Part shown: in pieces, positions 1 to 64,000 of the stretch
How the letters are laid out: each line of letters begins with the position of its first letter
Position numbering within the stretch: the first letter of the stretch is position 1
Assembly: GCA_903813345.2 (NCBI GenBank)
Contig: CAIIXF020000011.1
Coordinates: 36,366,166 to 36,430,165 of the forward strand
Direction of reading: 5' to 3'
Source: Owenia fusiformis
Lineage: Eukaryota > Annelida > Polychaeta > Sabellida > Oweniidae
Length of the DNA stretch: 64,000 bases
The notes under the pieces: model-generated
The model's input: the letters and a program-made list of their open reading frames with translations, nothing else
Told to the model about the DNA's origin: nothing
Database searches by the model: none
Made by a program: the position numbers and the translations under genes

Positions 1-30
1 AGTATTATAAACAGACTTACACCAGTAAAG
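1..30 (+). CDS. DPY19L3: DPY19L3-like exon 3' end (or an array copy of it)
   Basis: Reads S-I-I-N-R-L-T-P-V-K and then a gtgagt donor in phase 0, which fits directly onto the next exon (N-Y-F-E-P-V). The family has a similar YR.LP..K stretch just before its EPVYFY block. The following ~79-bp repeats carry the same bases with a Y in place of the N (IIYRLTPVK). So this could be the real exon end, or another copy with the true exon further left. The window starts inside it. Confidence 0.5.
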
Positions 31-671
31 GTGAGTGAAGGATACATTGATGGGATGTTAGTTTCTCAACATTTATCAAAGTATTATATACAGACTTACA
101 CCAGTAAAGGTGAGTAAGGATACATTGATGGGATGTTAGTTTCTCAACATTTATCAAAGTATTATATACAGACTTACACCAGTAAAGGTGAGTGAAGGAT
201 ACATTGATGGGATGTTAGTTTCTCAACATTTATCAAAGTATTATATACAGACTTACACCAGTAAAGGTGAGTGAAGGATACATTGATGGGATCAGTAAAG
301 GTGAGTGAAGGATACATTGATGGGATGTTAGTTTCTCAACATTTATCAAAGTATTATATACAGACTTACACCAGTAAAGGTGAGTGAAGGATACATTGAT
401 GGGATGTTAGTTTCTCAACATTTATCAAAGTATTATATACAGACTTACACCAGTAAAGGTGAGTGAAGGATACATTGATGGGATGTTAGTTTCTCAACAT
501 TTATCAAAGTATTATATACATACTTACACCAGTAAAGGTGAGTAAGGATACATTGATGGGATGTTAGTTTCTCAACATTTATCAAAGTATTATATACAGA
601 CTTACACCAGTAAAGGTGAGTGAAGGATACATTGATGGGATGTTAGTTTCTCAACATTTATCAAAGTATTA
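1..671 (+). repeat. ~79-bp tandem array of an exon end plus 5' splice site
   Basis: About eight copies plus one truncated copy (breakpoint near 292). Each unit carries ~30 bases of the DPY19L3 exon end (IIYRLTPVK), an intact gtgagt donor and about 49 bases of intron. Copies are nearly identical; two have a short deletion in gtgagtgaagg. The unit length is not a multiple of three, so using successive donors would shift the frame. Confidence 0.85.
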
Positions 672-1082
672 GGAATGCTGGTAGGACCTTTTCAGCTTCA
701 TCACTGCAACTGATCATATTTTATTCACTGTATTAGTTTAAACAGATATAAAATGACAAAGATATTAGGAAAATGGTGTTAGGGTTTCCAGTTTTTTTGA
801 CCACCCTATTATATACACTGTATAAGTTTAAACATATATGCTATAAAACCTGTATATCTGAACACCAATTTTAATCTGAACACCTCTCAATCTGAAAATA
901 CTGTTGGTCTTAGACTTCCATGTTAAAAAAATCAGTTGAAATCAGTGAAAACCTGCTAACCTGAGCAGTTGTTACCATACCCAGTAGTGTTTGGATGTGG
1001 CTTAAGATGAATGTCAATTTATATTAAAGGAAACTACATATAATTGAATGGTTTCTATAAATAAAATATCTTCTTGTTGCAG
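672..1082 (+). other. intron remainder, no feature seen
   Basis: AT-rich intron between the donor array and the exon at 1083. It ends in a good acceptor (tcttcttgttgcag). No repeat or coding signal was seen. Confidence 0.6.
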
Positions 1083-1228
1083 AACTATTTTGAGCCAGTC
1101 TATTTCTACATCAATACCATATTTGGTCTTCATGGGTTGCTTGTTGCTGCCATCTATGTGACATCCTGGGCACTAAGTGGTTCTTGGCTCAGTGGAGTTC
1201 TGACTGCATTGTTCTACATATTTAACAG
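1083..1228 (+). CDS. DPY19L3: DPY19L3 exon (NYFEPVYFYI...)
   Basis: 146 nt, 48 codons plus AG. Starts after ttgttgcag and ends TTT AAC AG|gtatga. Encodes NYFEPVYFYINTIFGLHG followed by a hydrophobic membrane segment with SWALSGSWLSG, ending YIFN plus the first two bases of R, completed by the G of the next exon. Both borders match the family's conserved block. Confidence 0.92.
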
Positions 1229-4200
1229 GTATGACATGACATTGGTTTTAAGATGACATTGGTTATAAGATGACACTTATGTAAGATGACACTGACTCTA
1301 GTCATTAAAGGACATTGTTTATGTTTTGAGTCACAAAAACCTACTAAGAGCTGCTGTGTTAAAAGCTGTTTTTAAAAAACAAATGTTAAGATTTTTACAT
1401 TTAGATAAGATATGTATGTTTTGATTGTAGTTATCTTTTGTAATCATTACACGAGGGTTCCACAGCATTCAATGCATACCAAAATATAATCTACCAATCT
1501 TTAAAATCTACTAAGTATTCACCTTTCCCCAAAGTCCAAAGTGTACTCATTTGACAGCTGCGCTGATTGGTTGATGAAAATAAATGACGTCAAAGCAGGG
1601 CACATTTCGCGCTTAAAGGGTTCCGATTAGCATCCCGTATAAAAACAATATGGCGGCTCCAGGCGAATCAACTGGATCAGTCCATTTTTAAGAAATAAGG
1701 GGAGTTCTGTAAAATCCAGTTTATTGAAATTGTCTTTGAGATAAAGTAATCCGTTTATAATGATTTTGAAAACGTTATCCAAAGAGTGATTGCGTTCAAA
1801 GAATACATGTACAACAGCCAATATAAATCCTTGTATTAGAAACCGGTTTTTCTTGCTTTGTTTCATTTGTAGGATATTTCATATGCCAAGCTGTGTGCTA
1901 TTACGTTATGGGGAAATTTAGATGCCAATTTTTCCTTATTGTACACAAATAGAAGATCCTGAAACTTCACCCATAAATATGGAATTGATTTGTCAAAATA
2001 AAAATCACCCTTTTATAAATGTGTGACGATCTATAATATACTTACGCTATATAACAGTTAGAGGTGTTGACACAACGACCTCGAACCTGTGAACCCTTGA
2101 GTATTATTCCGGGATCGGGCCTTTTATACTAAACGGTGAGCAACACCAGAAACGAGCGTTCGATTTGCTAAACGATATGCGTCACCCTTTAAACTTCAAT
2201 TACTATTAGATTGCCGAATGAGTGAAATAGATCTCATTATAAAATGATAACAAAACTAAGTGAAATATATTTTCTGACTATTTTGCCTTAAGCTGTGTCT
2301 TAAATACACCATCCGGTAAATCAAACCGTAGAAATAATTGTGATACAAGTGCTAGTCCACTTGCATTTTTCTCATCGGATTGCCCAAATAATTTGCGATT
2401 GGTCATGTATTTTTGCAATTTATATATTGAAGTAACTAATATTCATCATACTGTAGTAGTTTGCATTTTAATTGCAATTCTAAGCTTAATTACAGGCCCG
2501 TAGCCATAGGAGGGGGGGGGGGAGCGGCCACTCCTTCCGCTCACTAGCTTTTTCGGCCAGAAATTCTTTCAAAATCATGCAGTTTTTCACCATTCTGAGC
2601 ACTTTTTGCATGATTTTTGTCAAAACTATCAAAAAGGGTGGAATATGTTATTCCCTGATTTCTTAAAAAAACTTGTTATATTTATCATATTTGTTTTATG
2701 CTAGACACAACAAGGGTAGAATATGTTATACCCTGATTTCTTAGAAATACTTGTAATATATAATATACAGGGTGGGCCAAAAAATTTTGCAACCTTTTTA
2801 GAAGGCAAAAAAAGTATCATAACATTATGGTATTGACAGGAAATTTTTTTTACAGAAACTTAAGGATAGGCATATTTTACCATTCAAATACTTAAGCTAA
2901 TACTGACTTCAAATTTTTTTGTCAGATGTTTGAATATTAATGGTAAATTTTTCATTTGTCTGAGATTTACCATTTTTCCTAGAAAATCTGACTTTCTATG
3001 ATTTTATGTGATCAACAATAACACATTCATTATGTTTACTTAATCTGCTACAATCTTTGATAACTGTTTAACCAATGTCTAGTACAGGTTAATATCAGTA
3101 TCTAGTCACTATGGTAATATTGTTACACTGTATTAATTATTTATTAAACAAATGTTCTATGCATCCGCCTTTCACCTTCACAATCACATGGAGACGAGAA
3201 CTGAACTGGTCAATGGCGAGATCCAGCAGTTCTTGTGGTAGTCGTCTCCACTTATCCTGCAGAACTTCTTATAGTTGATCAATAATTTGTGGGGTATAAC
3301 CATTAACTACAATACATTGCTCCAGGTGCCCCCATGTGTGATAGTCCCAGGGGTTGGCATCTGGTGTATTGGGTGGCCATTTGACTCAGGACTAATCTTC
3401 TTCAAAAGGGACATCTTTCAAGAATGGGGGCTCTTTCAGCCCCAAGTGATTACATATTCCAGCAGGATAGCGCTCCTGACCATAGGCCAAAAGTCACTAT
3501 GGAATATCTGGAGCAAAATACCCCTTGATTCATTAGTCCTGATGAATAGCCGCCCAATACACCACTTAACAAAGATTGCAGCAGATTTAGTAATAAATGT
3601 TCTATCGATGATCACATAAAATTATGGAAAATCGGAAAATCTCGGACACATGAACAATTTACCATTAATATTCAAACATCTGAAAAAAAAATTGTAGTCA
3701 GTATTAGCTTAAGTATTTGAATGGTAAAATATGCCTATCCTTAAGTTTCTGTAAAAAAAATTTCATGTCAATACCATAATGTTATGATACTTTTTTATCA
3801 CACCATCGGTGGGATATAGTCGTCATACTGGTCGTGATCGTGGTCGTGATCGTGGTCGTGATCGTGATCGTCCCGCTTTTTGTCATCGCCGTTTAAGGAA
3901 AACTGCATATCAGATTTTCTCCAAATTCGCAGAGATGATAGAGCATATGAAGTACTAGAGCTGATTAACTTTTGGGTGGCCATCTTGTTTTCTGGCGGCC
4001 ATTTTGAAGGTTTTTCGAAAAATCTTGTCATCGCCATTTCAGGAAAACCGCTCATTGGATTTCCTTCAAATTTACACAAATGATAGAGGATATCAAGTAC
4101 TAGAGCTGATTAACTTTTGGGTGGCCATCTTGTTTTCTGGCAGCCATTTTGAAGATTTTTCGAAAAATCTTGTCATCGCCATTTCAGAAAATCCGCTCAT

Positions 4201-7200
4201 CGGATTTCCTTCAAATTTACACACATGATAGAGGATATCAAGTACTAGAGCTGATTAACTTTTGGGCGGCCATCTTGTTTTCTGGCAGCCGTTTTGAAGA
4301 TTTTTCGAAAAATCTTGTCATCGCCATTTCAGAAAATCTGCTCATCGGATTTCCTTCAAATTTACACACATGATAGAGGATATCAAGTACTAGAGCTGAT
4401 TAACTTTTGGGCGGCGATCTTGTTTTCGAGTGGCCATTTTGAAGGTTTTTCGAAAAATCTTGTCATCGCCATTTCAGGAAAACTGCTCATCGGATTTCCT
4501 TCAAATTCGCACAGATGATAGAGGATATCAAGTACTAGAGCTGATTAACTTTTGGGTGGCCATCTTGTTTTCTGGTGGCCATTTTTAAGGTTTTTCGAAA
4601 AATCTTGTCATTGCCATTTCAGGAAAACTGCTCATCGGATTTCCTGTACATGATAGGGGATATCAAGTTCTAGAACTTATTAAATTTTGGGTGGCCGTTT
4701 TGTTTTCTGGCGGCCATTTTGAAAGTTTTTCAATAAATCTTCTCATCGCCATTTCAAGAAAACCCCTCATCAAATTTGCTCCAAATTCCCACACATGATA
4801 GAGGATATCAAGAACTAGAGCTGATTAACTTTTGGGTTGCCATCTTGTTTTCTGGTGGCCATTTTGAAGGTTTTTTTTTGATAAATCTTGTCATCACCAT
4901 TTTAGAAAAAAACGCTTATTGGATTTCCTTCAAATTCGCACACATGATAGGGGATATCAAGTTCTACACCTATTTGATGGTGTGATCTCGTTCACGTCCT
5001 GTGCCTTGTTTGCATTCTAAAAAGGTTGCAAAATTTTTTGGCCCACCCTGTATATCATATTTGTTTTAAGCTAGACACAACAAGGTTGGAATTTGTTATA
5101 CTCTGATTTCTTAGAAATACTTGTCATATATATCATATTTGTTTTAGGGTGGAATATGTTATTCCCTGATTTCTTAGAAGTACTTGTTATATATAATATA
5201 TATCATATTTGTTTTAGGCTAGACACAACAAGGTTGGAATATGTTATACTCTGATTTCTTAGAAATACTGGTCATATATATCATATATATGTTATTCCCT
5301 GATTTCTTAGAAATACTTGTCATATATATCATATATATTTTAGGCTAGAGACAACAAGGGTAGAATAAGTTATACCCTGATTTCTTAGAAATACTTGTCA
5401 TATATATCATATATATGTTATTCCCTGATTTCTTAGAAGTACTTGTAATATATAATATATATCATATTTGTTTTAGGCTAGACACAACAAGGATGGAATA
5501 TGCTATACCTTGATTTCTTAGAAATACTTGTCATATATATCATATATATTTTAGGCTAGAGACAACAAGGGTAGAATATGTTATGCCCTGATTTCTTAGA
5601 AATACTTGTCATATATATCATATATATGTTATTCCCTGATTTCTTAGAAGTACTTGTAATATATAATATATATCATATTTGTTTTAGGCTAGACACAACA
5701 AGGGTGGAATATGCTATACCCTGATTTCTTAGAAATACTTGTAATATATATTATATTTGTTTTAGGCTAGACACAACAAGGTTGGAATATGCTATACCTG
5801 TATTTCTTAGAAATACTTGTCATATATATCATATTTGTTTTAGGGTGAAATATGTTATTCCCTGATTTCTTAGAAGTACTTGTTATATATAATATATATC
5901 ATATTTGTTTTAGGCTAGACACAACAAGGTTGGAATATGTTATACTCTGATTTCTTAGAAATACTTGTCATATATATCATATATATGTTATTCCCTGATT
6001 TCTTAGAAATACTTGTCATATATATCATATATATTTTAGGCTAGAGACAACAAGGGTAGAATATGTTATGCCCTGATTTCTTAGAAATACTTGTCATATA
6101 TATCATATATATGTTATTCCCTGATTTCTTAGAAGTACTTGTAATATATAATATATATCATATTTGTTTTAGGCTAGACACAACAAGGGTGGAATATGTT
6201 ATACTCTGATTTCTTAGAAATACTTGTGATATATATCATATTTGTTTTAGGCTAGATACAACAAGGGTGGAATATGTTATACTCTGATTTCTTAGAAATA
6301 CTTGTGATATATATCATATTTGTTTTAGGCTAGACTCAACAAGGGTGAAATATGTTATACTCTGATTTCTTAGAAAAACTTGTAATATATATCATATTTG
6401 TTTTAGGCTAGACAAAACAAGGGTGGAATATGTTATACCCTGATTTCTTAGAAATACTTGTCATATATATCATATTTGTTTTAGGCTAGATACTACAAGG
6501 GTGGAATATGTTATACCCTGATTTCTTAGAAATATTTGTCATATATATCATATATATGTTATTCCCTGATTTCTTAGAAATACTTGTCATATATATCATA
6601 TATATGTTATTCCCTGATTTCCTAGAAGTACTTGTAATATATAATATATATCATATTTGTTTTAGGCTAGACACAACAAGGGTGGAATATGTTATTCCCT
6701 GATTTCCTAGAAGTACTTGTAATATATAATATATATCATATTTGTTTTAGGCTAGACACAACAAGGGTGGAATATGTTATTCCCTGATTTCTTAGAAATA
6801 CTTGTCATATATATCATATTTGTTTTATGCTAGACACAACAAGGTTGGAATATGTCATTCCCTGATTTCTTAGAAAAACTTGTAATATATATCATATTTG
6901 TTTTAGGCTAGACACAACAGGGTGGAATATGCTTTACCTTGATTTCTTAGAAATACTTGTGATATATATCATATTTGTTTTAGGCAAGACACAACAAGGA
7001 TGGAATATGCTATACCTTGATTTCTAAGAAAAACTTGTAATATATATCATATTTGTTTTAGACTAGACACAACAAGGATGGAATATGTTATACCCTGATT
7101 TCTTAGAAATACTTGTGATATATATATCATATTTGTTTTAGGCTAGACACAACAAGGGTGGAATATGTTATACCCCTGAGGGAATGCTTCTCTCTTCCTT

Positions 7201-10200
7201 TCCTATGGACACAGATCATGTTCATTAACTTCTTTTTTCAACCCAAGTCAACATCAAGGCTCAAACAGGTGAGTGATAGGACAGTTACAGGGGGTTCAAT
7301 AAATCTATAACTCGTTAAGCCTGCAGGCTTAAAGGACAACTGCAATAATAAATTAAACCTAAAGGAATCAATTTTATTTAATAATGGATGCATTTGGGCA
7401 TGTCATCTAATCAGTAATGTGGCAACTGTTTCATTCTACTGATTCTGGTAGAGGTTTTATAAAGAAAATTAAAAAATGTTTGACATATTTTGGGCCATGT
7501 GGTCCGTTTTTGTTCACTGAATCATTACGTCATAATTCCAAGATGTTTTTGTTATTTGTTTACACGACAATCTTGCGGTTGCTGTAACATTGTGATTACA
7601 AGAAATAAATAAATAAACCAGATCTATAGATAACTAGACTTTGGAAATTGAACGAAGTTCAATTTCAGACTCCAGATCTAGACTTTTTTAAGCCCAGTCA
7701 TCTAAAATAAGCCGAGTCATCCAGAATAAGCTGAGTCATCCAGAATAAGATGGATGGATAAAATAGGAAGGTAGGATAGGATAGAATGGGAAGGAACGAT
7801 AGGATAGAATAAGAAAGAAGGATAGGATAGAACAGAATAGGAAGAAAGGATATGATAGGAGAGGATAGGAAGGATAGGAAGGAAAGGATACGAAGGAAGG
7901 ATAGATAGGAAGGATAGGATAGGATCAGATAGGATGGATGGATGAATTTTTTTTTTTTTTTTTTGACTTTCTATCAGGATACCATCAGATCGATTTTCCG
8001 AAATTTCAAAACGCCATAACTTCCGAACCGGAAGTCGGATCTAAATTTGATTTAAAGATTCGGATTCCTGACAAAATTCTATCCCTAATTCTTAACTCAT
8101 ACGTTAAATTTGGCGAATTTTTATTTTGACCTACTTTTTGGACACGCCATAACTTCGGAACCGGAAGTCAGATCGAAATTTAATTTGCAGACTCGGATTT
8201 CTGAGAAAATTCTACCCTTAATTCATAACTCATATGTTAAATTTGGAGAAATTTTTATTTTTGACCTACTTTTCGGACACCATATCTCAAAAGTGGGTCG
8301 AAATACTTTCTGACGGCAAAAGGCTAACACTATTACCACACTCTTTCCTACCTGTATACAAAATTTTGAAGCAAATCATTTAAATATAGTGTCAAAATCG
8401 CAAAAATAAGGAAAAACTATGAATTTGACCTAGATTTTGACCTAGGGATTTTGGTGTCCAAATTTTGAAGTTAGGTAGCCTTCAAGGTCCCCTTCTTTCA
8501 TAGGCTTTCATTATTTTAAGCTGTACTTAGTCTATATCTCAAAAAAAATCTTTTTTCCCATTGACATAACATGGGGCACCAAATTTAGCGATTTTTGAGC
8601 TTTCAAAATGTCATAACTTCCGAACTGGAAGTCGGATCGAAATTTGGTTTGCAGATTCGGATTCCTGAGAAAATTCTATACTTAATTCATAACTCAAACG
8701 TTACATTTGGAGAATTTTTTATTTTGACCTACTTTTCGGACACCATATCTCAAAAGTGGGTCAAAATACTTTCTGACGGCAAAAGGCTAACACTATTAGC
8801 ACACTCTTGGCTACATGTATACAAAGTTTCGAAGAATATAATTAATCTGTAGTGTCAGAATCGCAAAAATAAGGAAAAACTTTGAATTTGACCTAGATTT
8901 TGACCTAGGCATTTTGGTGTCCAAATTTTGAAGCTATGTGGCTTTTGAGGTCCCCTTCTTTTAAAGGCTTTGATTATATGAAGCTGAACTCAGTCTATAT
9001 TTCGTATTTTTCACTTCAAAAAAATCTTTTTTCCCATTGACTTAACATGGGCACCAAATTTAGCGATTTTTAAACTTTCAGAATGTCATAACTTCCGAAC
9101 TTGAAGTCGGATCGAAATTTGGTTTGCAGATTCGGATTCCTGAGAAAATTCTATACTTAGTTCATAACTCTCACGTTAAATTTGGAGAATTTTTTATTTT
9201 GAACTACTTTTCGGACACCATATCTCAAAAGTGGGGCAAAATACTTTCTGACGGCAAAAGGCTCACACTATTAGCACACTCTTGGCTACATGCATACAAA
9301 ATTTCGAAGAATATAATTAATCTGTAGTGTCAGAATAGCAAAAATAAGGAAAAACTTTGAATTTGACCTAGATTTTGACCTAGGCATTTTGGTGTCCAAA
9401 TTTTGAAGCTAGATGGCTTTTGAGGTCCCATTCTTTAAAAAGCTTTCATTATATTTAGCTGAACTCAGTCTATATTTCGAATTTTTCACTTCAAAAAAAT
9501 ATTTTTTCCCATTGACTTTACATGGGCACCAAATTTAGCGATTTTTGAGCTTTCAAAACGCCATAACTTCCAAACCGGAAGTCTGATTCGGATTTGGTTT
9601 TCAGATTCGGAATCCTGAGATAATTTCCTATAAGACTAATATCCTAGACATTTGATTCGGAGAACTTTTTTTGGACCTCGTTTTCGGACACTGATATCTC
9701 GAAATCGGTTTGAGATATCAAAAAACAAAATCGACCCTAGGTTTTCTACTTTTTTATAATGAACACAATGAAAAAAAAACGGATCGAAAATATTGAAGGA
9801 GGACCGAGAAAATCGAAAAAAGTGACAAAGTACTGAATTTGACCTAGTTCTTGACCTTTGACCTAGATAAAAATTTGACCCAATTTCCGAGGAACTAGAT
9901 ACTGGACCTAAATTAACCAAATGATTGACTTTACTGAAGACCTTATGGTTATTGAGAAAACTGGGATAGAAAAAGAATAATAAGAAGAAGAATAAGAAAA
10001 CTGACGAAAACAATAGACTCCAGATTTCATCTGGAGTCTAATAAAGAATAAGAATACTGGCAAAAACAATAGACTCCAGATTGACATCTGGAGTCTAATA
10101 AATATGACACCGATCACTTTGGGGCCAATCATGTTAATTTATAATTCCCTTATTATTAGACTATTAACAGTAATTTATCGTTCATTTTATAATGGTTATC

Positions 10201-13200
10201 GCGAGAATCTATGTTGGGCTTACAGTGCAGAAAACTGCATTTTTATAGCTGCAAGTTTAGGAAACCTATTTCAGTTGTGCTTTAAAGCTAGATATTTGAA
10301 TCAGGCCTTTCGCCAAATGAACCATTAATTTACAAAATACATACTGAACATGTACATATACAAATTGGGTCCCCGTGTATCAATATCATGATGATCAAGT
10401 AATCTAACATCCCAAGCTTAATTCTTCATATTTAACACTGTGTAACATATTTCTTCAAATAAAGTATTTCTAATAATGCAACATTGAAAGTCAATTAAAT
10501 GTTTATATGTATTTTATTTCCAGAAATTGTATATAGTAGGTATGTCTCTGTGCACATTTTGCTTTTGTGTGACATGGCAGTTCAACCAATTTGTTCTGCT
10601 GCTTCAAGCCATGGCACTATTTGGCGTAGGAATGTTAGAAATAGTCCCTATATACAAGGTTTGTGCAGTTATGAATTAAGAATTTAATGATTTATAAGGA
10701 TCTCTAAAACAGACCAGGGTTGAACAATAGGTCAGACAACCTGTAATAATTGTAGGTTATGATTTTAGAATTTTAAGCTGTGATCACGAGGCAAAATACT
10801 CTTTGAGTCTTCCATGATAAAGGATCATATTGGGTTTTATGTCAAATTAAAAAAGCATATTCTTTGCCATGAGGCCATTTGATGTCTTACTTCATCACAC
10901 ATTGATATTTGTAATAAGGGCAGTATAGCATTAGACAAATAATTGAAATATGCAATATTATGCGACACAATTCTTGTAAAGTTCATCTTTTTGCCTGAAT
11001 ATTGCCACAAATAAGTCAACATTTACCCTGCAAGCATCTGAAATAGCTGGCAGTTTAAATGACATTTCCATTTTCAGGTTTGCACTGTGTTCCTGATCCA
11101 GGCCTGTAGTCTGCTTCTCGTGTGTGCCATGCAGTTCATCAATGTGATGATCATTGGATCTCTTGTTTTGAGCTTCATTCCCGCAGCTTTCGTTGTCTTT
11201 TATATCAAGGTAAGGCTTATTGTGTAATGGTCAAGTTTCTGTTTTATTTTCAAATCTTCAATTTCACTTTGTGTCTCAGTGTGTAAACAAAACTAGTCTG
11301 AGTCACATGGATGTGCACATACAAATATTTACCATGATTTAAGAGGAAGTAACATTTAATTTAAGATTTGAATGAATCGCCCATTTAACAAATGTGTTCA
11401 TCTGAGTGAAGGAGAACATATTTATCCCACCAAAAGAAGTTCAAGGCGGATATAGAGAAACTGTTCATTCGTCTGTCGGTCTGGGCGATAACTCAAATAC
11501 TGGTTAATGGATTTGATTCAAAGTTTATAGGCTTATGCCTTATGGATGTAAAGACTTCTGCTGAAGAAAGAACTTTCAATATGGCCACACATTGTTAAAA
11601 ATGGCCGTAAAAATGTAATCTTTGATACCTCAAATACTATTTGACAGATTCGTTTAAAATTGTAAATGCTGATGCCTAGAAACAAGGGAGCAAACTTGAC
11701 TCCTTTGCTCAAGAAGAGATTTTCAAGATGACAGCTGAATTTCAAAATGGCCAACTTTTTCCTTTAAAAACGTAATCTTTGATTGCTCAAATAACAGTGG
11801 ATGGATTTGATTCAAATTTTATATGCTGATGCCTGGTAATAAAGGAGCTCTGCTCAAAAAGAAATTTTCAAGACTGCCGCTATTCATCAAAATGGCCGCC
11901 AATTGTCATTAAAAATGTAATCTTTGGTAACACAAATACCATTGGACAGATTTGGTTCAGATTTTAAATGCTGGTGCCTTTTTGGGACAAAGGAGTTGTG
12001 CTAATTTTATATGCTAATACTTAGAGACAAAGGAGTTCTGTTCAAGAAGAAATCTTCAAGATGACTGCTATTTATCAAATCATGTTTAGTTTGATGGGAT
12101 TTGCTACTCTCTTGAGTTGTTGTTTTTCTAGTTTTATTTTATTAGTGTTAAGAACTTATACATGCCAAAAACATGGCTGACAGTTTACTTGTGATATTTC
12201 AGCAAAAGATTCCTGTGAGAAACATAGTGTTAAGGGTGTTCCTGTTACTATTTTATATAATCCTGGTGCTCTTTTGTATGGTTGGGATCAACTGGCTCAT
12301 AAAGGTAAGATGTCATTTTATTATACCAATGTACAATTGTCTAACTAGCACTGGGCTCCCTGTTGAGAAAAATCCTTAGTAGGTCATTTATTGTTGCCTG
12401 AACTTGTAAGACATAATCACTCATGTTTAATGTTGATTATTAGTAGTATTCTAGTACTACATAGACACTAAAGCATAATGAAGTTTGCAAGAAATAAAGT
12501 ATAAATTAAGCACATTTTCTATTCCAGTGTGTAGTTGAGATACAGGCTGATGAACATATCTACAAGTTTGTTCTCTACAAGTTTGGATTTGGAGATCCAA
12601 GGTCAGTTGATAGCAAGGAAAATAATTTTTATGCTTTGTCCTTGTCACATTGTATTCATTTCATTTTGCTATTTTTATGCAATAGCATAATAGCTAAAGT
12701 TGGTATTGGTAATTTGGTTTTCAGTAGTTGTGTTTTTAACATGGTTGTTATACTTTTTACAACCAGGTTGGTATATTTTGTCATGTAAATGCTTTATATG
12801 TTTCAATAAATAAACACACAACGTGCTCCTGAATACATCAATAAACACACAAAGTGCTCCTGAATACATCATTAAACACACACAGTGCTCCTGAATACAT
12901 CAATAAACACACACAGTGCTCCTGAATACATCAATAAACACAAAAAGTACTCATAAATACATCAATAAACACACAAAGTGCTCCTGAATACATCAATAAA
13001 CACACAAAGTGCTCCCGAATACATCAATAAATACACACAGTGCTCATGAATACATCAATAAACCCACAAAGTGCTCCTGAATACATCAATAAACACACAA
13101 AGTACTCCTGAATACATCAATAAACACACTAGGTACTCATGAATACATGTACATCAATAAACACACAAAGTGCTAATAAATACATCAATAAACACACAAA

Positions 13201-16200
13201 GCGCTCCTGAAATACATCAATAAACACACAAAGTGCTCCTGAAATACATCAATAAACACACAAAGTGCTCCTGAATACATCAATAAACACACAAAGTGCT
13301 CATAAATACATCAATAAACACTCAAAGTGCTCATAAATACATCAATAAACACACAAAGTACTCATGAATACATCAATAAACACACACAGTGCTCATGTGA
13401 TTTGTGCAATTGTATTTTTCAGGGATTTTGATACAAAATTGTACATCTGTAATGGAGCATTTGAGTTCATGGATAGCAGTATTCTGACACGTACTACTGA
13501 GAATGGTTTTATGTTCCCTCTTTATATATCTACTCATGTCATATTACTGGGAATGCTAGCAGTCACTGTATTACAGAAATACTGGTGAGGATATATTTTA
13601 ATTGTTTTACTACTGAGAATTGGTTTATGTTCCCTCTTTATATATCTACTCATGTCATATTACTGGGAATGCTAGCAGTCACTGTATTACAGAAATACTG
13701 GTGAGGATATATTTTAATTGTTTTACTACTGAGAATTGGTTTATGTTCCCTCTTTATATATCTACTCGTGTCATATTACTGGGAATGCTTGCAGTCACTG
13801 TATGGTCTTATGACTGAGATAAAGTACAAATGTCAAGCTCTTTATTTTGCTAGTTCAAAGAAAATATTAATTATTTTAATTAACCTAATCCAAGGACTGA
13901 AGAGAACACTCTATATTCATCAACTTCTGATCAATTGTAATGAGATGACTGTTGACCACTCATTGACCAATCAGAGTCTAGTGTTTCAACTCGAGTAATA
14001 ACAATGTGTCATTCCAGGTCTCCTGTCCAAGAAGGTAAAGAAGCAAAAGATGACAGTTTACTTTCTAACAGACCAGAGTTAGCATTCCATGCAAGTAAGT
14101 TCATGCATTCCATACAAGTAAGTTCATGCATTCCATACAAGTAAGTTCATGCATTCCATACAAGTAAGTTCATGCGGATTACTTACTCGTTATCAAAGTG
14201 TTTCAGTATGTTTAATCTTTATACTAAATAGTCATTATTTAACATTAAATATCTTAATTGCATTTCAGTTCAAATCGTGTTTTTTGCTGCTATGGGGATT
14301 ACTACTCAGCGAATGAAGTATCTCTGGACTCCTTATATGTGCATATTTGCAAGTATTGGGATCACTGACTACCATATATGGAGTTGCCTAATTAAAAAAC
14401 TGAACAAGTCAGAAATAGCTGTAAGTTGCCTTTCATGTAGAATTAGATGGCCACTATAATGCTGAAATATTGGACCAACTGAATTAGGGTGGGGGTGGGG
14501 CTTATATCCAATTAATGCTACCAATAATATGGACTTCAGCAATTTTGTTGAAATTTTAAATATGAATAACTAGAAGTGTATTACACTGCAGCCATTTCCA
14601 AAAAACGGTGGCTATAGCTGTTCAATGGGATTTGCTATGCCTTGGCGTTGCTGTTATCTAGTTCAGTTTGTTTCTTACATTGTAGATCCAGTTACTCCGG
14701 CACTTAACAGCAATATTGGTCATCTCTGCTGTGCTTTATAAGGTAGTGTATATATGTAATTCTTAAAACATTTGATGTACAGTGTACAAAACTGCTGAAT
14801 TCTCATAATTTTTAGAAGCTTGAATATCTGCTAATGGGTCTCTTTATACAACAGAACAGGTGCCATTCATTGAATTATACTTTACAAAAATAATTTTATC
14901 TCAATTTTAATTTTGGAATCAGTTTATCTTGATTACCAATTGGTGAAAACGTACTGCCACATTCATGCTTCTCTGCCCTCCTTAATATATAAGCTTTCTA
15001 TCATACTACTCTGCCTTCCTATATATATAAGCTTTCTATCTTGCTACTCTGCCTTCCTTGATATATAAGCTTTCTATCATACTTCTCTGCCCTCCTTAAT
15101 AAATAAGCTTTCTATCATACTACTCTGCCCTCCTTAATATATAAGCTTTCTATCATACTACTCTGCCCTCCTTAATAAATAAGCTTTCTATCATACTACT
15201 CTGCCCTCCTATATATATAAGCTTTCTATCATTCTTCTCTGCCTTCCTCGATATATAAGCTTTCTATCATACTTCTCTGCCCTCCTTAATATATAAGCTT
15301 TCTATCATACTACTCTGCCCTCCTTAATATATAAGCTTTCTATCATACTACTCTGCCCTCCTTAATATATAAGCTTTCAATCATACTACTCTGCCCTCCT
15401 TAATATATAAGCTTTCTATCATATTACTCTGCCCTCCTATATATATAAGCTTTCTATCATACTTCTCTGCCTTCCTTGATATATAAGCTTTCTATTATAC
15501 TACTCTGCCCTCCTTAATATATAAGCTTTCTATCATACTACTCTGCCCTCCTTAATATATAAGCTTTCTATCATACTACTCTGCCCTCCTTAATATATAA
15601 GTTTTCAATCATACTACTCTGCCCTCCTTAATATGTAAGCTTTCTATCATACTACTCTGCCTTCCTTGATATATAAGCTTTCTATCATACTTCTCTGCCC
15701 TCCTTAATATATAAGCTTTCTATCATACTACTCTGCCCTCCTTAATATATAAGCTTTCTATCATACTACTCTGCCCTCCTTAATATATAAGCTTTCTATC
15801 ATACTACTCTGCCCTCCTTAATATATAAGATTTCTATCATACTACTCTTCCCTCCTTAATATGTAAGCTTTCTATCATACTACTCTGCCTTCCTTGATAT
15901 ATAAGCTTTCTATCATACTTCTCTGCCCTCTTTAATATATAAGCTTTCTATTATACTACTCTGCCCTCCTTAATATGTAAGCTTTCTATCATACTTATCT
16001 GCCCTCCTTAATATATAAGCTTTCTATCATACTACTCTGCCCTCCTTAATATGTAAGCTTTCTATCATACTACTCTGCCCTCCTTAATATGTAAGCTTTC
16101 TATCATACTTCTCTGCCCTCATAAATATATAAGCTTTCTATCATACTACTCTGCCCTCCTTAATATATAAGCTTTCTATCATACTACTCTGCCCTCCTTA

Positions 16201-19200
16201 ATATGTAAGCTTTCTATCATACTACTCTGCCCTCCTTAATATATAAGCTTTCTATCATACTTCTCTGCCCTTCTTAAGATATAAGCTTTCTATCATACTT
16301 CTCTGCCCTCCTTAAGATATAAGCTTTCTATCATACTATTCTGCCCTCCTTAATATATAAGCTTTCTATTATACTACTCTGCCCTCCTTAATATATAAGC
16401 TTTCTATCCATAACTTGGTATTAATGACTTTCTTCCTTATTTTCAGTGCTTACCTCCTGTGCTAAAGGACTTGGAAGAGCTTAGGGAGTTCTATGACCCA
16501 GATACTGTAGAGCTTATGGATTGGATAAAGTAGGTGCAGATTACTGTTTGACTGTCACTTTATTTGATTTGATTTGAGTGGATTCTGTAAATTTGTCATT
16601 GTATTAATAAATACATACAATAAGAAAAAGAAGTTGTCCTGAAATAACCGAAATTTGTACATCTTGGCCTTAAACTCCCAATTTTCCAGGTTGATTTTTT
16701 CAAAAATTTAGATTCCTGTGTTGTATAAAAAAGGTTCCAGATTTCATTCCGGGTTTCATTCCGAGTTCAAATTTTATTCCAAATTCCATTTTTTGGGTTC
16801 AACACAAACAAAGGCCAACGCAAACCGACTAGCAAATAATCCAGTTGTACACATAATTTAAGAGTTGGGAATTAAACCACATTCATTTTAAATGATATAC
16901 ATTGTGGGCCAAAAAAAACAATTCCCAACATGAACAATTCATATGATACTGTATATGTTAAACCATGCCATGTATTATATACCATTTTAAAGATAAATCA
17001 TCTAACAATATAAAACCATCCAATTGAAAAACCTTTGTTTTCTTGTGGAGTTACAGGCTAAAATTGAAACCAGAGGTACCACAAGTAACCGAAAATCAAA
17101 AAATCAAACAGAACAGTAGGTTTTCTATTATATGGTGTCATATTGTTAGGAAATGATTTATCTTTTTTGGCCCACCCTATATATATATTTCAATCCATAT
17201 TATGTAAGTAAATAGGCTTCATGTATTTTTCAGTCATGTTCATTGAGTTTTGATATTTTGATAGGAATATTGTTACTAGTCACATTTTGAGACCTTCAGC
17301 TGACTAAAACCAAAAAGGAATGAAAAGTACCACTGAGAAAAGACAATTCTGGGCTGTAAAGAAACAAATCATGTTTTTTGTCTATTTTTCCAGATTTTTT
17401 GATTTTTTCCAGGCCACTAAAAAAATTCTCATTGTTTTTTGTAATTTTTTCTGAGTTAACAACTTTCTGTCCGGGTTGGTGGGTAAAATTCCGGGTAATC
17501 CAGATAAAATATCGGGCAGAGAGTTGAGGGCCAATTAACACCAAGATTTGATTAGGTTTTGGGCATGCTAGGTAAAGCACTTGGTGGCTATTTTGAGTTT
17601 TACAATTAAAAAGTATGACATTTATCACTGTGTATCTTGTTTATATATATGTGCATCCAGATAAGCTACTCCTGTATTGTATATGTGCATGTTCCAGGAA
17701 GTCCACTCCTAAATATGAAGTGTTCTGTATTGTATATGTGCATGTTCCAGGAAGGCCACTCCTAAATATGAAGTGTTCTGTATTGCATATGTGCATGTTC
17801 CAGGAAGGCCACTCCTAAATATGAAGTGTTCTGTATTGTATATGTGCATGTTCCAGGAAGTCCACTCCTAAATATGAAGTGTTCTGTATTGTATATGTGC
17901 ATGTTCCAGGAAGGCCACTCCTAAATATGAAGTGTTCTGTATTGCATATGTGCATGTTCCAGGAAGGCCACTCCTAAATATGAAGTGTTCTGTATTGTAT
18001 ATGTGCATGTTCCAGGAAGTCCACTCCTAAATATGAAGTGTTCTGTATTGTATATGTGCATGTTCCAGGAAGGCCACTCCTAAATATGAAGTGTTCTGTA
18101 TTGCATATGTGCATGTTCCAGGAAGGCCACTCCTAAATATGAAGTGTTCTGTATTGTATATGTGCATGTTCCAGGAAGGCCACTCCTAAATATGAAGTGT
18201 TCTGTATTGCATATGTGCATGTTCCAGGAAGGCCACTCCAAAATATGAAGTGTTCTGTATTGCATATGTGCATGTTCCAGGAAGGCCACTCCTAAATATG
18301 AAGTGTTCTGTATTGTATATGTGCATGTTCCAGGAAGGCCACTCCTAAATATGAAGTGTTCTGTATTGTATATGTGCATGTTCCAGGAAGGCCACTCCTA
18401 AATATGAAGTGTTCTGTATTGCATATGTGCATGTTCCAGGAAGGCCACTCCTAAATATGAAGTGTTCTGTATGGCATATGTGCATGTTCCAGGAAGGCCA
18501 CTCCTAAATATGAAGTGTTCTGTATTGCATATGTGCATGTTCCAGGAAGGCCACTCCTAAATATGAAGTGTTCTGTATGGCATATGTGCATGTTCCAGGA
18601 AGGCCACTCCTAAATATGAAGTGTTCTGTATTGCATATGTGCATGTTCCAGGAAGGCCACTCCAAAATATGAAGTGTTCTGTATTGCATATGTGCATGTT
18701 CCAGGAAGGCCACTCCTAAATATGAAGTGTTCTGTATTGCATATGTGCATGTTCCAGGAAGGCCACTCCTAAATATGAAGTGTTCTGTATTGTATATGTG
18801 CATGTTCCAGGAAGGCCACTCCTAAATATGAAGTGTTCTGTATTGCATATGTGCATGTTCCAGGAAGGTCACTCCTAAATATGAAGTGTTCTGTATTGTA
18901 TATGTGCATGTTCCAGGAAGGCCACTCCTAAATATGAAGTGTTCTGTATTGCATATGTGCATGTTCCAGGAAGGCCACTCCTAAATATGAAGTGTTCTGT
19001 ATTGTATATGTGCATGTTCCAGGAAGGCCACTCCTAAATATGAAGTGTTCTGTATTGCATATGTGCATGTTCCAGGAAGGCCACTCCAAAATATGAAGTG
19101 TTCTGTATTGCATATGTGCATGTTCCAGGAAGGCCACTCCTAAATATGAAGTGTTCTGTATTGCATATGTGCATGTTCCAGGAAGGCCACTCCTAAATAT

Positions 19201-22200
19201 GAAGTGTTCTGTATTGCATATGTGCATGTTCCAGGAAGGCCACTCCTAAATATGAAGTGTTCTGTATTGCATATGTGCATGTTCCAGGAAGGCCACTCCA
19301 AAATATGAAGTGTTGTGTATTGCATATGTGCATGTTCCAGGAAGGCCACTCCTAAATATGAAGTGTTCTGTATTGCATATGTGCATGTTCCAGGAAGGCC
19401 ACTCCTAAATATGAAGTGTTCTGTATTGCATATGTGCATGTTCCAGGAAGGCCACTCCTAAATATGAAGTGTTCTGTATTGCATATGTGCATGTTCCAGG
19501 AAGGCCACTCCTAAATATGAAGTGTTCTGTATTGTATATGTGCATGATCCAGGAAGGCCACTCCTAAATATGAAGTGTTCTGTATTGTATATGTGCATGT
19601 TCCAGGAAGGCCACTTCTAAATATGAAGTGTTCTGTATTGTATATGTGCATGTTCCAGGAAGGCCACTCCAAAATATGAAGTGTTCTGTATTGCATATGT
19701 GCATGTTCCAGGAAGGCCACTCCTAAATATGAAGTGTTCTGTATTGCATATGTGCATGTTCCAGGAAGGCCACTCCAAAATATGAAGTGTTCTGTATTGC
19801 ATATGTGCATGTTCCAGGAAGGCCACTCCTAAATATGAAGTGTTCTGTATTGCATATGTGCATGTTCCAGGAAGGCCACTCCTAAATATGAAGTGTTCTG
19901 TATTGCATATGTGCATGTTCCAGGAAGGCCGCTCCTAAATATGAAGTGTTCTGTATTGTATATGTGCATGTTCCAGGAAGGCCACTCCTAAATATGAAGT
20001 GTTCTGTATTGCATATGTGCATGTTCCAGGAAGGCCACTCCAAAATATGAAGTGTTCTGTATTGCATATGTGCATGTTCCAGGAAGGCCACTCCTAAATA
20101 TGAAGTGTTCTGTATTGCATATGTGCATGTTCCAGGAAGGCCACTCCTAAATATGAAGTGTTCTGTATTGTATATGTGCATGTTCCAGGAAGGCCACTCC
20201 AAAATATGAAGTGTTCTGTATTGCATATGTGCATGTTCCAGGAAGGCCACTCCTAAATATGAAGTGTTCTGTATTGTATATGTGCATGATCCAGGAAGGC
20301 CACTCCTAAATATGAAGTGTTCTGTATTGTATATGTGCATGTTCCAGGAAGGCCACTTCTAAATATGAAGTGTTCTGTATTGTATATGTGCATGTTCCAG
20401 GAAGGCCACTCCAAAATATGAAGTGTTCTGTATTGCATATGTGCATGTTCCAGGAAGGCCACTCCTAAATATGAAGTGTTCTGTATTGCATATGTGCATG
20501 TTCCAGGAAGGCCACTCCAAAATATGAAGTGTTCTGTATTGCATATGTGCATGTTCCAGGAAGGCCACTCCTAAATATGAAGTGTTCTGTATTGCATATG
20601 TGCATGTTCCAGGAAGGCCGCTCCTAAATATGAAGTGTTCTGTATTGTATATGTGCATGTTCCAGGAAGGCCACTCCTAAATATGAAGTGTTCTGTATTG
20701 CATATGTGCATGTTCCAGGAAGGCCACTCCAAAATATGAAGTGTTCTGTATTGCATATGTGCATGTTCCAGGAAGGCCACTCCTAAATATGAAGTGTTCT
20801 GTATTGCATATGTGCATGTTCCAGGAAGGCCACTCCTAAATATGAAGTGTTCTGTATTGTATATGTGCATGTTCCAGGAAGGCCACTCCAAAATATGAAG
20901 TGTTCTGTATTGCATATGTGCATGTTCCAGGAAGGCCACTCCTAAATATGAAGTGTTCTGTATTGTATATGTGCATGTTCCAGGAAGGCCACTCCTAAAT
21001 ATGAAGTGTTCTGTATTGCATATGTGCATGTTCCAGGAAGGCCACTCCTAAATATGAAGTGTTCTGTATTGCATATGTGCATGTTCCAGGAAGGCCACTC
21101 CAAAATATGAAGTGTTCTGTATTGCATATGTGCATGTTCCAGGAAGGCCACTCCTAAATATGAAGTGTTCTGTATTGCATATGTGCATGTTCCAGGAAGG
21201 CCACTTCTTAATATGAAGTGTTCTGTATTGTATATGTGCATGTTCCAGGAAGGCCACTCCTAAATATGAAGTGTTCTGTATTGCATATGTGCATGTTCCA
21301 GGAAGGCCACTCCTAAATATGAAGTGTTCTGTATTGTATATGTGCATGTTCCAGGAAGGCCACTCCTAAATATGAAGTGTTCTGTATTGCATATGTGTAT
21401 GTTCCAGGAAGGCCACTCCAAAATATGAAGTGTTCTGTATTGCATATGTGCATGTTCCAGGAAGGCCACTCCTAAATATGAAGTGTTCTGTATTGCATAT
21501 GTGCATGTTCCAGGAAGGCCACTCCTAAATATGAAGTGTTCTGTATTGTATATGTGCATGTTCCAGGAAGGCCACTCCTAAATATGAAGTGTTCTGTATT
21601 GCATATGTGCATGTTCCAGGAAGGTCACTCCTAAATATGAAGTGTTCTGTATTGCATATGTGCATGTTCCAGGAAGGCCACTCCTAAATATGAAGTGTTC
21701 TGTATTGTATATGTGCATGTTCCAGGAAGGCCACTCCTAAATATGAAGTGTTCTGTATTGCATATGTGCATGTTCCAGGAAGGCCACTCCTAAATATGAA
21801 GTGTTCTGTATTGTATATGTGCATGTTCCAGGAAGGCCACTCCTAAATATGAAGTGATCTGTATTGTATATGTGCATGTTCCAGGAAGGCCACTCCTAAA
21901 TATGAAGTGTTCTGTATTGCATATGTGCATGTTCCAGGAAGGCCACTCCTAAATATGAAGTGTTCTGTATTGTATATGTGCATGTTTTAGGAAGTCCACT
22001 CCTAAATATGAAGTGTTCTGTATTGTATATGTGCATGTTCCAGGAAGGCCACTCCTAAATATGAAGTGTTCTGTATTGCATATGTGCATGTTACAGGAAG
22101 GCCACACCTAAATATGAAGTGTTCTGTATTGTATATGTGCATGTTCCAGGAAGTCCACTCCTAAATATGAAGTGTTCTGTATTGTATATGTGCATGTTCC

Positions 22201-25200
22201 AGGAAGGCCACACCTAAATATGAAGTGTTCTGTATTGTATATGTGCATGTTCCAGGAAGTCCACTCCTAAATATGAAGTGTTCTGTATTGTATATGTGCA
22301 TGTTCCAGGAAGGCCACTCCTGAATATGAAGTGTTCTGTATTGCATATGTGCATGTTCCAGGAAGGCCACTCCAAAACAGGCAGTGTTCTCAGGCAGCAT
22401 GCAACTTTTGGCAGGAGTCAAGTTGTGCACTGGAAGATCTCTGACCAATCACCCTCACTATGAAGATAAACAACTCAGAGAGAGAACAAAAGAGGTAGAG
22501 TGTTGCGTTTTCCAATATATTCCAACTTTTGGTTGTTCTGCACAATACATGTAGCTACAAATTGTCATAATACATGCACAATAACTACAAATTGTCATAA
22601 TACATGCACAATAACTCTGATAGCAGTAGGTAGTTACCAGTCAGGTCAGATAGTATAGTGGGTAGAGTAGAAAGTTCCCTTTAACTTAAATATTTATCAG
22701 TTTTAGTTGTTTAATTTCATATCACCCTTATTTATCTAGTAGTTATTCAAATAAAAATATGTTCAGTAAAAGAAAAAATTATCTGTCCAATACAAGAAAA
22801 GATATTTCACTTTTTGTGATCTAATAACGCGGGTCTATGGGGAATCTTTCCAAACTCAAAGTTACATTTTCAAAAAAATTAAATATTTAAAGTTGATAAA
22901 CAATATTCGGTACCATATTTCTAAATGTACTTTTACATGTATATTTTATAAATATTTAATGATTTCAATTATTATTTGACTGAACTCATCTGCAAAAGTC
23001 AGTTTCCCTGTTAGTAAACTTGACGATAGGCCTAACTTTAATTGATAATTATCGAACGAAGTTCGGAGGGATATAGGGAACGCCTCCGTCTGTCCGTCCG
23101 TACGTCCATCCGGGCAATAACTCAAATACCGTTGGCCCGATTTTGTTCATATTTTGTACACATATACCCAATGGGGGTAGAAGTTCTGCTGGAAAACGGA
23201 TTTTCAAAATGGCCGCTCATTTAAAAATGGCGGCCATTTTAGTGCCGATTTTACAGTTATTTAGGTACTGCATATAAAACTGTAATAGCAATATTTTTTA
23301 AATGTAAAAAAGTTATATAGTACATTGATTAAGCTAGAAATGTAAATACAGAAGAAATGCATGGCAGCCATCTTGAGAAATGGCTGCCTTTGCACGTCTT
23401 TTTACAATTTTTGCTGTAACTTGAAAAATAGTGGAGCGATTTTGTTCATATTTGGTATGTGAATACTTTAAGCATAACACAATGTCTATTGACATTTTTG
23501 GTAGTAGGCGGCCATTTTTCAAAATGGCCGCCATTTTTACGTGTGTTATTTAACATTTTTTACTGTAAGTCAAAAAGTAGTTGAGCGATTTTGCTCATAT
23601 TTGGTATGTGAATACTTTAAGCATGGCCGAATGTCTAATGACATTTTGGGTAGCCATTTTTACGTGCGTTATTTTTTCATTTTTATTATAACTCAAAAAG
23701 TAGTAAAGCGATTTTGTTCATATTTTATATGTGAATACTATAAGCATGGCACACTGTCTAATGACACTTTGGGTAGTAGGCGGCCATTTTGAAAAATGGC
23801 CACCATTTTTTACGTTTTTTACTATAACTTGAAAAGTAGTGGAGCGATTTTGTTCAGATTTGATATGTGAATACTTATGAACCTTGCACACTGTCTCATG
23901 ACACTTCGCGTAGAAGGTGGCGATTTTAAAAAATGGCCATCATTTTTACATTTTTTGCTATAACTCCAAAAGTATTGGAGTGATTTTGTTCATATTTGAT
24001 ATGTGAATACTTTTAACATGGCACATTGTCTAATAAAACTTTGGGGAGTAGTGGGCCCTTTTGAAAAATTTATGTGTGTTATTTTACATTTTTATTATAA
24101 TTCAAAAAGTAATAGAGCAATTTTGTTCATATTTGATATGTGAATACTCGTAAGGATTGCATACTGTCTTATGACATTTTGGGTAGTAGGCGCCGGCGGC
24201 CATTTTAAGGAATGGCCAGCATTTACATGTATGCATGGGCGATTTTTTAAAAATTTTATATGTGGCTACTCAAAAGCATATTACTTCTTCTGATGACAAC
24301 TTGGCTAGTGAGCAACCATTTTGAAAATGGTGGCCTTTCTTATGTGTGTTATTTTAAGATATTTGCTATATATTTTGTTTGTAAAATGCCAGCCATTCCT
24401 GTTCGATGGGATTGGCTACACTTTGGCGTTGCCGTTGTTCTGGTTATACCAACGAAAGAAGTTGCTATGTTAGTGTCAGCACCATGAGTGGTGACATATT
24501 TTTATAGACTCCAACTTTTTTGTGGCTGGTGTTCAGCATCTGAAACAGTGTTATCAATGAAGTTGACATATCATTTACCAATACTAATCAAATTTTATAA
24601 ACTGTACTTGCATACAAAATGTATTTTTATTTGCTTCTATATCTAGTTATACCAGTACTATGGAAAACGATCTCCAGATGATGTTTATAAGATTATGAAG
24701 AAATATGATGTAGGCTACATAATACTTGAAGACAGTATATGCTTGGCCAGGAAGTCTGACCATTGTACCACCACTGATATCATCAATATAGACAATGGCT
24801 ATGTAAGTAAAATATAATGTAGGCTACATAATACTTGAAGACAGTATATGCTTGGCCAGGAAGTCTGACCATTGTACCACCACTGATATCATCAATATAG
24901 ACAATGGCTATGTAAGTAAAATATAATGTAGGCTACATAATACTTGAAGACAGTATATGCTTGGCCAGGAAGTCTGACCATTGTACCACCACTGATATCA
25001 TCAATATAGACAATGGCTATGTAAGTAAAATATGATGTAGGGTACATAATACTTGAAGACAGTATATGCTTGGCCAGAAAGTCTGACCATTGTACAACCA
25101 CTGATATCATCAATATAGACAATGGCTATGTAAGTAAAGTACAGTTAAACATATGTCTAATCTGAATGCCTCCGGCAACTAGCCAAATGTATTTCAAGTA

Positions 25201-25608
25201 CAGGTTGGACTACAATATGCGATAAAGAATTATACTACAGTGTAGTCATGCTTTTGCTTTGTACAATGTCTCTATCAACTGATATGATTCAGGCTTGATT
25301 TACCCTATAATCTTTAAAAGTCACATGTGTCAGGTGAATATACTCGTTACATCATTAATATAAATCTATTAATACTAATAAGAAAAGTGTGTGTTTTGAT
25401 TTCAATCATTTCTTCTAAGCAGAATAAAACACAATGTTTCCTCTTATATTTCCAGATACCAGAAGATGGAACAAGGTTTCCAGGTTCAGTTAAAGCTAAA
25501 TATCCATCCTTTTGTGATGAAGTTAGGCATGGTCATGGAAAATATGGAAAATACTTTAAACTAGTATTTGAGAACAGAACGTTTAGAGTGTACAAAATAA
25601 TGCATTGA
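1083..25608 (+). CDS. DPY19L3: DPY19L3-like C-mannosyltransferase, 3' two thirds, 14 exons
   Basis: Multi-pass ER membrane enzyme. The DPY19 family transfers mannose from dolichol-phosphate-mannose to the first tryptophan of WxxW motifs, notably in thrombospondin repeats. Exons: 1083-1228, 7142-7268, 10524-10658, 11078-11209, 12203-12304, 12528-12601, 13423-13584, 14018-14094, 14269-14420, 14686-14742, 16447-16529, 22362-22494, 24647-24802, 25456-25608. All have GT/AG borders and compatible phases, giving one open frame to TGA at 25606. Family blocks read directly include EPVYFYI, YVTSWALSGSWLSG, DTTRVEYVIPLRE, TWQFNQF, MKYLW, LREFYDPDTVEL, CTGRSLTNHPHYED and ILEDSIC. From recalled human paralogues the match is closest to DPY19L3 rather than L1. 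The N-terminal part lies left of the window. Six of its exon edges are duplicated as tandem arrays in the adjoining introns, which is highly unusual. Confidence 0.93.
1229..2635 (+). other. intron, mostly featureless; CRE/CCAAT patch and a poly-G tract
   Basis: No coding signal. At 1565-1595 an ATTGG box is followed by a perfect TGACGTCA palindrome, a combination also seen inside a MITE at 58425-58770. A run of G lies near 2511-2521 beside a 'gcccgtagcc' motif that may be a transposon end. The 79-codon minus-strand reading frame at 1627-1866 matches no family I know. Confidence 0.4.
2636..2767 (+). repeat. left remnant of the DPY19L3 exon-acceptor array
   Basis: Two copies of the same unit as at 5051-7141, cut off from the main array by the mariner insertion. 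One keeps the exon start (cta gac aca aca agg gta gaa) after ttttatg, where the acceptor AG is lost. Confidence 0.85.
3150..3440 (-). pseudogene. mariner transposase C-terminal relic
   Basis: On the minus strand the sequence reads WPPNTPDANPWDYHTWGHLE, then W-R-R-L-P-Q-E-L-L and VKVKGGCIEHLF. These are the typical mariner catalytic-region block (PD.NP.D) and C-terminal tail. A stop interrupts it after QIIDQL, and the N-terminal half is not recognisable. Not functional. Confidence 0.85.
3797..5009. mobile_element. nested MITE-like element made of ~145-bp tandem repeats
   Basis: Interrupts the right arm of the mariner element. Near its borders are inverted TCACACCATC (3798-3807) and GATGGTGTGA (4976-4985). 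Inside, after a CGTGAT-rich microsatellite at 3830-3870, are about seven copies of a ~145-bp unit containing 'gtggccatcttgttttctgg'. A degraded reverse-oriented copy lies at 32385-32520, so it is a dispersed family. Confidence 0.75.
5051..7141 (+). repeat. tandem array of DPY19L3 exon start plus 3' splice site
   Basis: Roughly twenty copies of a 60-90 bp unit: AT-rich intron (tatatatcatatttg), acceptor ttttag, then the first ~35 bases of the exon at 7142, translating LDTTRVEYVIP. Each copy departs from the exon straight after that, one C short, so the frame hits TGA at once. A few copies lost the middle (ttttagggtgg) or the AG (ttttatg). The last copy runs directly into the true exon. Confidence 0.92.
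7142..7268 (+). CDS. DPY19L3: DPY19L3 exon (LDTTRVEYVIPLRE...)
   Basis: 127 nt: one base completing R plus 42 codons, ending CTC AAA CAG|gtgagt. Carries the family signature DTTRVE-x-x-IPLRE followed by LPFLWTQIMFINFFF, a membrane segment. Its first ~35 bases and its acceptor are repeated upstream. This copy alone continues into PLRECFSLPF, which identifies it as the real exon. Confidence 0.93.
7269..7740 (+). other. intron start; one perfect hairpin
   Basis: AT-rich, non-coding. Near 7640-7668 ATTGAACGAAGTTCAAT is a perfect palindrome, next to 'actccagatct', a motif that recurs in the hairpins at 10016-10097. Nothing else was seen. Confidence 0.5.
7745..7964 (+). repeat. GGATA/GGAAGG purine tract followed by poly-T
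   Basis: About 190 bases of almost pure purine on the plus strand (imperfect GGATA, GGAAGGATA), then a run of about 18 T at 7947-7964. Simple sequence. Confidence 0.85.
7975..9900 (+). repeat. ~480-bp tandem repeat, about four copies
   Basis: Copies begin near 7985, 8595, 9075 and 9545 with 'cgccataacttccgaac' and 'ggaagtcggatcgaaattt', followed by 'ttttcggacaccatatctc', 'ctgacggcaaaaggct' and 'tttgacctag'. The first copy holds a partial internal repeat. Non-coding; the short frames inside are by-products. Confidence 0.85.
10010..10105 (+). repeat. two adjacent 10-bp-stem hairpins
   Basis: AGACTCCAGAT...ATCTGGAGTCT occurs twice (about 10016-10040 and 10072-10097), each with a 3-6 base loop and within a ~56-bp direct repeat. 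Probably the end of a transposon family; no enzyme is nearby. Confidence 0.7.
10106..10523 (+). other. intron remainder, no feature seen
   Basis: Non-coding AT-rich intron ending in the acceptor ttatttccag of the exon at 10524. Confidence 0.6.
10524..10658 (+). CDS. DPY19L3: DPY19L3 exon (KLYIVGMSLCTF...)
   Basis: 135 nt, 45 codons, phase 0 at both ends (ttccag ... AAG|gtttgt). Encodes a membrane segment ending in CVTWQFNQFVLLLQAMALFG. TWQFNQF is a conserved family motif. Confidence 0.93.
10659..11077 (+). other. intron, no feature seen
   Basis: A 419-bp intron with no repeat or coding signal, ending in ttttcag. Confidence 0.7.
11078..11209 (+). CDS. DPY19L3: DPY19L3 exon (VCTVFLIQAC...)
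   Basis: 132 nt, 44 codons, phase 0 (attttcag ... ATC AAG|gtaagg). Strongly hydrophobic: two closely spaced membrane segments with QFINVMIIGS in between, in line with the family's FFNSMILGS region. Confidence 0.92.
11390..12110 (+). repeat. degenerate ~130-bp tandem repeat in an intron
   Basis: Four to five diverged copies built on 'aactcaaatactggttaatgg', 'tttcaagatgac' and 'atggccgc...aatgtaatctttga'. It resembles the array at 23042-24480 in wording (CTGTC-GGTC start, 'aaaatggccgcc'), suggesting one dispersed family inserted in two introns of this gene. Confidence 0.65.
12203..12304 (+). CDS. DPY19L3: DPY19L3 exon (QKIPVRNIVLRV...)
   Basis: 102 nt, 34 codons, phase 0 (atttcag ... ATA AAG|gtaaga). 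Encodes a basic start (QKIPVRN) and one long membrane segment ending GINWLIK. Confidence 0.9.
12528..12601 (+). CDS. DPY19L3: DPY19L3 exon (CVVEIQADEHIYKF...)
   Basis: 74 nt, 24 codons plus AG (attccag ... CCA AG|gtcagt). DEHIYKF--YKFGFGDPR corresponds to the soluble DEHIFKF--KFG stretch of DPY19L3. This residue pattern favours L3 over the other paralogues. Confidence 0.92.
12780..13400 (+). repeat. ~31-bp minisatellite in an intron
   Basis: About twenty copies of 'aatacatcaataaacacac' followed by 'aaagtgctcctg', with single-base variants (agtgctcat, agtactcat). It ends 20-30 bases before the acceptor of the exon at 13423. I see no exon-derived sequence in this unit. Confidence 0.9.
13423..13584 (+). 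CDS. DPY19L3: DPY19L3 exon (DFDTKLYICNGAFEF...)
   Basis: 162 nt: one base completing R, 53 codons and TG (ttttcag ... TAC TG|gtgagg). RDFDTKLYICNGAFEF matches the family's luminal DFD--LY-C--AF segment; then a membrane segment HVILLGMLAVTVLQKYW. Its 3' part is duplicated downstream. Confidence 0.92.
13585..13806 (+). repeat. two tandem copies of the 3' part of the preceding exon
   Basis: The segment ACTACTGAGAAT...AAATACTG|gtgagg plus 22 bases of intron is repeated with a ~116-bp period. Copy 2 (about 13607-13700) keeps an intact donor. Copy 3 (about 13724-13803) breaks off in TCACTGTATGG and has none. Frame is kept within copies (ENWFMFPLYIST). Reading through the first donor gives TAC TGG TGA, an immediate stop. 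Confidence 0.9.
14018..14094 (+). CDS. DPY19L3: DPY19L3 exon (WSPVQEGKEAKDD...)
   Basis: 77 nt (attccag ... CAT GCA A|gtaagt): completes W, 25 codons, one base over. A short hydrophilic loop, SPVQEGKEAKDDSLLSNRPE then LAFHA, linking two membrane segments. Less conserved, but phases match on both sides. Confidence 0.88.
14095..14175 (+). repeat. 23-bp repeat of the exon edge and 5' splice site
   Basis: GCATTCCATRCAA|gtaagttcat is present four times, giving identical gtaagt donors starting at 14095, 14118, 14141 and 14164, exactly 23 bp apart. Using the second or third shifts the frame; using the fourth (69 extra bases) keeps phase but includes TAA at 14142-14144. Confidence 0.9.
14269..14420 (+). 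CDS. DPY19L3: DPY19L3 exon (IQIVFFAAMGITTQRMKYLW...)
   Basis: 152 nt: two bases completing I plus 50 codons (gcatttcag ... ATA GCT|gtaagt). Contains T-x-RMKYLWTPYMCIFAS, one of the best conserved DPY19 blocks, and SIGITDYHIW. Confidence 0.94.
14686..14742 (+). CDS. DPY19L3: DPY19L3 exon (IQLLRHLTAILVISAV)
   Basis: 57 nt, 19 codons, phase 0 (acattgtag ... TAT AAG|gtagtg). Encodes the last membrane segment before the luminal C-terminal domain. Short, but phase and position fit. Confidence 0.87.
14960..16420 (+). repeat. ~38-bp minisatellite, about 37 copies
   Basis: Unit 'actctgccctccttaatata' followed by 'taagctttctatcatact', with variants (ccttgatata, aataaataag, ttctctgcc). Almost fills the intron before the exon at 16447. 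Contains many HindIII-like AAGCTT sites. I find no exon-derived part. Confidence 0.93.
16447..16529 (+). CDS. DPY19L3: DPY19L3 exon (CLPPVLKDLEELREFYDPD...)
   Basis: 83 nt, 27 codons plus AA (tattttcag ... TGG ATA AA|gtaggt). LREFYDPDTVELMDWI is nearly invariant in L3-type proteins and opens the luminal C-terminal domain. Confidence 0.95.
16530..16899 (+). other. intron, no clear feature
   Basis: AT-rich. A short internal repeat of 'tttcattccgggtttcattccgag' type near 16740-16790; otherwise nothing seen. Confidence 0.5.
16900..17179. mobile_element. 280-bp mariner-type MITE
   Basis: Starts CATTGTGGGCCAAAAAA and ends TTTTTTGGCCCACCCTA, flanked by TA on each side. The ends share GGGCCAAAAAA with the larger mariner at 2768-5050, so it is probably a deleted relative. 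No coding capacity. Confidence 0.75.
17180..17649 (+). other. intron, no clear feature
   Basis: T-rich intron with 'gattttttccag' repeats near 17390-17450. The minus-strand frame at 17296-17628 has no recognisable domain. Confidence 0.5.
17650..22361 (+). repeat. 53-bp satellite, about 88 copies, built from an exon start and its acceptor
   Basis: Unit: intron tail gtattgtatatgtgcat, acceptor tgttccag, then GAAGGCCACTCCTAAATATG AAGTGTTCT, a modified copy of the first ~32 bases of the exon at 22362 (exon KKATPKQAVFS; copies KKATPKYEVFC). A common variant has ccactccAAAA, exactly as in the real exon. The last copy runs into the true exon. Copies are highly alike, and larger blocks of 13-14 units are duplicated (see findings). 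Confidence 0.95.
22362..22494 (+). CDS. DPY19L3: DPY19L3 exon (KATPKQAVFSGSMQLL...)
   Basis: 133 nt: one base completing K plus 44 codons (tgttccag ... AAA GAG|gtagag). TPKQAVFSGSMQLLAG then VKLCTGRSLTNHPHYED and LRERTKE match the family's luminal domain closely. The acceptor is the last of ~88 near-identical ones. Confidence 0.95.
22626..22990 (+). repeat. dispersed ~365-bp repeat, copy 1
   Basis: Starts GTAGGTAGTTACCAGT and contains 'agttccctttaactt', 'atcagttttagttgttta', 'ggtctatggggaatct' and 'tttgactgaa'. The same order and wording recur at 42969-43340 in akirin's 3' region. No coding frame or obvious inverted ends; type unknown. Confidence 0.8.
23042..24480 (+). repeat. ~115-130 bp degenerate tandem repeat with CTGTCCGTCCGT head
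   Basis: Begins with the palindrome CGAACGAAGTTCG and 'ctgtccgtccgtacgtcc', then about eight diverged copies containing 'gagcgattttgttcatattt', 'atgtgaatactt', 'catggcacactgtctaatga' and 'ggcggccattttgaaaaatg'. It fills most of the intron between the exons at 22362 and 24647. Non-coding. Confidence 0.8.
24647..24802 (+). CDS. DPY19L3: DPY19L3 exon (LYQYYGKRSPDDVYK...)
   Basis: 156 nt, 52 codons, phase 0 (atatctag ... GGC TAT|gtaagt). YGKRSPDDVYKIMKKYDVGY then IILEDSIC matches the family's Y-KR-P-EV and Y-ILEDSIC blocks. ILEDSIC lies in the segment repeated downstream. Confidence 0.94.
24803..25140 (+). repeat. three tandem 109-bp copies of the preceding exon's 3' part and donor
   Basis: From GTAGGCTACATAATACTTG through GACAATGGCTAT|gtaagtaaaatat, repeated with an exact 109-bp period. 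Copies 2 and 3 are almost perfect; copy 4 has several changes (ggtacat, accaga). All four donors are intact gtaagt. Reading through the first donor meets TAA after four codons. Confidence 0.92.
25456..25608 (+). CDS. DPY19L3: DPY19L3 terminal exon
   Basis: Acceptor tttccag, then 50 codons and TGA. Encodes IPEDGTRFPGSVKAKYPSFC then DEVRHGHG, and ends YFKLVFENRTFRVYKIMH. The ending F-N-TF-VYK is the standard C terminus of L3-type proteins. Confidence 0.94.
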   Translation: MPEDGTRFPGSVKAKYPSFCDEVRHGHGKYGKYFKLVFENRTFRVYKIMH

Positions 25609-25669
25609 CTCTAAAACGAAATTAAAACAAGGACGTTTATGAACTCTGCCATAAGAAACCTTTCCACAA

Positions 25670-26195
25670 CAGTTATAAAAAAACTCCACCCATAAATTAT
25701 AATAAAAAACTCCACCTATGAATGATTATTAGAAATTCCACCTATGAACAATTATACGAAACTCCACCTATGAACAATTATGAGAAACACCACCTATGAA
25801 CAATTATGAGAAACACCACCTATGAACAATTATGGGAAACACCACTATGAATGAAAAACTGAAATTTAATAAAAAGCTCCACAATTCTCCATAATGGAAC
25901 AATTGAACAATGCACTAATTTCTCACTAAGCAATGCAGTGATGTCCTACTAAGCATGCACATTAATATGCCACTAAGCAATGCATTAATTTGCCACTAAG
26001 CAATGCAGTGATGTCCTTCTAGGTAGTGCATTGATATGCCACTAAGCAATGCATCGTGCATTAATTTGCCACTAAGCAATGCATTATTGTGCCACAAAGC
26101 AATGCATTAATGTGCCACTAAGCAATGGATTATGCATTGATATGCCACTAAGCAGTGCACTTATGTGCCACTAAGCAATGCATTAATATACAATT
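25670..26195 (+). repeat. two short tandem arrays just past the stop codon
   Basis: 25675-25855: about seven copies of 'aaactccacctatgaacaat'-type units (~25 bp). 25920-26190: about eleven copies of 'gccactaagcaatgcatta'-type units (~22 bp). Both lie in the probable 3' untranslated region of DPY19L3. Several AATAAA-like hexamers occur here, but which is used cannot be told. Confidence 0.8.
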
Positions 26196-28055
26196 CATGA
26201 CCAAAACAACAACATAAAACAAAAGGAATTCTAATGTGAAAAATGTTGATGGTATGATTTTTGATATTTTGTTAACTTTGATAAGGAAATACAAAAATTG
26301 CTCTACATGTGTGCTATCACATGAAAGTCATAAGATAAATCCTGTTATCTGCATAATCAACTCAAGGGTCAAGCATCAGCAAGGAATCCATGGAGCCAAT
26401 CCTCATTTGATCAAATGCAATAGCCTATCCAGAAAAGGAATTATTTTTAAAAATTGTTAGATTTTATCATTTACAAAATATTTATCCAACTGTTAATTAT
26501 TATCCTCCAGTTTATAATGTTATGTCTATTTCTTCCGTGAGTACTGTGATATTAATATGATGTCCTCGATGTTATGGCATTTATTCAGGAATATTAGAAA
26601 TTCTACTACAACATGTGTGAAGTCTGTATTTGTGAACATCTCTCTCTTAAGTAAAGTGAACACCTCAGAATGTGAACACTTAACAATGAGAAAATGTAAA
26701 TTATTAAACAGGGGGACATTAACAGGAACTTCGTAAAGTTACGATTTCATGAATCAATTGTTGTAACCATGGACTATAATGATGTCACAGTTAGAGAACA
26801 ATGGACTTTACGAATTCATAACTCTACAAAGTTTCTGTTAATGTCCCCCTGAATCTTTTGAATTTGCATTTGATTAACATTTTAAATCAGTTAAATATTT
26901 TATATTTATTATATGTTGTTAGACTAGTTGGCCATAGTGAGCCAGCTGGACATTATTTGAAAGAATTTTCCATGAAACACAGAATTTATTTTATTTATAT
27001 AATAATAATATTTAAATAATAAATATGTCATATAGCCTGTAGATTTGGGTAGGTGGGCTTGTTTGAAATATGCTTCTCAAGAATCTCAACTAGAACTCCT
27101 AACTTACAATAATGAAGTTAGTTTGCTTTTGTCCTGGAGAATGGAGAATTATGCAATAAATGGCAGAATGGCTTGGCATTATTTTGGCCAATGTTAAAAC
27201 TCGCCAAGAAGTGCGGGTAATGAAAATTAAGAATTATATGTAGCTTAAATTCTTCACCTTTTGAACATATTTTATTTGTGTATAACCATCTTATTCAGTA
27301 TATTGTGCTTCCATTAAGGCCAAATCATATTAAATTTGTTTTTACTGTCAGTCATGTATTGAACAAAATATTTAGAATTTTATGTATTTTATTTTATTTA
27401 TAAGGGACCAGGTCAATATTTTAATGTTGATCCAATATACAAGTCATCCCCCTGAAGTACATTTACTTGTGTTAATTTGATTTTTTCAAATTTAATGTTG
27501 TAAGATGCATCCAAGAACAATCCCCTGAAAAGATAATTAACTTGGTTCATGGGTATACATTATGATATCAACATTGTCCCTTGACTGTTTAACAGTCGTT
27601 TATGTAGTATGAATTAGATATAATATGAATTGTGTTGGACACTTGACACTTTATATAATAACATTAATGGTGTTGGACACTTGACACTTTAATTATTCAA
27701 CTTATGTAGGGATTACAAAATGCAGCTGTCTTATCTAGATTATTGAGGAGAGGAATTGTGATGAACAAAACATGGCACAGAGTTTGTCCACAGTCCAATG
27801 TTTGTAAATAAGTTATTTTAGAAGGGGAAGGTCTATTCATTCTAAATCCATTTAGAAAAACATATTTCAAGAGAAACCTAATGAAAGAATGTATTTTTTT
27901 TAAATGTTGTTTGTATTCCTTGTTTAGAATTTAACAGCTTCTATGTTGTTTGAAATGTTATAAGGTGTTTTAAATACTTAATTATGTCAATAAATGAATA
28001 TGTTATGAATAAGTATTGTGTTAATTTTCTACCACTAAAACTATTACATTATGTA
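26196..28055 (+). other. intergenic/3' region with one MITE, otherwise featureless
   Basis: Apart from the element at 26710-26850, no gene or clear repeat. A direct repeat of 'gtgttggacacttgacactt' occurs at 27632-27690. Confidence 0.5.
26710..26850. mobile_element. 141-bp palindromic MITE
   Basis: AGGGGGACATTAACAG at the left pairs with CTGTTAATGTCCCCCT at the right, with further pairing inward (AACTTCGTAAAGTTACGA against ACTCTACAAAGTTT). No coding capacity; a target duplication is not obvious. Confidence 0.8.
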
Positions 28056-28059
28056 GTTT

Positions 28060-28555
28060 GGATTTTCAAATGTTGTCATTTATTTCCCCGAATGTTGCCA
28101 TTTATTCTCAGAATGTTTATTCCCCGAATGTTGCCATTTATTCGCTGAATGTTGCCATTTATTCCCTGAATTTTGCCATTTATTCACAGAATGTTTATTC
28201 CCCGAATATTGCCATTTATTCACAGAATGTTTATTCCCTGAATGTTGCCATTTATTCGCTGAATGTTGCCATTTATTCCCTGAATTTTGCCATTTATTCC
28301 CTGAATGTTGCCATTTATTCACAGGATGTTTATTTCCCAAATGTTGCCATTTATTCCCTGAATGTTGCCATTTATTCCCTGAATGTTGCCATTTATTCCC
28401 TGAATGTTGCCATTTATTCCCTGAATGTTACCATTTATTCCTGAATGTTGCCATTTATTCGCTGAATGTTGCCATTTATTCGCTGAATGTTGCCATTTAT
28501 TCCCTGAAAGTTGCCATTTATTCCCTGAATGTTGCCATTTATTCCCCGATTGTTG
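28060..28555 (+). repeat. ~21-bp minisatellite
   Basis: About 24 copies of 'gaatgttgccatttattccc', with variants ttcgct and ttcacag. Because the unit is 21 bases the array is open in several frames, giving spurious repetitive proteins on both strands. It lies between the 3' ends of DPY19L3 and CHMP1. Confidence 0.92.
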
Positions 28556-28559
28556 AACC

Positions 28560-29656
28560 CGAACATCTGACATAAGAGCTGAGTTCTGCATTTAAATGAA
28601 GCTTTCTTTTAGGACGCTAAGTCAAAAGATATTGGGTAGTGGACTTACAACCTAGATAACTTTGAAATATCATGTCCTGAAATATTCAAATATCTTTAAC
28701 AGACAAGTTTCTTTTAATTGACTATATACATTATATTTACTATGTTTCATTTTATGGTACAATAAGGGATTCTTCACATCAATGAAACCCTTTATAATCC
28801 TAATTATTCTCCAACACACAGTAGAAAAGTTGGAACTAAATATATATACATATATCACTATCTATGGTATCACAAATTTTAGACATTTATTGTGTAGATT
28901 AGAACCTGTATATCCAGACACTTCTCTAAAATGTTCACCTCTCTGTTTGAATCCTTTTAGGTTTCCTTTTTATCTGCCATGTTAAAAAAAAAACTGTTCA
29001 CTGTTTGCTTCTAAGAATCTAAGAAAACATAAACATACTAGTATATCTTCAATATCTACAAAACATTAGATACAAAAACTGAACTAAAATCAAAAAAATG
29101 TCCAATTAAACTGACTTTTCTCCCATTTCCTTTATTTTTATAAATTTCATGAAATACTTTTTCACATTACAAGTATACATTTATTTAACCAATCGATGAC
29201 TAGCGACATCTACATGTTCTGGATGGGTGATGCAAACAAGTGTTTCATGGGCCTAATGTTGCTTCAATCTGTTGAAGAAAAAAAACTGAGGTGGAAATGA
29301 AAGCATTCTTTTCATTTGTTATTGTATTTGTGACATCATTCATGTAGGTGATGTGAGTAATGTGTATTATATTGATGATGTCATTTTATGTGTGGTTGTG
29401 ATGTAATGAGTATATTATACATTTTCAACTTTCCTTAATATTTACAGTTTACTGGCATTTTTAAAAAATTGATGCAAGTTTGTTATGAAATGTCAATGGT
29501 TGCAAAAGAGATATCGTTGGGAAAATATTGATTTTTACTGTTATTAAAATCAAAATTCCAACAAAATATAAATATCATCACACTACTGAATGCAAGTTCT
29601 ATACAGATAACAGAAACATATATTCCTGTAGATCTTAAATAACCTCTGGCAGTATG
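28560..29656. other. convergent intergenic region
   Basis: Non-coding spacer downstream of both DPY19L3 (plus) and CHMP1 (minus). It should include the CHMP1 3' untranslated region. No repeat was seen. Confidence 0.5.
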
Positions 29657-29774
29657 TTACATGGCTCTTAATTTAGCAAGTCTTTGTGATAGTTCATCTT
29701 GTTCCTGTGAGGCTGCACTGGCTGTACCTACAGTCGACGATTGTACAGAGGGGAGGTCCATGTTCAACTCAAGT
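29657..29774 (-). CDS. CHMP1: CHMP1 terminal exon
   Basis: One base completing G, 38 codons and TAA (acceptor ttatttcag). LELNMDLPSV, an S/T/A-rich linker, then EQDELSQRLAKLRAM. DELSQRLAKLR is the MIT-interacting helix. It ends AM rather than the usual basic or polar tail, a minor change. Confidence 0.96.
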
Positions 29775-32700
29775 CTGAAATAAGATAAATTAATAAAAGG
29801 TTTATAATAGTCTAAGCTCTTTATATCTTTTGTTCGAATCTCTGCAGAAATTAACCCATTGTGATTTTATGAATATATTGGTTGTTTCAAATGAAAAATC
29901 CACCCGAGCAAGTTCATTGGTCACTTTTTATCACCCCACACCGAGGGGGAAACAGGGGGCAAAGCAAAAAAATACTCTTCGTATGCCACCATTAAATAAG
30001 TTTATACAATCAGCAGATATAACGAAAATTGTTTTCAATGTTTTTTAATTAATATTTCCTTGCAAAATCAATATTTTAATCACTTAATGTCCAGTGATGC
30101 TCAATGTTGGTAACATGGATTTTGGAGATATTTTATCAAAATTCTAAGATTTTTCATATCTATTGATGAAAAATTCAAGAATAGAGCTCTGATATCACTG
30201 TATAAGTTCAATGAATTTCAAATCGTAAGAATAATTAATAAGTGAGAAAGAATTTTTTATCCCACTCAGCTAAGAAGCAAGATGGAGGGGGGGGGGTAGT
30301 CCAGGATCTTCACCTTTTTTGTTTGAATCACTGCAGAAATTAAGCCATTAATATTTCATGAATGTTTTGATTTAAAATGAAAAATCCACCTCTTGTATGA
30401 GACTGTCCACTTCACCCTGAGGTGCAGTCAGAGTTGATGTGTTGCTCACAGTAGATTCACTTACCCGTGTTCATCAGCCACTTCATGCATTAGACTATCC
30501 ACTTCACCTTGTGGTGCAGTCAGAGTTGATGTGTTACTCACAGTAGATTCACTTACCCGTGTTCATCAGCCACTTCATGCATTAGACTATCCACTTCACC
30601 TTGTGGTGCAGTCAGAGTTGATGTGTTGCTCATGGTAGATTCCATGACCTGGGATTGCACATCTAAGTTCTCAAATTGCTGTTCGAATCTGTCCATAAGT
30701 TGTGACACCTACAAGGAAATATATTAATTAGAAAATGTAGGGAGGGGTTTATCAGGATTTTAAAACAACTGAATATGGATCTGTTTCTGTTTTTTTTTCT
30801 AAAATATGTAGAAAATCAGTTTTATTTGCTCCAATCGAAATATAATATTCATGAATCTGTATGAATGCCACAATGTAATGTTAACCATCTACTCTACCCT
30901 TGATTAAATTGGTATACATGTATATTAAAAGACATACAATAGAGATATATTAGAATATCCACCTACTTAAGCATTTGGATGACTAATTATTAGTTTCAAT
31001 ATTCCACAATTTGAGAAATTTTTAAGAAATCTCTAAGTAAAAGCAAATTCCTGCTCTAGGCAGCCTTTTTGGATTTTCTGAGTCACAAATCAGAAAAACA
31101 ATACCATAATTGTGATCGTCTTAAGAATTCCTTTAATTTGAGTATTATATAGCCATATTTAAGGGAGGCATCAAAAGTTCAATGTAGGACTGAAACTCAA
31201 TAAATCTAGTAAGGGGGGGGGGGTCAAAGCCATATCAGTTTGCTATCCGACAGATTTCAACATTTCAAATTTTTTGCAATTTTGACTCGGAACATCCCCC
31301 TAAGCAGGTATCCAGAATCCCAATTGAACTGAATCACATGATCTAATTATGCGCAACGACTTATACATGATTTCTGTGGAAGTGTTGCGACAGCCAATCA
31401 GATTGCGGCTTCTCAATCGGGGAAATGCTAACTGCTTATCGCAGGGGGTAAAAAGAAAGAATATATTCTGGATTTTGAAGCCCTGTGATCAGAGGATGGA
31501 CTCGGAATGCCCTGGAATGTTTTAAAAACGACTGATTAACAAAATTTCAAACAATAATATTGGTTTAAAATGAAAAACTTCGGATTTTTGCGAAAAATTC
31601 CTACCATTTCTAAAGCAGCAGCCATCTAACAGTAATGGAGAATGAACAAATTATTCAAATAGTTAGCCATTACATCTGTTTAGCTCTTGATATTTTAGAT
31701 TAACCCCCCCCCCCAAAGGCCTCTAACATTTTTCACCATCCATATTATGGACCAAATCTATTGTATTTCCACTATTTCCAGTTTGACATGTTTTGTATAT
31801 TGCCGACAATTTTGAAAAATGTAGGCAATAATATTGTATTGTATTTTTATATATTATATATGGAATAAATGAGAAATGAAAGAAAAAAATAATGAAATCA
31901 AAAGGGATATGAAGATACCCAATGTTAGTCAAAGGTGCATCTTCTCATGTTAAGTCAATAACGCAATCTTAATATTCTCAGGAGAAAGATAGTAATTTGT
32001 ATTCTAAATTCCTAAATACCCAAATTTTGTAGCATAATGGGGTCACTATCACTCTCTCAGCCTTTTTTGGCTCAAACTCTTAAACATTCTCCAAAATAAA
32101 CTGATCTGACATTAAATAAGTTATTGTAAACCTAAACATAATCAATTTTGGTGATAGGGGTATTTGTCATTTTGATATTGATTTTCATAAAATTAATAAA
32201 TGACCCCTTGGCGATAAAAGGATTTATATATAATTCACTAAAAATTTGAATGGAGGTCAGATTCTTAGAGCTACCCTTTCAGCTTTCCAATGATGTGAAC
32301 CTTAGTGCAGATGTGGTCATTTATATCACCCGAGTTTGCTTTACCAGTACTCTTAATATTACTAGTTGGATCGAAAAAATGAACAAGGCACAGGGATGGC
32401 CGCCAAAAAGTTAATCAGCTCTAGAACATTCTAACCATGTAACATGTGTAAAAATCTGAAGTACTCTGTCAAATTGTTTTCCTGGCATTGCGATGACAAG
32501 AAGATTGATACGCTGCCACACACCAAGCTGACGACATTATCATACTTTTTTTAGGTATGATGAAAATACATTCACTCACTGTTTTTAAAGGGTTCAAAAG
32601 CACCAATTTCACAGTGAAAAGTATTGTGTCCCTTTGAAATATTGGTTTCTAAGCTAGCACAGAAACAATTAGAGGATATGATACAAAATAGATATTACCC

Positions 32701-35700
32701 TTATTTTGGTGAAAATGAGATTAAGATTAATATACTGGTTCATTTGATATTGAATTCACATGTTATTGAAAATGGAAAATCCTTTAAAAGACTTTTGAAA
32801 TTAACTTATGGCAACCCATTGATTACCACCATGGGTATATGGAAATTAAGAGGAGTCAAGAGATACCATTAAACAGAATCAGATGTGATTTGTCCCTTCG
32901 CTCCCAGTTCCATGCTCACAACTTTACTACTGTTGATTCGCCTGTTTGTTTATGTGGCATAGAATCTGAAACGTTGAGACATTTTTTCTCCAAATGTAAT
33001 CTAACAAGGCCAACCATGAAAACTTTGTTCGGTGAAGTCCTACATAATTTCCCAGAAATCAACTTTAAAGACATGCCCAACTTGAAAAAAATACATATCC
33101 TGCTCAATGGTTGCGACAGGATGAGCAAAGCAATAAACATAGAATTGGTAAAACTATTGTCATCTCACCTAGAGACCATAAGTAATCAAAGATAGAATAC
33201 TATATGGCCTATTGAACAGCCCCTTTCAGTCACACACATACAAAAAAAAGGAAAATAATACTGATGGTATATGGGAATTTGCAGTGTTTGCCACTGCAGA
33301 CCAAAATATTAAAATGTGTCTTACTCATGCATTTAAGGTTTTGTCGTAAGATTGAAATGCGATTTCAACTTACCTTTTCTAGATTCATAGACTTCATTGC
33401 ACCCTCCATGGACTTAACCACACCTGCCATTGATCCTGTCACCTAAACAAAAACAAGCATTGTTCATTAATGTGTTCAGATTGGTGAACTGTAGAGGTGT
33501 TACTGTAGACCTTTTATGCAAAAGTTACACTTTGGGTTTGTTGACTCACTTGTTTCATAGTTACTGCAGTTTGAACCCTTTGTGCTACTGCATCGATTCT
33601 TGCACTCATCCGTCTAAAGTTCAATGCTTGGTTTTTCTGCCTTATAGCATTTTCAGCATGTATTTTAGCACCCTCCATGTTTCCTTTCTGTATGGCCTGA
33701 AATATTAAGAACCATGTGAACTTAGTGCATGCAGAGTATAGCATAGGGCTTTTTGATATATTGGTCAGTATTACATACCTAGAGAAGGATTTGTACTGAT
33801 GTCAATGGGAAAAATGGCAGACTATATCCACCGATATTGCCCGATTACCCGGATACAGCCCCTTACCTCTTTTCTATATTATATTCTTTAATAACCATGA
33901 CCATAAGTTCTACTCCCACATATATATGAGCGTCATTGATACAAAGTAGACATGGGAATAAAGGTATGTAATCCAGAGAGCCTATATTCTTGGGAGAACC
34001 CAGGCATATTTCATGTCATGGTGACATAACCTCTAAATATTGAAATATATATATAGACCAGCTGACATGTTGAGATCCTACATTAATTTAGAAGTGAATT
34101 TTATATTTGTATTTCACCAATACCTTGTGTGCATTTCACTCTCAATAACAGTCTTACCATGGATAACGACATTTGACATAGTGTATAAATTATAATTAGT
34201 TGCTTTTAGGGAGATTAGGTAACAGTAACAGACAGATATCTATAATACAGGGTGTCCAATAAATAAGGATGGAAAATACTGTAACGTTCTTAATATTGCA
34301 ACAATCAGGAGGTAAAACTAACCTTTTCACAAGTTTTTTTGCAAATTTCAAAATTTTCCCATCCAACTGATCAGACTTACAGTTACTGTAGTAACCAAAA
34401 CAACAAAAGTTGGGGCCGGTTTGTTTACGTCACAACTTTTCAATTTTTCAAAACATCTTTAATCTTTCTGGTAGATTCTCTTTCCATGTATATTAAGTGC
34501 CAAATGAAACAGTCCTGAAGTCCAATTGTTATGAAAATAGGCTATTCAACCAGCGAGATAAAATAAAGTCTCTGATTCAACATAATGTCCATCTTAAGCT
34601 ACACACTTCTCATGCCTGGTCAACCATTCTCTGAACAAATTTTCAAAGCCATTCTTGTTCATTTCCTGAAGTCTTGCTAAGACATTTGATCTGAGTTCAT
34701 CTGTCCTTGCAAATTTATTACTCCTCAAGTCACCCTTGAGTTCAGCATATAAACAAAACTTATTGGGTGCCAAGTCGGTGGAATAAAGAGGGGGTGATTA
34801 GTATAGTACCACTAGTGAGCCAAGCTGTGTGTGATGGGGCATTGTCTTTGTGAAGCAGAAACTTCTCTTCTGGGCGTGAGGTTCAATAAAATTTGTTATG
34901 AAAACAGTTGGAAAAGATATCTCAATGACATCATAAAATACAACAAAGAAGCATCACGCATCACAGAAGCCACCAAACAACCATATCACCTGACACCTCG
35001 GTAACATATGTATGCATCCAGTATCAATTGAATTTAATTTGTCTTTTTGCATTTCAAAATGCATCATTATCTTGGAAATTGTAAGATGACTGTAACTACA
35101 ATTAATTGCTCTGCTTATATGTAGCAGCCATAACTCTGGCTAATCAAATAGGAAAAGCTTGAACTTTGCAGAATAAAGGTAAAAAGGTTTGGGTTACAAC
35201 CTCTCTAAATTTCATCAAGATAGGTGCAACATTAAGAAAGATACAGTATTATAATGATCCTCGATAGCAAGTCGCTACTACAGTCTCGGCTGTAGTGGCT
35301 CGCCCCTTTAGCTGAATCGGTAGTGTCAGGCTTGAGAGTGGAAGATCCCCACACGGGGCACTGAATTGACCCTTGATAGGAATTCACTACTACGTGTACA
35401 GTCTCACCTGTAGTGGCTTTGCCCCTTTAGCTGAATCGGTAGTGTCAGGCTTGAGAGTGGAAGATCCCCACACGGGGCACTGAATAGGAATTCACTACTA
35501 CAGTCTCACCTGTAGTGGCTAGCCCCTTTAGCTGAATTGGTAGTGTCAGGCTTGAGAGTGGAAGGTTCCCACACGGGGCACTGAATTGACCCTTGATAGG
35601 AATTCACTACTACAGTCTCACCTGTAGTGGCTAGCCCCTTTAGCTGAATCGGTAGTGTCAGGCTTGAGATTGGAAGATCCCCACACAGGGCACTGAATTG

Positions 35701-36076
35701 GCCCTTGATAGGAATTCACTACTACAGTCTCACCTGTAGTGGCTTTGCCCCTTTAGCTGAATCTGTAGAGTGTCAGGCTTGAGGTCTTGGGTTGAATCCC
35801 CACATGGGTCATTGAATTTAGCCCACTCCCTTTCAATTCTACTATCTGGCTGGTTACACTACAGCTCCCCAGATGGATGTACCCTCAGGTCGTTACAGTA
35901 TCTTTCACATTATTTATTGGACACCATGTATGTAATAAATGATAAAATGTTAAAACTACTCAAATTGAATACTAGTACCTTCTTTAGTTTAGTTTTTTCT
36001 GTTTTTTCCTCCTTCTCACATTTTTTAGAATTTCGTTCTAAATTTTTTGCTGCAAACTTCAAATTGAAGAGGTGCT
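29657..36076 (-). CDS. CHMP1: CHMP1 (ESCRT-III subunit), all but the first codons
   Basis: Charged multivesicular body protein 1: a small helical protein that co-polymerises in ESCRT-III on endosomes and at the midbody and recruits the ATPase VPS4. Exons in gene order: 36076-35979, 33696-33550, 33442-33374, 30708-30557, 29774-29657. Phases agree and the assembled ~193 residues match the family's ~196-199. Diagnostic stretches: HLFNLKFAAKNLERNSKKCE, AIQKGNMEGAKIHAENAIRQ, MAGVVKSMEGAMKSMNLEK, and the C-terminal MIM motif DELSQRLAKLR that binds VPS4 MIT domains. The start codon exon (about five residues) was not found with confidence; a weak candidate is at 36455-36469. A mariner relic, a tRNA-like array and a LINE fragment sit in its introns, and one exon edge is duplicated. 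Confidence 0.95.
30388..30556 (-). repeat. CHMP1: tandem copies of the CHMP1 exon edge and donor
   Basis: Downstream of the exon 30708-30557, the segment GAATCTAC...GAACACGG|gtaagt is repeated with a 92-bp period. Copy 2 is nearly perfect with an intact donor at 30465/30464. Copy 3 (about 30388-30455) is truncated and more diverged (PQGEVDSLIQEVD instead of PQGEVDSLMHEVADEHG), with no donor. Readthrough of the true donor gives CAC GGG TAA, an immediate stop. Confidence 0.9.
30557..30708 (-). CDS. CHMP1: CHMP1 exon (VSQLMDRFEQQFENLD...)
   Basis: 152 nt, 50 codons plus GG (cttgtag ... CAC GG|gtaagt). VSQLMDRFEQQFENLDVQSQ, then VMESTMSNTSTLTAPQGEVD, SLMHEVADEHG: the conserved alpha-4/5 region. 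Confidence 0.95.
30709..32384 (-). other. CHMP1 intron, no clear element
   Basis: AT-rich with poly-G/poly-C runs at about 31210-31220 and 31705-31715. The segment 31250-31640 looks less AT-rich (CCAATCAGATTGCGGC at about 31396), but I recognise no gene. Nothing else was seen. Confidence 0.4.
32385..32520 (-). mobile_element. degraded reverse copy of the 3797-5009 element
   Basis: 'aacaaggcacagg', 'atggccgcc' and 'aaagttaatcagctctag' are the reverse complement of the right edge and repeat unit of the element nested in the mariner at 2768-5050. One diverged unit only. Confidence 0.6.
32624..33255 (+). pseudogene. LINE 3' fragment (non-LTR retrotransposon C terminus)
   Basis: After a frame break near 32860 the plus strand reads RSQFHAHNFTTVDSPVCLCG, ESETLRHFFSKCN. 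The C-x-C-G...T-x-x-HFF-x-x-C cluster also closes the LINE relics at 49528-49713 and 53302-53634, so all three belong to related lineages. An A-rich tail is at 33239-33255. 5'-truncated and dead. Confidence 0.7.
33374..33442 (-). CDS. CHMP1: CHMP1 exon (VTGSMAGVVKSMEGAM...)
   Basis: 69 nt, 23 codons, phase 0 (ttgtttag ... GAA AAG|gtaagt): VTGSMAGVVKSMEGAMKSM then NLEK, a classic CHMP1 stretch. Confidence 0.96.
33550..33696 (-). CDS. CHMP1: CHMP1 exon (AIQKGNMEGAKIHAEN...)
   Basis: 147 nt, 49 codons, phase 0 (tatttcag ... AAA CAA|gtgagt). AIQKGNMEGAKIHAENAIRQ, KNQALNFRRMSARIDAVAQR, VQTAVTMKQ: the ESCRT-III core helices, near-identical to known CHMP1 proteins. Confidence 0.97.
34580..34890 (-). 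pseudogene. mariner transposase relic
   Basis: Minus strand reads LHKDNAPSHTAWLTS (the second catalytic-Asp block DNAPSH), then after a frameshift PPLYSTDLAPNKFCLYAELK (the PPYSPDLAP block), LQEMNKNGFENLFREWLTRH, then a stop. N-terminal half missing. Typical mariner C-terminal layout, inactive. Confidence 0.88.
35280..35810 (+). repeat. five tandem tRNA-like units (SINE-type head)
   Basis: Units start GCCCCTTTAGCTGAATCGGT at about 35303, 35424, 35523, 35634 and 35748 (period ~100-120). TAGCTGAATCGG fits a pol III A box. The last unit also has GGTTGAATCC, close to a B box. The 3' CGGGGCA can pair with the 5' GCCCC like an acceptor stem. The first four units lack most of the anticodon/T region (~59 nt long), so these are not working tRNA genes. 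Confidence 0.7.
35979..36076 (-). CDS. CHMP1: CHMP1 exon (HLFNLKFAAKNLERN...)
   Basis: 98 nt if the acceptor is cctttgacag|AG; the alternative gacagag|CAC gives 96 nt in phase 0. Encodes (E)HLFNLKFAAKNLERN, SKKCEKEEKTEKTKLKK: the basic first helix that binds membrane. Ends AAG AAG|gtacta. Confidence 0.95.
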
Positions 36077-36454
36077 CTGTCAAAGGGTTAAGGTTAACTA
36101 GATAACAGCAACGCTAAGGTGCAGCAAATGCCATTGAATATCTATTGAGTGTCAGACAACACTGCTAGAAATCATGTCTCAAATGGTAAACATATATGTA
36201 ATGTCAAAAAGGTAATGTGTCATTCTCACGTGCAGTATCTAGTCATTATTAGTGGTAGAACTAACTCAATTTTGCACAAAGAGTGCACTAATGTACCTAG
36301 AAAAGAGTGTATAGAATAGAATGTATAAAAAACGAGAAAATTCAGTGACAGCAGGTCACTTAATTTTCTCACTGAATTTGTAACACAGAAGTTGGAAGTA
36401 ATAAATAAATATCAGGTTTAGTTAGGAAAAATCCATGTAGAATTTCATTTCTAC

Positions 36455-36469
36455 ATGGATACTGCTCAT
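36455..36469 (-). CDS. weak candidate for the CHMP1 start exon (M-S-S-I-H)
   Basis: ATG AGC AGT ATC CAT followed by gtagaa. Spliced to the in-phase gacagag|CAC acceptor it would give MSSIH-HLFNLKF; known family members start MS-x-ME-x-HLF. It lies ~160 bases downstream of the inverted CCCAGAATGC pair. Against it: the donor is poor and the bases belong to a perfect 12-bp-stem hairpin (36431-36460). Confidence 0.2.
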
Positions 36470-36628
36470 GCGTCCGGCAATGTGATGGGTCAGAAGGTGG
36501 AGTGCTGATAAATATTGTGGAATTTGTGTCCATAATGACAAATAGGAACTTAAAAATTTGAGGTGGATATTCACATGTTAATGTCAACTCTTTAAATGTT
36601 GAGGTGATTTTGGAGCCCGATTACGCCG

Positions 36629-36744
36629 CAATGTGGATTGGCTCCCAGAATGCAACATGACACATGTCAGCTTTCAAAATTTTGAAATCTGTCACGAGTA
36701 AATAAGGTTACCTGATGTTGCATTCTGGGAGTCAATCCTCATTG
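36629..36744. promoter_or_regulatory. inverted pair of ATTGG + TCCCAGAATGCAACA blocks
   Basis: 32-base arms at 36629-36660 and 36713-36744 are inverted copies with few differences. Each holds an ATTG(G/A) box and TCCCAGAATGC, the core of the ZNF143/Staf site known at many animal promoters. The position, 5' of CHMP1 on its strand, would suit a promoter. It could equally be the ends of a small MITE. Confidence 0.4.
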
Positions 36745-37302
36745 AATCACAAACATGGCGATTCATGAAAACATTCGTTCGATTTCAAGTGGTAAAGATT
36801 TATCCATCATTTGCAGGTATGAAGCTTTGGATTCATTTATTGTGCTGTGAATGGGAATTATTTTTCTACCGCTTAGGAGAGTTTGAGACACGAAACTTAG
36901 AATTTAGCTCATTGTGACAAGTTTTGAGGGTTGAGATTTATTTTTGTCTCCCACAGCACTGCATTCATGACTGTAGATCTACCTGGAAAAAAGGAATTCA
37001 ATGTTTACTCACGTTTAGTCCTCCAAATCTCGCAAAAATTGTATATATTTTTTATAGAAAAGGATACTATCCATAGACATCTTTGATTCCTTTGATTTTG
37101 GAGCTTTGGGCTGTGGTAAAGTATGTTATAGTGGCAAAATTCGGTGATTCAGGAAGGAATGATTTTTTACTATGTGAAAAACGTCACCAATACATGTTTA
37201 GTTTATGACGTCAGTAATTCATGTGTATACAAAACAAAATATAAACAACCCCGCCCCCTTGAACTTGCACAGGGACCAGTCCAGTGGCCAGTACAGGCTG
37301 TC

Positions 37303-38350
37303 CCGGTGTAACAGTAATTATGGTCCCCAGGGGATTATGGTCCCCTTTCTTAAAGGCCCTTACTGGCCCTGATTGTGGATACGATAATAAGGGAAAGAGT
37401 TGCATTTAGGCATGGGCTTCTAGTTGAAAGCCCATGATTTAGGTAACCATACAAATCTAGTCTATATCCAAAAGACTGAATTTCCTGAGAATTCAGTCTA
37501 TTGATCATTATGTCCCTCCTGTGGGAAAAAACAGGAAATTTCAGGCACACAATTATCAATTTTAGGAAACTTCCCTTCCCCAAAATAAGCATTATAACAA
37601 TTCAATTAAGTAGTAAGGTACAAATAAATGCTATGAAAAGTAACACAGCATATTGTCAAATGGAAATAAAGCTAGGGGAAGTAACAAATATGCAAATTAA
37701 TTTACCCAGTCGGCCATTTTGAATGGCACTTCCTATGTAAACAAATATTTTTCAATCCCAAATTTTAACATATGTGGGCTATAGTCTGAATATTTTCATT
37801 CCAAATTTCAAAAAAATTTCAGACTAGAGGATATAGTCTAATGCAAATCAATGGAAAGTAGGACCATAATTTGATAGGACCTCCTTCCCTTTTACACCGG
37901 TTTAAAAGGGCAGGTGGTCATATCATCAAATTTTGGTTCTAGAGTCCATTTCACTATTTTATTGCGTCAGTAGAACCCCAAAAATAAGAAATCGGGAGAC
38001 CATTGTGCAATAATATTACTCTAGCCAATACTTCCTTAGACATGTTAGAAGAAGGTAACAATAATATATTGAAAAGTATATTCATATTGTACATGAATGA
38101 CATTTATGACATATATTATTGCATAATGATATTTTCCAAATATATTATTGCATAATGATATATTTGGATTTCTTATTTTTTGGGTTTTACTGACGCAATT
38201 AAACAGTGAAATGGACTCTACTCTCTATTGATTTACATGGTGACCTAATTGCAATTATTTTCCTTATTATTTATACACAGTCAGGGCCAGTAAGGGCCGT
38301 AAGGAAAGGGGACCATAATCCCCAGGGGACCATAATTTCTTTTACACCAG
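37303..38350. mobile_element. ~1.05-kb inverted-repeat element
   Basis: Left arm CCGGTGTAACAGTAATTATG (37303 on) matches the inverted right arm ending at 38350, with pairing for ~100 bases including 'attatggtcccctttc' and 'ggcccttactggccct'. Similar phrases inside (37850-37930) suggest an internally repetitive non-autonomous element. No enzyme seen. Confidence 0.75.
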
Positions 38351-39188
38351 GAGGCTGTCCCAGATTTCGTGTACTCTCTGTAAAATAGTGCACACTGACT
38401 GAAGCAAAGTCAATCTCTTAAAGAAGGATGTTGTGATAGGAATTTAGGAAAGACTCAATGAAGACTCCCCTTGACTTTTTTACATGATGATAAGTCCATG
38501 GGCATTCAATAGATTATTGAAAGCCCATGATAAGTCATACCACATATTCACTTACATGTATGGGCATCTAAAATTTTACCAACGAAGCAGTCCCAAATCT
38601 GTCGCTTTATGTACTAATTTTGCGGTTTTACTGACTGGTCAAATTATTTTGACAATTGGTTGTTCTTTTGATTATTTCAAAATATTGGCAATAATATACC
38701 CATTAGCTGATCTCAAGATAATATATCCAACATATGTAGGATATTATGTAGGCAATGTTGATGTTGTGTTTGTTAGAGTAAGCTAGGACACCAGTTTGGG
38801 CAACGGAAAACAGCCTTTATTTTCCATCTTTATTGCATATTACCATAAAAAAAACCTGACTTAACTAAGGGTCTTTCTACCTGAACCTAGGTTTATGATG
38901 TAAAAACGAGTCATTTGTTATGATTTTCTGGATGACATTATTCCATTTATGTACATGACAATTAGAGCCCATTCTGATGAATTATGTGATGTCACAAGCC
39001 CTGACACAGCCAGATAGCCTAGTCAGTTTCTCCATTTTTTCCTAAAAGTTGAGGCTATACCTTGCCTAGCCTTTCCCAAGTCGGTATTTTGGTACTTATC
39101 TGATCTTGAGAAATACTAAATATTCTAGACTGACATAGAGCAAAAGCATTTGAGAATTGGCTGGACTTTGAGCAGATCATATTGTCAA

Positions 39189-39775
39189 GTTGCCCAATAT
39201 ATACATTTATCGCAGGATTTGTAAAATGAAGCCCTCTGATTGGTCAGCTCTTGTGCTGTACCAATCTGTATTGCTACTTAGATTGTCCCCATTGATCATC
39301 TCTGTCAGCAATGCAGAAAATATTAGAATGGAGGGGACAATCTCAGTAACAATAAAGAATACAGCATATTTTCTAGGGATTATCCCCTATGCATTGGCTC
39401 ATCACAGGATAAAAATGTTATAGAATGATTTGAAGTGCAATGCTCTCAATATTCTGTTTTGGAACTCAACTTTGTCTTGTGCCAATACAGAATTTTCGAC
39501 ATATCATTCAATAACTTATAGTATCGTATGATCTGTAAAATGAAACCCTCGGATTGGTCAGTTCTTGTGCTGTACCAATCTGTATTGCTACTGAGATTGT
39601 CCTCGTTGATCATCTCCGTCGCAATACAGAAAATATTGGTACGGAGGGGACAATCTCAGTAGCAATACAGAGGAGCACACGATAAAAACACTTAGTCTCG
39701 TTCCAATACAAAATTTCTCGAACAGAATATATCCTGTATTGCACTTCAAATCATTAAATAACTTCTAGTATTGTA
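39189..39775 (+). repeat. two tandem copies of a ~300-bp dispersed element
   Basis: 39215-39430 and 39530-39775 share 'tctgattggtcag', 'tgtgctgtaccaatctgtat', 'gattgtcc' and 'ggaggggacaatctcagta'. An inverted copy lies at 56998-57300. Ends contain 'tgatttgaagtgcaat'. MITE-like; no enzyme. Confidence 0.75.
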
Positions 39776-41040
39776 GCCACATGCAAGTGCTGAACAAGTG
39801 TGATCCATGGACAAAATTCAAAAGCATGTAAGTAAGTAAGTAACTCTTTAGAGTGTGTAATGTATGAACTTTATTTTCTTCATAATATTTACAAGTTACA
39901 TTTTGTTTTTTGTTTGTTATTTTTTACACTACTCACTACTATAAATATTTACACCTATTTTTATTTTTAACTTGAAAATGACAACAGAACAATTTGTAGA
40001 TAGTAGGCCTAACCCGTACCAGATAAGCATAAAGTACATGGATGAACAGTAGCATAATGCTCATATATCATGAAATCAAATGAATATGTTATGAAAAGTG
40101 AAACCAATACATGGAAACGTAACATTTAAGTGAGGTCCATATGTGGTCTAAGAGAATGAATCTGTAATATTGATTGAAACAATATATATATAGTGATTGT
40201 GAAATGTTAAATCTAGCACCAATGTTGAAAGGGAGATGCAAAACTAAAATGTAGCTATGGAAGCTAAATCTCTTATGCGAATTCTTTGTGTCATATTACA
40301 TTCTCAGACTAAAATTCAACCAACCTAGGCTATTTAAGGGTTTATAAACTTGTACATGTCATTCAAAATTAAAACCATAAACTCTGTGATATTTATAACT
40401 ATAAGGCACACAATTTTACAGGGTGTCAATTAAGACCTTTGGAAAGAGATTTTATCGGAAAGAGACTTTATGGACAGCCTGCATAATCGGAAAGAGACTT
40501 TATGGACACCCTGCATAATCCAATAATAAAAAAACTAAAACTAACTGGCAGATAACATTAGGAAAATTACTAATGGACAACAAGTGTAAACATTTGCATC
40601 TCATTCAAAATAATAATAACAATTATTGCAAAATATGAATTTCTTTCAGTTTCACCGAAATCTGTACTCAGAAATACCAAACTACAGAAACCAATTTGAA
40701 AACATACACATTTTTAGGTTATTTTGAATACAATTAACCCTATTAATAGTTACACATAAAATATTGCTGGTCTACTAGTATTAAAACTATTAATTCTAAT
40801 CAGATCGGTCATATTCAATGAGCATCATCATTAAAATATTAAGTCAAAATATTAGAATATGCAAGCTTCTAATAGTTTTAGTACTAGCTGATCAACAATC
40901 AGTATCATAATACAGTCTGCATACATTATGAAAATGGTATACATTATTTACTTAGTGTTTCGTCATATACTAAGACTCCCACCCTTTCAGGTACATGTAA
41001 ATGCATATCTGGGATGTCATCACCCCATTTGAACAATGTG
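39776..41040. other. non-coding spacer
   Basis: AT-rich. A short direct repeat 'ggaaagagactttatggaca' is present at 40455-40510. No gene was recognised; the last akirin codons should lie somewhere between about 36.1 and 43.6 kb, but I could not place them. Confidence 0.4.
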
Positions 41041-41601
41041 GAGGAGCAGGTTGTTTTTACAAGAATCTCAAAATCACACCGGAATAGCCTAACAACGGTC
41101 AGATACCGTTGTCACAAATGGCGGACATAACCGTCACTTCAACTGTTTAATCACTTGGTGCTCATTTCATGGGATTTTATCGTCGCTAATACTGTGCATG
41201 TATGTATTAAGCTCTTGTAATAATGTATCATATGAAATCCCATTTTCGATCAAATTGGGTCGTGAATCGTCACAATATAGTGTCTTCGATATCGTTAATG
41301 ACAACGGAATCTGAATTTGAGTAATTTAGAAAGACAACGGCATATGGTAATTGCAGTGTCCGTTGTGCCGTATCTCATTTTGATCGGTTAAATTAAAGAC
41401 ATTATTTCAATGGTAGAACATTATAGACTGTACAATGAGTATTAAGACACTTTGATTGATTGTTGTTCCAAAGGAATTTTGTTTAGGTGCTCTATTAAAC
41501 ATACAATTAAATTAAAGTGACGGTTATGTCCGCCATTCGTGACAACGGTATCTGACTTTACTGTTGTCAGGCTATTCCAGGGTGAAAATGACTTGCTCCT
41601 C
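41041..41601. mobile_element. ~560-bp MITE with ~100-bp inverted ends
   Basis: Left arm (41041-41150) and right arm (41511-41601) are inverted copies containing 'gaatagcctaacaacggtc', 'gataccgttgtcac' and 'atggcggacataaccgtcac'. No coding capacity. Confidence 0.85.
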
Positions 41602-41609
41602 CTCATGGA

Positions 41610-41905
41610 CCAATTTAGGCCTGACATCCCATGTATAAATGTGATTGTATGTGGGGCCTAGAGATGTTCATATAGGCCTGACATCCCATGTATAAATGTG
41701 ATTTTATGTGGGGCCTAGAGATCTTCATATAGGCCTGACATCCCATGTATAAATGTGATTTTATGTGGGGCCAAGAGATCTTCATATAGGCCTGACATCC
41801 CATGTATAAATGTGATTTTATGTGGGGCCAAGAGATCTTCATATAGGCCTGACATCCCATGTATAAATGTGATTTTATGTGGGGCCAAGAGATCTTAATA
41901 TATGA
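41610..41905 (+). repeat. 57-bp tandem repeat, about five copies
   Basis: Unit 'aggcctgacatcccatgtat' + 'aaatgtgattttatgtgggg' + 'ccaagagatcttcatat'. Being 57 bases it stays in frame and makes a spurious minus-strand repeat peptide. It abuts the MITE to its left. Confidence 0.9.
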
Positions 41906-42968
41906 CTCAACATTTCAAATGAATATTTTAATTTGAAATTACTCCAAGTCTCATATTCTAAGGTGACTTGACCCTGTATTCCAGGTTAATCATATAATTA
42001 ATATTAAGACAGGTGAACCACTCCTATAAAACTCCACCACTACCATCCAATCTAATAGATCCTGATACCATACTCCTGGTAACTTTTGATGCACCCAACT
42101 ATTGCATTTTGGGTCAGTTTGTAGGAATTCAATCTGATATGGATATAATAAGCCAAAATATGTCTTTCTTCAGTCTTCTTTCTTGTTTCAAGAATTTTTG
42201 AAGCTGAACAAATAAGTTAAACATGCAAATATTACCAGGAATAGATATATTACCATGATACAATCATTGAGGGATTTTCCACTTATTCAAACAACTCAGC
42301 GTTGATGGTGTCCTAAAAGTAGAAGTGGGTATACCCAATATCTATGTGGATTGCTTGTAGCCTATCCCAAGCTATAGATTAAAGTATAGGCCACACATAT
42401 ACATCCTATATATATATATATATATATACATACATATATGTTCATGTATTCATTGATAAGAAAAATACTGCAATTTTCCAATAATTTCAGTTTGCGTACA
42501 TCATGCATGGGTATGTAGCCTATCTCCTAAATTCTTTCCTGTAGGGTTTCTTATGTTCCTCTCTTAAGAACAAAGTTTCCTGTCTGATACATATTTTCAC
42601 TTATCATTCCCACATTGTTGCGTGTTCATATACATGCTTATATATCCATGCATGTAGCCTAGTAATGCAATTTATTGGTTATTTTAATAAACAAGTAGTT
42701 TCAAGTAGTTCTATATTATGTGTTTCCTACTATATGTAGTTCCCAGTCTTTAGTTCTGTGTGTTTATGATACATCTGGAATCAGAAATGAAAACAGTGTT
42801 AACAGTTACAAGTGAACCAGTGCAATCCAGAACATATATGGGATTTGAAAATGCAGTAGCAGTAATCGCCCTAGAATTACACTTAATGGCTGTTATATCA
42901 AGTTTAGACCATGAATTGAACAATGACTGTGAAAAAGTCACTCCACCTTTAGTCAATTACTCAGATGC
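41906..42968. other. non-coding spacer
   Basis: No gene recognised. An (AT)n run lies near 42411-42440. Opposed 68-72 codon frames at 42750-42978 have no known domain. Confidence 0.4.
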
Positions 42969-43340
42969 AAGTAGCTAGTTACCAGTTTCGCCGCCAGGTG
43001 GCTGATTTGGGGGAAATAACATGGCAGGGTATTACAAAGTTCCCTTTAACTTGAATATTCATCAGTTTTAGTGGTTTACTAAATCATATTACCCTTGTGT
43101 ATCTTATAGTTATACATCTTAAAATATGTCCAGTAAAGGAAATTATTATCTTCCTAACACAAGATATTTCAATTATTGTGATCTTACAACATGGGGTCTA
43201 TGGGGAATCTTCCCGACCTAGAAGTGACATTTTCAAAGAAAATTAAATTTTGAAAGTTGATATACTTCTCAAAACCACATTTCTAGATGTAATTTTACAT
43301 GTAGATTCCAAATATGACATCAGTTTGACTGAATTTTGAA
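42969..43340 (+). repeat. dispersed ~365-bp repeat, copy 2
   Basis: Same family and orientation as 22626-22990: GTAGCTAGTTACCAGT start, 'agttccctttaacttgaata', 'ggtctatggggaatctt', 'tttgactgaa'. It has a ~35-base insertion after the start. Confidence 0.8.
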
Positions 43341-43618
43341 TTTCTAATGATGAAAATCAAGATTATTTCTTCTCGCATCTAGTCTATTGTCTTTTGCATG
43401 AATGAAACTGAAAATGATTTCTATTTGACCACTTTAATAGTTATCTGATGCAACTCAATAGCCATAACATGAGAATATTGTACTTCAATTTGTTTCATAT
43501 CATATATATATGAAGGGTTTATATATTCATGTTACAGCAGTCATTTTGCTGTATATAACAATTTTTTCAAAGCAAATTGATTAGAAGAGGGTATAGAATA
43601 TAAATATATACGTACAAC

Positions 43619-43687
43619 TGGCAGCTGTTTCATTGAACCTCTTCTGTATCTGGTCATGGTTGAACTTCAAGAATGCCTCATACTGTT
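43619..43687 (-). CDS. AKIRIN: akirin exon ([15 protein letters not shown]...)
   Basis: Acceptor gttttacag|AA; encodes [23 protein letters not shown]. The 3' edge is uncertain: CCA|gttgta (43619) would leave phase for S-Y-V-S in a last exon; TAC|gtatat a few bases on is the alternative. Unspliced reading would add about ten residues to a stop near 43584. Its 5' part is repeated upstream in the intron. Confidence 0.9.
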
Positions 43688-46600
43688 CTGTAAAACAAAA
43701 CACGACACAATCAATTCACTTTCAATTGAAACATGTAATGTACATCGCAAAGAATGGGTCATGGTTGAACTTCAAGAATGCCTCATACAGTTCTGTTAAA
43801 CAAGACATGACACAACCAATCCACTTTCAATTGAACCATTTAATGTACATCGCAAAGAATGGGTCATGGTTGAACTTCAAGAATGACCCATACAGTTCTG
43901 TATAACAAAACACGACACAATCAATCCACTTTCAATTGAAACATGTAATGTACATCGCAAAGAATGGGTCATGGTTGAACTTCAAGAATGCCTCCTACAG
44001 TTCTGTAAAACAAAACACGACACAATCAATCTACTTTCAATTGAAACATGTAATGTACATCGCAAAGAATGGGTCATGGTTGAACTTCAAGAATGCCTCA
44101 TACAGTTCTGTTAAACAAAACATGACACAACCAATCCACTTTCAATTGAAACATGTAATATACATCGCAAAGAATGGGCCATGGTTGAACTTTAAGAATG
44201 CCTCATACAGTTCTATATAACAAAACACGACACAATCAATCCACTTTCAATTGAAACATGTAATGTACATCACAAAGAATGGGTCATCGTTGAACTTCAA
44301 GAATGCCTCATACAGTTCTGTAAAACAAAATATGAAAATAATCAATCAACTTTCATTTGAAACATGTAAATGTACATCGCAAAGAATGGGCCATGGTTGA
44401 ACTTCAAGAATGCCTCATACAGTTCTGTAAAACAAAATATGAAAATAATCAATCAACTTTCATTTGAAACATGTAAATGTACATCGCAAAGAATGGGTCA
44501 TGGTTGAACTTCAAGAATGCCTTCACCTGAGTATTTAGATTTGCTTTACCTGAGTATTTAGATTTGCTTCACCTATGTCATACCTGCCAACCTACCGTAT
44601 TTTTACGGGAATCTACTGTAAATTTTTCGTTTTTCCGTAAAAAAAAACCATTTTTCCCCGTAAAAACGCCCGTAAAAAAATCTACCGTATTTATTCGTAA
44701 TCTACCGTAAATTTTCTTTTTAAAAAACTCGTTTATTCCATGAGAACGGTCGTAAAATCTACCGTAAATTTTTGAAAATCTACCGTAAATTTTCGAAAAT
44801 CTGCCATATTTCTGCTAAAATCAACAGTATTTTTGTTCAAACTACCGTAAAATTTCCCGTTATTGTTATTGGGAAATGCTGAAAATTGAAGTCTTCCTGT
44901 ACTGTCCCTGTAATATTCCTTCACCAACCCGAATATAAATAGGTATCGGCAGGTCTGTGGTTATCAGGTTATTGCGCATTTATCTAAGTAAGCTTGCGTG
45001 TAATCAGTCCAAACACCAACTACTACTAGCTAGAAGGAATTCTTTCTGCCATGATTTTTATTGTAGTTAACACAGATCTCTATTCCGAATGCAACAAAAA
45101 TATAATTTTAGTTGCGCTTCATCTAAATAAATGAATGGAAATGCGTATGCCTATTTAGCGTATGAAATATGCGTAGTTTGATTTGTTATGATCAGTAATG
45201 AATGCCACATATACATTATACATAGTTTAATCAATTTCTTTACAGAACGATAAAATGTTGTATTTTTCATCAGAACACATTATCAGTAACAAATACATAA
45301 TAAAAAAATAAAGCATTGAGTTCTGGTTTATTATAAAAGTATTGTGATATCCGAATCTGAACGATGTCTCAGGGGAAAGGTTTCAGCAAATGCTCATAAC
45401 AGATTATTTTTGAAAGACAATTTATCTGTACTTATTTTCTATTTGTGCCAGACAAACACGAGATATGAATCTTGTGTTCGTATTTTGAATCAATCTAGAT
45501 TTACTGTAAAAGAGTTGTATATGTACATTTTGCTGAAACATTAAAATCCAAAGTTGCTGTCTGTCCATTGTAGGCATGGTAAATGAAGAATAAAAAGTGT
45601 TTAGTCTCTATTTATTCTTGAAAATAGTATATCTATTTTTCCTTGAAAATAATAGTTTCGTATAATTCTCAGGTGGTAGTTCTGCTTTACAAACTGTAAT
45701 TATCAAAAGCACTCTTGACTTGCAGTAAAATATGTATTCACAATAACAACAACAATATGACCACGTAAACATTGTATTAATATAGAAAACCGCATTGTAT
45801 AAAGGTTTAACTACCGCATTTTTCAAAATCTACAGAAAAATACCGCATTTTGACAAATCTTCCGCAAAAGTAACAGTTTTTCAAAAAATTACCGTAAAAA
45901 CTACCGCAATTTTCAAAATTTACCGCAAAACTACAGTTTTTTCAAAAAACTACCGCATTTTTTAAAATCTACCGTAAAACTACCACATTTTTTCTAAATC
46001 TTCCGCAAAACTACCGGTTTTTCAAAAAACTACCGTAAAAACTACCACATTTTTCAGAATCTACCGTAAAACTACCGCATTTTTCAAAATTTCTCGCAAA
46101 ACTACCGGTTTTTCAAAAAACTACCGTAAAAACTACCGCATTTTTCAAAATTTACCGTAAAACTACCGCATTTTTCAGAATCTTTCGCAAAACTACCGGT
46201 TTTTCAAAAAACTACAGTAAAAACTACCGCATTTTTAAAAATCTACCGTAAAACTACCGCATTTTTTCTAAATCTTCCGCAAAACTACCGCTTTTTTCAA
46301 ATTTCTACCGCAAAATTACACTTTTTTCAAAAATCTACCCCAAACCTCTGAAACTACAGTATTTTTTTTAAATATACCGCAAAAACTAACGTTTTTTTAA
46401 AAACTCCCTCAAAAACTACCGTTTTTTTGTAAAACTCCCTGTAAATCTACCGCAAAAACTACCGCAAGTTTGTTGAAAAATACCGCAAAAACTACCGTAT
46501 TTTGAAAAAATCCCCCGCAAAAATACAGCAATTTTAAAAAAATCTACCGCAAAATTTTGGTCTTAGGTTGGCAGGTATGTATGTATTTAGATTTGTTTCA

Positions 46601-49600
46601 CCTGAGCATTTAGATTTACTTCACCTGAGTATTTAGATTTGCTTCACCTGAGTATTACGATTTGCTTCACCTGAGTATTAAGATTTGCTTCACCTGAGTA
46701 TTTAGATTTGCTTCACCTGAGTATTTAGATTTGCTTCACCTGAGTATTTAGATTTGCTTCACCTAAGTATTTAGATTTGCTTCACCTGGGTATTTAGATT
46801 TGCTTCACCCGAGTATTTAGATTTGCTTCACATAAGTATTTAGATTTGCTTCACCTGGGTATTTAGATTGCTTCACCTATGTATTTAGATTTGCTTCACC
46901 TATTTAGATTTGTTTCACTTGAGTATTTAGATTTGCTTCCCCTGAGTATTTAGATTGCTTCACCTAAGCATTTAGATTTGCTTCACCTAAGCATTTAGAT
47001 TTGCTTCACCTAAGCATTTAGATTTGCTTCACCTGAGTATTTAGATTTGCTTCACCTAAGCATTTAGATTTGCTTCACCTAAGCATTTAGATTTGCTTCA
47101 CCTGAATATTAAGATTTGCTTCACCTGAATATTTAGATTTGCTTCACCTGAATATTTAGATTTGCTTCACCTTTTTCAATTTGCTTCACCTATTTAGATT
47201 TGCCTCAACTATTTAGATTTACTGAACCTATTTAGATTGCTTCACTTAAAGGTTGAATAAAGACTATAGAAGAAATTTGGGAGTCATTTTACCTTTCCCG
47301 AGCTATTAATGCAACGTTTGGCCTTCTTCACCATACCTTTCTTAAAATATATGCACTTGTCGACAAATACCACCAATCAGACTTGCAAATAGACTTCTAA
47401 ATAAGCAATTGAAAGGTTGGACGTCCCGCATTTTGTTTTTTGAAACATTTCTAAATCTCCGCCATTTAAAATTCTTGCTGCAGCTGAGATAGGTAAGACC
47501 GCATGTTACAGTATAACCGCGGTTGTCTGATATAACCGTATGCATGGTACACGATATGACCGCCATTGACGGTCTATTACCGGCGACTCTTGCAGTTAAT
47601 TTGATCCACTGACGAAGAAAAATCAAAAAAATCTAAGACTAAAACACCTCAAATCTGCCCATATTCAAGGTCTTCTTGACACGCACATGGTTTAAAGGAA
47701 ACAGAATGTTGGATAGAACGTTAGGTGAAAACGGGGCTGGAATCCAATGACAATATAACCAGGAAATCATTAAAAGGTACGTGAGCATTTTTTCTGTCGA
47801 TGTCTGGAGAAGATTCCCGGGAATTTAGGATGCCAGTGATTGTGAATATCGGCAGAAATAAGGTACGTTCGGGGGTTTTCTTTGTAGCTAATGAAAATAG
47901 ATGTTAGCCTACTATGTTGAAATATTCAAAATTCGATATATTTTGACACCAGGACTATGATCGTTGGATACGTCTCTGCACTATTTATTCAACCTTTCAA
48001 GTCCGCATATATATTTTTGTTCGAAAAATCGTGAATTTCTTTAAAACCAACTTTTAGAGGTTACATGTATCTTTTAATAAGCGTTAATTTATACCAATGC
48101 ACAGTATTAATCCTTACATGTTTTTGCCGAAAAAATGAAGAAAATCAGTTCATAGATAAGCGAAAAATGAACTCATCAATCCATGAAAATGGTTCAGAGA
48201 AAGATGTCTCGCCTATTTAGATTCGCTTACCTATTAATGTTTGCCTCACCTATTTAAATTTGCTAACCTATTTATGTTTGCCTCACCTATTTAAATTTGC
48301 TAACCTATTTATGTTTGTCCCATCTATTTAAATTCGCTTCCCTATTTATGTTTGTCTCACCTATTTATGTTTGCCCCACCTATTTAAATTCGCTTCCCTA
48401 TTTATGTTTGCCCCATCTATTTAAATTCCCTTACCTATTTATGTTCATCTCGCCTATTTAAATTCTCTTACCTTTTTATGTTTGTCTCACCTATTTATGT
48501 TTGCATCACATGTTTAGATTCGCTTACATTTGCCTCACCTATTCAGATTTGCCCAAGCTATTTAGATTTGCTTAGGCCTAACTATTTAGATCCTGGCTAC
48601 ACCCTTGTCAAGCAAATATTTCCAAACAAAATCTTTGCAAAAAAGTAAATGAAATATACCAGCTTTAGCTGAAAATTTTTGTGACAATCACTCATCATAA
48701 AAAATTGAAATTGAAAATTACATACCTGCCATTTTACACGAGAGCACTTTGTCATACTCTTCCCTGACATTCCCCTCGTGCTCCTTGATCATTCTGTCAC
48801 ACATTAGGGTGACCTGTCTGAATGTGAATAGTGGAACGTCTTTTTTACTAGGAGAGGCGCCTCCAAATATATTAGGTGTCGACTGGGAAGATTGCACATT
48901 TGAAAAACTTTCTTGTGATGATGAACCACTAGGACTGGCTGGGGCAGGAGGACTGGAACTCATAGGATAGTGCAGTTGTTTCCTTCGATGCATTCTCTTT
49001 ATTTCTGCACTCAGCTTGGCAGCAATTTCCTCTGAAATCATAAAGCACTTCATTATTGGCAGAAAGTTATATTTGAAGCATTGAGTCACTCTTAAGAGAT
49101 AGTCATTTAATTCCGACCGTTGCATGCTTTTCTTTGTTGTTATTATTTGGATTTTATATCATTTTTTGGCATACTCGATCAATAGTAAATATGTTTTTTC
49201 TTATAGTATAAACTTTATTGAGGTAAAGTCAATACATTTTCGGCCACCAATCGCCATATTGGCATTATAGGTTGGCCATCACTTACATGTAAAAAGTTAA
49301 GTATAATATTTAGCTGTTTGAGGACGACAGTGCATCAAATGGTATCCCATGGACCAGAAGGGTTGGTGCCATGTAGATGTGGTAAAAACAAAATAAATAT
49401 ATTATGGATTCTCCAGGACTTAGATGAGAGTGAGACCTGTTTGCTATATCTTGTTATCATGGAGAAAATTGCTGACGATGATAAGAAGTTTGCTTAGTTC
49501 TGCTAAGGATAATGTCTCGTCACCATATCATCTGTTTGTTAGTTGGCTGATATTATTATGAAAGTTATTGTTGACATCTTCCATCAGGGCATGTCTATTA

Positions 49601-52600
49601 ATTTGGCATGAAGGACACTGAAAAAAAAAATGTTTTAGTGTTTCAGGTTTGCCGCAAGAACAATGAGCCAAGTCTATAAAAGTAAATTGGTGTGCAAAAA
49701 GTCTTGCTTTCAAAAATAAATCTACATGAGCTCTGTTGAGTGATTTCTTGAGACCTAGTTAAATTGATCAGGGACGTTGAACTGATTATTCTCTTAGGCA
49801 GAAAGTGTTTATTACATTCTTTTTTGAATGATTGTAGGGAAAATTGTAAAGCATATTCTAAAAGAGGTTTAGGTAATTTGTTCCACAGTGATATTGCATT
49901 AGGAATAGGAGATTTAATGAATTAGGCAATTGACCTTATAGGAATTTGGTATACCATTGCTTGTTCTTCTGGTAGCTGGATTTTTGAATTCTTCAAATAT
50001 TGAAGATACATAAGAGGGTACCTGGTTTCTGATTACTTTGTACATGAAGTTAAGAATGTGTTGTTCCCTCCTTTGGGATTGTGTGCACCAGTTTAAGACC
50101 CCCATAACCTTACCTGTTTCAGAGCCATGGAGACACCCAGAACACAATAATGCAGTCTGATAATGTAACTTTCTAGGGATATTGATCAGTGCTTGATTTG
50201 ATGAATGATAAAGAATGTCTGCGTAATCAAAATGAGACCTAATGAATGAGTTGTACATTGTCTCCAAATGTTTTGAGTTAATTTTTGATGTACAGCTGTA
50301 GGTGCCTTCAATGGATTAAGCAGTTTTTGTACTCTTTTGACAATGTCATACATATGATTTTTGTTGGAAAGAAGATAATCAAAAGTATACCCTAGATGCT
50401 TATGAAAATTAATTTCCCTATTTCCAAGTTTGGCTAAAGGTGGCGGAGTAGGAAATACATAGCGCTGGCTTTGAAAGATAACTTCCTCTATTTTTTTCAG
50501 GCTTGAAATCTAGTTTCCATTTTTGAGACCAGTTAGTTATGATATTAAGATCATGATTGATTGTATGTATGTCAGGATCAGATGGATCAAAGGGGTTATA
50601 TAGTGATGTGTGATCAGCATTGATAAACGCCTTTCCAAAAAGATCATCGGGTAAGTCATTTATATAAATCAAAAATAAAATTGGACCTAGGATAGATCCC
50701 CGAGGGATGCCGCTGTTGATATAGTTTGCAGAAGATGTATCTAATGATTGGCCACCTACATTTACATTGACTTTACGATTTGACAAATATGTTTGGAGAA
50801 TTTGATAAAATTGGCCTTCAATGCCATATCCTTTCAGTTTTGCAAGCATCAGCTTATGAGGAACACAATCAAAAGCAGAACTAATGTCTAAATAAATTGC
50901 ACGTACTGCTTTATGATGTTTGATATTTGAATGAAGAAAGTGATTTATTGCCAGTAGCTGGAATTCAGTGTTATGCCCTTCAAGAAACCCTGATTGGAAT
51001 TCAAAAATAAGATTATCAGCTTTGAGGTGAGCATTTAGTCACGTTAGTTCAAAGACATTCGATAAAATATTTGGAAGAGTTAACAATGCAAGAAATGCAC
51101 ATTTTCATGCTCCTTCGATGTTCCTTGGTAAAGTAAGATGATTTGTGGAAATTTTGGATTCTTGCAAATGTGTGACTGTTGCAAGGCTAGTCCTTGAAAC
51201 TTTCAAAAATTAACCTCACTTCATTGTCTTCATGATAGCTTTAGGGACCCATGCACCTCCAGTTCATAGTTATGAAAACTCTTTTAAATATTAAAGGCTT
51301 CTTTGACATGTCCCTTACCTTTAGTCAGGAAATGCATTCAGAGATAAGGAAAACAGATACAAAATCTTAGGACTCTTTATTAAAAAAAATATGGTTGCCA
51401 TTTTTTGTACTTTTGATTAACTTTAGTGTTACCTTAAAATTCTAGTAAGGGTAGTATATTTTTCAAAATTTTCTGGAGTATTATTATTTTTTAACTGGGT
51501 AAAGAATTTTTCTTTTTGTTAATTTTGTGCTTTATTTTCTCCATAAACCATGGTTTAGAGTTGGCCTTAACAGTTATTGTTTTATGAGTGATAAATGTTT
51601 AATATATTGTCTTGAGGGCATAAATAAATTGTTCGGTTATAGTATTTGGATCAATGTCCGTATCAAAAATTCCATTCCAGTACAGTTCTCGGACTGCATT
51701 ATTTATTGCTTGAAGGTTAACCTGGTCATATTTCCAAACAATTCCTTTATAGCTGGTTCCGTGAGAATATTAACATTGAGTTTAACAGTTAGAGTGCAAT
51801 GGTCAGAGCCACCTATTGGAGAGTCAACTGACAATTACAGCTGCAGAGACAGCCAGGGGAATATTTGTAAGAACATGATCTATGCAAGTTATAGAGTTAT
51901 CTTTTATGTGTGTTGGTTGGTCAATTAGCTGCAAATAGTTGAAATCTTGGGTGACATTAAAAAGAAGGTTACCAGACAGATTATCTATTGATGTACCTTC
52001 GGCATACCAGATACTATTCTTAGCATAAGTATCAGCAGTAATCAAAATATTATCCAATGACTGGTTCTTAATTTTATCAAGTTAATTAAAGAAGAGTCTC
52101 GTTTCATCTGCGCTTTGGCTAGGAGAACAATGACCAACTCCATATAAATTTTTTCTTGTGATTTACTACAATTTCCACAAAAGCAATGTCTAAACCATCA
52201 ATTTCAATATCATTCCTGTCAGAAAATCTGAAAGAGTGAAAATAAGATATTTTGTAATTTGTAAAACCTTGATCATGGTACCCAATTTCACAGATTCCAG
52301 CAACTTTAATCTGATCTAGTTCTATTCTTTGTGTGAGTATGTCAAAACGAGAACGAGCACCGTTATCAGAGCCGATACTATTAATATTGCTGAATAAAAC
52401 GTTCAAATGATCAAAATGCACCACATTTCTACTCAGTGGACCTGGGTTGGTATTTTAGTTTGTTTTCTAGTTTAGGTTTCATATCTGTGTCCTCTTATAT
52501 TTTGATACTTCTCTGCCATGTTATTTTCGGAAAAATTAACATGGCTGAGACTCCATAAATTACAAAAGGCCACAGCTCTGCTGCATATTATACATTACTA

Positions 52601-55600
52601 TCTGAAATATACAAAAGTTAGGATAAATATAAATTTTATTCCTAGCTGTGAGAATCACAAACATCTTGGCCTTAATTTTGACATTCACCTTAACTTTAAT
52701 TATCACATTGACCAGATAATAAAAAGAGTTACTTCTCTTTTGAGACCGATGATAAAGCTGAGTAAAATTCTAAATAGTCAGCACTTAGAGATATTATATA
52801 ATACTTACATTATGCCTCATTTTGACTATTGTGATGTCATTTACAACAAGGCATCTAACATGAAATTACAAGCTCTTGAAAGACTTCACTACAGAGCAGC
52901 CTGCCTGGTTTCTGGGGCTATACATGGTTCCAATACTATCAAAGTTTTAAACTCTTTAAACTGGAAACAGCTAACAACCAGAAGAATTGAGCACTTAAAC
53001 ATGTTTACTTTTAAATGCAGGTATAACATTAATCCTCCATTTATTTGTGACTTACTTCGGAAATATGAACATATACCGGTCCGCCCCTTAAGACATCAAA
53101 GAGATTATGTTCTCCCAACTCGCCTTAGCTTCTCTTTTAAAAAAACTACCATCTTCCAATCTATAACTTTATGGAATAATTTGCCATCAGATACTAGAAT
53201 GGGTCAACCTATTTCTAGGTTTAAAAGATTAGTAAGAGAACACAAGAGCCCAGTCTCTTTAATTCCAACTTCTAAATTGAATGTGACCTTACCCAGACAT
53301 ATTGAAATACCTTTTAATAGGCCTTTTACTTAAAGCACACCTTTATGCACATAACTTTAATGACATTAGTGACCCTTTGTGTAAATGTGGTGTTCCATTG
53401 ACTACCTTGCATTTTCTTTTAAATTGCCCACTGCTCCATGATGAAAGAATCAACCTCATTGCAGGCCTTCATACTTACAATTTAGGAAACCTGTTTAACA
53501 GCTACAATTTGAATGATAAATTACAATTTTTACTTTTTGGAAAAGATGATTTAGATGCATCAACAAATGAAGAATTAATTAATATTGTTAGTTATTATAT
53601 ATACACGAGTTTCACTATCATATCACGTCTGTGACAACAGGTTCCGTTTCTTCATTTTTCTGCTCTTTCCTTTTTGTCATCATCCCCGCCCATGGGATTT
53701 CCTTGATTCAGTGATTTGGAATTAAGAATATATGTAAACCTTTTGTATTTTATATTATATCTATTATTTCATTTATGTTATATTATTTAATTGCCGCTAA
53801 TGTTGCAAAACTTTGGCAATCAGCTAACTTTGTACATCTATGTTATTATTTGAAATAAATCGATAACATGAAAAAAAAAAAAAAAATATATAAATGTTTC
53901 TATTTTTACATAAACCGTTTCAATATTGTCATTTGATACAGTTGGGGACATAAATAAATGACAGGTGGATTTGCTGAAGTGAGGATTTCCCATGTTAAAA
54001 ATAAGAGAATTTACAAGAGGCCATACATCAGTGGATGAGATTATACAAAATGTAAAATATACAAATTTTAAGGGATATATATCTAGACAATATTGGAAAT
54101 TATGGGCTTTCAGACCACCATAATTAGGAAATGGTGATCGAAAATCGACCTGTCATTTATTTTTGTCCCCAACTGTAGCTTATTTTTTAAATTCAAAGTA
54201 CTCACAAACATTACTGTTTTGACTGTAAGCTTATACTCGGGGTGGAAAATTTTCTAAGAGGCTCCGTTAAGGAAAAAATGACTTTATGAGCTGGATGGAA
54301 TTTCTGTGTATTGTTTATTCTATTGGGGTGTCCTGCATAAGTGATTTCGCCTGCGAAGTATATAACTCTTGCGAACATATCTCAATATTGGTCCGAAGAA
54401 GACACACCTTGAATTTTTTAGAAAAAATTGGCTAAAAATTGAAATTACAAAAAGTCAAAATGTTTGACTCAAACAAAGTTGTAGCTATTCTTTATCAATA
54501 TTATGTGTTATGTGATGTTTTTCAGATGTTTCAGGACCTTCATTAGTGTACTTGTGTCAAGAAATATGATATTTAAGGACAAAATTTGGCATTTTTTAAT
54601 CATTTTCGCTTTCAGCAATAACATATAGTTCCTTATATCTTGAGTTTAATGCTGACTGGTTGTGGCATTTTTGATTAAATCTGTGCTTGTACATGTGTTA
54701 TTCCATTTAAGGTATAGAAAAAGTATAGTGGACAAACAATGTTCCTATGAGAGCTTTCAGATCTTCCCTACCCCATTTATTATGGAAAATTACCGAAGAA
54801 ATGAAAAAATAAAATAATTTGAAATTATAGCTATTCTATATCAATATTATGTATTATTTAATGTCTCTAAGATATTTCAGAACCTTTATCAGTATACAAG
54901 TGGCTAGAAATGAAACATTTATGGACAAAACTTGGCATTTTTTTTATCATTTTGGCTTTCAGCAGTAATATATAGATCCTCATATCTTGAGTTTTATGCT
55001 GAATAGTTGTTGCATTTTCAATCAAATCTGTTCTTGTAGATGTCTTCTTTCATTTAAGGTATAGAAAATGTATAGTGGACAAACAATGTTCATATTAGAG
55101 CTTTCAGATCTCCCCTTCCCCAATTATTATGGAAAATAACCGAAAAATATGAAAAAATAAAATAACATGAAATTATAAACTTTAATAAAGTTGTAGCTGT
55201 TCTTTATCAATATTATGTGTTATCTAATGTTTTTAAGCTTTTTCAGAACCTTTATTGCTATTCATGTGGCTAGAAATGAGACATTTAAGGACAAAACTTG
55301 GCATTTTTTAATCAATGCCACTTTCAGCAGTAACATATAGTTCCCGATATCTTGAGTTTTATGCTGACTGGTTGATGCAATTTTGATTAAATCTGTTCTT
55401 GTACATGTCTTCTTCCATTTAAGGTATAGAAAATGTTTAGTGGACAAACATTGTTCATATCAGAGCTTTCAGATCTCCCCTACCCCATTTATTAAGAAAG
55501 ATGACCGGAAAATATAAAAATATAACTTCAAATTACCAGTACAAACTTTAACAAAGATGTAACCATTCTTTATGTGTTATTGAATGCTATATTTAATGTG

Positions 55601-58600
55601 TCAGGACCTTCATTAATATCCTAGTGTCCAGAAATTAGACATTTAAGAACAAAATTTGGCATTTTTCATCATTTCCACTTTCAGCAATAACATATACAGT
55701 AGTTCCTTATATCTTGAGTTTTATGCCAACTGGCATTTTTGATTAAATATATTCCTGTTCATGTTTTTTTCCATTTAAGGTATAGAAAATGTATAGTAGA
55801 AAACTAATGTTCAAATCAGAGCTCTCAGATCTCCCTGATCCCATTTATTAGGAAAGATGAGCAGAAAATATGAAAAAATTAAAGAACTTCAAATTATAAA
55901 CTTTAATAAAAATGTAGCATTCTATATCAATATAATGTGTTATTGAATGTTATATTTAATGTTTCTTGAACTTCATTGGTATACTAGTGTTTAGAAATTA
56001 GACATTTGAGGACAACATTTGGCATTTCCATCATTTTCGCTTTAGGCAATAACATATAGTTCCTTATATCTTGAGTTTTATGCTGGTTGGTTGGTGGATT
56101 CTTGATCAAATCTGTTCTTTTGAAATATAAAAAACAAAACAGTTTCAAATTATAAACTTTAACAAAGTTGTAGCTATTCTAGATCAATACTATGTATTAT
56201 TTGATATTTTTCAGATGTTTCAGGAACTTCATGAGTAAACAAGTCTAAAAATAGACATTTAAAGTCGAGTTGCAAATGGGGCGGGTATTCTCTAGCTTTG
56301 ACCATAGGGCTTTTCTGGTAACAATACATTGCAAACTGCACATGAATCTATATAATATATAATAGTAGTGTCATATAACTAGTGATCAAGCCATATTGGT
56401 TGAATTGCTTCATATCAATTGCAATGTTGTCAAAGGCTTGGTGAATCCATATTACACCTAAGGGTGGTGTAATTAGGAAGTTCATGAAGGAAATTGGGCT
56501 TGGGGATATTTTGGTAAATGCAAACATTGTGAAATGAAGAACAACCAAGAAGATGATTTTGGAAAGGATTACAAAATGGAAAGTTAATTGTCTTTGGTTT
56601 GTGAAGCAATGCTACTGTATCTTTAAAATGGGTTGAATTTCACTTATGATAGTTGCAACTTATAGACAATCTATTAAATACTGATCATGAAAAAGTTGAC
56701 ACTCTCCTTATGGCCCACGGTTACTACATTGCCGCAGACAAGACAAAGGAATTCAATGTTAAGCGAATTTGTATTCAGTCTGATGATACAGAATGTTGCT
56801 TGCAAAAAAGGATGAGAGTTAAAAAGAGCTCTAAAAGTTTCTTATGTCCTTCAAGTTAGCATACTATAAATTACTATGAATCTCAAAGTGCAATACCTTT
56901 TTGAAGGTATATCAAAGATGGATGTCTTGTACCAGTACTCACAAACAAACAAACCCTCGTAACCTGTCCATGTGGCAATGAAAAAAACTATAAGTTATTA
57001 AATGATTTGAAGTGCAATACAGGATATATTCTGTTCGAGAAATTTTGTATTGGAACAAGATGAAGTCGAGTGCCAATACAGAATATCGAGACGGAATATA
57101 TCCTGTATTGCACTTCAAATCATTCAATAACGTTTTTATCGTGTGATCCTCTGTATTGCTACTGAGATTTTCCCCTCCGTACCAATATTTTCTGTATTGC
57201 GACAGAGATGATCAACGGGGACAACCTCAGTAGTAATACAGATTGGTACAGCACAAGAACTGACCAATCAGAGGGCTTCATTTTATAGATCATACGATAA
57301 AAGTGCACATTGTTGGACAATATTTTAGGATGAGTTTCTCAGAACTATAAAATTATTTAGAGATCTTACATATCTGAATATATAGCTTGTGGTGTAATGG
57401 GCAACTTAGACATTTAAAATGACTTAAATGCAGCTCTAACATAGAACCAGGGAGATTTGAAAAATCAGGCTGTTGCTGGATTAAGTTTGAGAGTTATGAA
57501 CAATCATGTTAACAACATTGCAGCCATTTTTGTAATTTCTTGACTATGAATGTATTTGAATTCGTGACTATTGAAATGTGGTATTATGACATTGCAGTGC
57601 TAAATGTCATAATTTGTACTTGGTTAACATCATGCTGAATAAATTTAACAATTTCCCAAACATTTTGATCATTTAAAGGAAAGAAATATTAATAAAGTAA
57701 CACTTTAGATCTTTTCATAATTAGAAAAATTGGTACCTGCCCCACCAGCCCCTACCCCCATGTTGTTATAGCAACCATATTAAGACTTACTATAAATGTT
57801 TGATGCTGAAACTTCAGGATATAATAGATAAAACTTCAATTGTTATATACACAAAATTTCAGCTGAATTGAAGAATATTAGAGAAAATTAGAGCATATAG
57901 TGCATTACTTCTGGGACAACCCTCGTATATGATCTAAAATATATCAACTAATCAGCATTCAACTAAAAATATAAACAACTATTGCTGAAAGTGAAAAATT
58001 GGTCATATTTCTTCATTCTATTTTTGTTGGTTTTCTTAAATGGTGGAGGGGAGATCTTAGACCTCTAATAAAAATATTAGTTGTCTTACATACATTTTCT
58101 ATAACTTAAATCAAAGAAGACAGATTCAATAAAAAACATATATCAATCTATCATCAAAGAATTATAATTGTGGAAAATTATATGATACTACTAAAAGCAG
58201 AATGCTAAAAATGCCAAATTTTGTCCGTAAACTTTAGACACATGTAATCAAATGAAGGTTACATTAAATAATATCAGTTATCACATGTTTCAGCAGGTGA
58301 TACAGGAAATATTCCACATAAGGTAATACTGTATCATCCATGAAAGCGAAGCTTGAGTGGTGATACATTGTTACCCGAGTTGAATATTTCCTGTATCACA
58401 TAAACTGAAATGTGTGATGATGATTTTATCACATGTCTAGGAATTTTGAAGCATTTTGATTTGGTCAGTTATGATTGTGTTCAGTACCCTGTACTCCTGG
58501 TAACTATTATAATTTTTGATTTCGCTTTGAATCAATATGACGTCATACCGGTGTATTTGTACTTGTTTGTGTATTAGTATGACGTCATATTGTTTTCCTT

Positions 58601-61280
58601 AGCTAGAAGTGATATAATCAGTGACGTCACATCGTTGGTATTGACTCCGTAGTGATACAGCCCACCGTATCACATGAAAATCAGTCATGTGTCGTGTGAT
58701 ACCGAATATACATCATCATAATTGACCAATCAAAATGCTTAGACACTCCTAATCATGTGATAATACATAGTATTGATAGAGAATAGCTACAACTTTGTTA
58801 AAGTTTATGATTTGAAATTACTTTTTCATTTACATTATAAATGGGACAGGGGAGATATGGAAGCTCTAATATGAACATTGGTTGTCCAATATACATTTTT
58901 TATATCCTAAATGGACAAGAACAGATCTGACCAAGAATGCACCAACCAGTCAGCATAAAACTCAAGATATAGGGACCTATACGTTATTGATGAAAGAGAA
59001 AATGAAAAAAATTGCCAAGTTTGTCCTTAAATGTCTCATTTCTAGGCACTAGAATACTAATTAAGGTCCTGAAACACCAGGAAAACATTAAATAATATAT
59101 AATATTGACATAGAATAGCTACAGCTTTGTAAAAGTTCATAATTTCAAGTTATTTCCTTTTTTTTATTTTCCAGTTATTTTTCCTAATAAATGGGGTAGG
59201 GGAGATTTGAAAGCTCTACTATGAACATGGGTCATCCACTATACATTTTTTATATCTCAAATGAAAGAAGACATCTACAAGAACAAATTTGACTAAAGAT
59301 GCACCAACCAGTCAGCATAATACTCAAGATATAAGGACCTATATGTTATTGCTGAAAGCGAAAATAGTAAAAAATGCCACGTTTTGTCCTTAAATGTCTC
59401 ATTTCTAGGCACTAGTTTACCAATAAAGGTTCTTAAATATCTTAAAAACATTAAATACCACATACTATTGATAAAGAATAGCAACAGCTTTGTTAAAGTT
59501 TATAATTTCAAGTAATTTTATATGTTCATAATTTTCTTTAATTTTTCATGATAAATGGGATAGGGGAGATCTGAAAGCTCTAATTCGACCATCGGTGGCC
59601 CAATGTACATTTTCTATACCTTAAATGGAAGGAGACATGTACAAGAACAGATTTGATCATAATTGCAACAACCAGTATGTCTTAAACTTAAAATATGAGG
59701 AACTATATGTTACTGCTGAAAGCTAAAATGATAAAAAAAATGCCAAATTCTGTCCTTAAATGTCTCATTGCTAGGCACTAGTATACCAATAAGGGTTCTG
59801 AAATATCTGAAAAACATTAAATAACACATAATATTGATATAGAATAGCTACAACATTGTTAAAGTTGATAAATTCAAGTTATTTTACTTTTTCATATTTT
59901 TCGGTAATCTTTCATAATAAATGGGGTAGGGGAGATCTGAAAGCTCTAATATGACCATTGGTGGTCCAATATACATTTTTTGTATCTTAAATGAAATGAG
60001 ACATGTACAAGAACAGATTTAATCAAAAATGCAATAACCAATCAGCATAAAACTCAAGATATAAGGAACTATATGTTACTGCCTAAAACGAAAATGATGA
60101 AAAATGCCAAATTTTGTCCTTAATTATCTTATTTCTAGACACTAGTACACTTTACTCGAGTCTCTAGCCAATACTTGGCTAGAGGGGATTCATCTGGAAT
60201 ACTGTGAACTCTATTTGAAAAAAGCTGCCGGGGTGTCATAAATTTATTGAATATTTTAAAAATCGCCAGATAAATGAATCATTAATCAAACCGGACCCAG
60301 CTCGGCTCCTTGATGAGATATGACATGATTTCATCAGGATTTCGTCTAAAATTAAAACAAAATGGCTCCAAGAAAAATGGCGATGTTCGAAAACTGGACG
60401 AAATGTCGTTACGTCTGACATTAGTAACTGGCTGTAAATTCTAAGTTAGCGATCCAGAAGATGTGAACTAATACACTGATCACTTTGTGTGTGTTTTGGA
60501 ATTTTTGGTGAGGTAATAAGACTAAAACTCGCAATTCAAATTGTGATGTGGAAAAATGGCGGACATATGATTTCAAATTTTATGATTACGACATGACCAG
60601 TTGTTCATGCAGGAATATATCTGTACTGGAAGGCCACGATACAGTGGCCTTGGAAGAAGGTAAAGTACACTAATGAAGGTCCTTAAACATCTGAAAAACA
60701 TTACATAATACATAGTGTTAATATTAGATAGCTAGAAATTTGTTTGAGTTGAACATTTTGACTTTTTGTAGTTTCCATTTTTAGCCAATTTTTTTCTTAA
60801 AAATTCAAGGTATGTCTTCTTCGGACCAGTATTTAGATACGTTCGCAAGAGTTATATACTTCGCAGGCGAAATCCTTTATGCAAGACACCCAAATAGAAT
60901 AAAAAATACACAGAAATTCCATCCAGCTCATAAAGTCATTTTTTGCACTATTCTCACACCTTCCACCCCGAGTATTAGTGTTGTACTCAAATGAATCGAA
61001 TGTGAATAAGCAGTAAGCCCCATGGAAGCAGTGGACAAAGAAACAAAGGATACTCTTCCAAAAAAGGTCCAAGCCTAGACTTGTAAATGAACAACAAACC
61101 TGATGATATGCTTGGGGTCACTTCTTCAAATGGGGATTTCATCTGGTGAAGTTTAGTTGGTGGTGTTGATGGCGATACTGTCATCGGAAGGCATCGTCTT
61201 CTCTTTGGCGAGATGGCAGACTGGGGGCTATGTAAAGGGTCGAATTGAAGACTGCGTTTCAATGTTGCTCCGCAGGCCAT
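43619..61280 (-). CDS. AKIRIN: akirin, three exons recognised (last few codons missing)
   Basis: Akirin is a small nuclear protein without catalytic activity. It bridges transcription factors (NF-kB/Relish in innate immunity, Twist in muscle) and SWI/SNF chromatin remodellers. Exons: 61280-61100 (start [16 protein letters not shown], nuclear localisation signal PKRRR), 49031-48726 ([20 protein letters not shown], Ser/Pro-rich middle, then [20 protein letters not shown]) and 43687-43619 ([20 protein letters not shown]). Phases agree across both introns (12.1 kb and 5.0 kb). Assembled length ~186 residues against a usual ~190-200. The short tail (typically SYVS) should be in a further exon not found. 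Kozak context AAAATGG supports the start. The 12-kb intron carries two LINEs and a foldback element. Confidence 0.95.
43688..44525 (-). repeat. AKIRIN: ~105-bp tandem array of the akirin exon start and acceptor
   Basis: Eight extra copies on the intron side. In gene orientation each has acceptor tttacag (or ttaacag), AACTGTATGAGGCATTCTTG AAGTTCAACCATGACC, then 'cattctttgcgatgtacat'. The exon-like part encodes [12 protein letters not shown] (Q to L at position 2) and then diverges, meeting a stop after [11 protein letters not shown] in the typical copy. Plus-strand repeat peptides here are by-products. Confidence 0.9.
44526..44578 (+). repeat. left part of a ~23-bp minisatellite
   Basis: Copies of 'tatttagatttgcttcacctg'. 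Continues at 46580 on the other side of the inserted element, with which it shares the TATGT duplication. Confidence 0.85.
44579..46579. mobile_element. 2.0-kb non-autonomous DNA element packed with ctaccgtaaaa repeats
   Basis: Inverted ends CATACCTGCCAACCTA / TAGGTTGGCAGGTATG (16 bp, perfect). Flanked by a 5-bp direct duplication TATGT (44574-44578 and 46580-46584). Inside, 44595-44860 and 45780-46560 are short-period repeats (ctaccgtaaaa, ctaccgcatttttcaaaat); 44940-45600 is unique AT-rich sequence with no recognisable enzyme. Superfamily not determined. Confidence 0.88.
46580..47245 (+). repeat. ~23-bp minisatellite, right part, ~28 copies
   Basis: Unit 'atttagatttgcttcacctga' + 'gt', with variants taagc and tgaat. 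A related 28-bp variety (ctatttatgtttgcctcac) returns at 48200-48600 in the same akirin intron. Confidence 0.9.
47246..48199. other. akirin intron, no clear element
   Basis: Non-coding. 'tataaccgcggttgtctgatataaccg' near 47510-47540 contains CCGCGG and a partial palindrome. No gene recognised. Confidence 0.4.
48200..48600 (+). repeat. diverged minisatellite related to 46580-47245
   Basis: About twelve irregular copies of 'cacctatttaaattcgctta' + 'cctatttatgtttgcct'. The shared attta-attt(c/t)gctt core shows common origin. Confidence 0.8.
48726..49031 (-). CDS. AKIRIN: akirin central exon
   Basis: 306 nt: two bases completing E, 101 codons, one base of the next E (gatttcag ... ATG GCA G|gtatgt). 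Codes [20 protein letters not shown], a Ser/Pro-rich linker, [20 protein letters not shown] then [12 protein letters not shown]. In vertebrates this region is split over more exons (recalled), here it is one. Confidence 0.96.
49195..52480 (-). pseudogene. near full-length dead LINE (non-LTR retrotransposon)
   Basis: Minus strand, broken by stops and frameshifts. In order: endonuclease pieces (52424-52119 with [20 protein letters not shown]; 52057-51824 with [10 protein letters not shown] and IDHVLTN), reverse transcriptase 51040-50418 (motif [16 protein letters not shown]; motif [21 protein letters not shown]; motif [11 protein letters not shown], where ADD has become ADH), thumb 50267-49914 ([10 protein letters not shown]) and the C-terminal C-x-C-G...H-x6-C cluster at 49713-49528. 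Jockey/CR1-like by motifs. Lies in akirin intron 1. Confidence 0.9.
52500..53886 (+). pseudogene. 5'-truncated LINE, 3' third, with poly-A tail
   Basis: Plus strand 52518-53333 encodes the RT thumb region ([60 protein letters not shown]). A frame change near 53310 leads into [20 protein letters not shown] at the C terminus. A16 tail at 53871-53886. It lies head-to-head with, but is not part of, the minus-strand LINE, since both contain the 3' end. Confidence 0.9.
53887..54233. other. spacer between LINE and foldback element
   Basis: Non-coding. 'gacaggtggattt' (about 53960) and 'gacctgtcatttatttttgtcccc' (about 54147-54170) are a loose inverted pair with 'ttggggacataaataaatgac' at 53942, suggesting a ~230-bp MITE at 53940-54176. 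Confidence 0.5.
56998..57300 (-). mobile_element. inverted copy of the 39530-39775 element
   Basis: 'gattggtacagcacaagaac', 'gaccaatcagagggcttcat' and 'cttcaaatcatt' are the reverse complement of the copy at 39530-39775. Nested in the middle of the foldback element. Confidence 0.75.
58425..58770. mobile_element. ~345-bp MITE carrying three TGACGTCA sites
   Basis: Inverted ~50-base arms: 'ttatcacatgtctaggaatt...gcattttgatttggtcagtt' against 'aattgaccaatcaaaatgct...ctcctaatcatgtgataata'. The interior has perfect CRE palindromes TGACGTCA at 58538, 58580 and 58622. Nested in the right arm of the foldback element, akirin intron 1. Confidence 0.8.
60147..60665. mobile_element. ~520-bp insertion within the foldback right arm
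   Basis: Interrupts the ~360-bp unit between 'ctagtacac' and 'tacactaatgaaggtcc'. Ends 'tttactcgagtctctagcc' and 'ggccttggaagaaggtaaag' are loosely inverted. GC content is higher than around it. No enzyme. Confidence 0.55.
61100..61280 (-). CDS. AKIRIN: akirin first coding exon
   Basis: ATG at 61280-61278 in context AAAATGG; 60 codons plus one base (TCA TCA G|gtttgt). [20 protein letters not shown] then [17 protein letters not shown]. The MACGATLKR start and PKRRR nuclear localisation signal are family hallmarks. Confidence 0.97.
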
Positions 61281-62190
61281 TTTTGTTTTTTCTTCGGTTT
61301 CTCTTCAAATTATACGGATGGCTGTAGCCTCCAATAATAGGTCTAGAAGACCACTTTTCGACACAAATTTCTTTCCAGCTATAGAAAAATGCCTGGCGAA
61401 TGCCTTGGACTAATGAAATAGCCCACTCGACCTCCAGGTATGACGATGTCAAAAGATTTTCGAGAGGTATAAGAGGTATTAAAAATATTTTGAAACGATT
61501 GTTGCCTCGTTCTGGATATAATCAACCTCGTTCTGAAAACAATCTAGGGGGTTCACTATCACGAAATTTTAATAGCGTACTAAACATAATAACACGTTAA
61601 TAGATTTACTACACTATAACACTACAATTTTGAATATTTCATGTTCCGATGACTAATCAGTTTTCATTGTCAAGCATATAAAGGGAAGTTTATAAGAAAT
61701 AGATATTTTAATCTAATTTCGTGATATATAAAGTGCGTTCATATTTTGAACTCCACTTTGAAAACCAAAAACTTGAAAGCAACTAAAATACATTTCACGG
61801 GTAAATGAACAGTATATTAAAGGTAAGGTTATTAGAAATTTGACACGTACAATTCCGAACACAGTGGCTTTTATCTTTGGCTCAAAGTATTTTGAAGATT
61901 ATCGACATTGATTAGACTACTCAATATTATCGCCCTCGGCCACTGACTGTGTGACTCTGTCACCTAAGGTGTAGCCTAGATACAAAATCATTTTGATTTA
62001 CTCACTTCGAGAGCCATGTTAGATTTTGTAACTTATGGCTCTCCAACGGAGAAATGGACAGCTGAATAATAGTGACCCTTGAAACACGAATTAGTTGATC
62101 CACGGCTTACTTTTGTTCTCTAACTATGTCCATGGGCTTTCAACTAGAGCTTGTAATAACATGAGACCTTCATAATGAGCAATGACATGC
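61281..62190 (-). other. akirin 5' flank
   Basis: Must include the 5' untranslated region and promoter. I see no canonical TATA box in a clear position and no other gene. The plus-strand frame at 61400-61600 has no recognisable domain. Confidence 0.45.
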
Positions 62191-62204
62191 TTCCCTTTTA
62201 TGGG

Positions 62205-62355
62205 GGGGGGTGTATAGAGATATTGTATATCGTATAAGAGGCTGAAAATTTATTGTATATTGTATAAGAGGGGGCAAAATTTATCGTATATGGTATAAGA
62301 GGTGTAAAAAATATGGTATATGGTATTTTAGAAAATATGGTATATGGTATCTAGA
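62205..62355 (+). repeat. short 'gtatatggtataagagg' repeats after a poly-G
   Basis: G10 at about 62201-62210, then four to five diverged copies of 'attgtatatcgtataagagg'. Simple sequence. Confidence 0.75.
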
Positions 62356-62575
62356 ATTAAAGAAGGCTAATTATGAAGAAAAAGTTCCCCCATTGTGCCA
62401 ACTCTCTTACTGTAACCGTGTTGGAAAAACATGGAAAAGTAGTCTCTATAATTGTTTTCAAATTCCAGGTCAATCGATACTGTTAGTTTAGAGAAAAGCC
62501 CTCTCAAACTAAGAGTTTTGTGCCCTCTTCATTCAAATTTTCACAGGAGGTGTTAAATACAGTCTCAAATAAGAA

Positions 62576-62873
62576 TCACGCCTGGTGATCAGAAGAAATG
62601 AACGGAGGGGGGAGTAGATCTAGCTGATTTTCGGTAATGGCATTTGCACGTTGGCGACGCTGCGCCTTTTTTAATAGACCTTTTATCTTAGAACTCCATC
62701 AGTTCAAAAAAAATCCAAGAAGACCGAACATATTTCCCTGTGCACTGCACCTATTCATGTAGCCATTCAATTGTAAACTTTTGCTTTAAAAAATAAATCT
62801 TCAACATTTGTTGAATTTACCGAAAATCAGCTACTCCCCCCTTCGTTCATTTCATCAGATCACCGGGCGTGAG
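62576..62873. mobile_element. 298-bp MITE with ~58-bp inverted ends
   Basis: TCACGCCTGGTGATCAGAAG...AGCTGATTTTCGGTAA at left, inverted at right (TTTACCGAAAATCAGCTACT...ATCACCGGGCGTGA). No coding capacity. Confidence 0.88.
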
Positions 62874-63067
62874 ACTGCCAAATGTCATTGACCATCTTAA
62901 CTTTGATGAAAAATATGGTCACTATGGCTACTCGTGTTTCGGGGTATGTGGGATAAATCATGAAAATATTTGAGTATAAAGTGTTCATACAGCGCATGTT
63001 TTAATACAAGCATCACAATGCTAATATAGCATAATATAGCAAAAGGTGTTTATTTGGTCTTCAAACC
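62874..63067. other. spacer, no feature seen
   Basis: Short AT-rich stretch between two inverted-repeat elements. Confidence 0.5.
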
Positions 63068-63700
63068 GTCATGTGTTGGATTTCGGCTATTTATTGGGGA
63101 TTTGAACAGGTGCATATGTTAGGCCAATGCATTAACTCCAGATCAAGCACTCATAGAAGTAATAAAATAATTTGAACTTTGAGACAGGGAAGGTTTTTCT
63201 GAAATGTTGTCCTTATTTTCAGCCCTTTCCACATATGTTTTTTCAATGTTTGATGCACCAATATGTTGCACTTTGAGACACAGTTAACCTCTAAAATATG
63301 ATTTATTTGGGATAAAGTGGAAAACAGTACATGTATTTCCCATGTTATTTTCCCATTGGGAAAACTCATGTGATCCATTGTTTTCAGCTTAATTTTGGTC
63401 ATCCAAAATTGATATCTTTAAAACCCCTGCATGAATCATATTTCATTTAAAGATCTTAACCGTGTCTCAAAACGCAACAGAGTGATCGATGCAACAAACA
63501 TTGAAAAACAGGTGTGGAAAGGGCTGGAAATCAGGACAACATTACAGAAAAACATGTTGATGGGGTGTTTGCACCTTCCCTGTCTTAAAGTCCAAATTAT
63601 TTTATAATCTCTATGACTGCTTGTCCTGGAGTTAATGCATTGGCCTAACATATGCACCTGTTCAAATCCTCAGAAAATAGCCAAAATCCAATATATGACT
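63068..63700. mobile_element. ~630-bp foldback MITE with ~200-bp arms
   Basis: Left arm 63068-63260 pairs with right arm 63470-63700: 'gatttgaacaggtgcatatg', 'ttaggccaatgcattaactc', 'tttgagacagggaagg', 'tgttgtcctta' and 'cagccctttccaca' recur inverted. The right arm has ~14 extra bases. No enzyme. Confidence 0.88.
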
Positions 63701-64000
63701 GAAATCTGTTGCGATACCGTCCGTGGTCCTTTAAAAGAAAGTTATTTCTAGTTACATAGAGTAGTTTCCATTCTCATCAATACATCTTTGCCTTGAAATC
63801 ATTTGTGAAACATGTGGTTTGACCTTCATGGAAATTTGCTTAATTTTGACACACCTTTGTTTAACTTATACTGTCTTTGAGGCTGCCTTATCTGAAACCC
63901 CGAAGTGTCTCATGTTTCAAATGTTTAAACAATCAAGTCTCATCTTGCCTTTATTTCAAACTCTAGTTTCCAGACTCGAGTCCAATCAAAAATGAATTAT
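63701..64000. other. window end, no feature seen
   Basis: AT-rich, non-coding as far as I can tell. Confidence 0.5.

Follow-up and report, generated by a model that had tools for sequence, protein, structure and literature searches.

Why tandem arrays should lie across the exon-intron junctions of the very genes that hold them was the question raised by this locus, a stretch of 64,000 nucleotides from Owenia fusiformis (referred to below as the window) with arrays in DPY19-like, CHMP1-like and akirin-like genes. The array list was obtained with TRF together with reading of the sequence, and the exon edges of the DPY19-like gene were placed individually. All eight arrays reported by a first-pass annotation of the window were present, roughly at the positions that it had given, and each of them straddles a splice junction of its host gene, which bears out its claim that the units are built from the exon-intron junction of the gene in which they sit (Table 1). 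The units differ from gene to gene, the genes concerned are unrelated, and the longest arrays reach ~5 kb.

Table 1. Positions of the junction arrays and of the nested element in the window (strand relative to the window; splice site as assigned).
Feature	Position	Strand	Unit or size	Copies	Splice site	Remarks
DPY19-like donor array	1..671	+	79 bp			Basis: TRF and sequence reading
DPY19-like acceptor array	~2636..7175	+	~78 bp		Acceptor 7142	
Nested element	2758..5060	none	2.3 kb			55-nt terminal inverted repeats; interrupts the 2636..7175 array
DPY19-like donor array	13492..13803	+	116 bp	2.7	Donor 13585	93 exonic bases
DPY19-like donor array	14082..14175	+	23 bp	4.1	Donor 14095	13 exonic bases
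DPY19-like acceptor array	17672..22390	+	53 bp	89	Acceptor 22362	97% matches
DPY19-like donor array	24701..25138	+	109 bp (~102 exonic)	4	Donor 24803	
CHMP1-like donor array	30386..30642	-	92 bp	2.8	Donor near 30556/30557	
akirin-like acceptor array	43652..44522	-	105 bp	8.3	Acceptor 43687/43688	

The first array begins ~190 bases upstream of window base 1, and the donor assigned as the one in use, CAGTAAAG/GTGAGT (exon/intron), lies ~160 bases upstream of that base; nine extra copies were found, with GT in all of them. The first of the two acceptor arrays had been annotated as one continuous array (2636-7141); the array itself is present, and its continuity is broken by the nested element, the 55-nt inverted ends of which are 95% complementary and which is an insertion into the array, separate from the duplication of the junction. 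TRF rows for this array were obtained only from 5154 onward, and the copies at 2636-2757 were identified by eye. In the region 5040-7176, 29 copies were found, 22 of which span the site, and AG is kept in 20 of these 22; in the array at 17672..22390, AG is kept in 88/88 extra copies.

Arrays of this kind are already known from lancelets under the name of mirages. In the available portions of PMC3087553 and PMC3902484, mirages are described as tandem repeats, resembling minisatellites, in which an exon-intron boundary (either 5' or 3') is copied, in Adh3, the globins BflGb6 and BflGb9 and troponin C, with comparable repeats in PGBD5; AG/GT is found in many, not all, copies, and splicing is reportedly undisturbed (available portion of PMC3087553). 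As far as these portions go, the present arrays have in common with the lancelet mirages the tandem copies that each span one boundary (8 arrays in the window and 15 in independent genes), the involvement of both donor and acceptor boundaries and the many copies with AG/GT, and they are unlike them in belonging to an annelid genome, in reaching up to 89 copies, in being present in 11/26 independent gene regions and in having been tested against a null. No mirages outside lancelets were found in a literature search, most subscription journals being beyond its reach, and the annelid would be the second lineage.

The arrays are probably mirages, formed by local tandem duplication that favours exon edges and hidden by splicing of the exon-side copy. 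A stretch of ~20-160 bp straddling an exon-intron junction would be duplicated in tandem in place and would then expand like a minisatellite; splicing would keep to the copy still contiguous with the remaining exon, i.e. the first donor or the last acceptor, and the protein would remain unchanged while the remaining copies turned into intron. The arrays would be hidden from the protein because splicing would use the exon-side copy. In each window array the frame is kept by the copy contiguous with the remainder of its exon, and the reading frame thus suggests that this copy is the spliced one; exon definition may be what picks it. The statement of the first-pass annotation that additional copies are invariably found towards the intron follows from the frame and gives no separate evidence, because the reading frame demands the exon-side copy, and so dictates the side, for any duplication that straddles a junction.

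Independent genes are a fairer test than the window, because the window was chosen for its arrays. Five protein families were sampled (CCT, adaptin, Sec1, myosin and tRNA synthetase, the last as set C), and from each family the genes with matched exons within ~13 kb were taken, together with one 24-kb CCT gene and three long-intron tRNA-synthetase genes; CCT pieces on C12 and C222 were excluded, and so were copies matching as a single long frame. Among 29 independent gene regions fetched, 26 were used, the others (A_C5, A_C11 and S_C10) being without an intron set at both ends. Splice sites were assigned from the genomic sequence by homology and in part manually, at a stage when the arrays could be seen. 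For the null, the unit was placed at random with all-exonic placements forbidden, so that coding damage was already excluded. The final count covered units of 20-200 bp, with at least 8 exonic bases for a junction array; units >200 bp (e.g. a junction array of 260 bp in M_C4b) and <20 bp fell outside it, and the second block of the 53-bp array of CCT2 was scored as intronic. Some arrays were uncounted because only introns defined at both ends were admitted, namely the junction-like ones of S_C10 (53 bp), VPS33 (91 bp) and M_C4b (64 bp, judged by eye at the piece edge). Arrays holding no exon edge were likewise uncounted where the intron was not so defined, e.g. those of A_C10 (96 bp), A_C11 (53 bp), S_C10 (145 bp), M_C1 (66 bp), M_C12b (51 bp), Y_C5 (41 and 135 bp) and Y_C1 (136 bp).

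Over the 127 introns of the 26 regions, 15 of 35 arrays span a junction, with 4.64 expected (P = 1.4e-6); exon edges were therefore duplicated, or retained, about threefold too often in the sampled genes compared with uniform duplication plus hiding. The other 20 arrays were without an exon edge at the 8-base threshold, and three of the 20 touch a junction by fewer bases. Several count settings were tried, with the 8-exonic-base count over 26 regions as the headline: a threshold of 3 exonic bases gave 18/35 (5.27 expected, P = 2e-8), and other settings gave 11/36 (3.85 expected, P = 9.6e-5) and 14/45 (5.40 expected, P = 4.2e-5). The neutral null forbidding coding damage, for which the first-pass annotation had asked, was thus exceeded in the independent genes, and its figure of roughly a third of the exons affected reflects a rich window, since in the 26 regions 15/127 introns (15/254 junctions) carry junction arrays.

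Pure neutral survival, by which tandem duplications would be uniform and those at junctions merely hideable by splicing, is unlikely in view of this count, which also held with the richest gene removed (11/23 arrays, 3.78 expected, P = 1.3e-4). The signal is carried mostly by one of the three gene sets, CCT/adaptin/Sec1 (11/24, 2.83 expected, P = 2.4e-6), and the neutral reading is unrejected for the myosin set (2/7, 0.71 expected, P = 0.15, not significant) and for the tRNA synthetase set (2/4, 1.10 expected, P = 0.30, not significant). For the DPY19-like gene of the window, two arrays of which are split by TRF into four rows each, the outcome depended on row joining: with the TRF rows as given, 6/20 rows span a junction (3.07 expected, P = 0.06), in keeping with neutrality, and after manual merging of rows that belong to a single array the count was 6/14 (2.15 expected, P = 0.008), against it. 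The equal shares of the two sides (8 donors and 7 acceptors among the 15 independent junction arrays) and the variable break positions also agree with neutral survival, whereas the lean of the units towards the exon (mean exonic share 0.65 vs 0.50 expected, n = 15, P = 0.005) does not. The first-pass annotation had offered junction hotspots and survival where splicing hides the duplication as two readings; both parts seem needed, in that hiding fits the frame and hiding alone predicts 4.6/35 against the 15 observed.

Retention rather than origin would yield both the excess and the exonic lean with no duplication bias, if junction arrays were longer-lived or longer detectable through the coding-constrained copy, or if low-intron decoys were best tolerated. 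This too is improbable: a single copy among many is constrained, arrays of 20-89 copies exist, and the gain in detectability was put at well under threefold, as the author's estimate rather than a computed value. A raised local duplication rate at exon edges, rather than better survival there, would then be the source of the excess.

A mechanism acting on the splice site itself (an R-loop edge or a nick at the nascent-transcript boundary), by which duplication would start at the junction, would also account for the junction excess. It is distinctly improbable, and nicking of that site, as proposed earlier, is not favoured, since the exonic share of the unit ranges from 0.23 to 0.89 across the 15 arrays, with no fixed offset from the junction and a lean to the exon. 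An assembly artefact is very improbable: the array calls rest on the assembly, with arrays of several kilobases among them, but internal variants are present in most longer arrays, the genes lie on several contigs, a transposon is nested in one array, and a similar structure in a lancelet occurred as two haplotypes, one of 6 and one of 3 units (available portion of PMC3087553). A mobile element or introner carrying splice sites, suggested by the splice sites within the repeat units, can be set aside almost entirely, because each unit consists of an exon edge of the gene that hosts it, the units being gene-specific among the arrays listed, and a DNA search of the genome (skipping very common words) with one array region, 24640-25140, gave its own locus as the single match and so showed no second haplotype. 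Tandem alternative exons, in which an acceptor and a donor would flank every copy, were rejected as well, the units, by the splice sites assigned, holding one splice site plus part of an exon and 10 of 13 units not being multiples of three; with three of 13 in multiples of three, no frame preference is seen.

Ordinary intronic minisatellites share the similar unit sizes and the expansion with the junction arrays and, unlike them, hold no exon edge. Another related process, taken up in the discussion of PMC3087553, is the gain of introns when exon segments bearing AGGT undergo tandem genomic duplication, in which a duplication inside an exon creates a new intron. Tandem duplication and splice sites interact in both cases; AGGT-type gain makes a new intron, whereas the present arrays enlarge an existing one with its junctions kept. 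If mirages of this kind are found genome-wide, the lancelet mirage would be shown to be no lancelet oddity, the arrays would represent a route, open to measurement, by which introns grow and new splice sites arise, and they would serve as natural experiments on splice-site choice, with a site repeated up to 89 times and one copy giving the right protein. A wider reading is tentative and rather doubtful as yet: that in this genome the edges of exons are intrinsically prone to small tandem duplications, that sequence of exonic origin thereby flows steadily into introns, which grow by mirages, and that the spliceosome routinely ignores dozens of perfect decoys, once against the usual site ranking.

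GT or AG is kept in 385/390 decoy copies that span the site, counted in 23 arrays (the 8 window arrays plus 15 from elsewhere, but not the 154-bp array of L003, the 86-bp array of L012 or the two of the C7 paralogue). No clear sign of decoy decay or protection was found in the variant copies at GT/AG (6 vs 15.9 for random pairs, P = 0.10). Junction arrays are carried by 9/45 introns of at least 400 bp vs 4/74 shorter ones (Fisher P = 0.03) before set C; after set C was added, the preference for long introns was not significant (P = 0.087, rank test P = 0.07), and intron-length dependence was rejected as support for exon definition. Exon edges are GC-richer than introns (0.425 vs 0.340), and GC was rejected as the cause, the units of purely intronic arrays being no GC-richer than their own introns (18 arrays, P = 0.37). 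A DPY19 paralogue, by reading of frames, has two acceptor arrays at other junction sides. In one case, the frame-keeping acceptor reads AAG beside decoys reading TAG, and its use would run against the usual ranking of sites.

The eight tandem arrays listed in the first-pass annotation were all found in the window (G000:C11:36366166-36430165, from an assembly of 498 Mb in 525 contigs) by using tandem repeat finder (TRF) together with reading of the sequence, and its observation is confirmed. The unit of each array straddles a splice junction of its own gene. Exon edges of the DPY19-like gene were set by homology and reading frame, as listed in the table. From the sequence of the window, the CHMP1-like and akirin-like genes, both on the minus strand, hold one donor array and one acceptor array, respectively. 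The first acceptor array of the DPY19-like gene is present, but it is not an unbroken run, being interrupted by a nested 2.3-kb element (2758-5060) with 55-nt terminal inverted repeats. This element holds a 145-bp tandem repeat (3880-4966), which resembles a repeat at the edge of L019, one of the fetched loci.

Junction arrays of the DPY19-like gene (window positions)
Feature	Position	Basis
Donor array	1-671	TRF, homology and frame
Donor array	13492-13803	TRF, homology and frame
Donor array	14082-14175	TRF, homology and frame
Donor array	24701-25138	TRF, homology and frame
Acceptor array	2636-7175	TRF, homology and frame
Acceptor array	17672-22390	TRF, homology and frame

The extra copies had been described as lying on the intron side, which is true but is a forced outcome for any junction-straddling duplication, because only the donor or acceptor nearest the exon body keeps the message intact. 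The decisive question is whether junctions are duplicated above chance. For the null, the founder unit was placed uniformly over every intron-touching position, with wholly exonic placements forbidden and intron length taken after arrays were collapsed to one unit. The count covered arrays with units between 20 and 200 bp long, and an array was scored as spanning a junction when it held 8 or more exonic bases. The test is carried by independent genes, because the window had been selected for its arrays. Five families (CCT/TCP-1, Sec1, adaptin, myosin and tRNA synthetase) were picked blind to their arrays, and the genes fetched were mostly those with closely spaced matched exons. Pfam matches supplied the exons, supplemented in the CCT and myosin sets by family models built from those matches.

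With splice sites scored automatically and finished by hand with the arrays partly in view, which is a weakness of the test, 15 of the 35 arrays in the independent set (127 introns, 26 gene regions) span a junction against 4.64 expected (P = 1.4e-6). Exon edges therefore stand approximately threefold above the neutral null, the comparison with placements forbidding coding damage that the first-pass annotation had proposed. At least one junction array was present in 11 of the 26 gene regions. The count was 11/23 against 3.78 expected without the richest gene (P = 1.3e-4) and 11/24 against 2.83 for the CCT, adaptin and Sec1 set (P = 2.4e-6); the myosin set alone gave 2/7 against 0.71 (P = 0.15) and the tRNA synthetase set alone 2/4 against 1.10 (P = 0.30). 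For the DPY19-like gene in the window, where TRF reports each of two arrays as four rows, the count was 6/20 against 3.07 by rows (P = 0.06) and 6/14 against 2.15 with the split rows joined (P = 0.008).

Junction-crossing placements are permitted by the null at no cost, so hiding by splicing is already included. Better retention at junctions, rather than biased origin, would likewise yield an excess and is considered a less likely source of it. On the more probable reading, biased origin, small tandem duplications would arise locally and preferentially at exon edges. Most of those inside exons would presumably be lost, and those reaching into the intron would be masked because the exon-side splice site, most likely chosen by exon definition, stays in use; masked junction duplications would then grow as minisatellites.

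Of the junction arrays in the independent set, 8 hold a donor and 7 an acceptor. Exonic sequence made up 0.65 of the unit on average against 0.50 expected (range 0.23-0.89, P = 0.005, 15 arrays), a share that may gain a few bases from chance matches at the exon end. Breakpoints are thus not fixed at the splice site, and the units lean into the exon; an earlier count over 19 arrays including those of the window, with some units set too long, gave a mean share of 0.60. Unit length was a multiple of three in 3 of 13 units. Across 23 arrays, GT or AG was kept in 385 of 390 site-spanning copies, and the frequency of variants at the splice site did not differ significantly from that in the rest of the unit (6 vs 15.9, P = 0.10). 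At the fetched locus L037 (gene region Y_C11), the frame-keeping acceptor of a tRNA-synthetase gene, near G000:C11:11015988, reads TTTCAAG/G. AG is present in all 51 extra copies (decoys), 45 of which match the surrounding letters exactly and all read TAG (TTTCTAG/G). Judged by these motifs, the frame would be kept by a weaker-looking acceptor than the adjoining decoys.

Searching the genome with the Pfam Dpy19 family revealed a second Dpy19 gene, with repeated partial exons, on contig C7. Two arrays lie in its DNA, one with nine copies of an 86-bp unit and the other with 3.5 copies of a 56-bp unit; by the frames as read, both contain acceptors. Since the junction sides differ from those of the window gene, the two sets of events appear independent. 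This kind of structure is already described in lancelets as mirages, minisatellite-like tandem copies of an exon-intron boundary; PMC3902484 adds PGBD5 and troponin C to the cases. The literature searched names mirages in lancelets only. The present genome does not look like that of a lancelet, since the erythrocruorin-linker family, not known outside annelids, has matches above its cut-off at three places, and it would probably be a second lineage with mirages. Also new are arrays as large as 89 copies, their prevalence among genes picked without regard to arrays, and the statistical test of exon edges.

Three more arrays were seen by TRF at 25673-28555 of the window, past the DPY19-like stop codon and perhaps in the 3' UTR. 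Open frames on both strands at 49531-53631 resemble decayed LINE-type reverse transcriptases. Among the CCT genes, the one at C12:35255176 has exons before model position 181 and the small contig C222 has those after 177, so C222 may be its missing piece; the first intron called in another (locus L012, gene region R_C8) is an apparent GC-AG intron (ATG/GCAAGT). In the myosin gene at G000:C9:37986009-37994334, a single exon region (model about 18-84) is matched at twelve separate places, which may be alternative exons.
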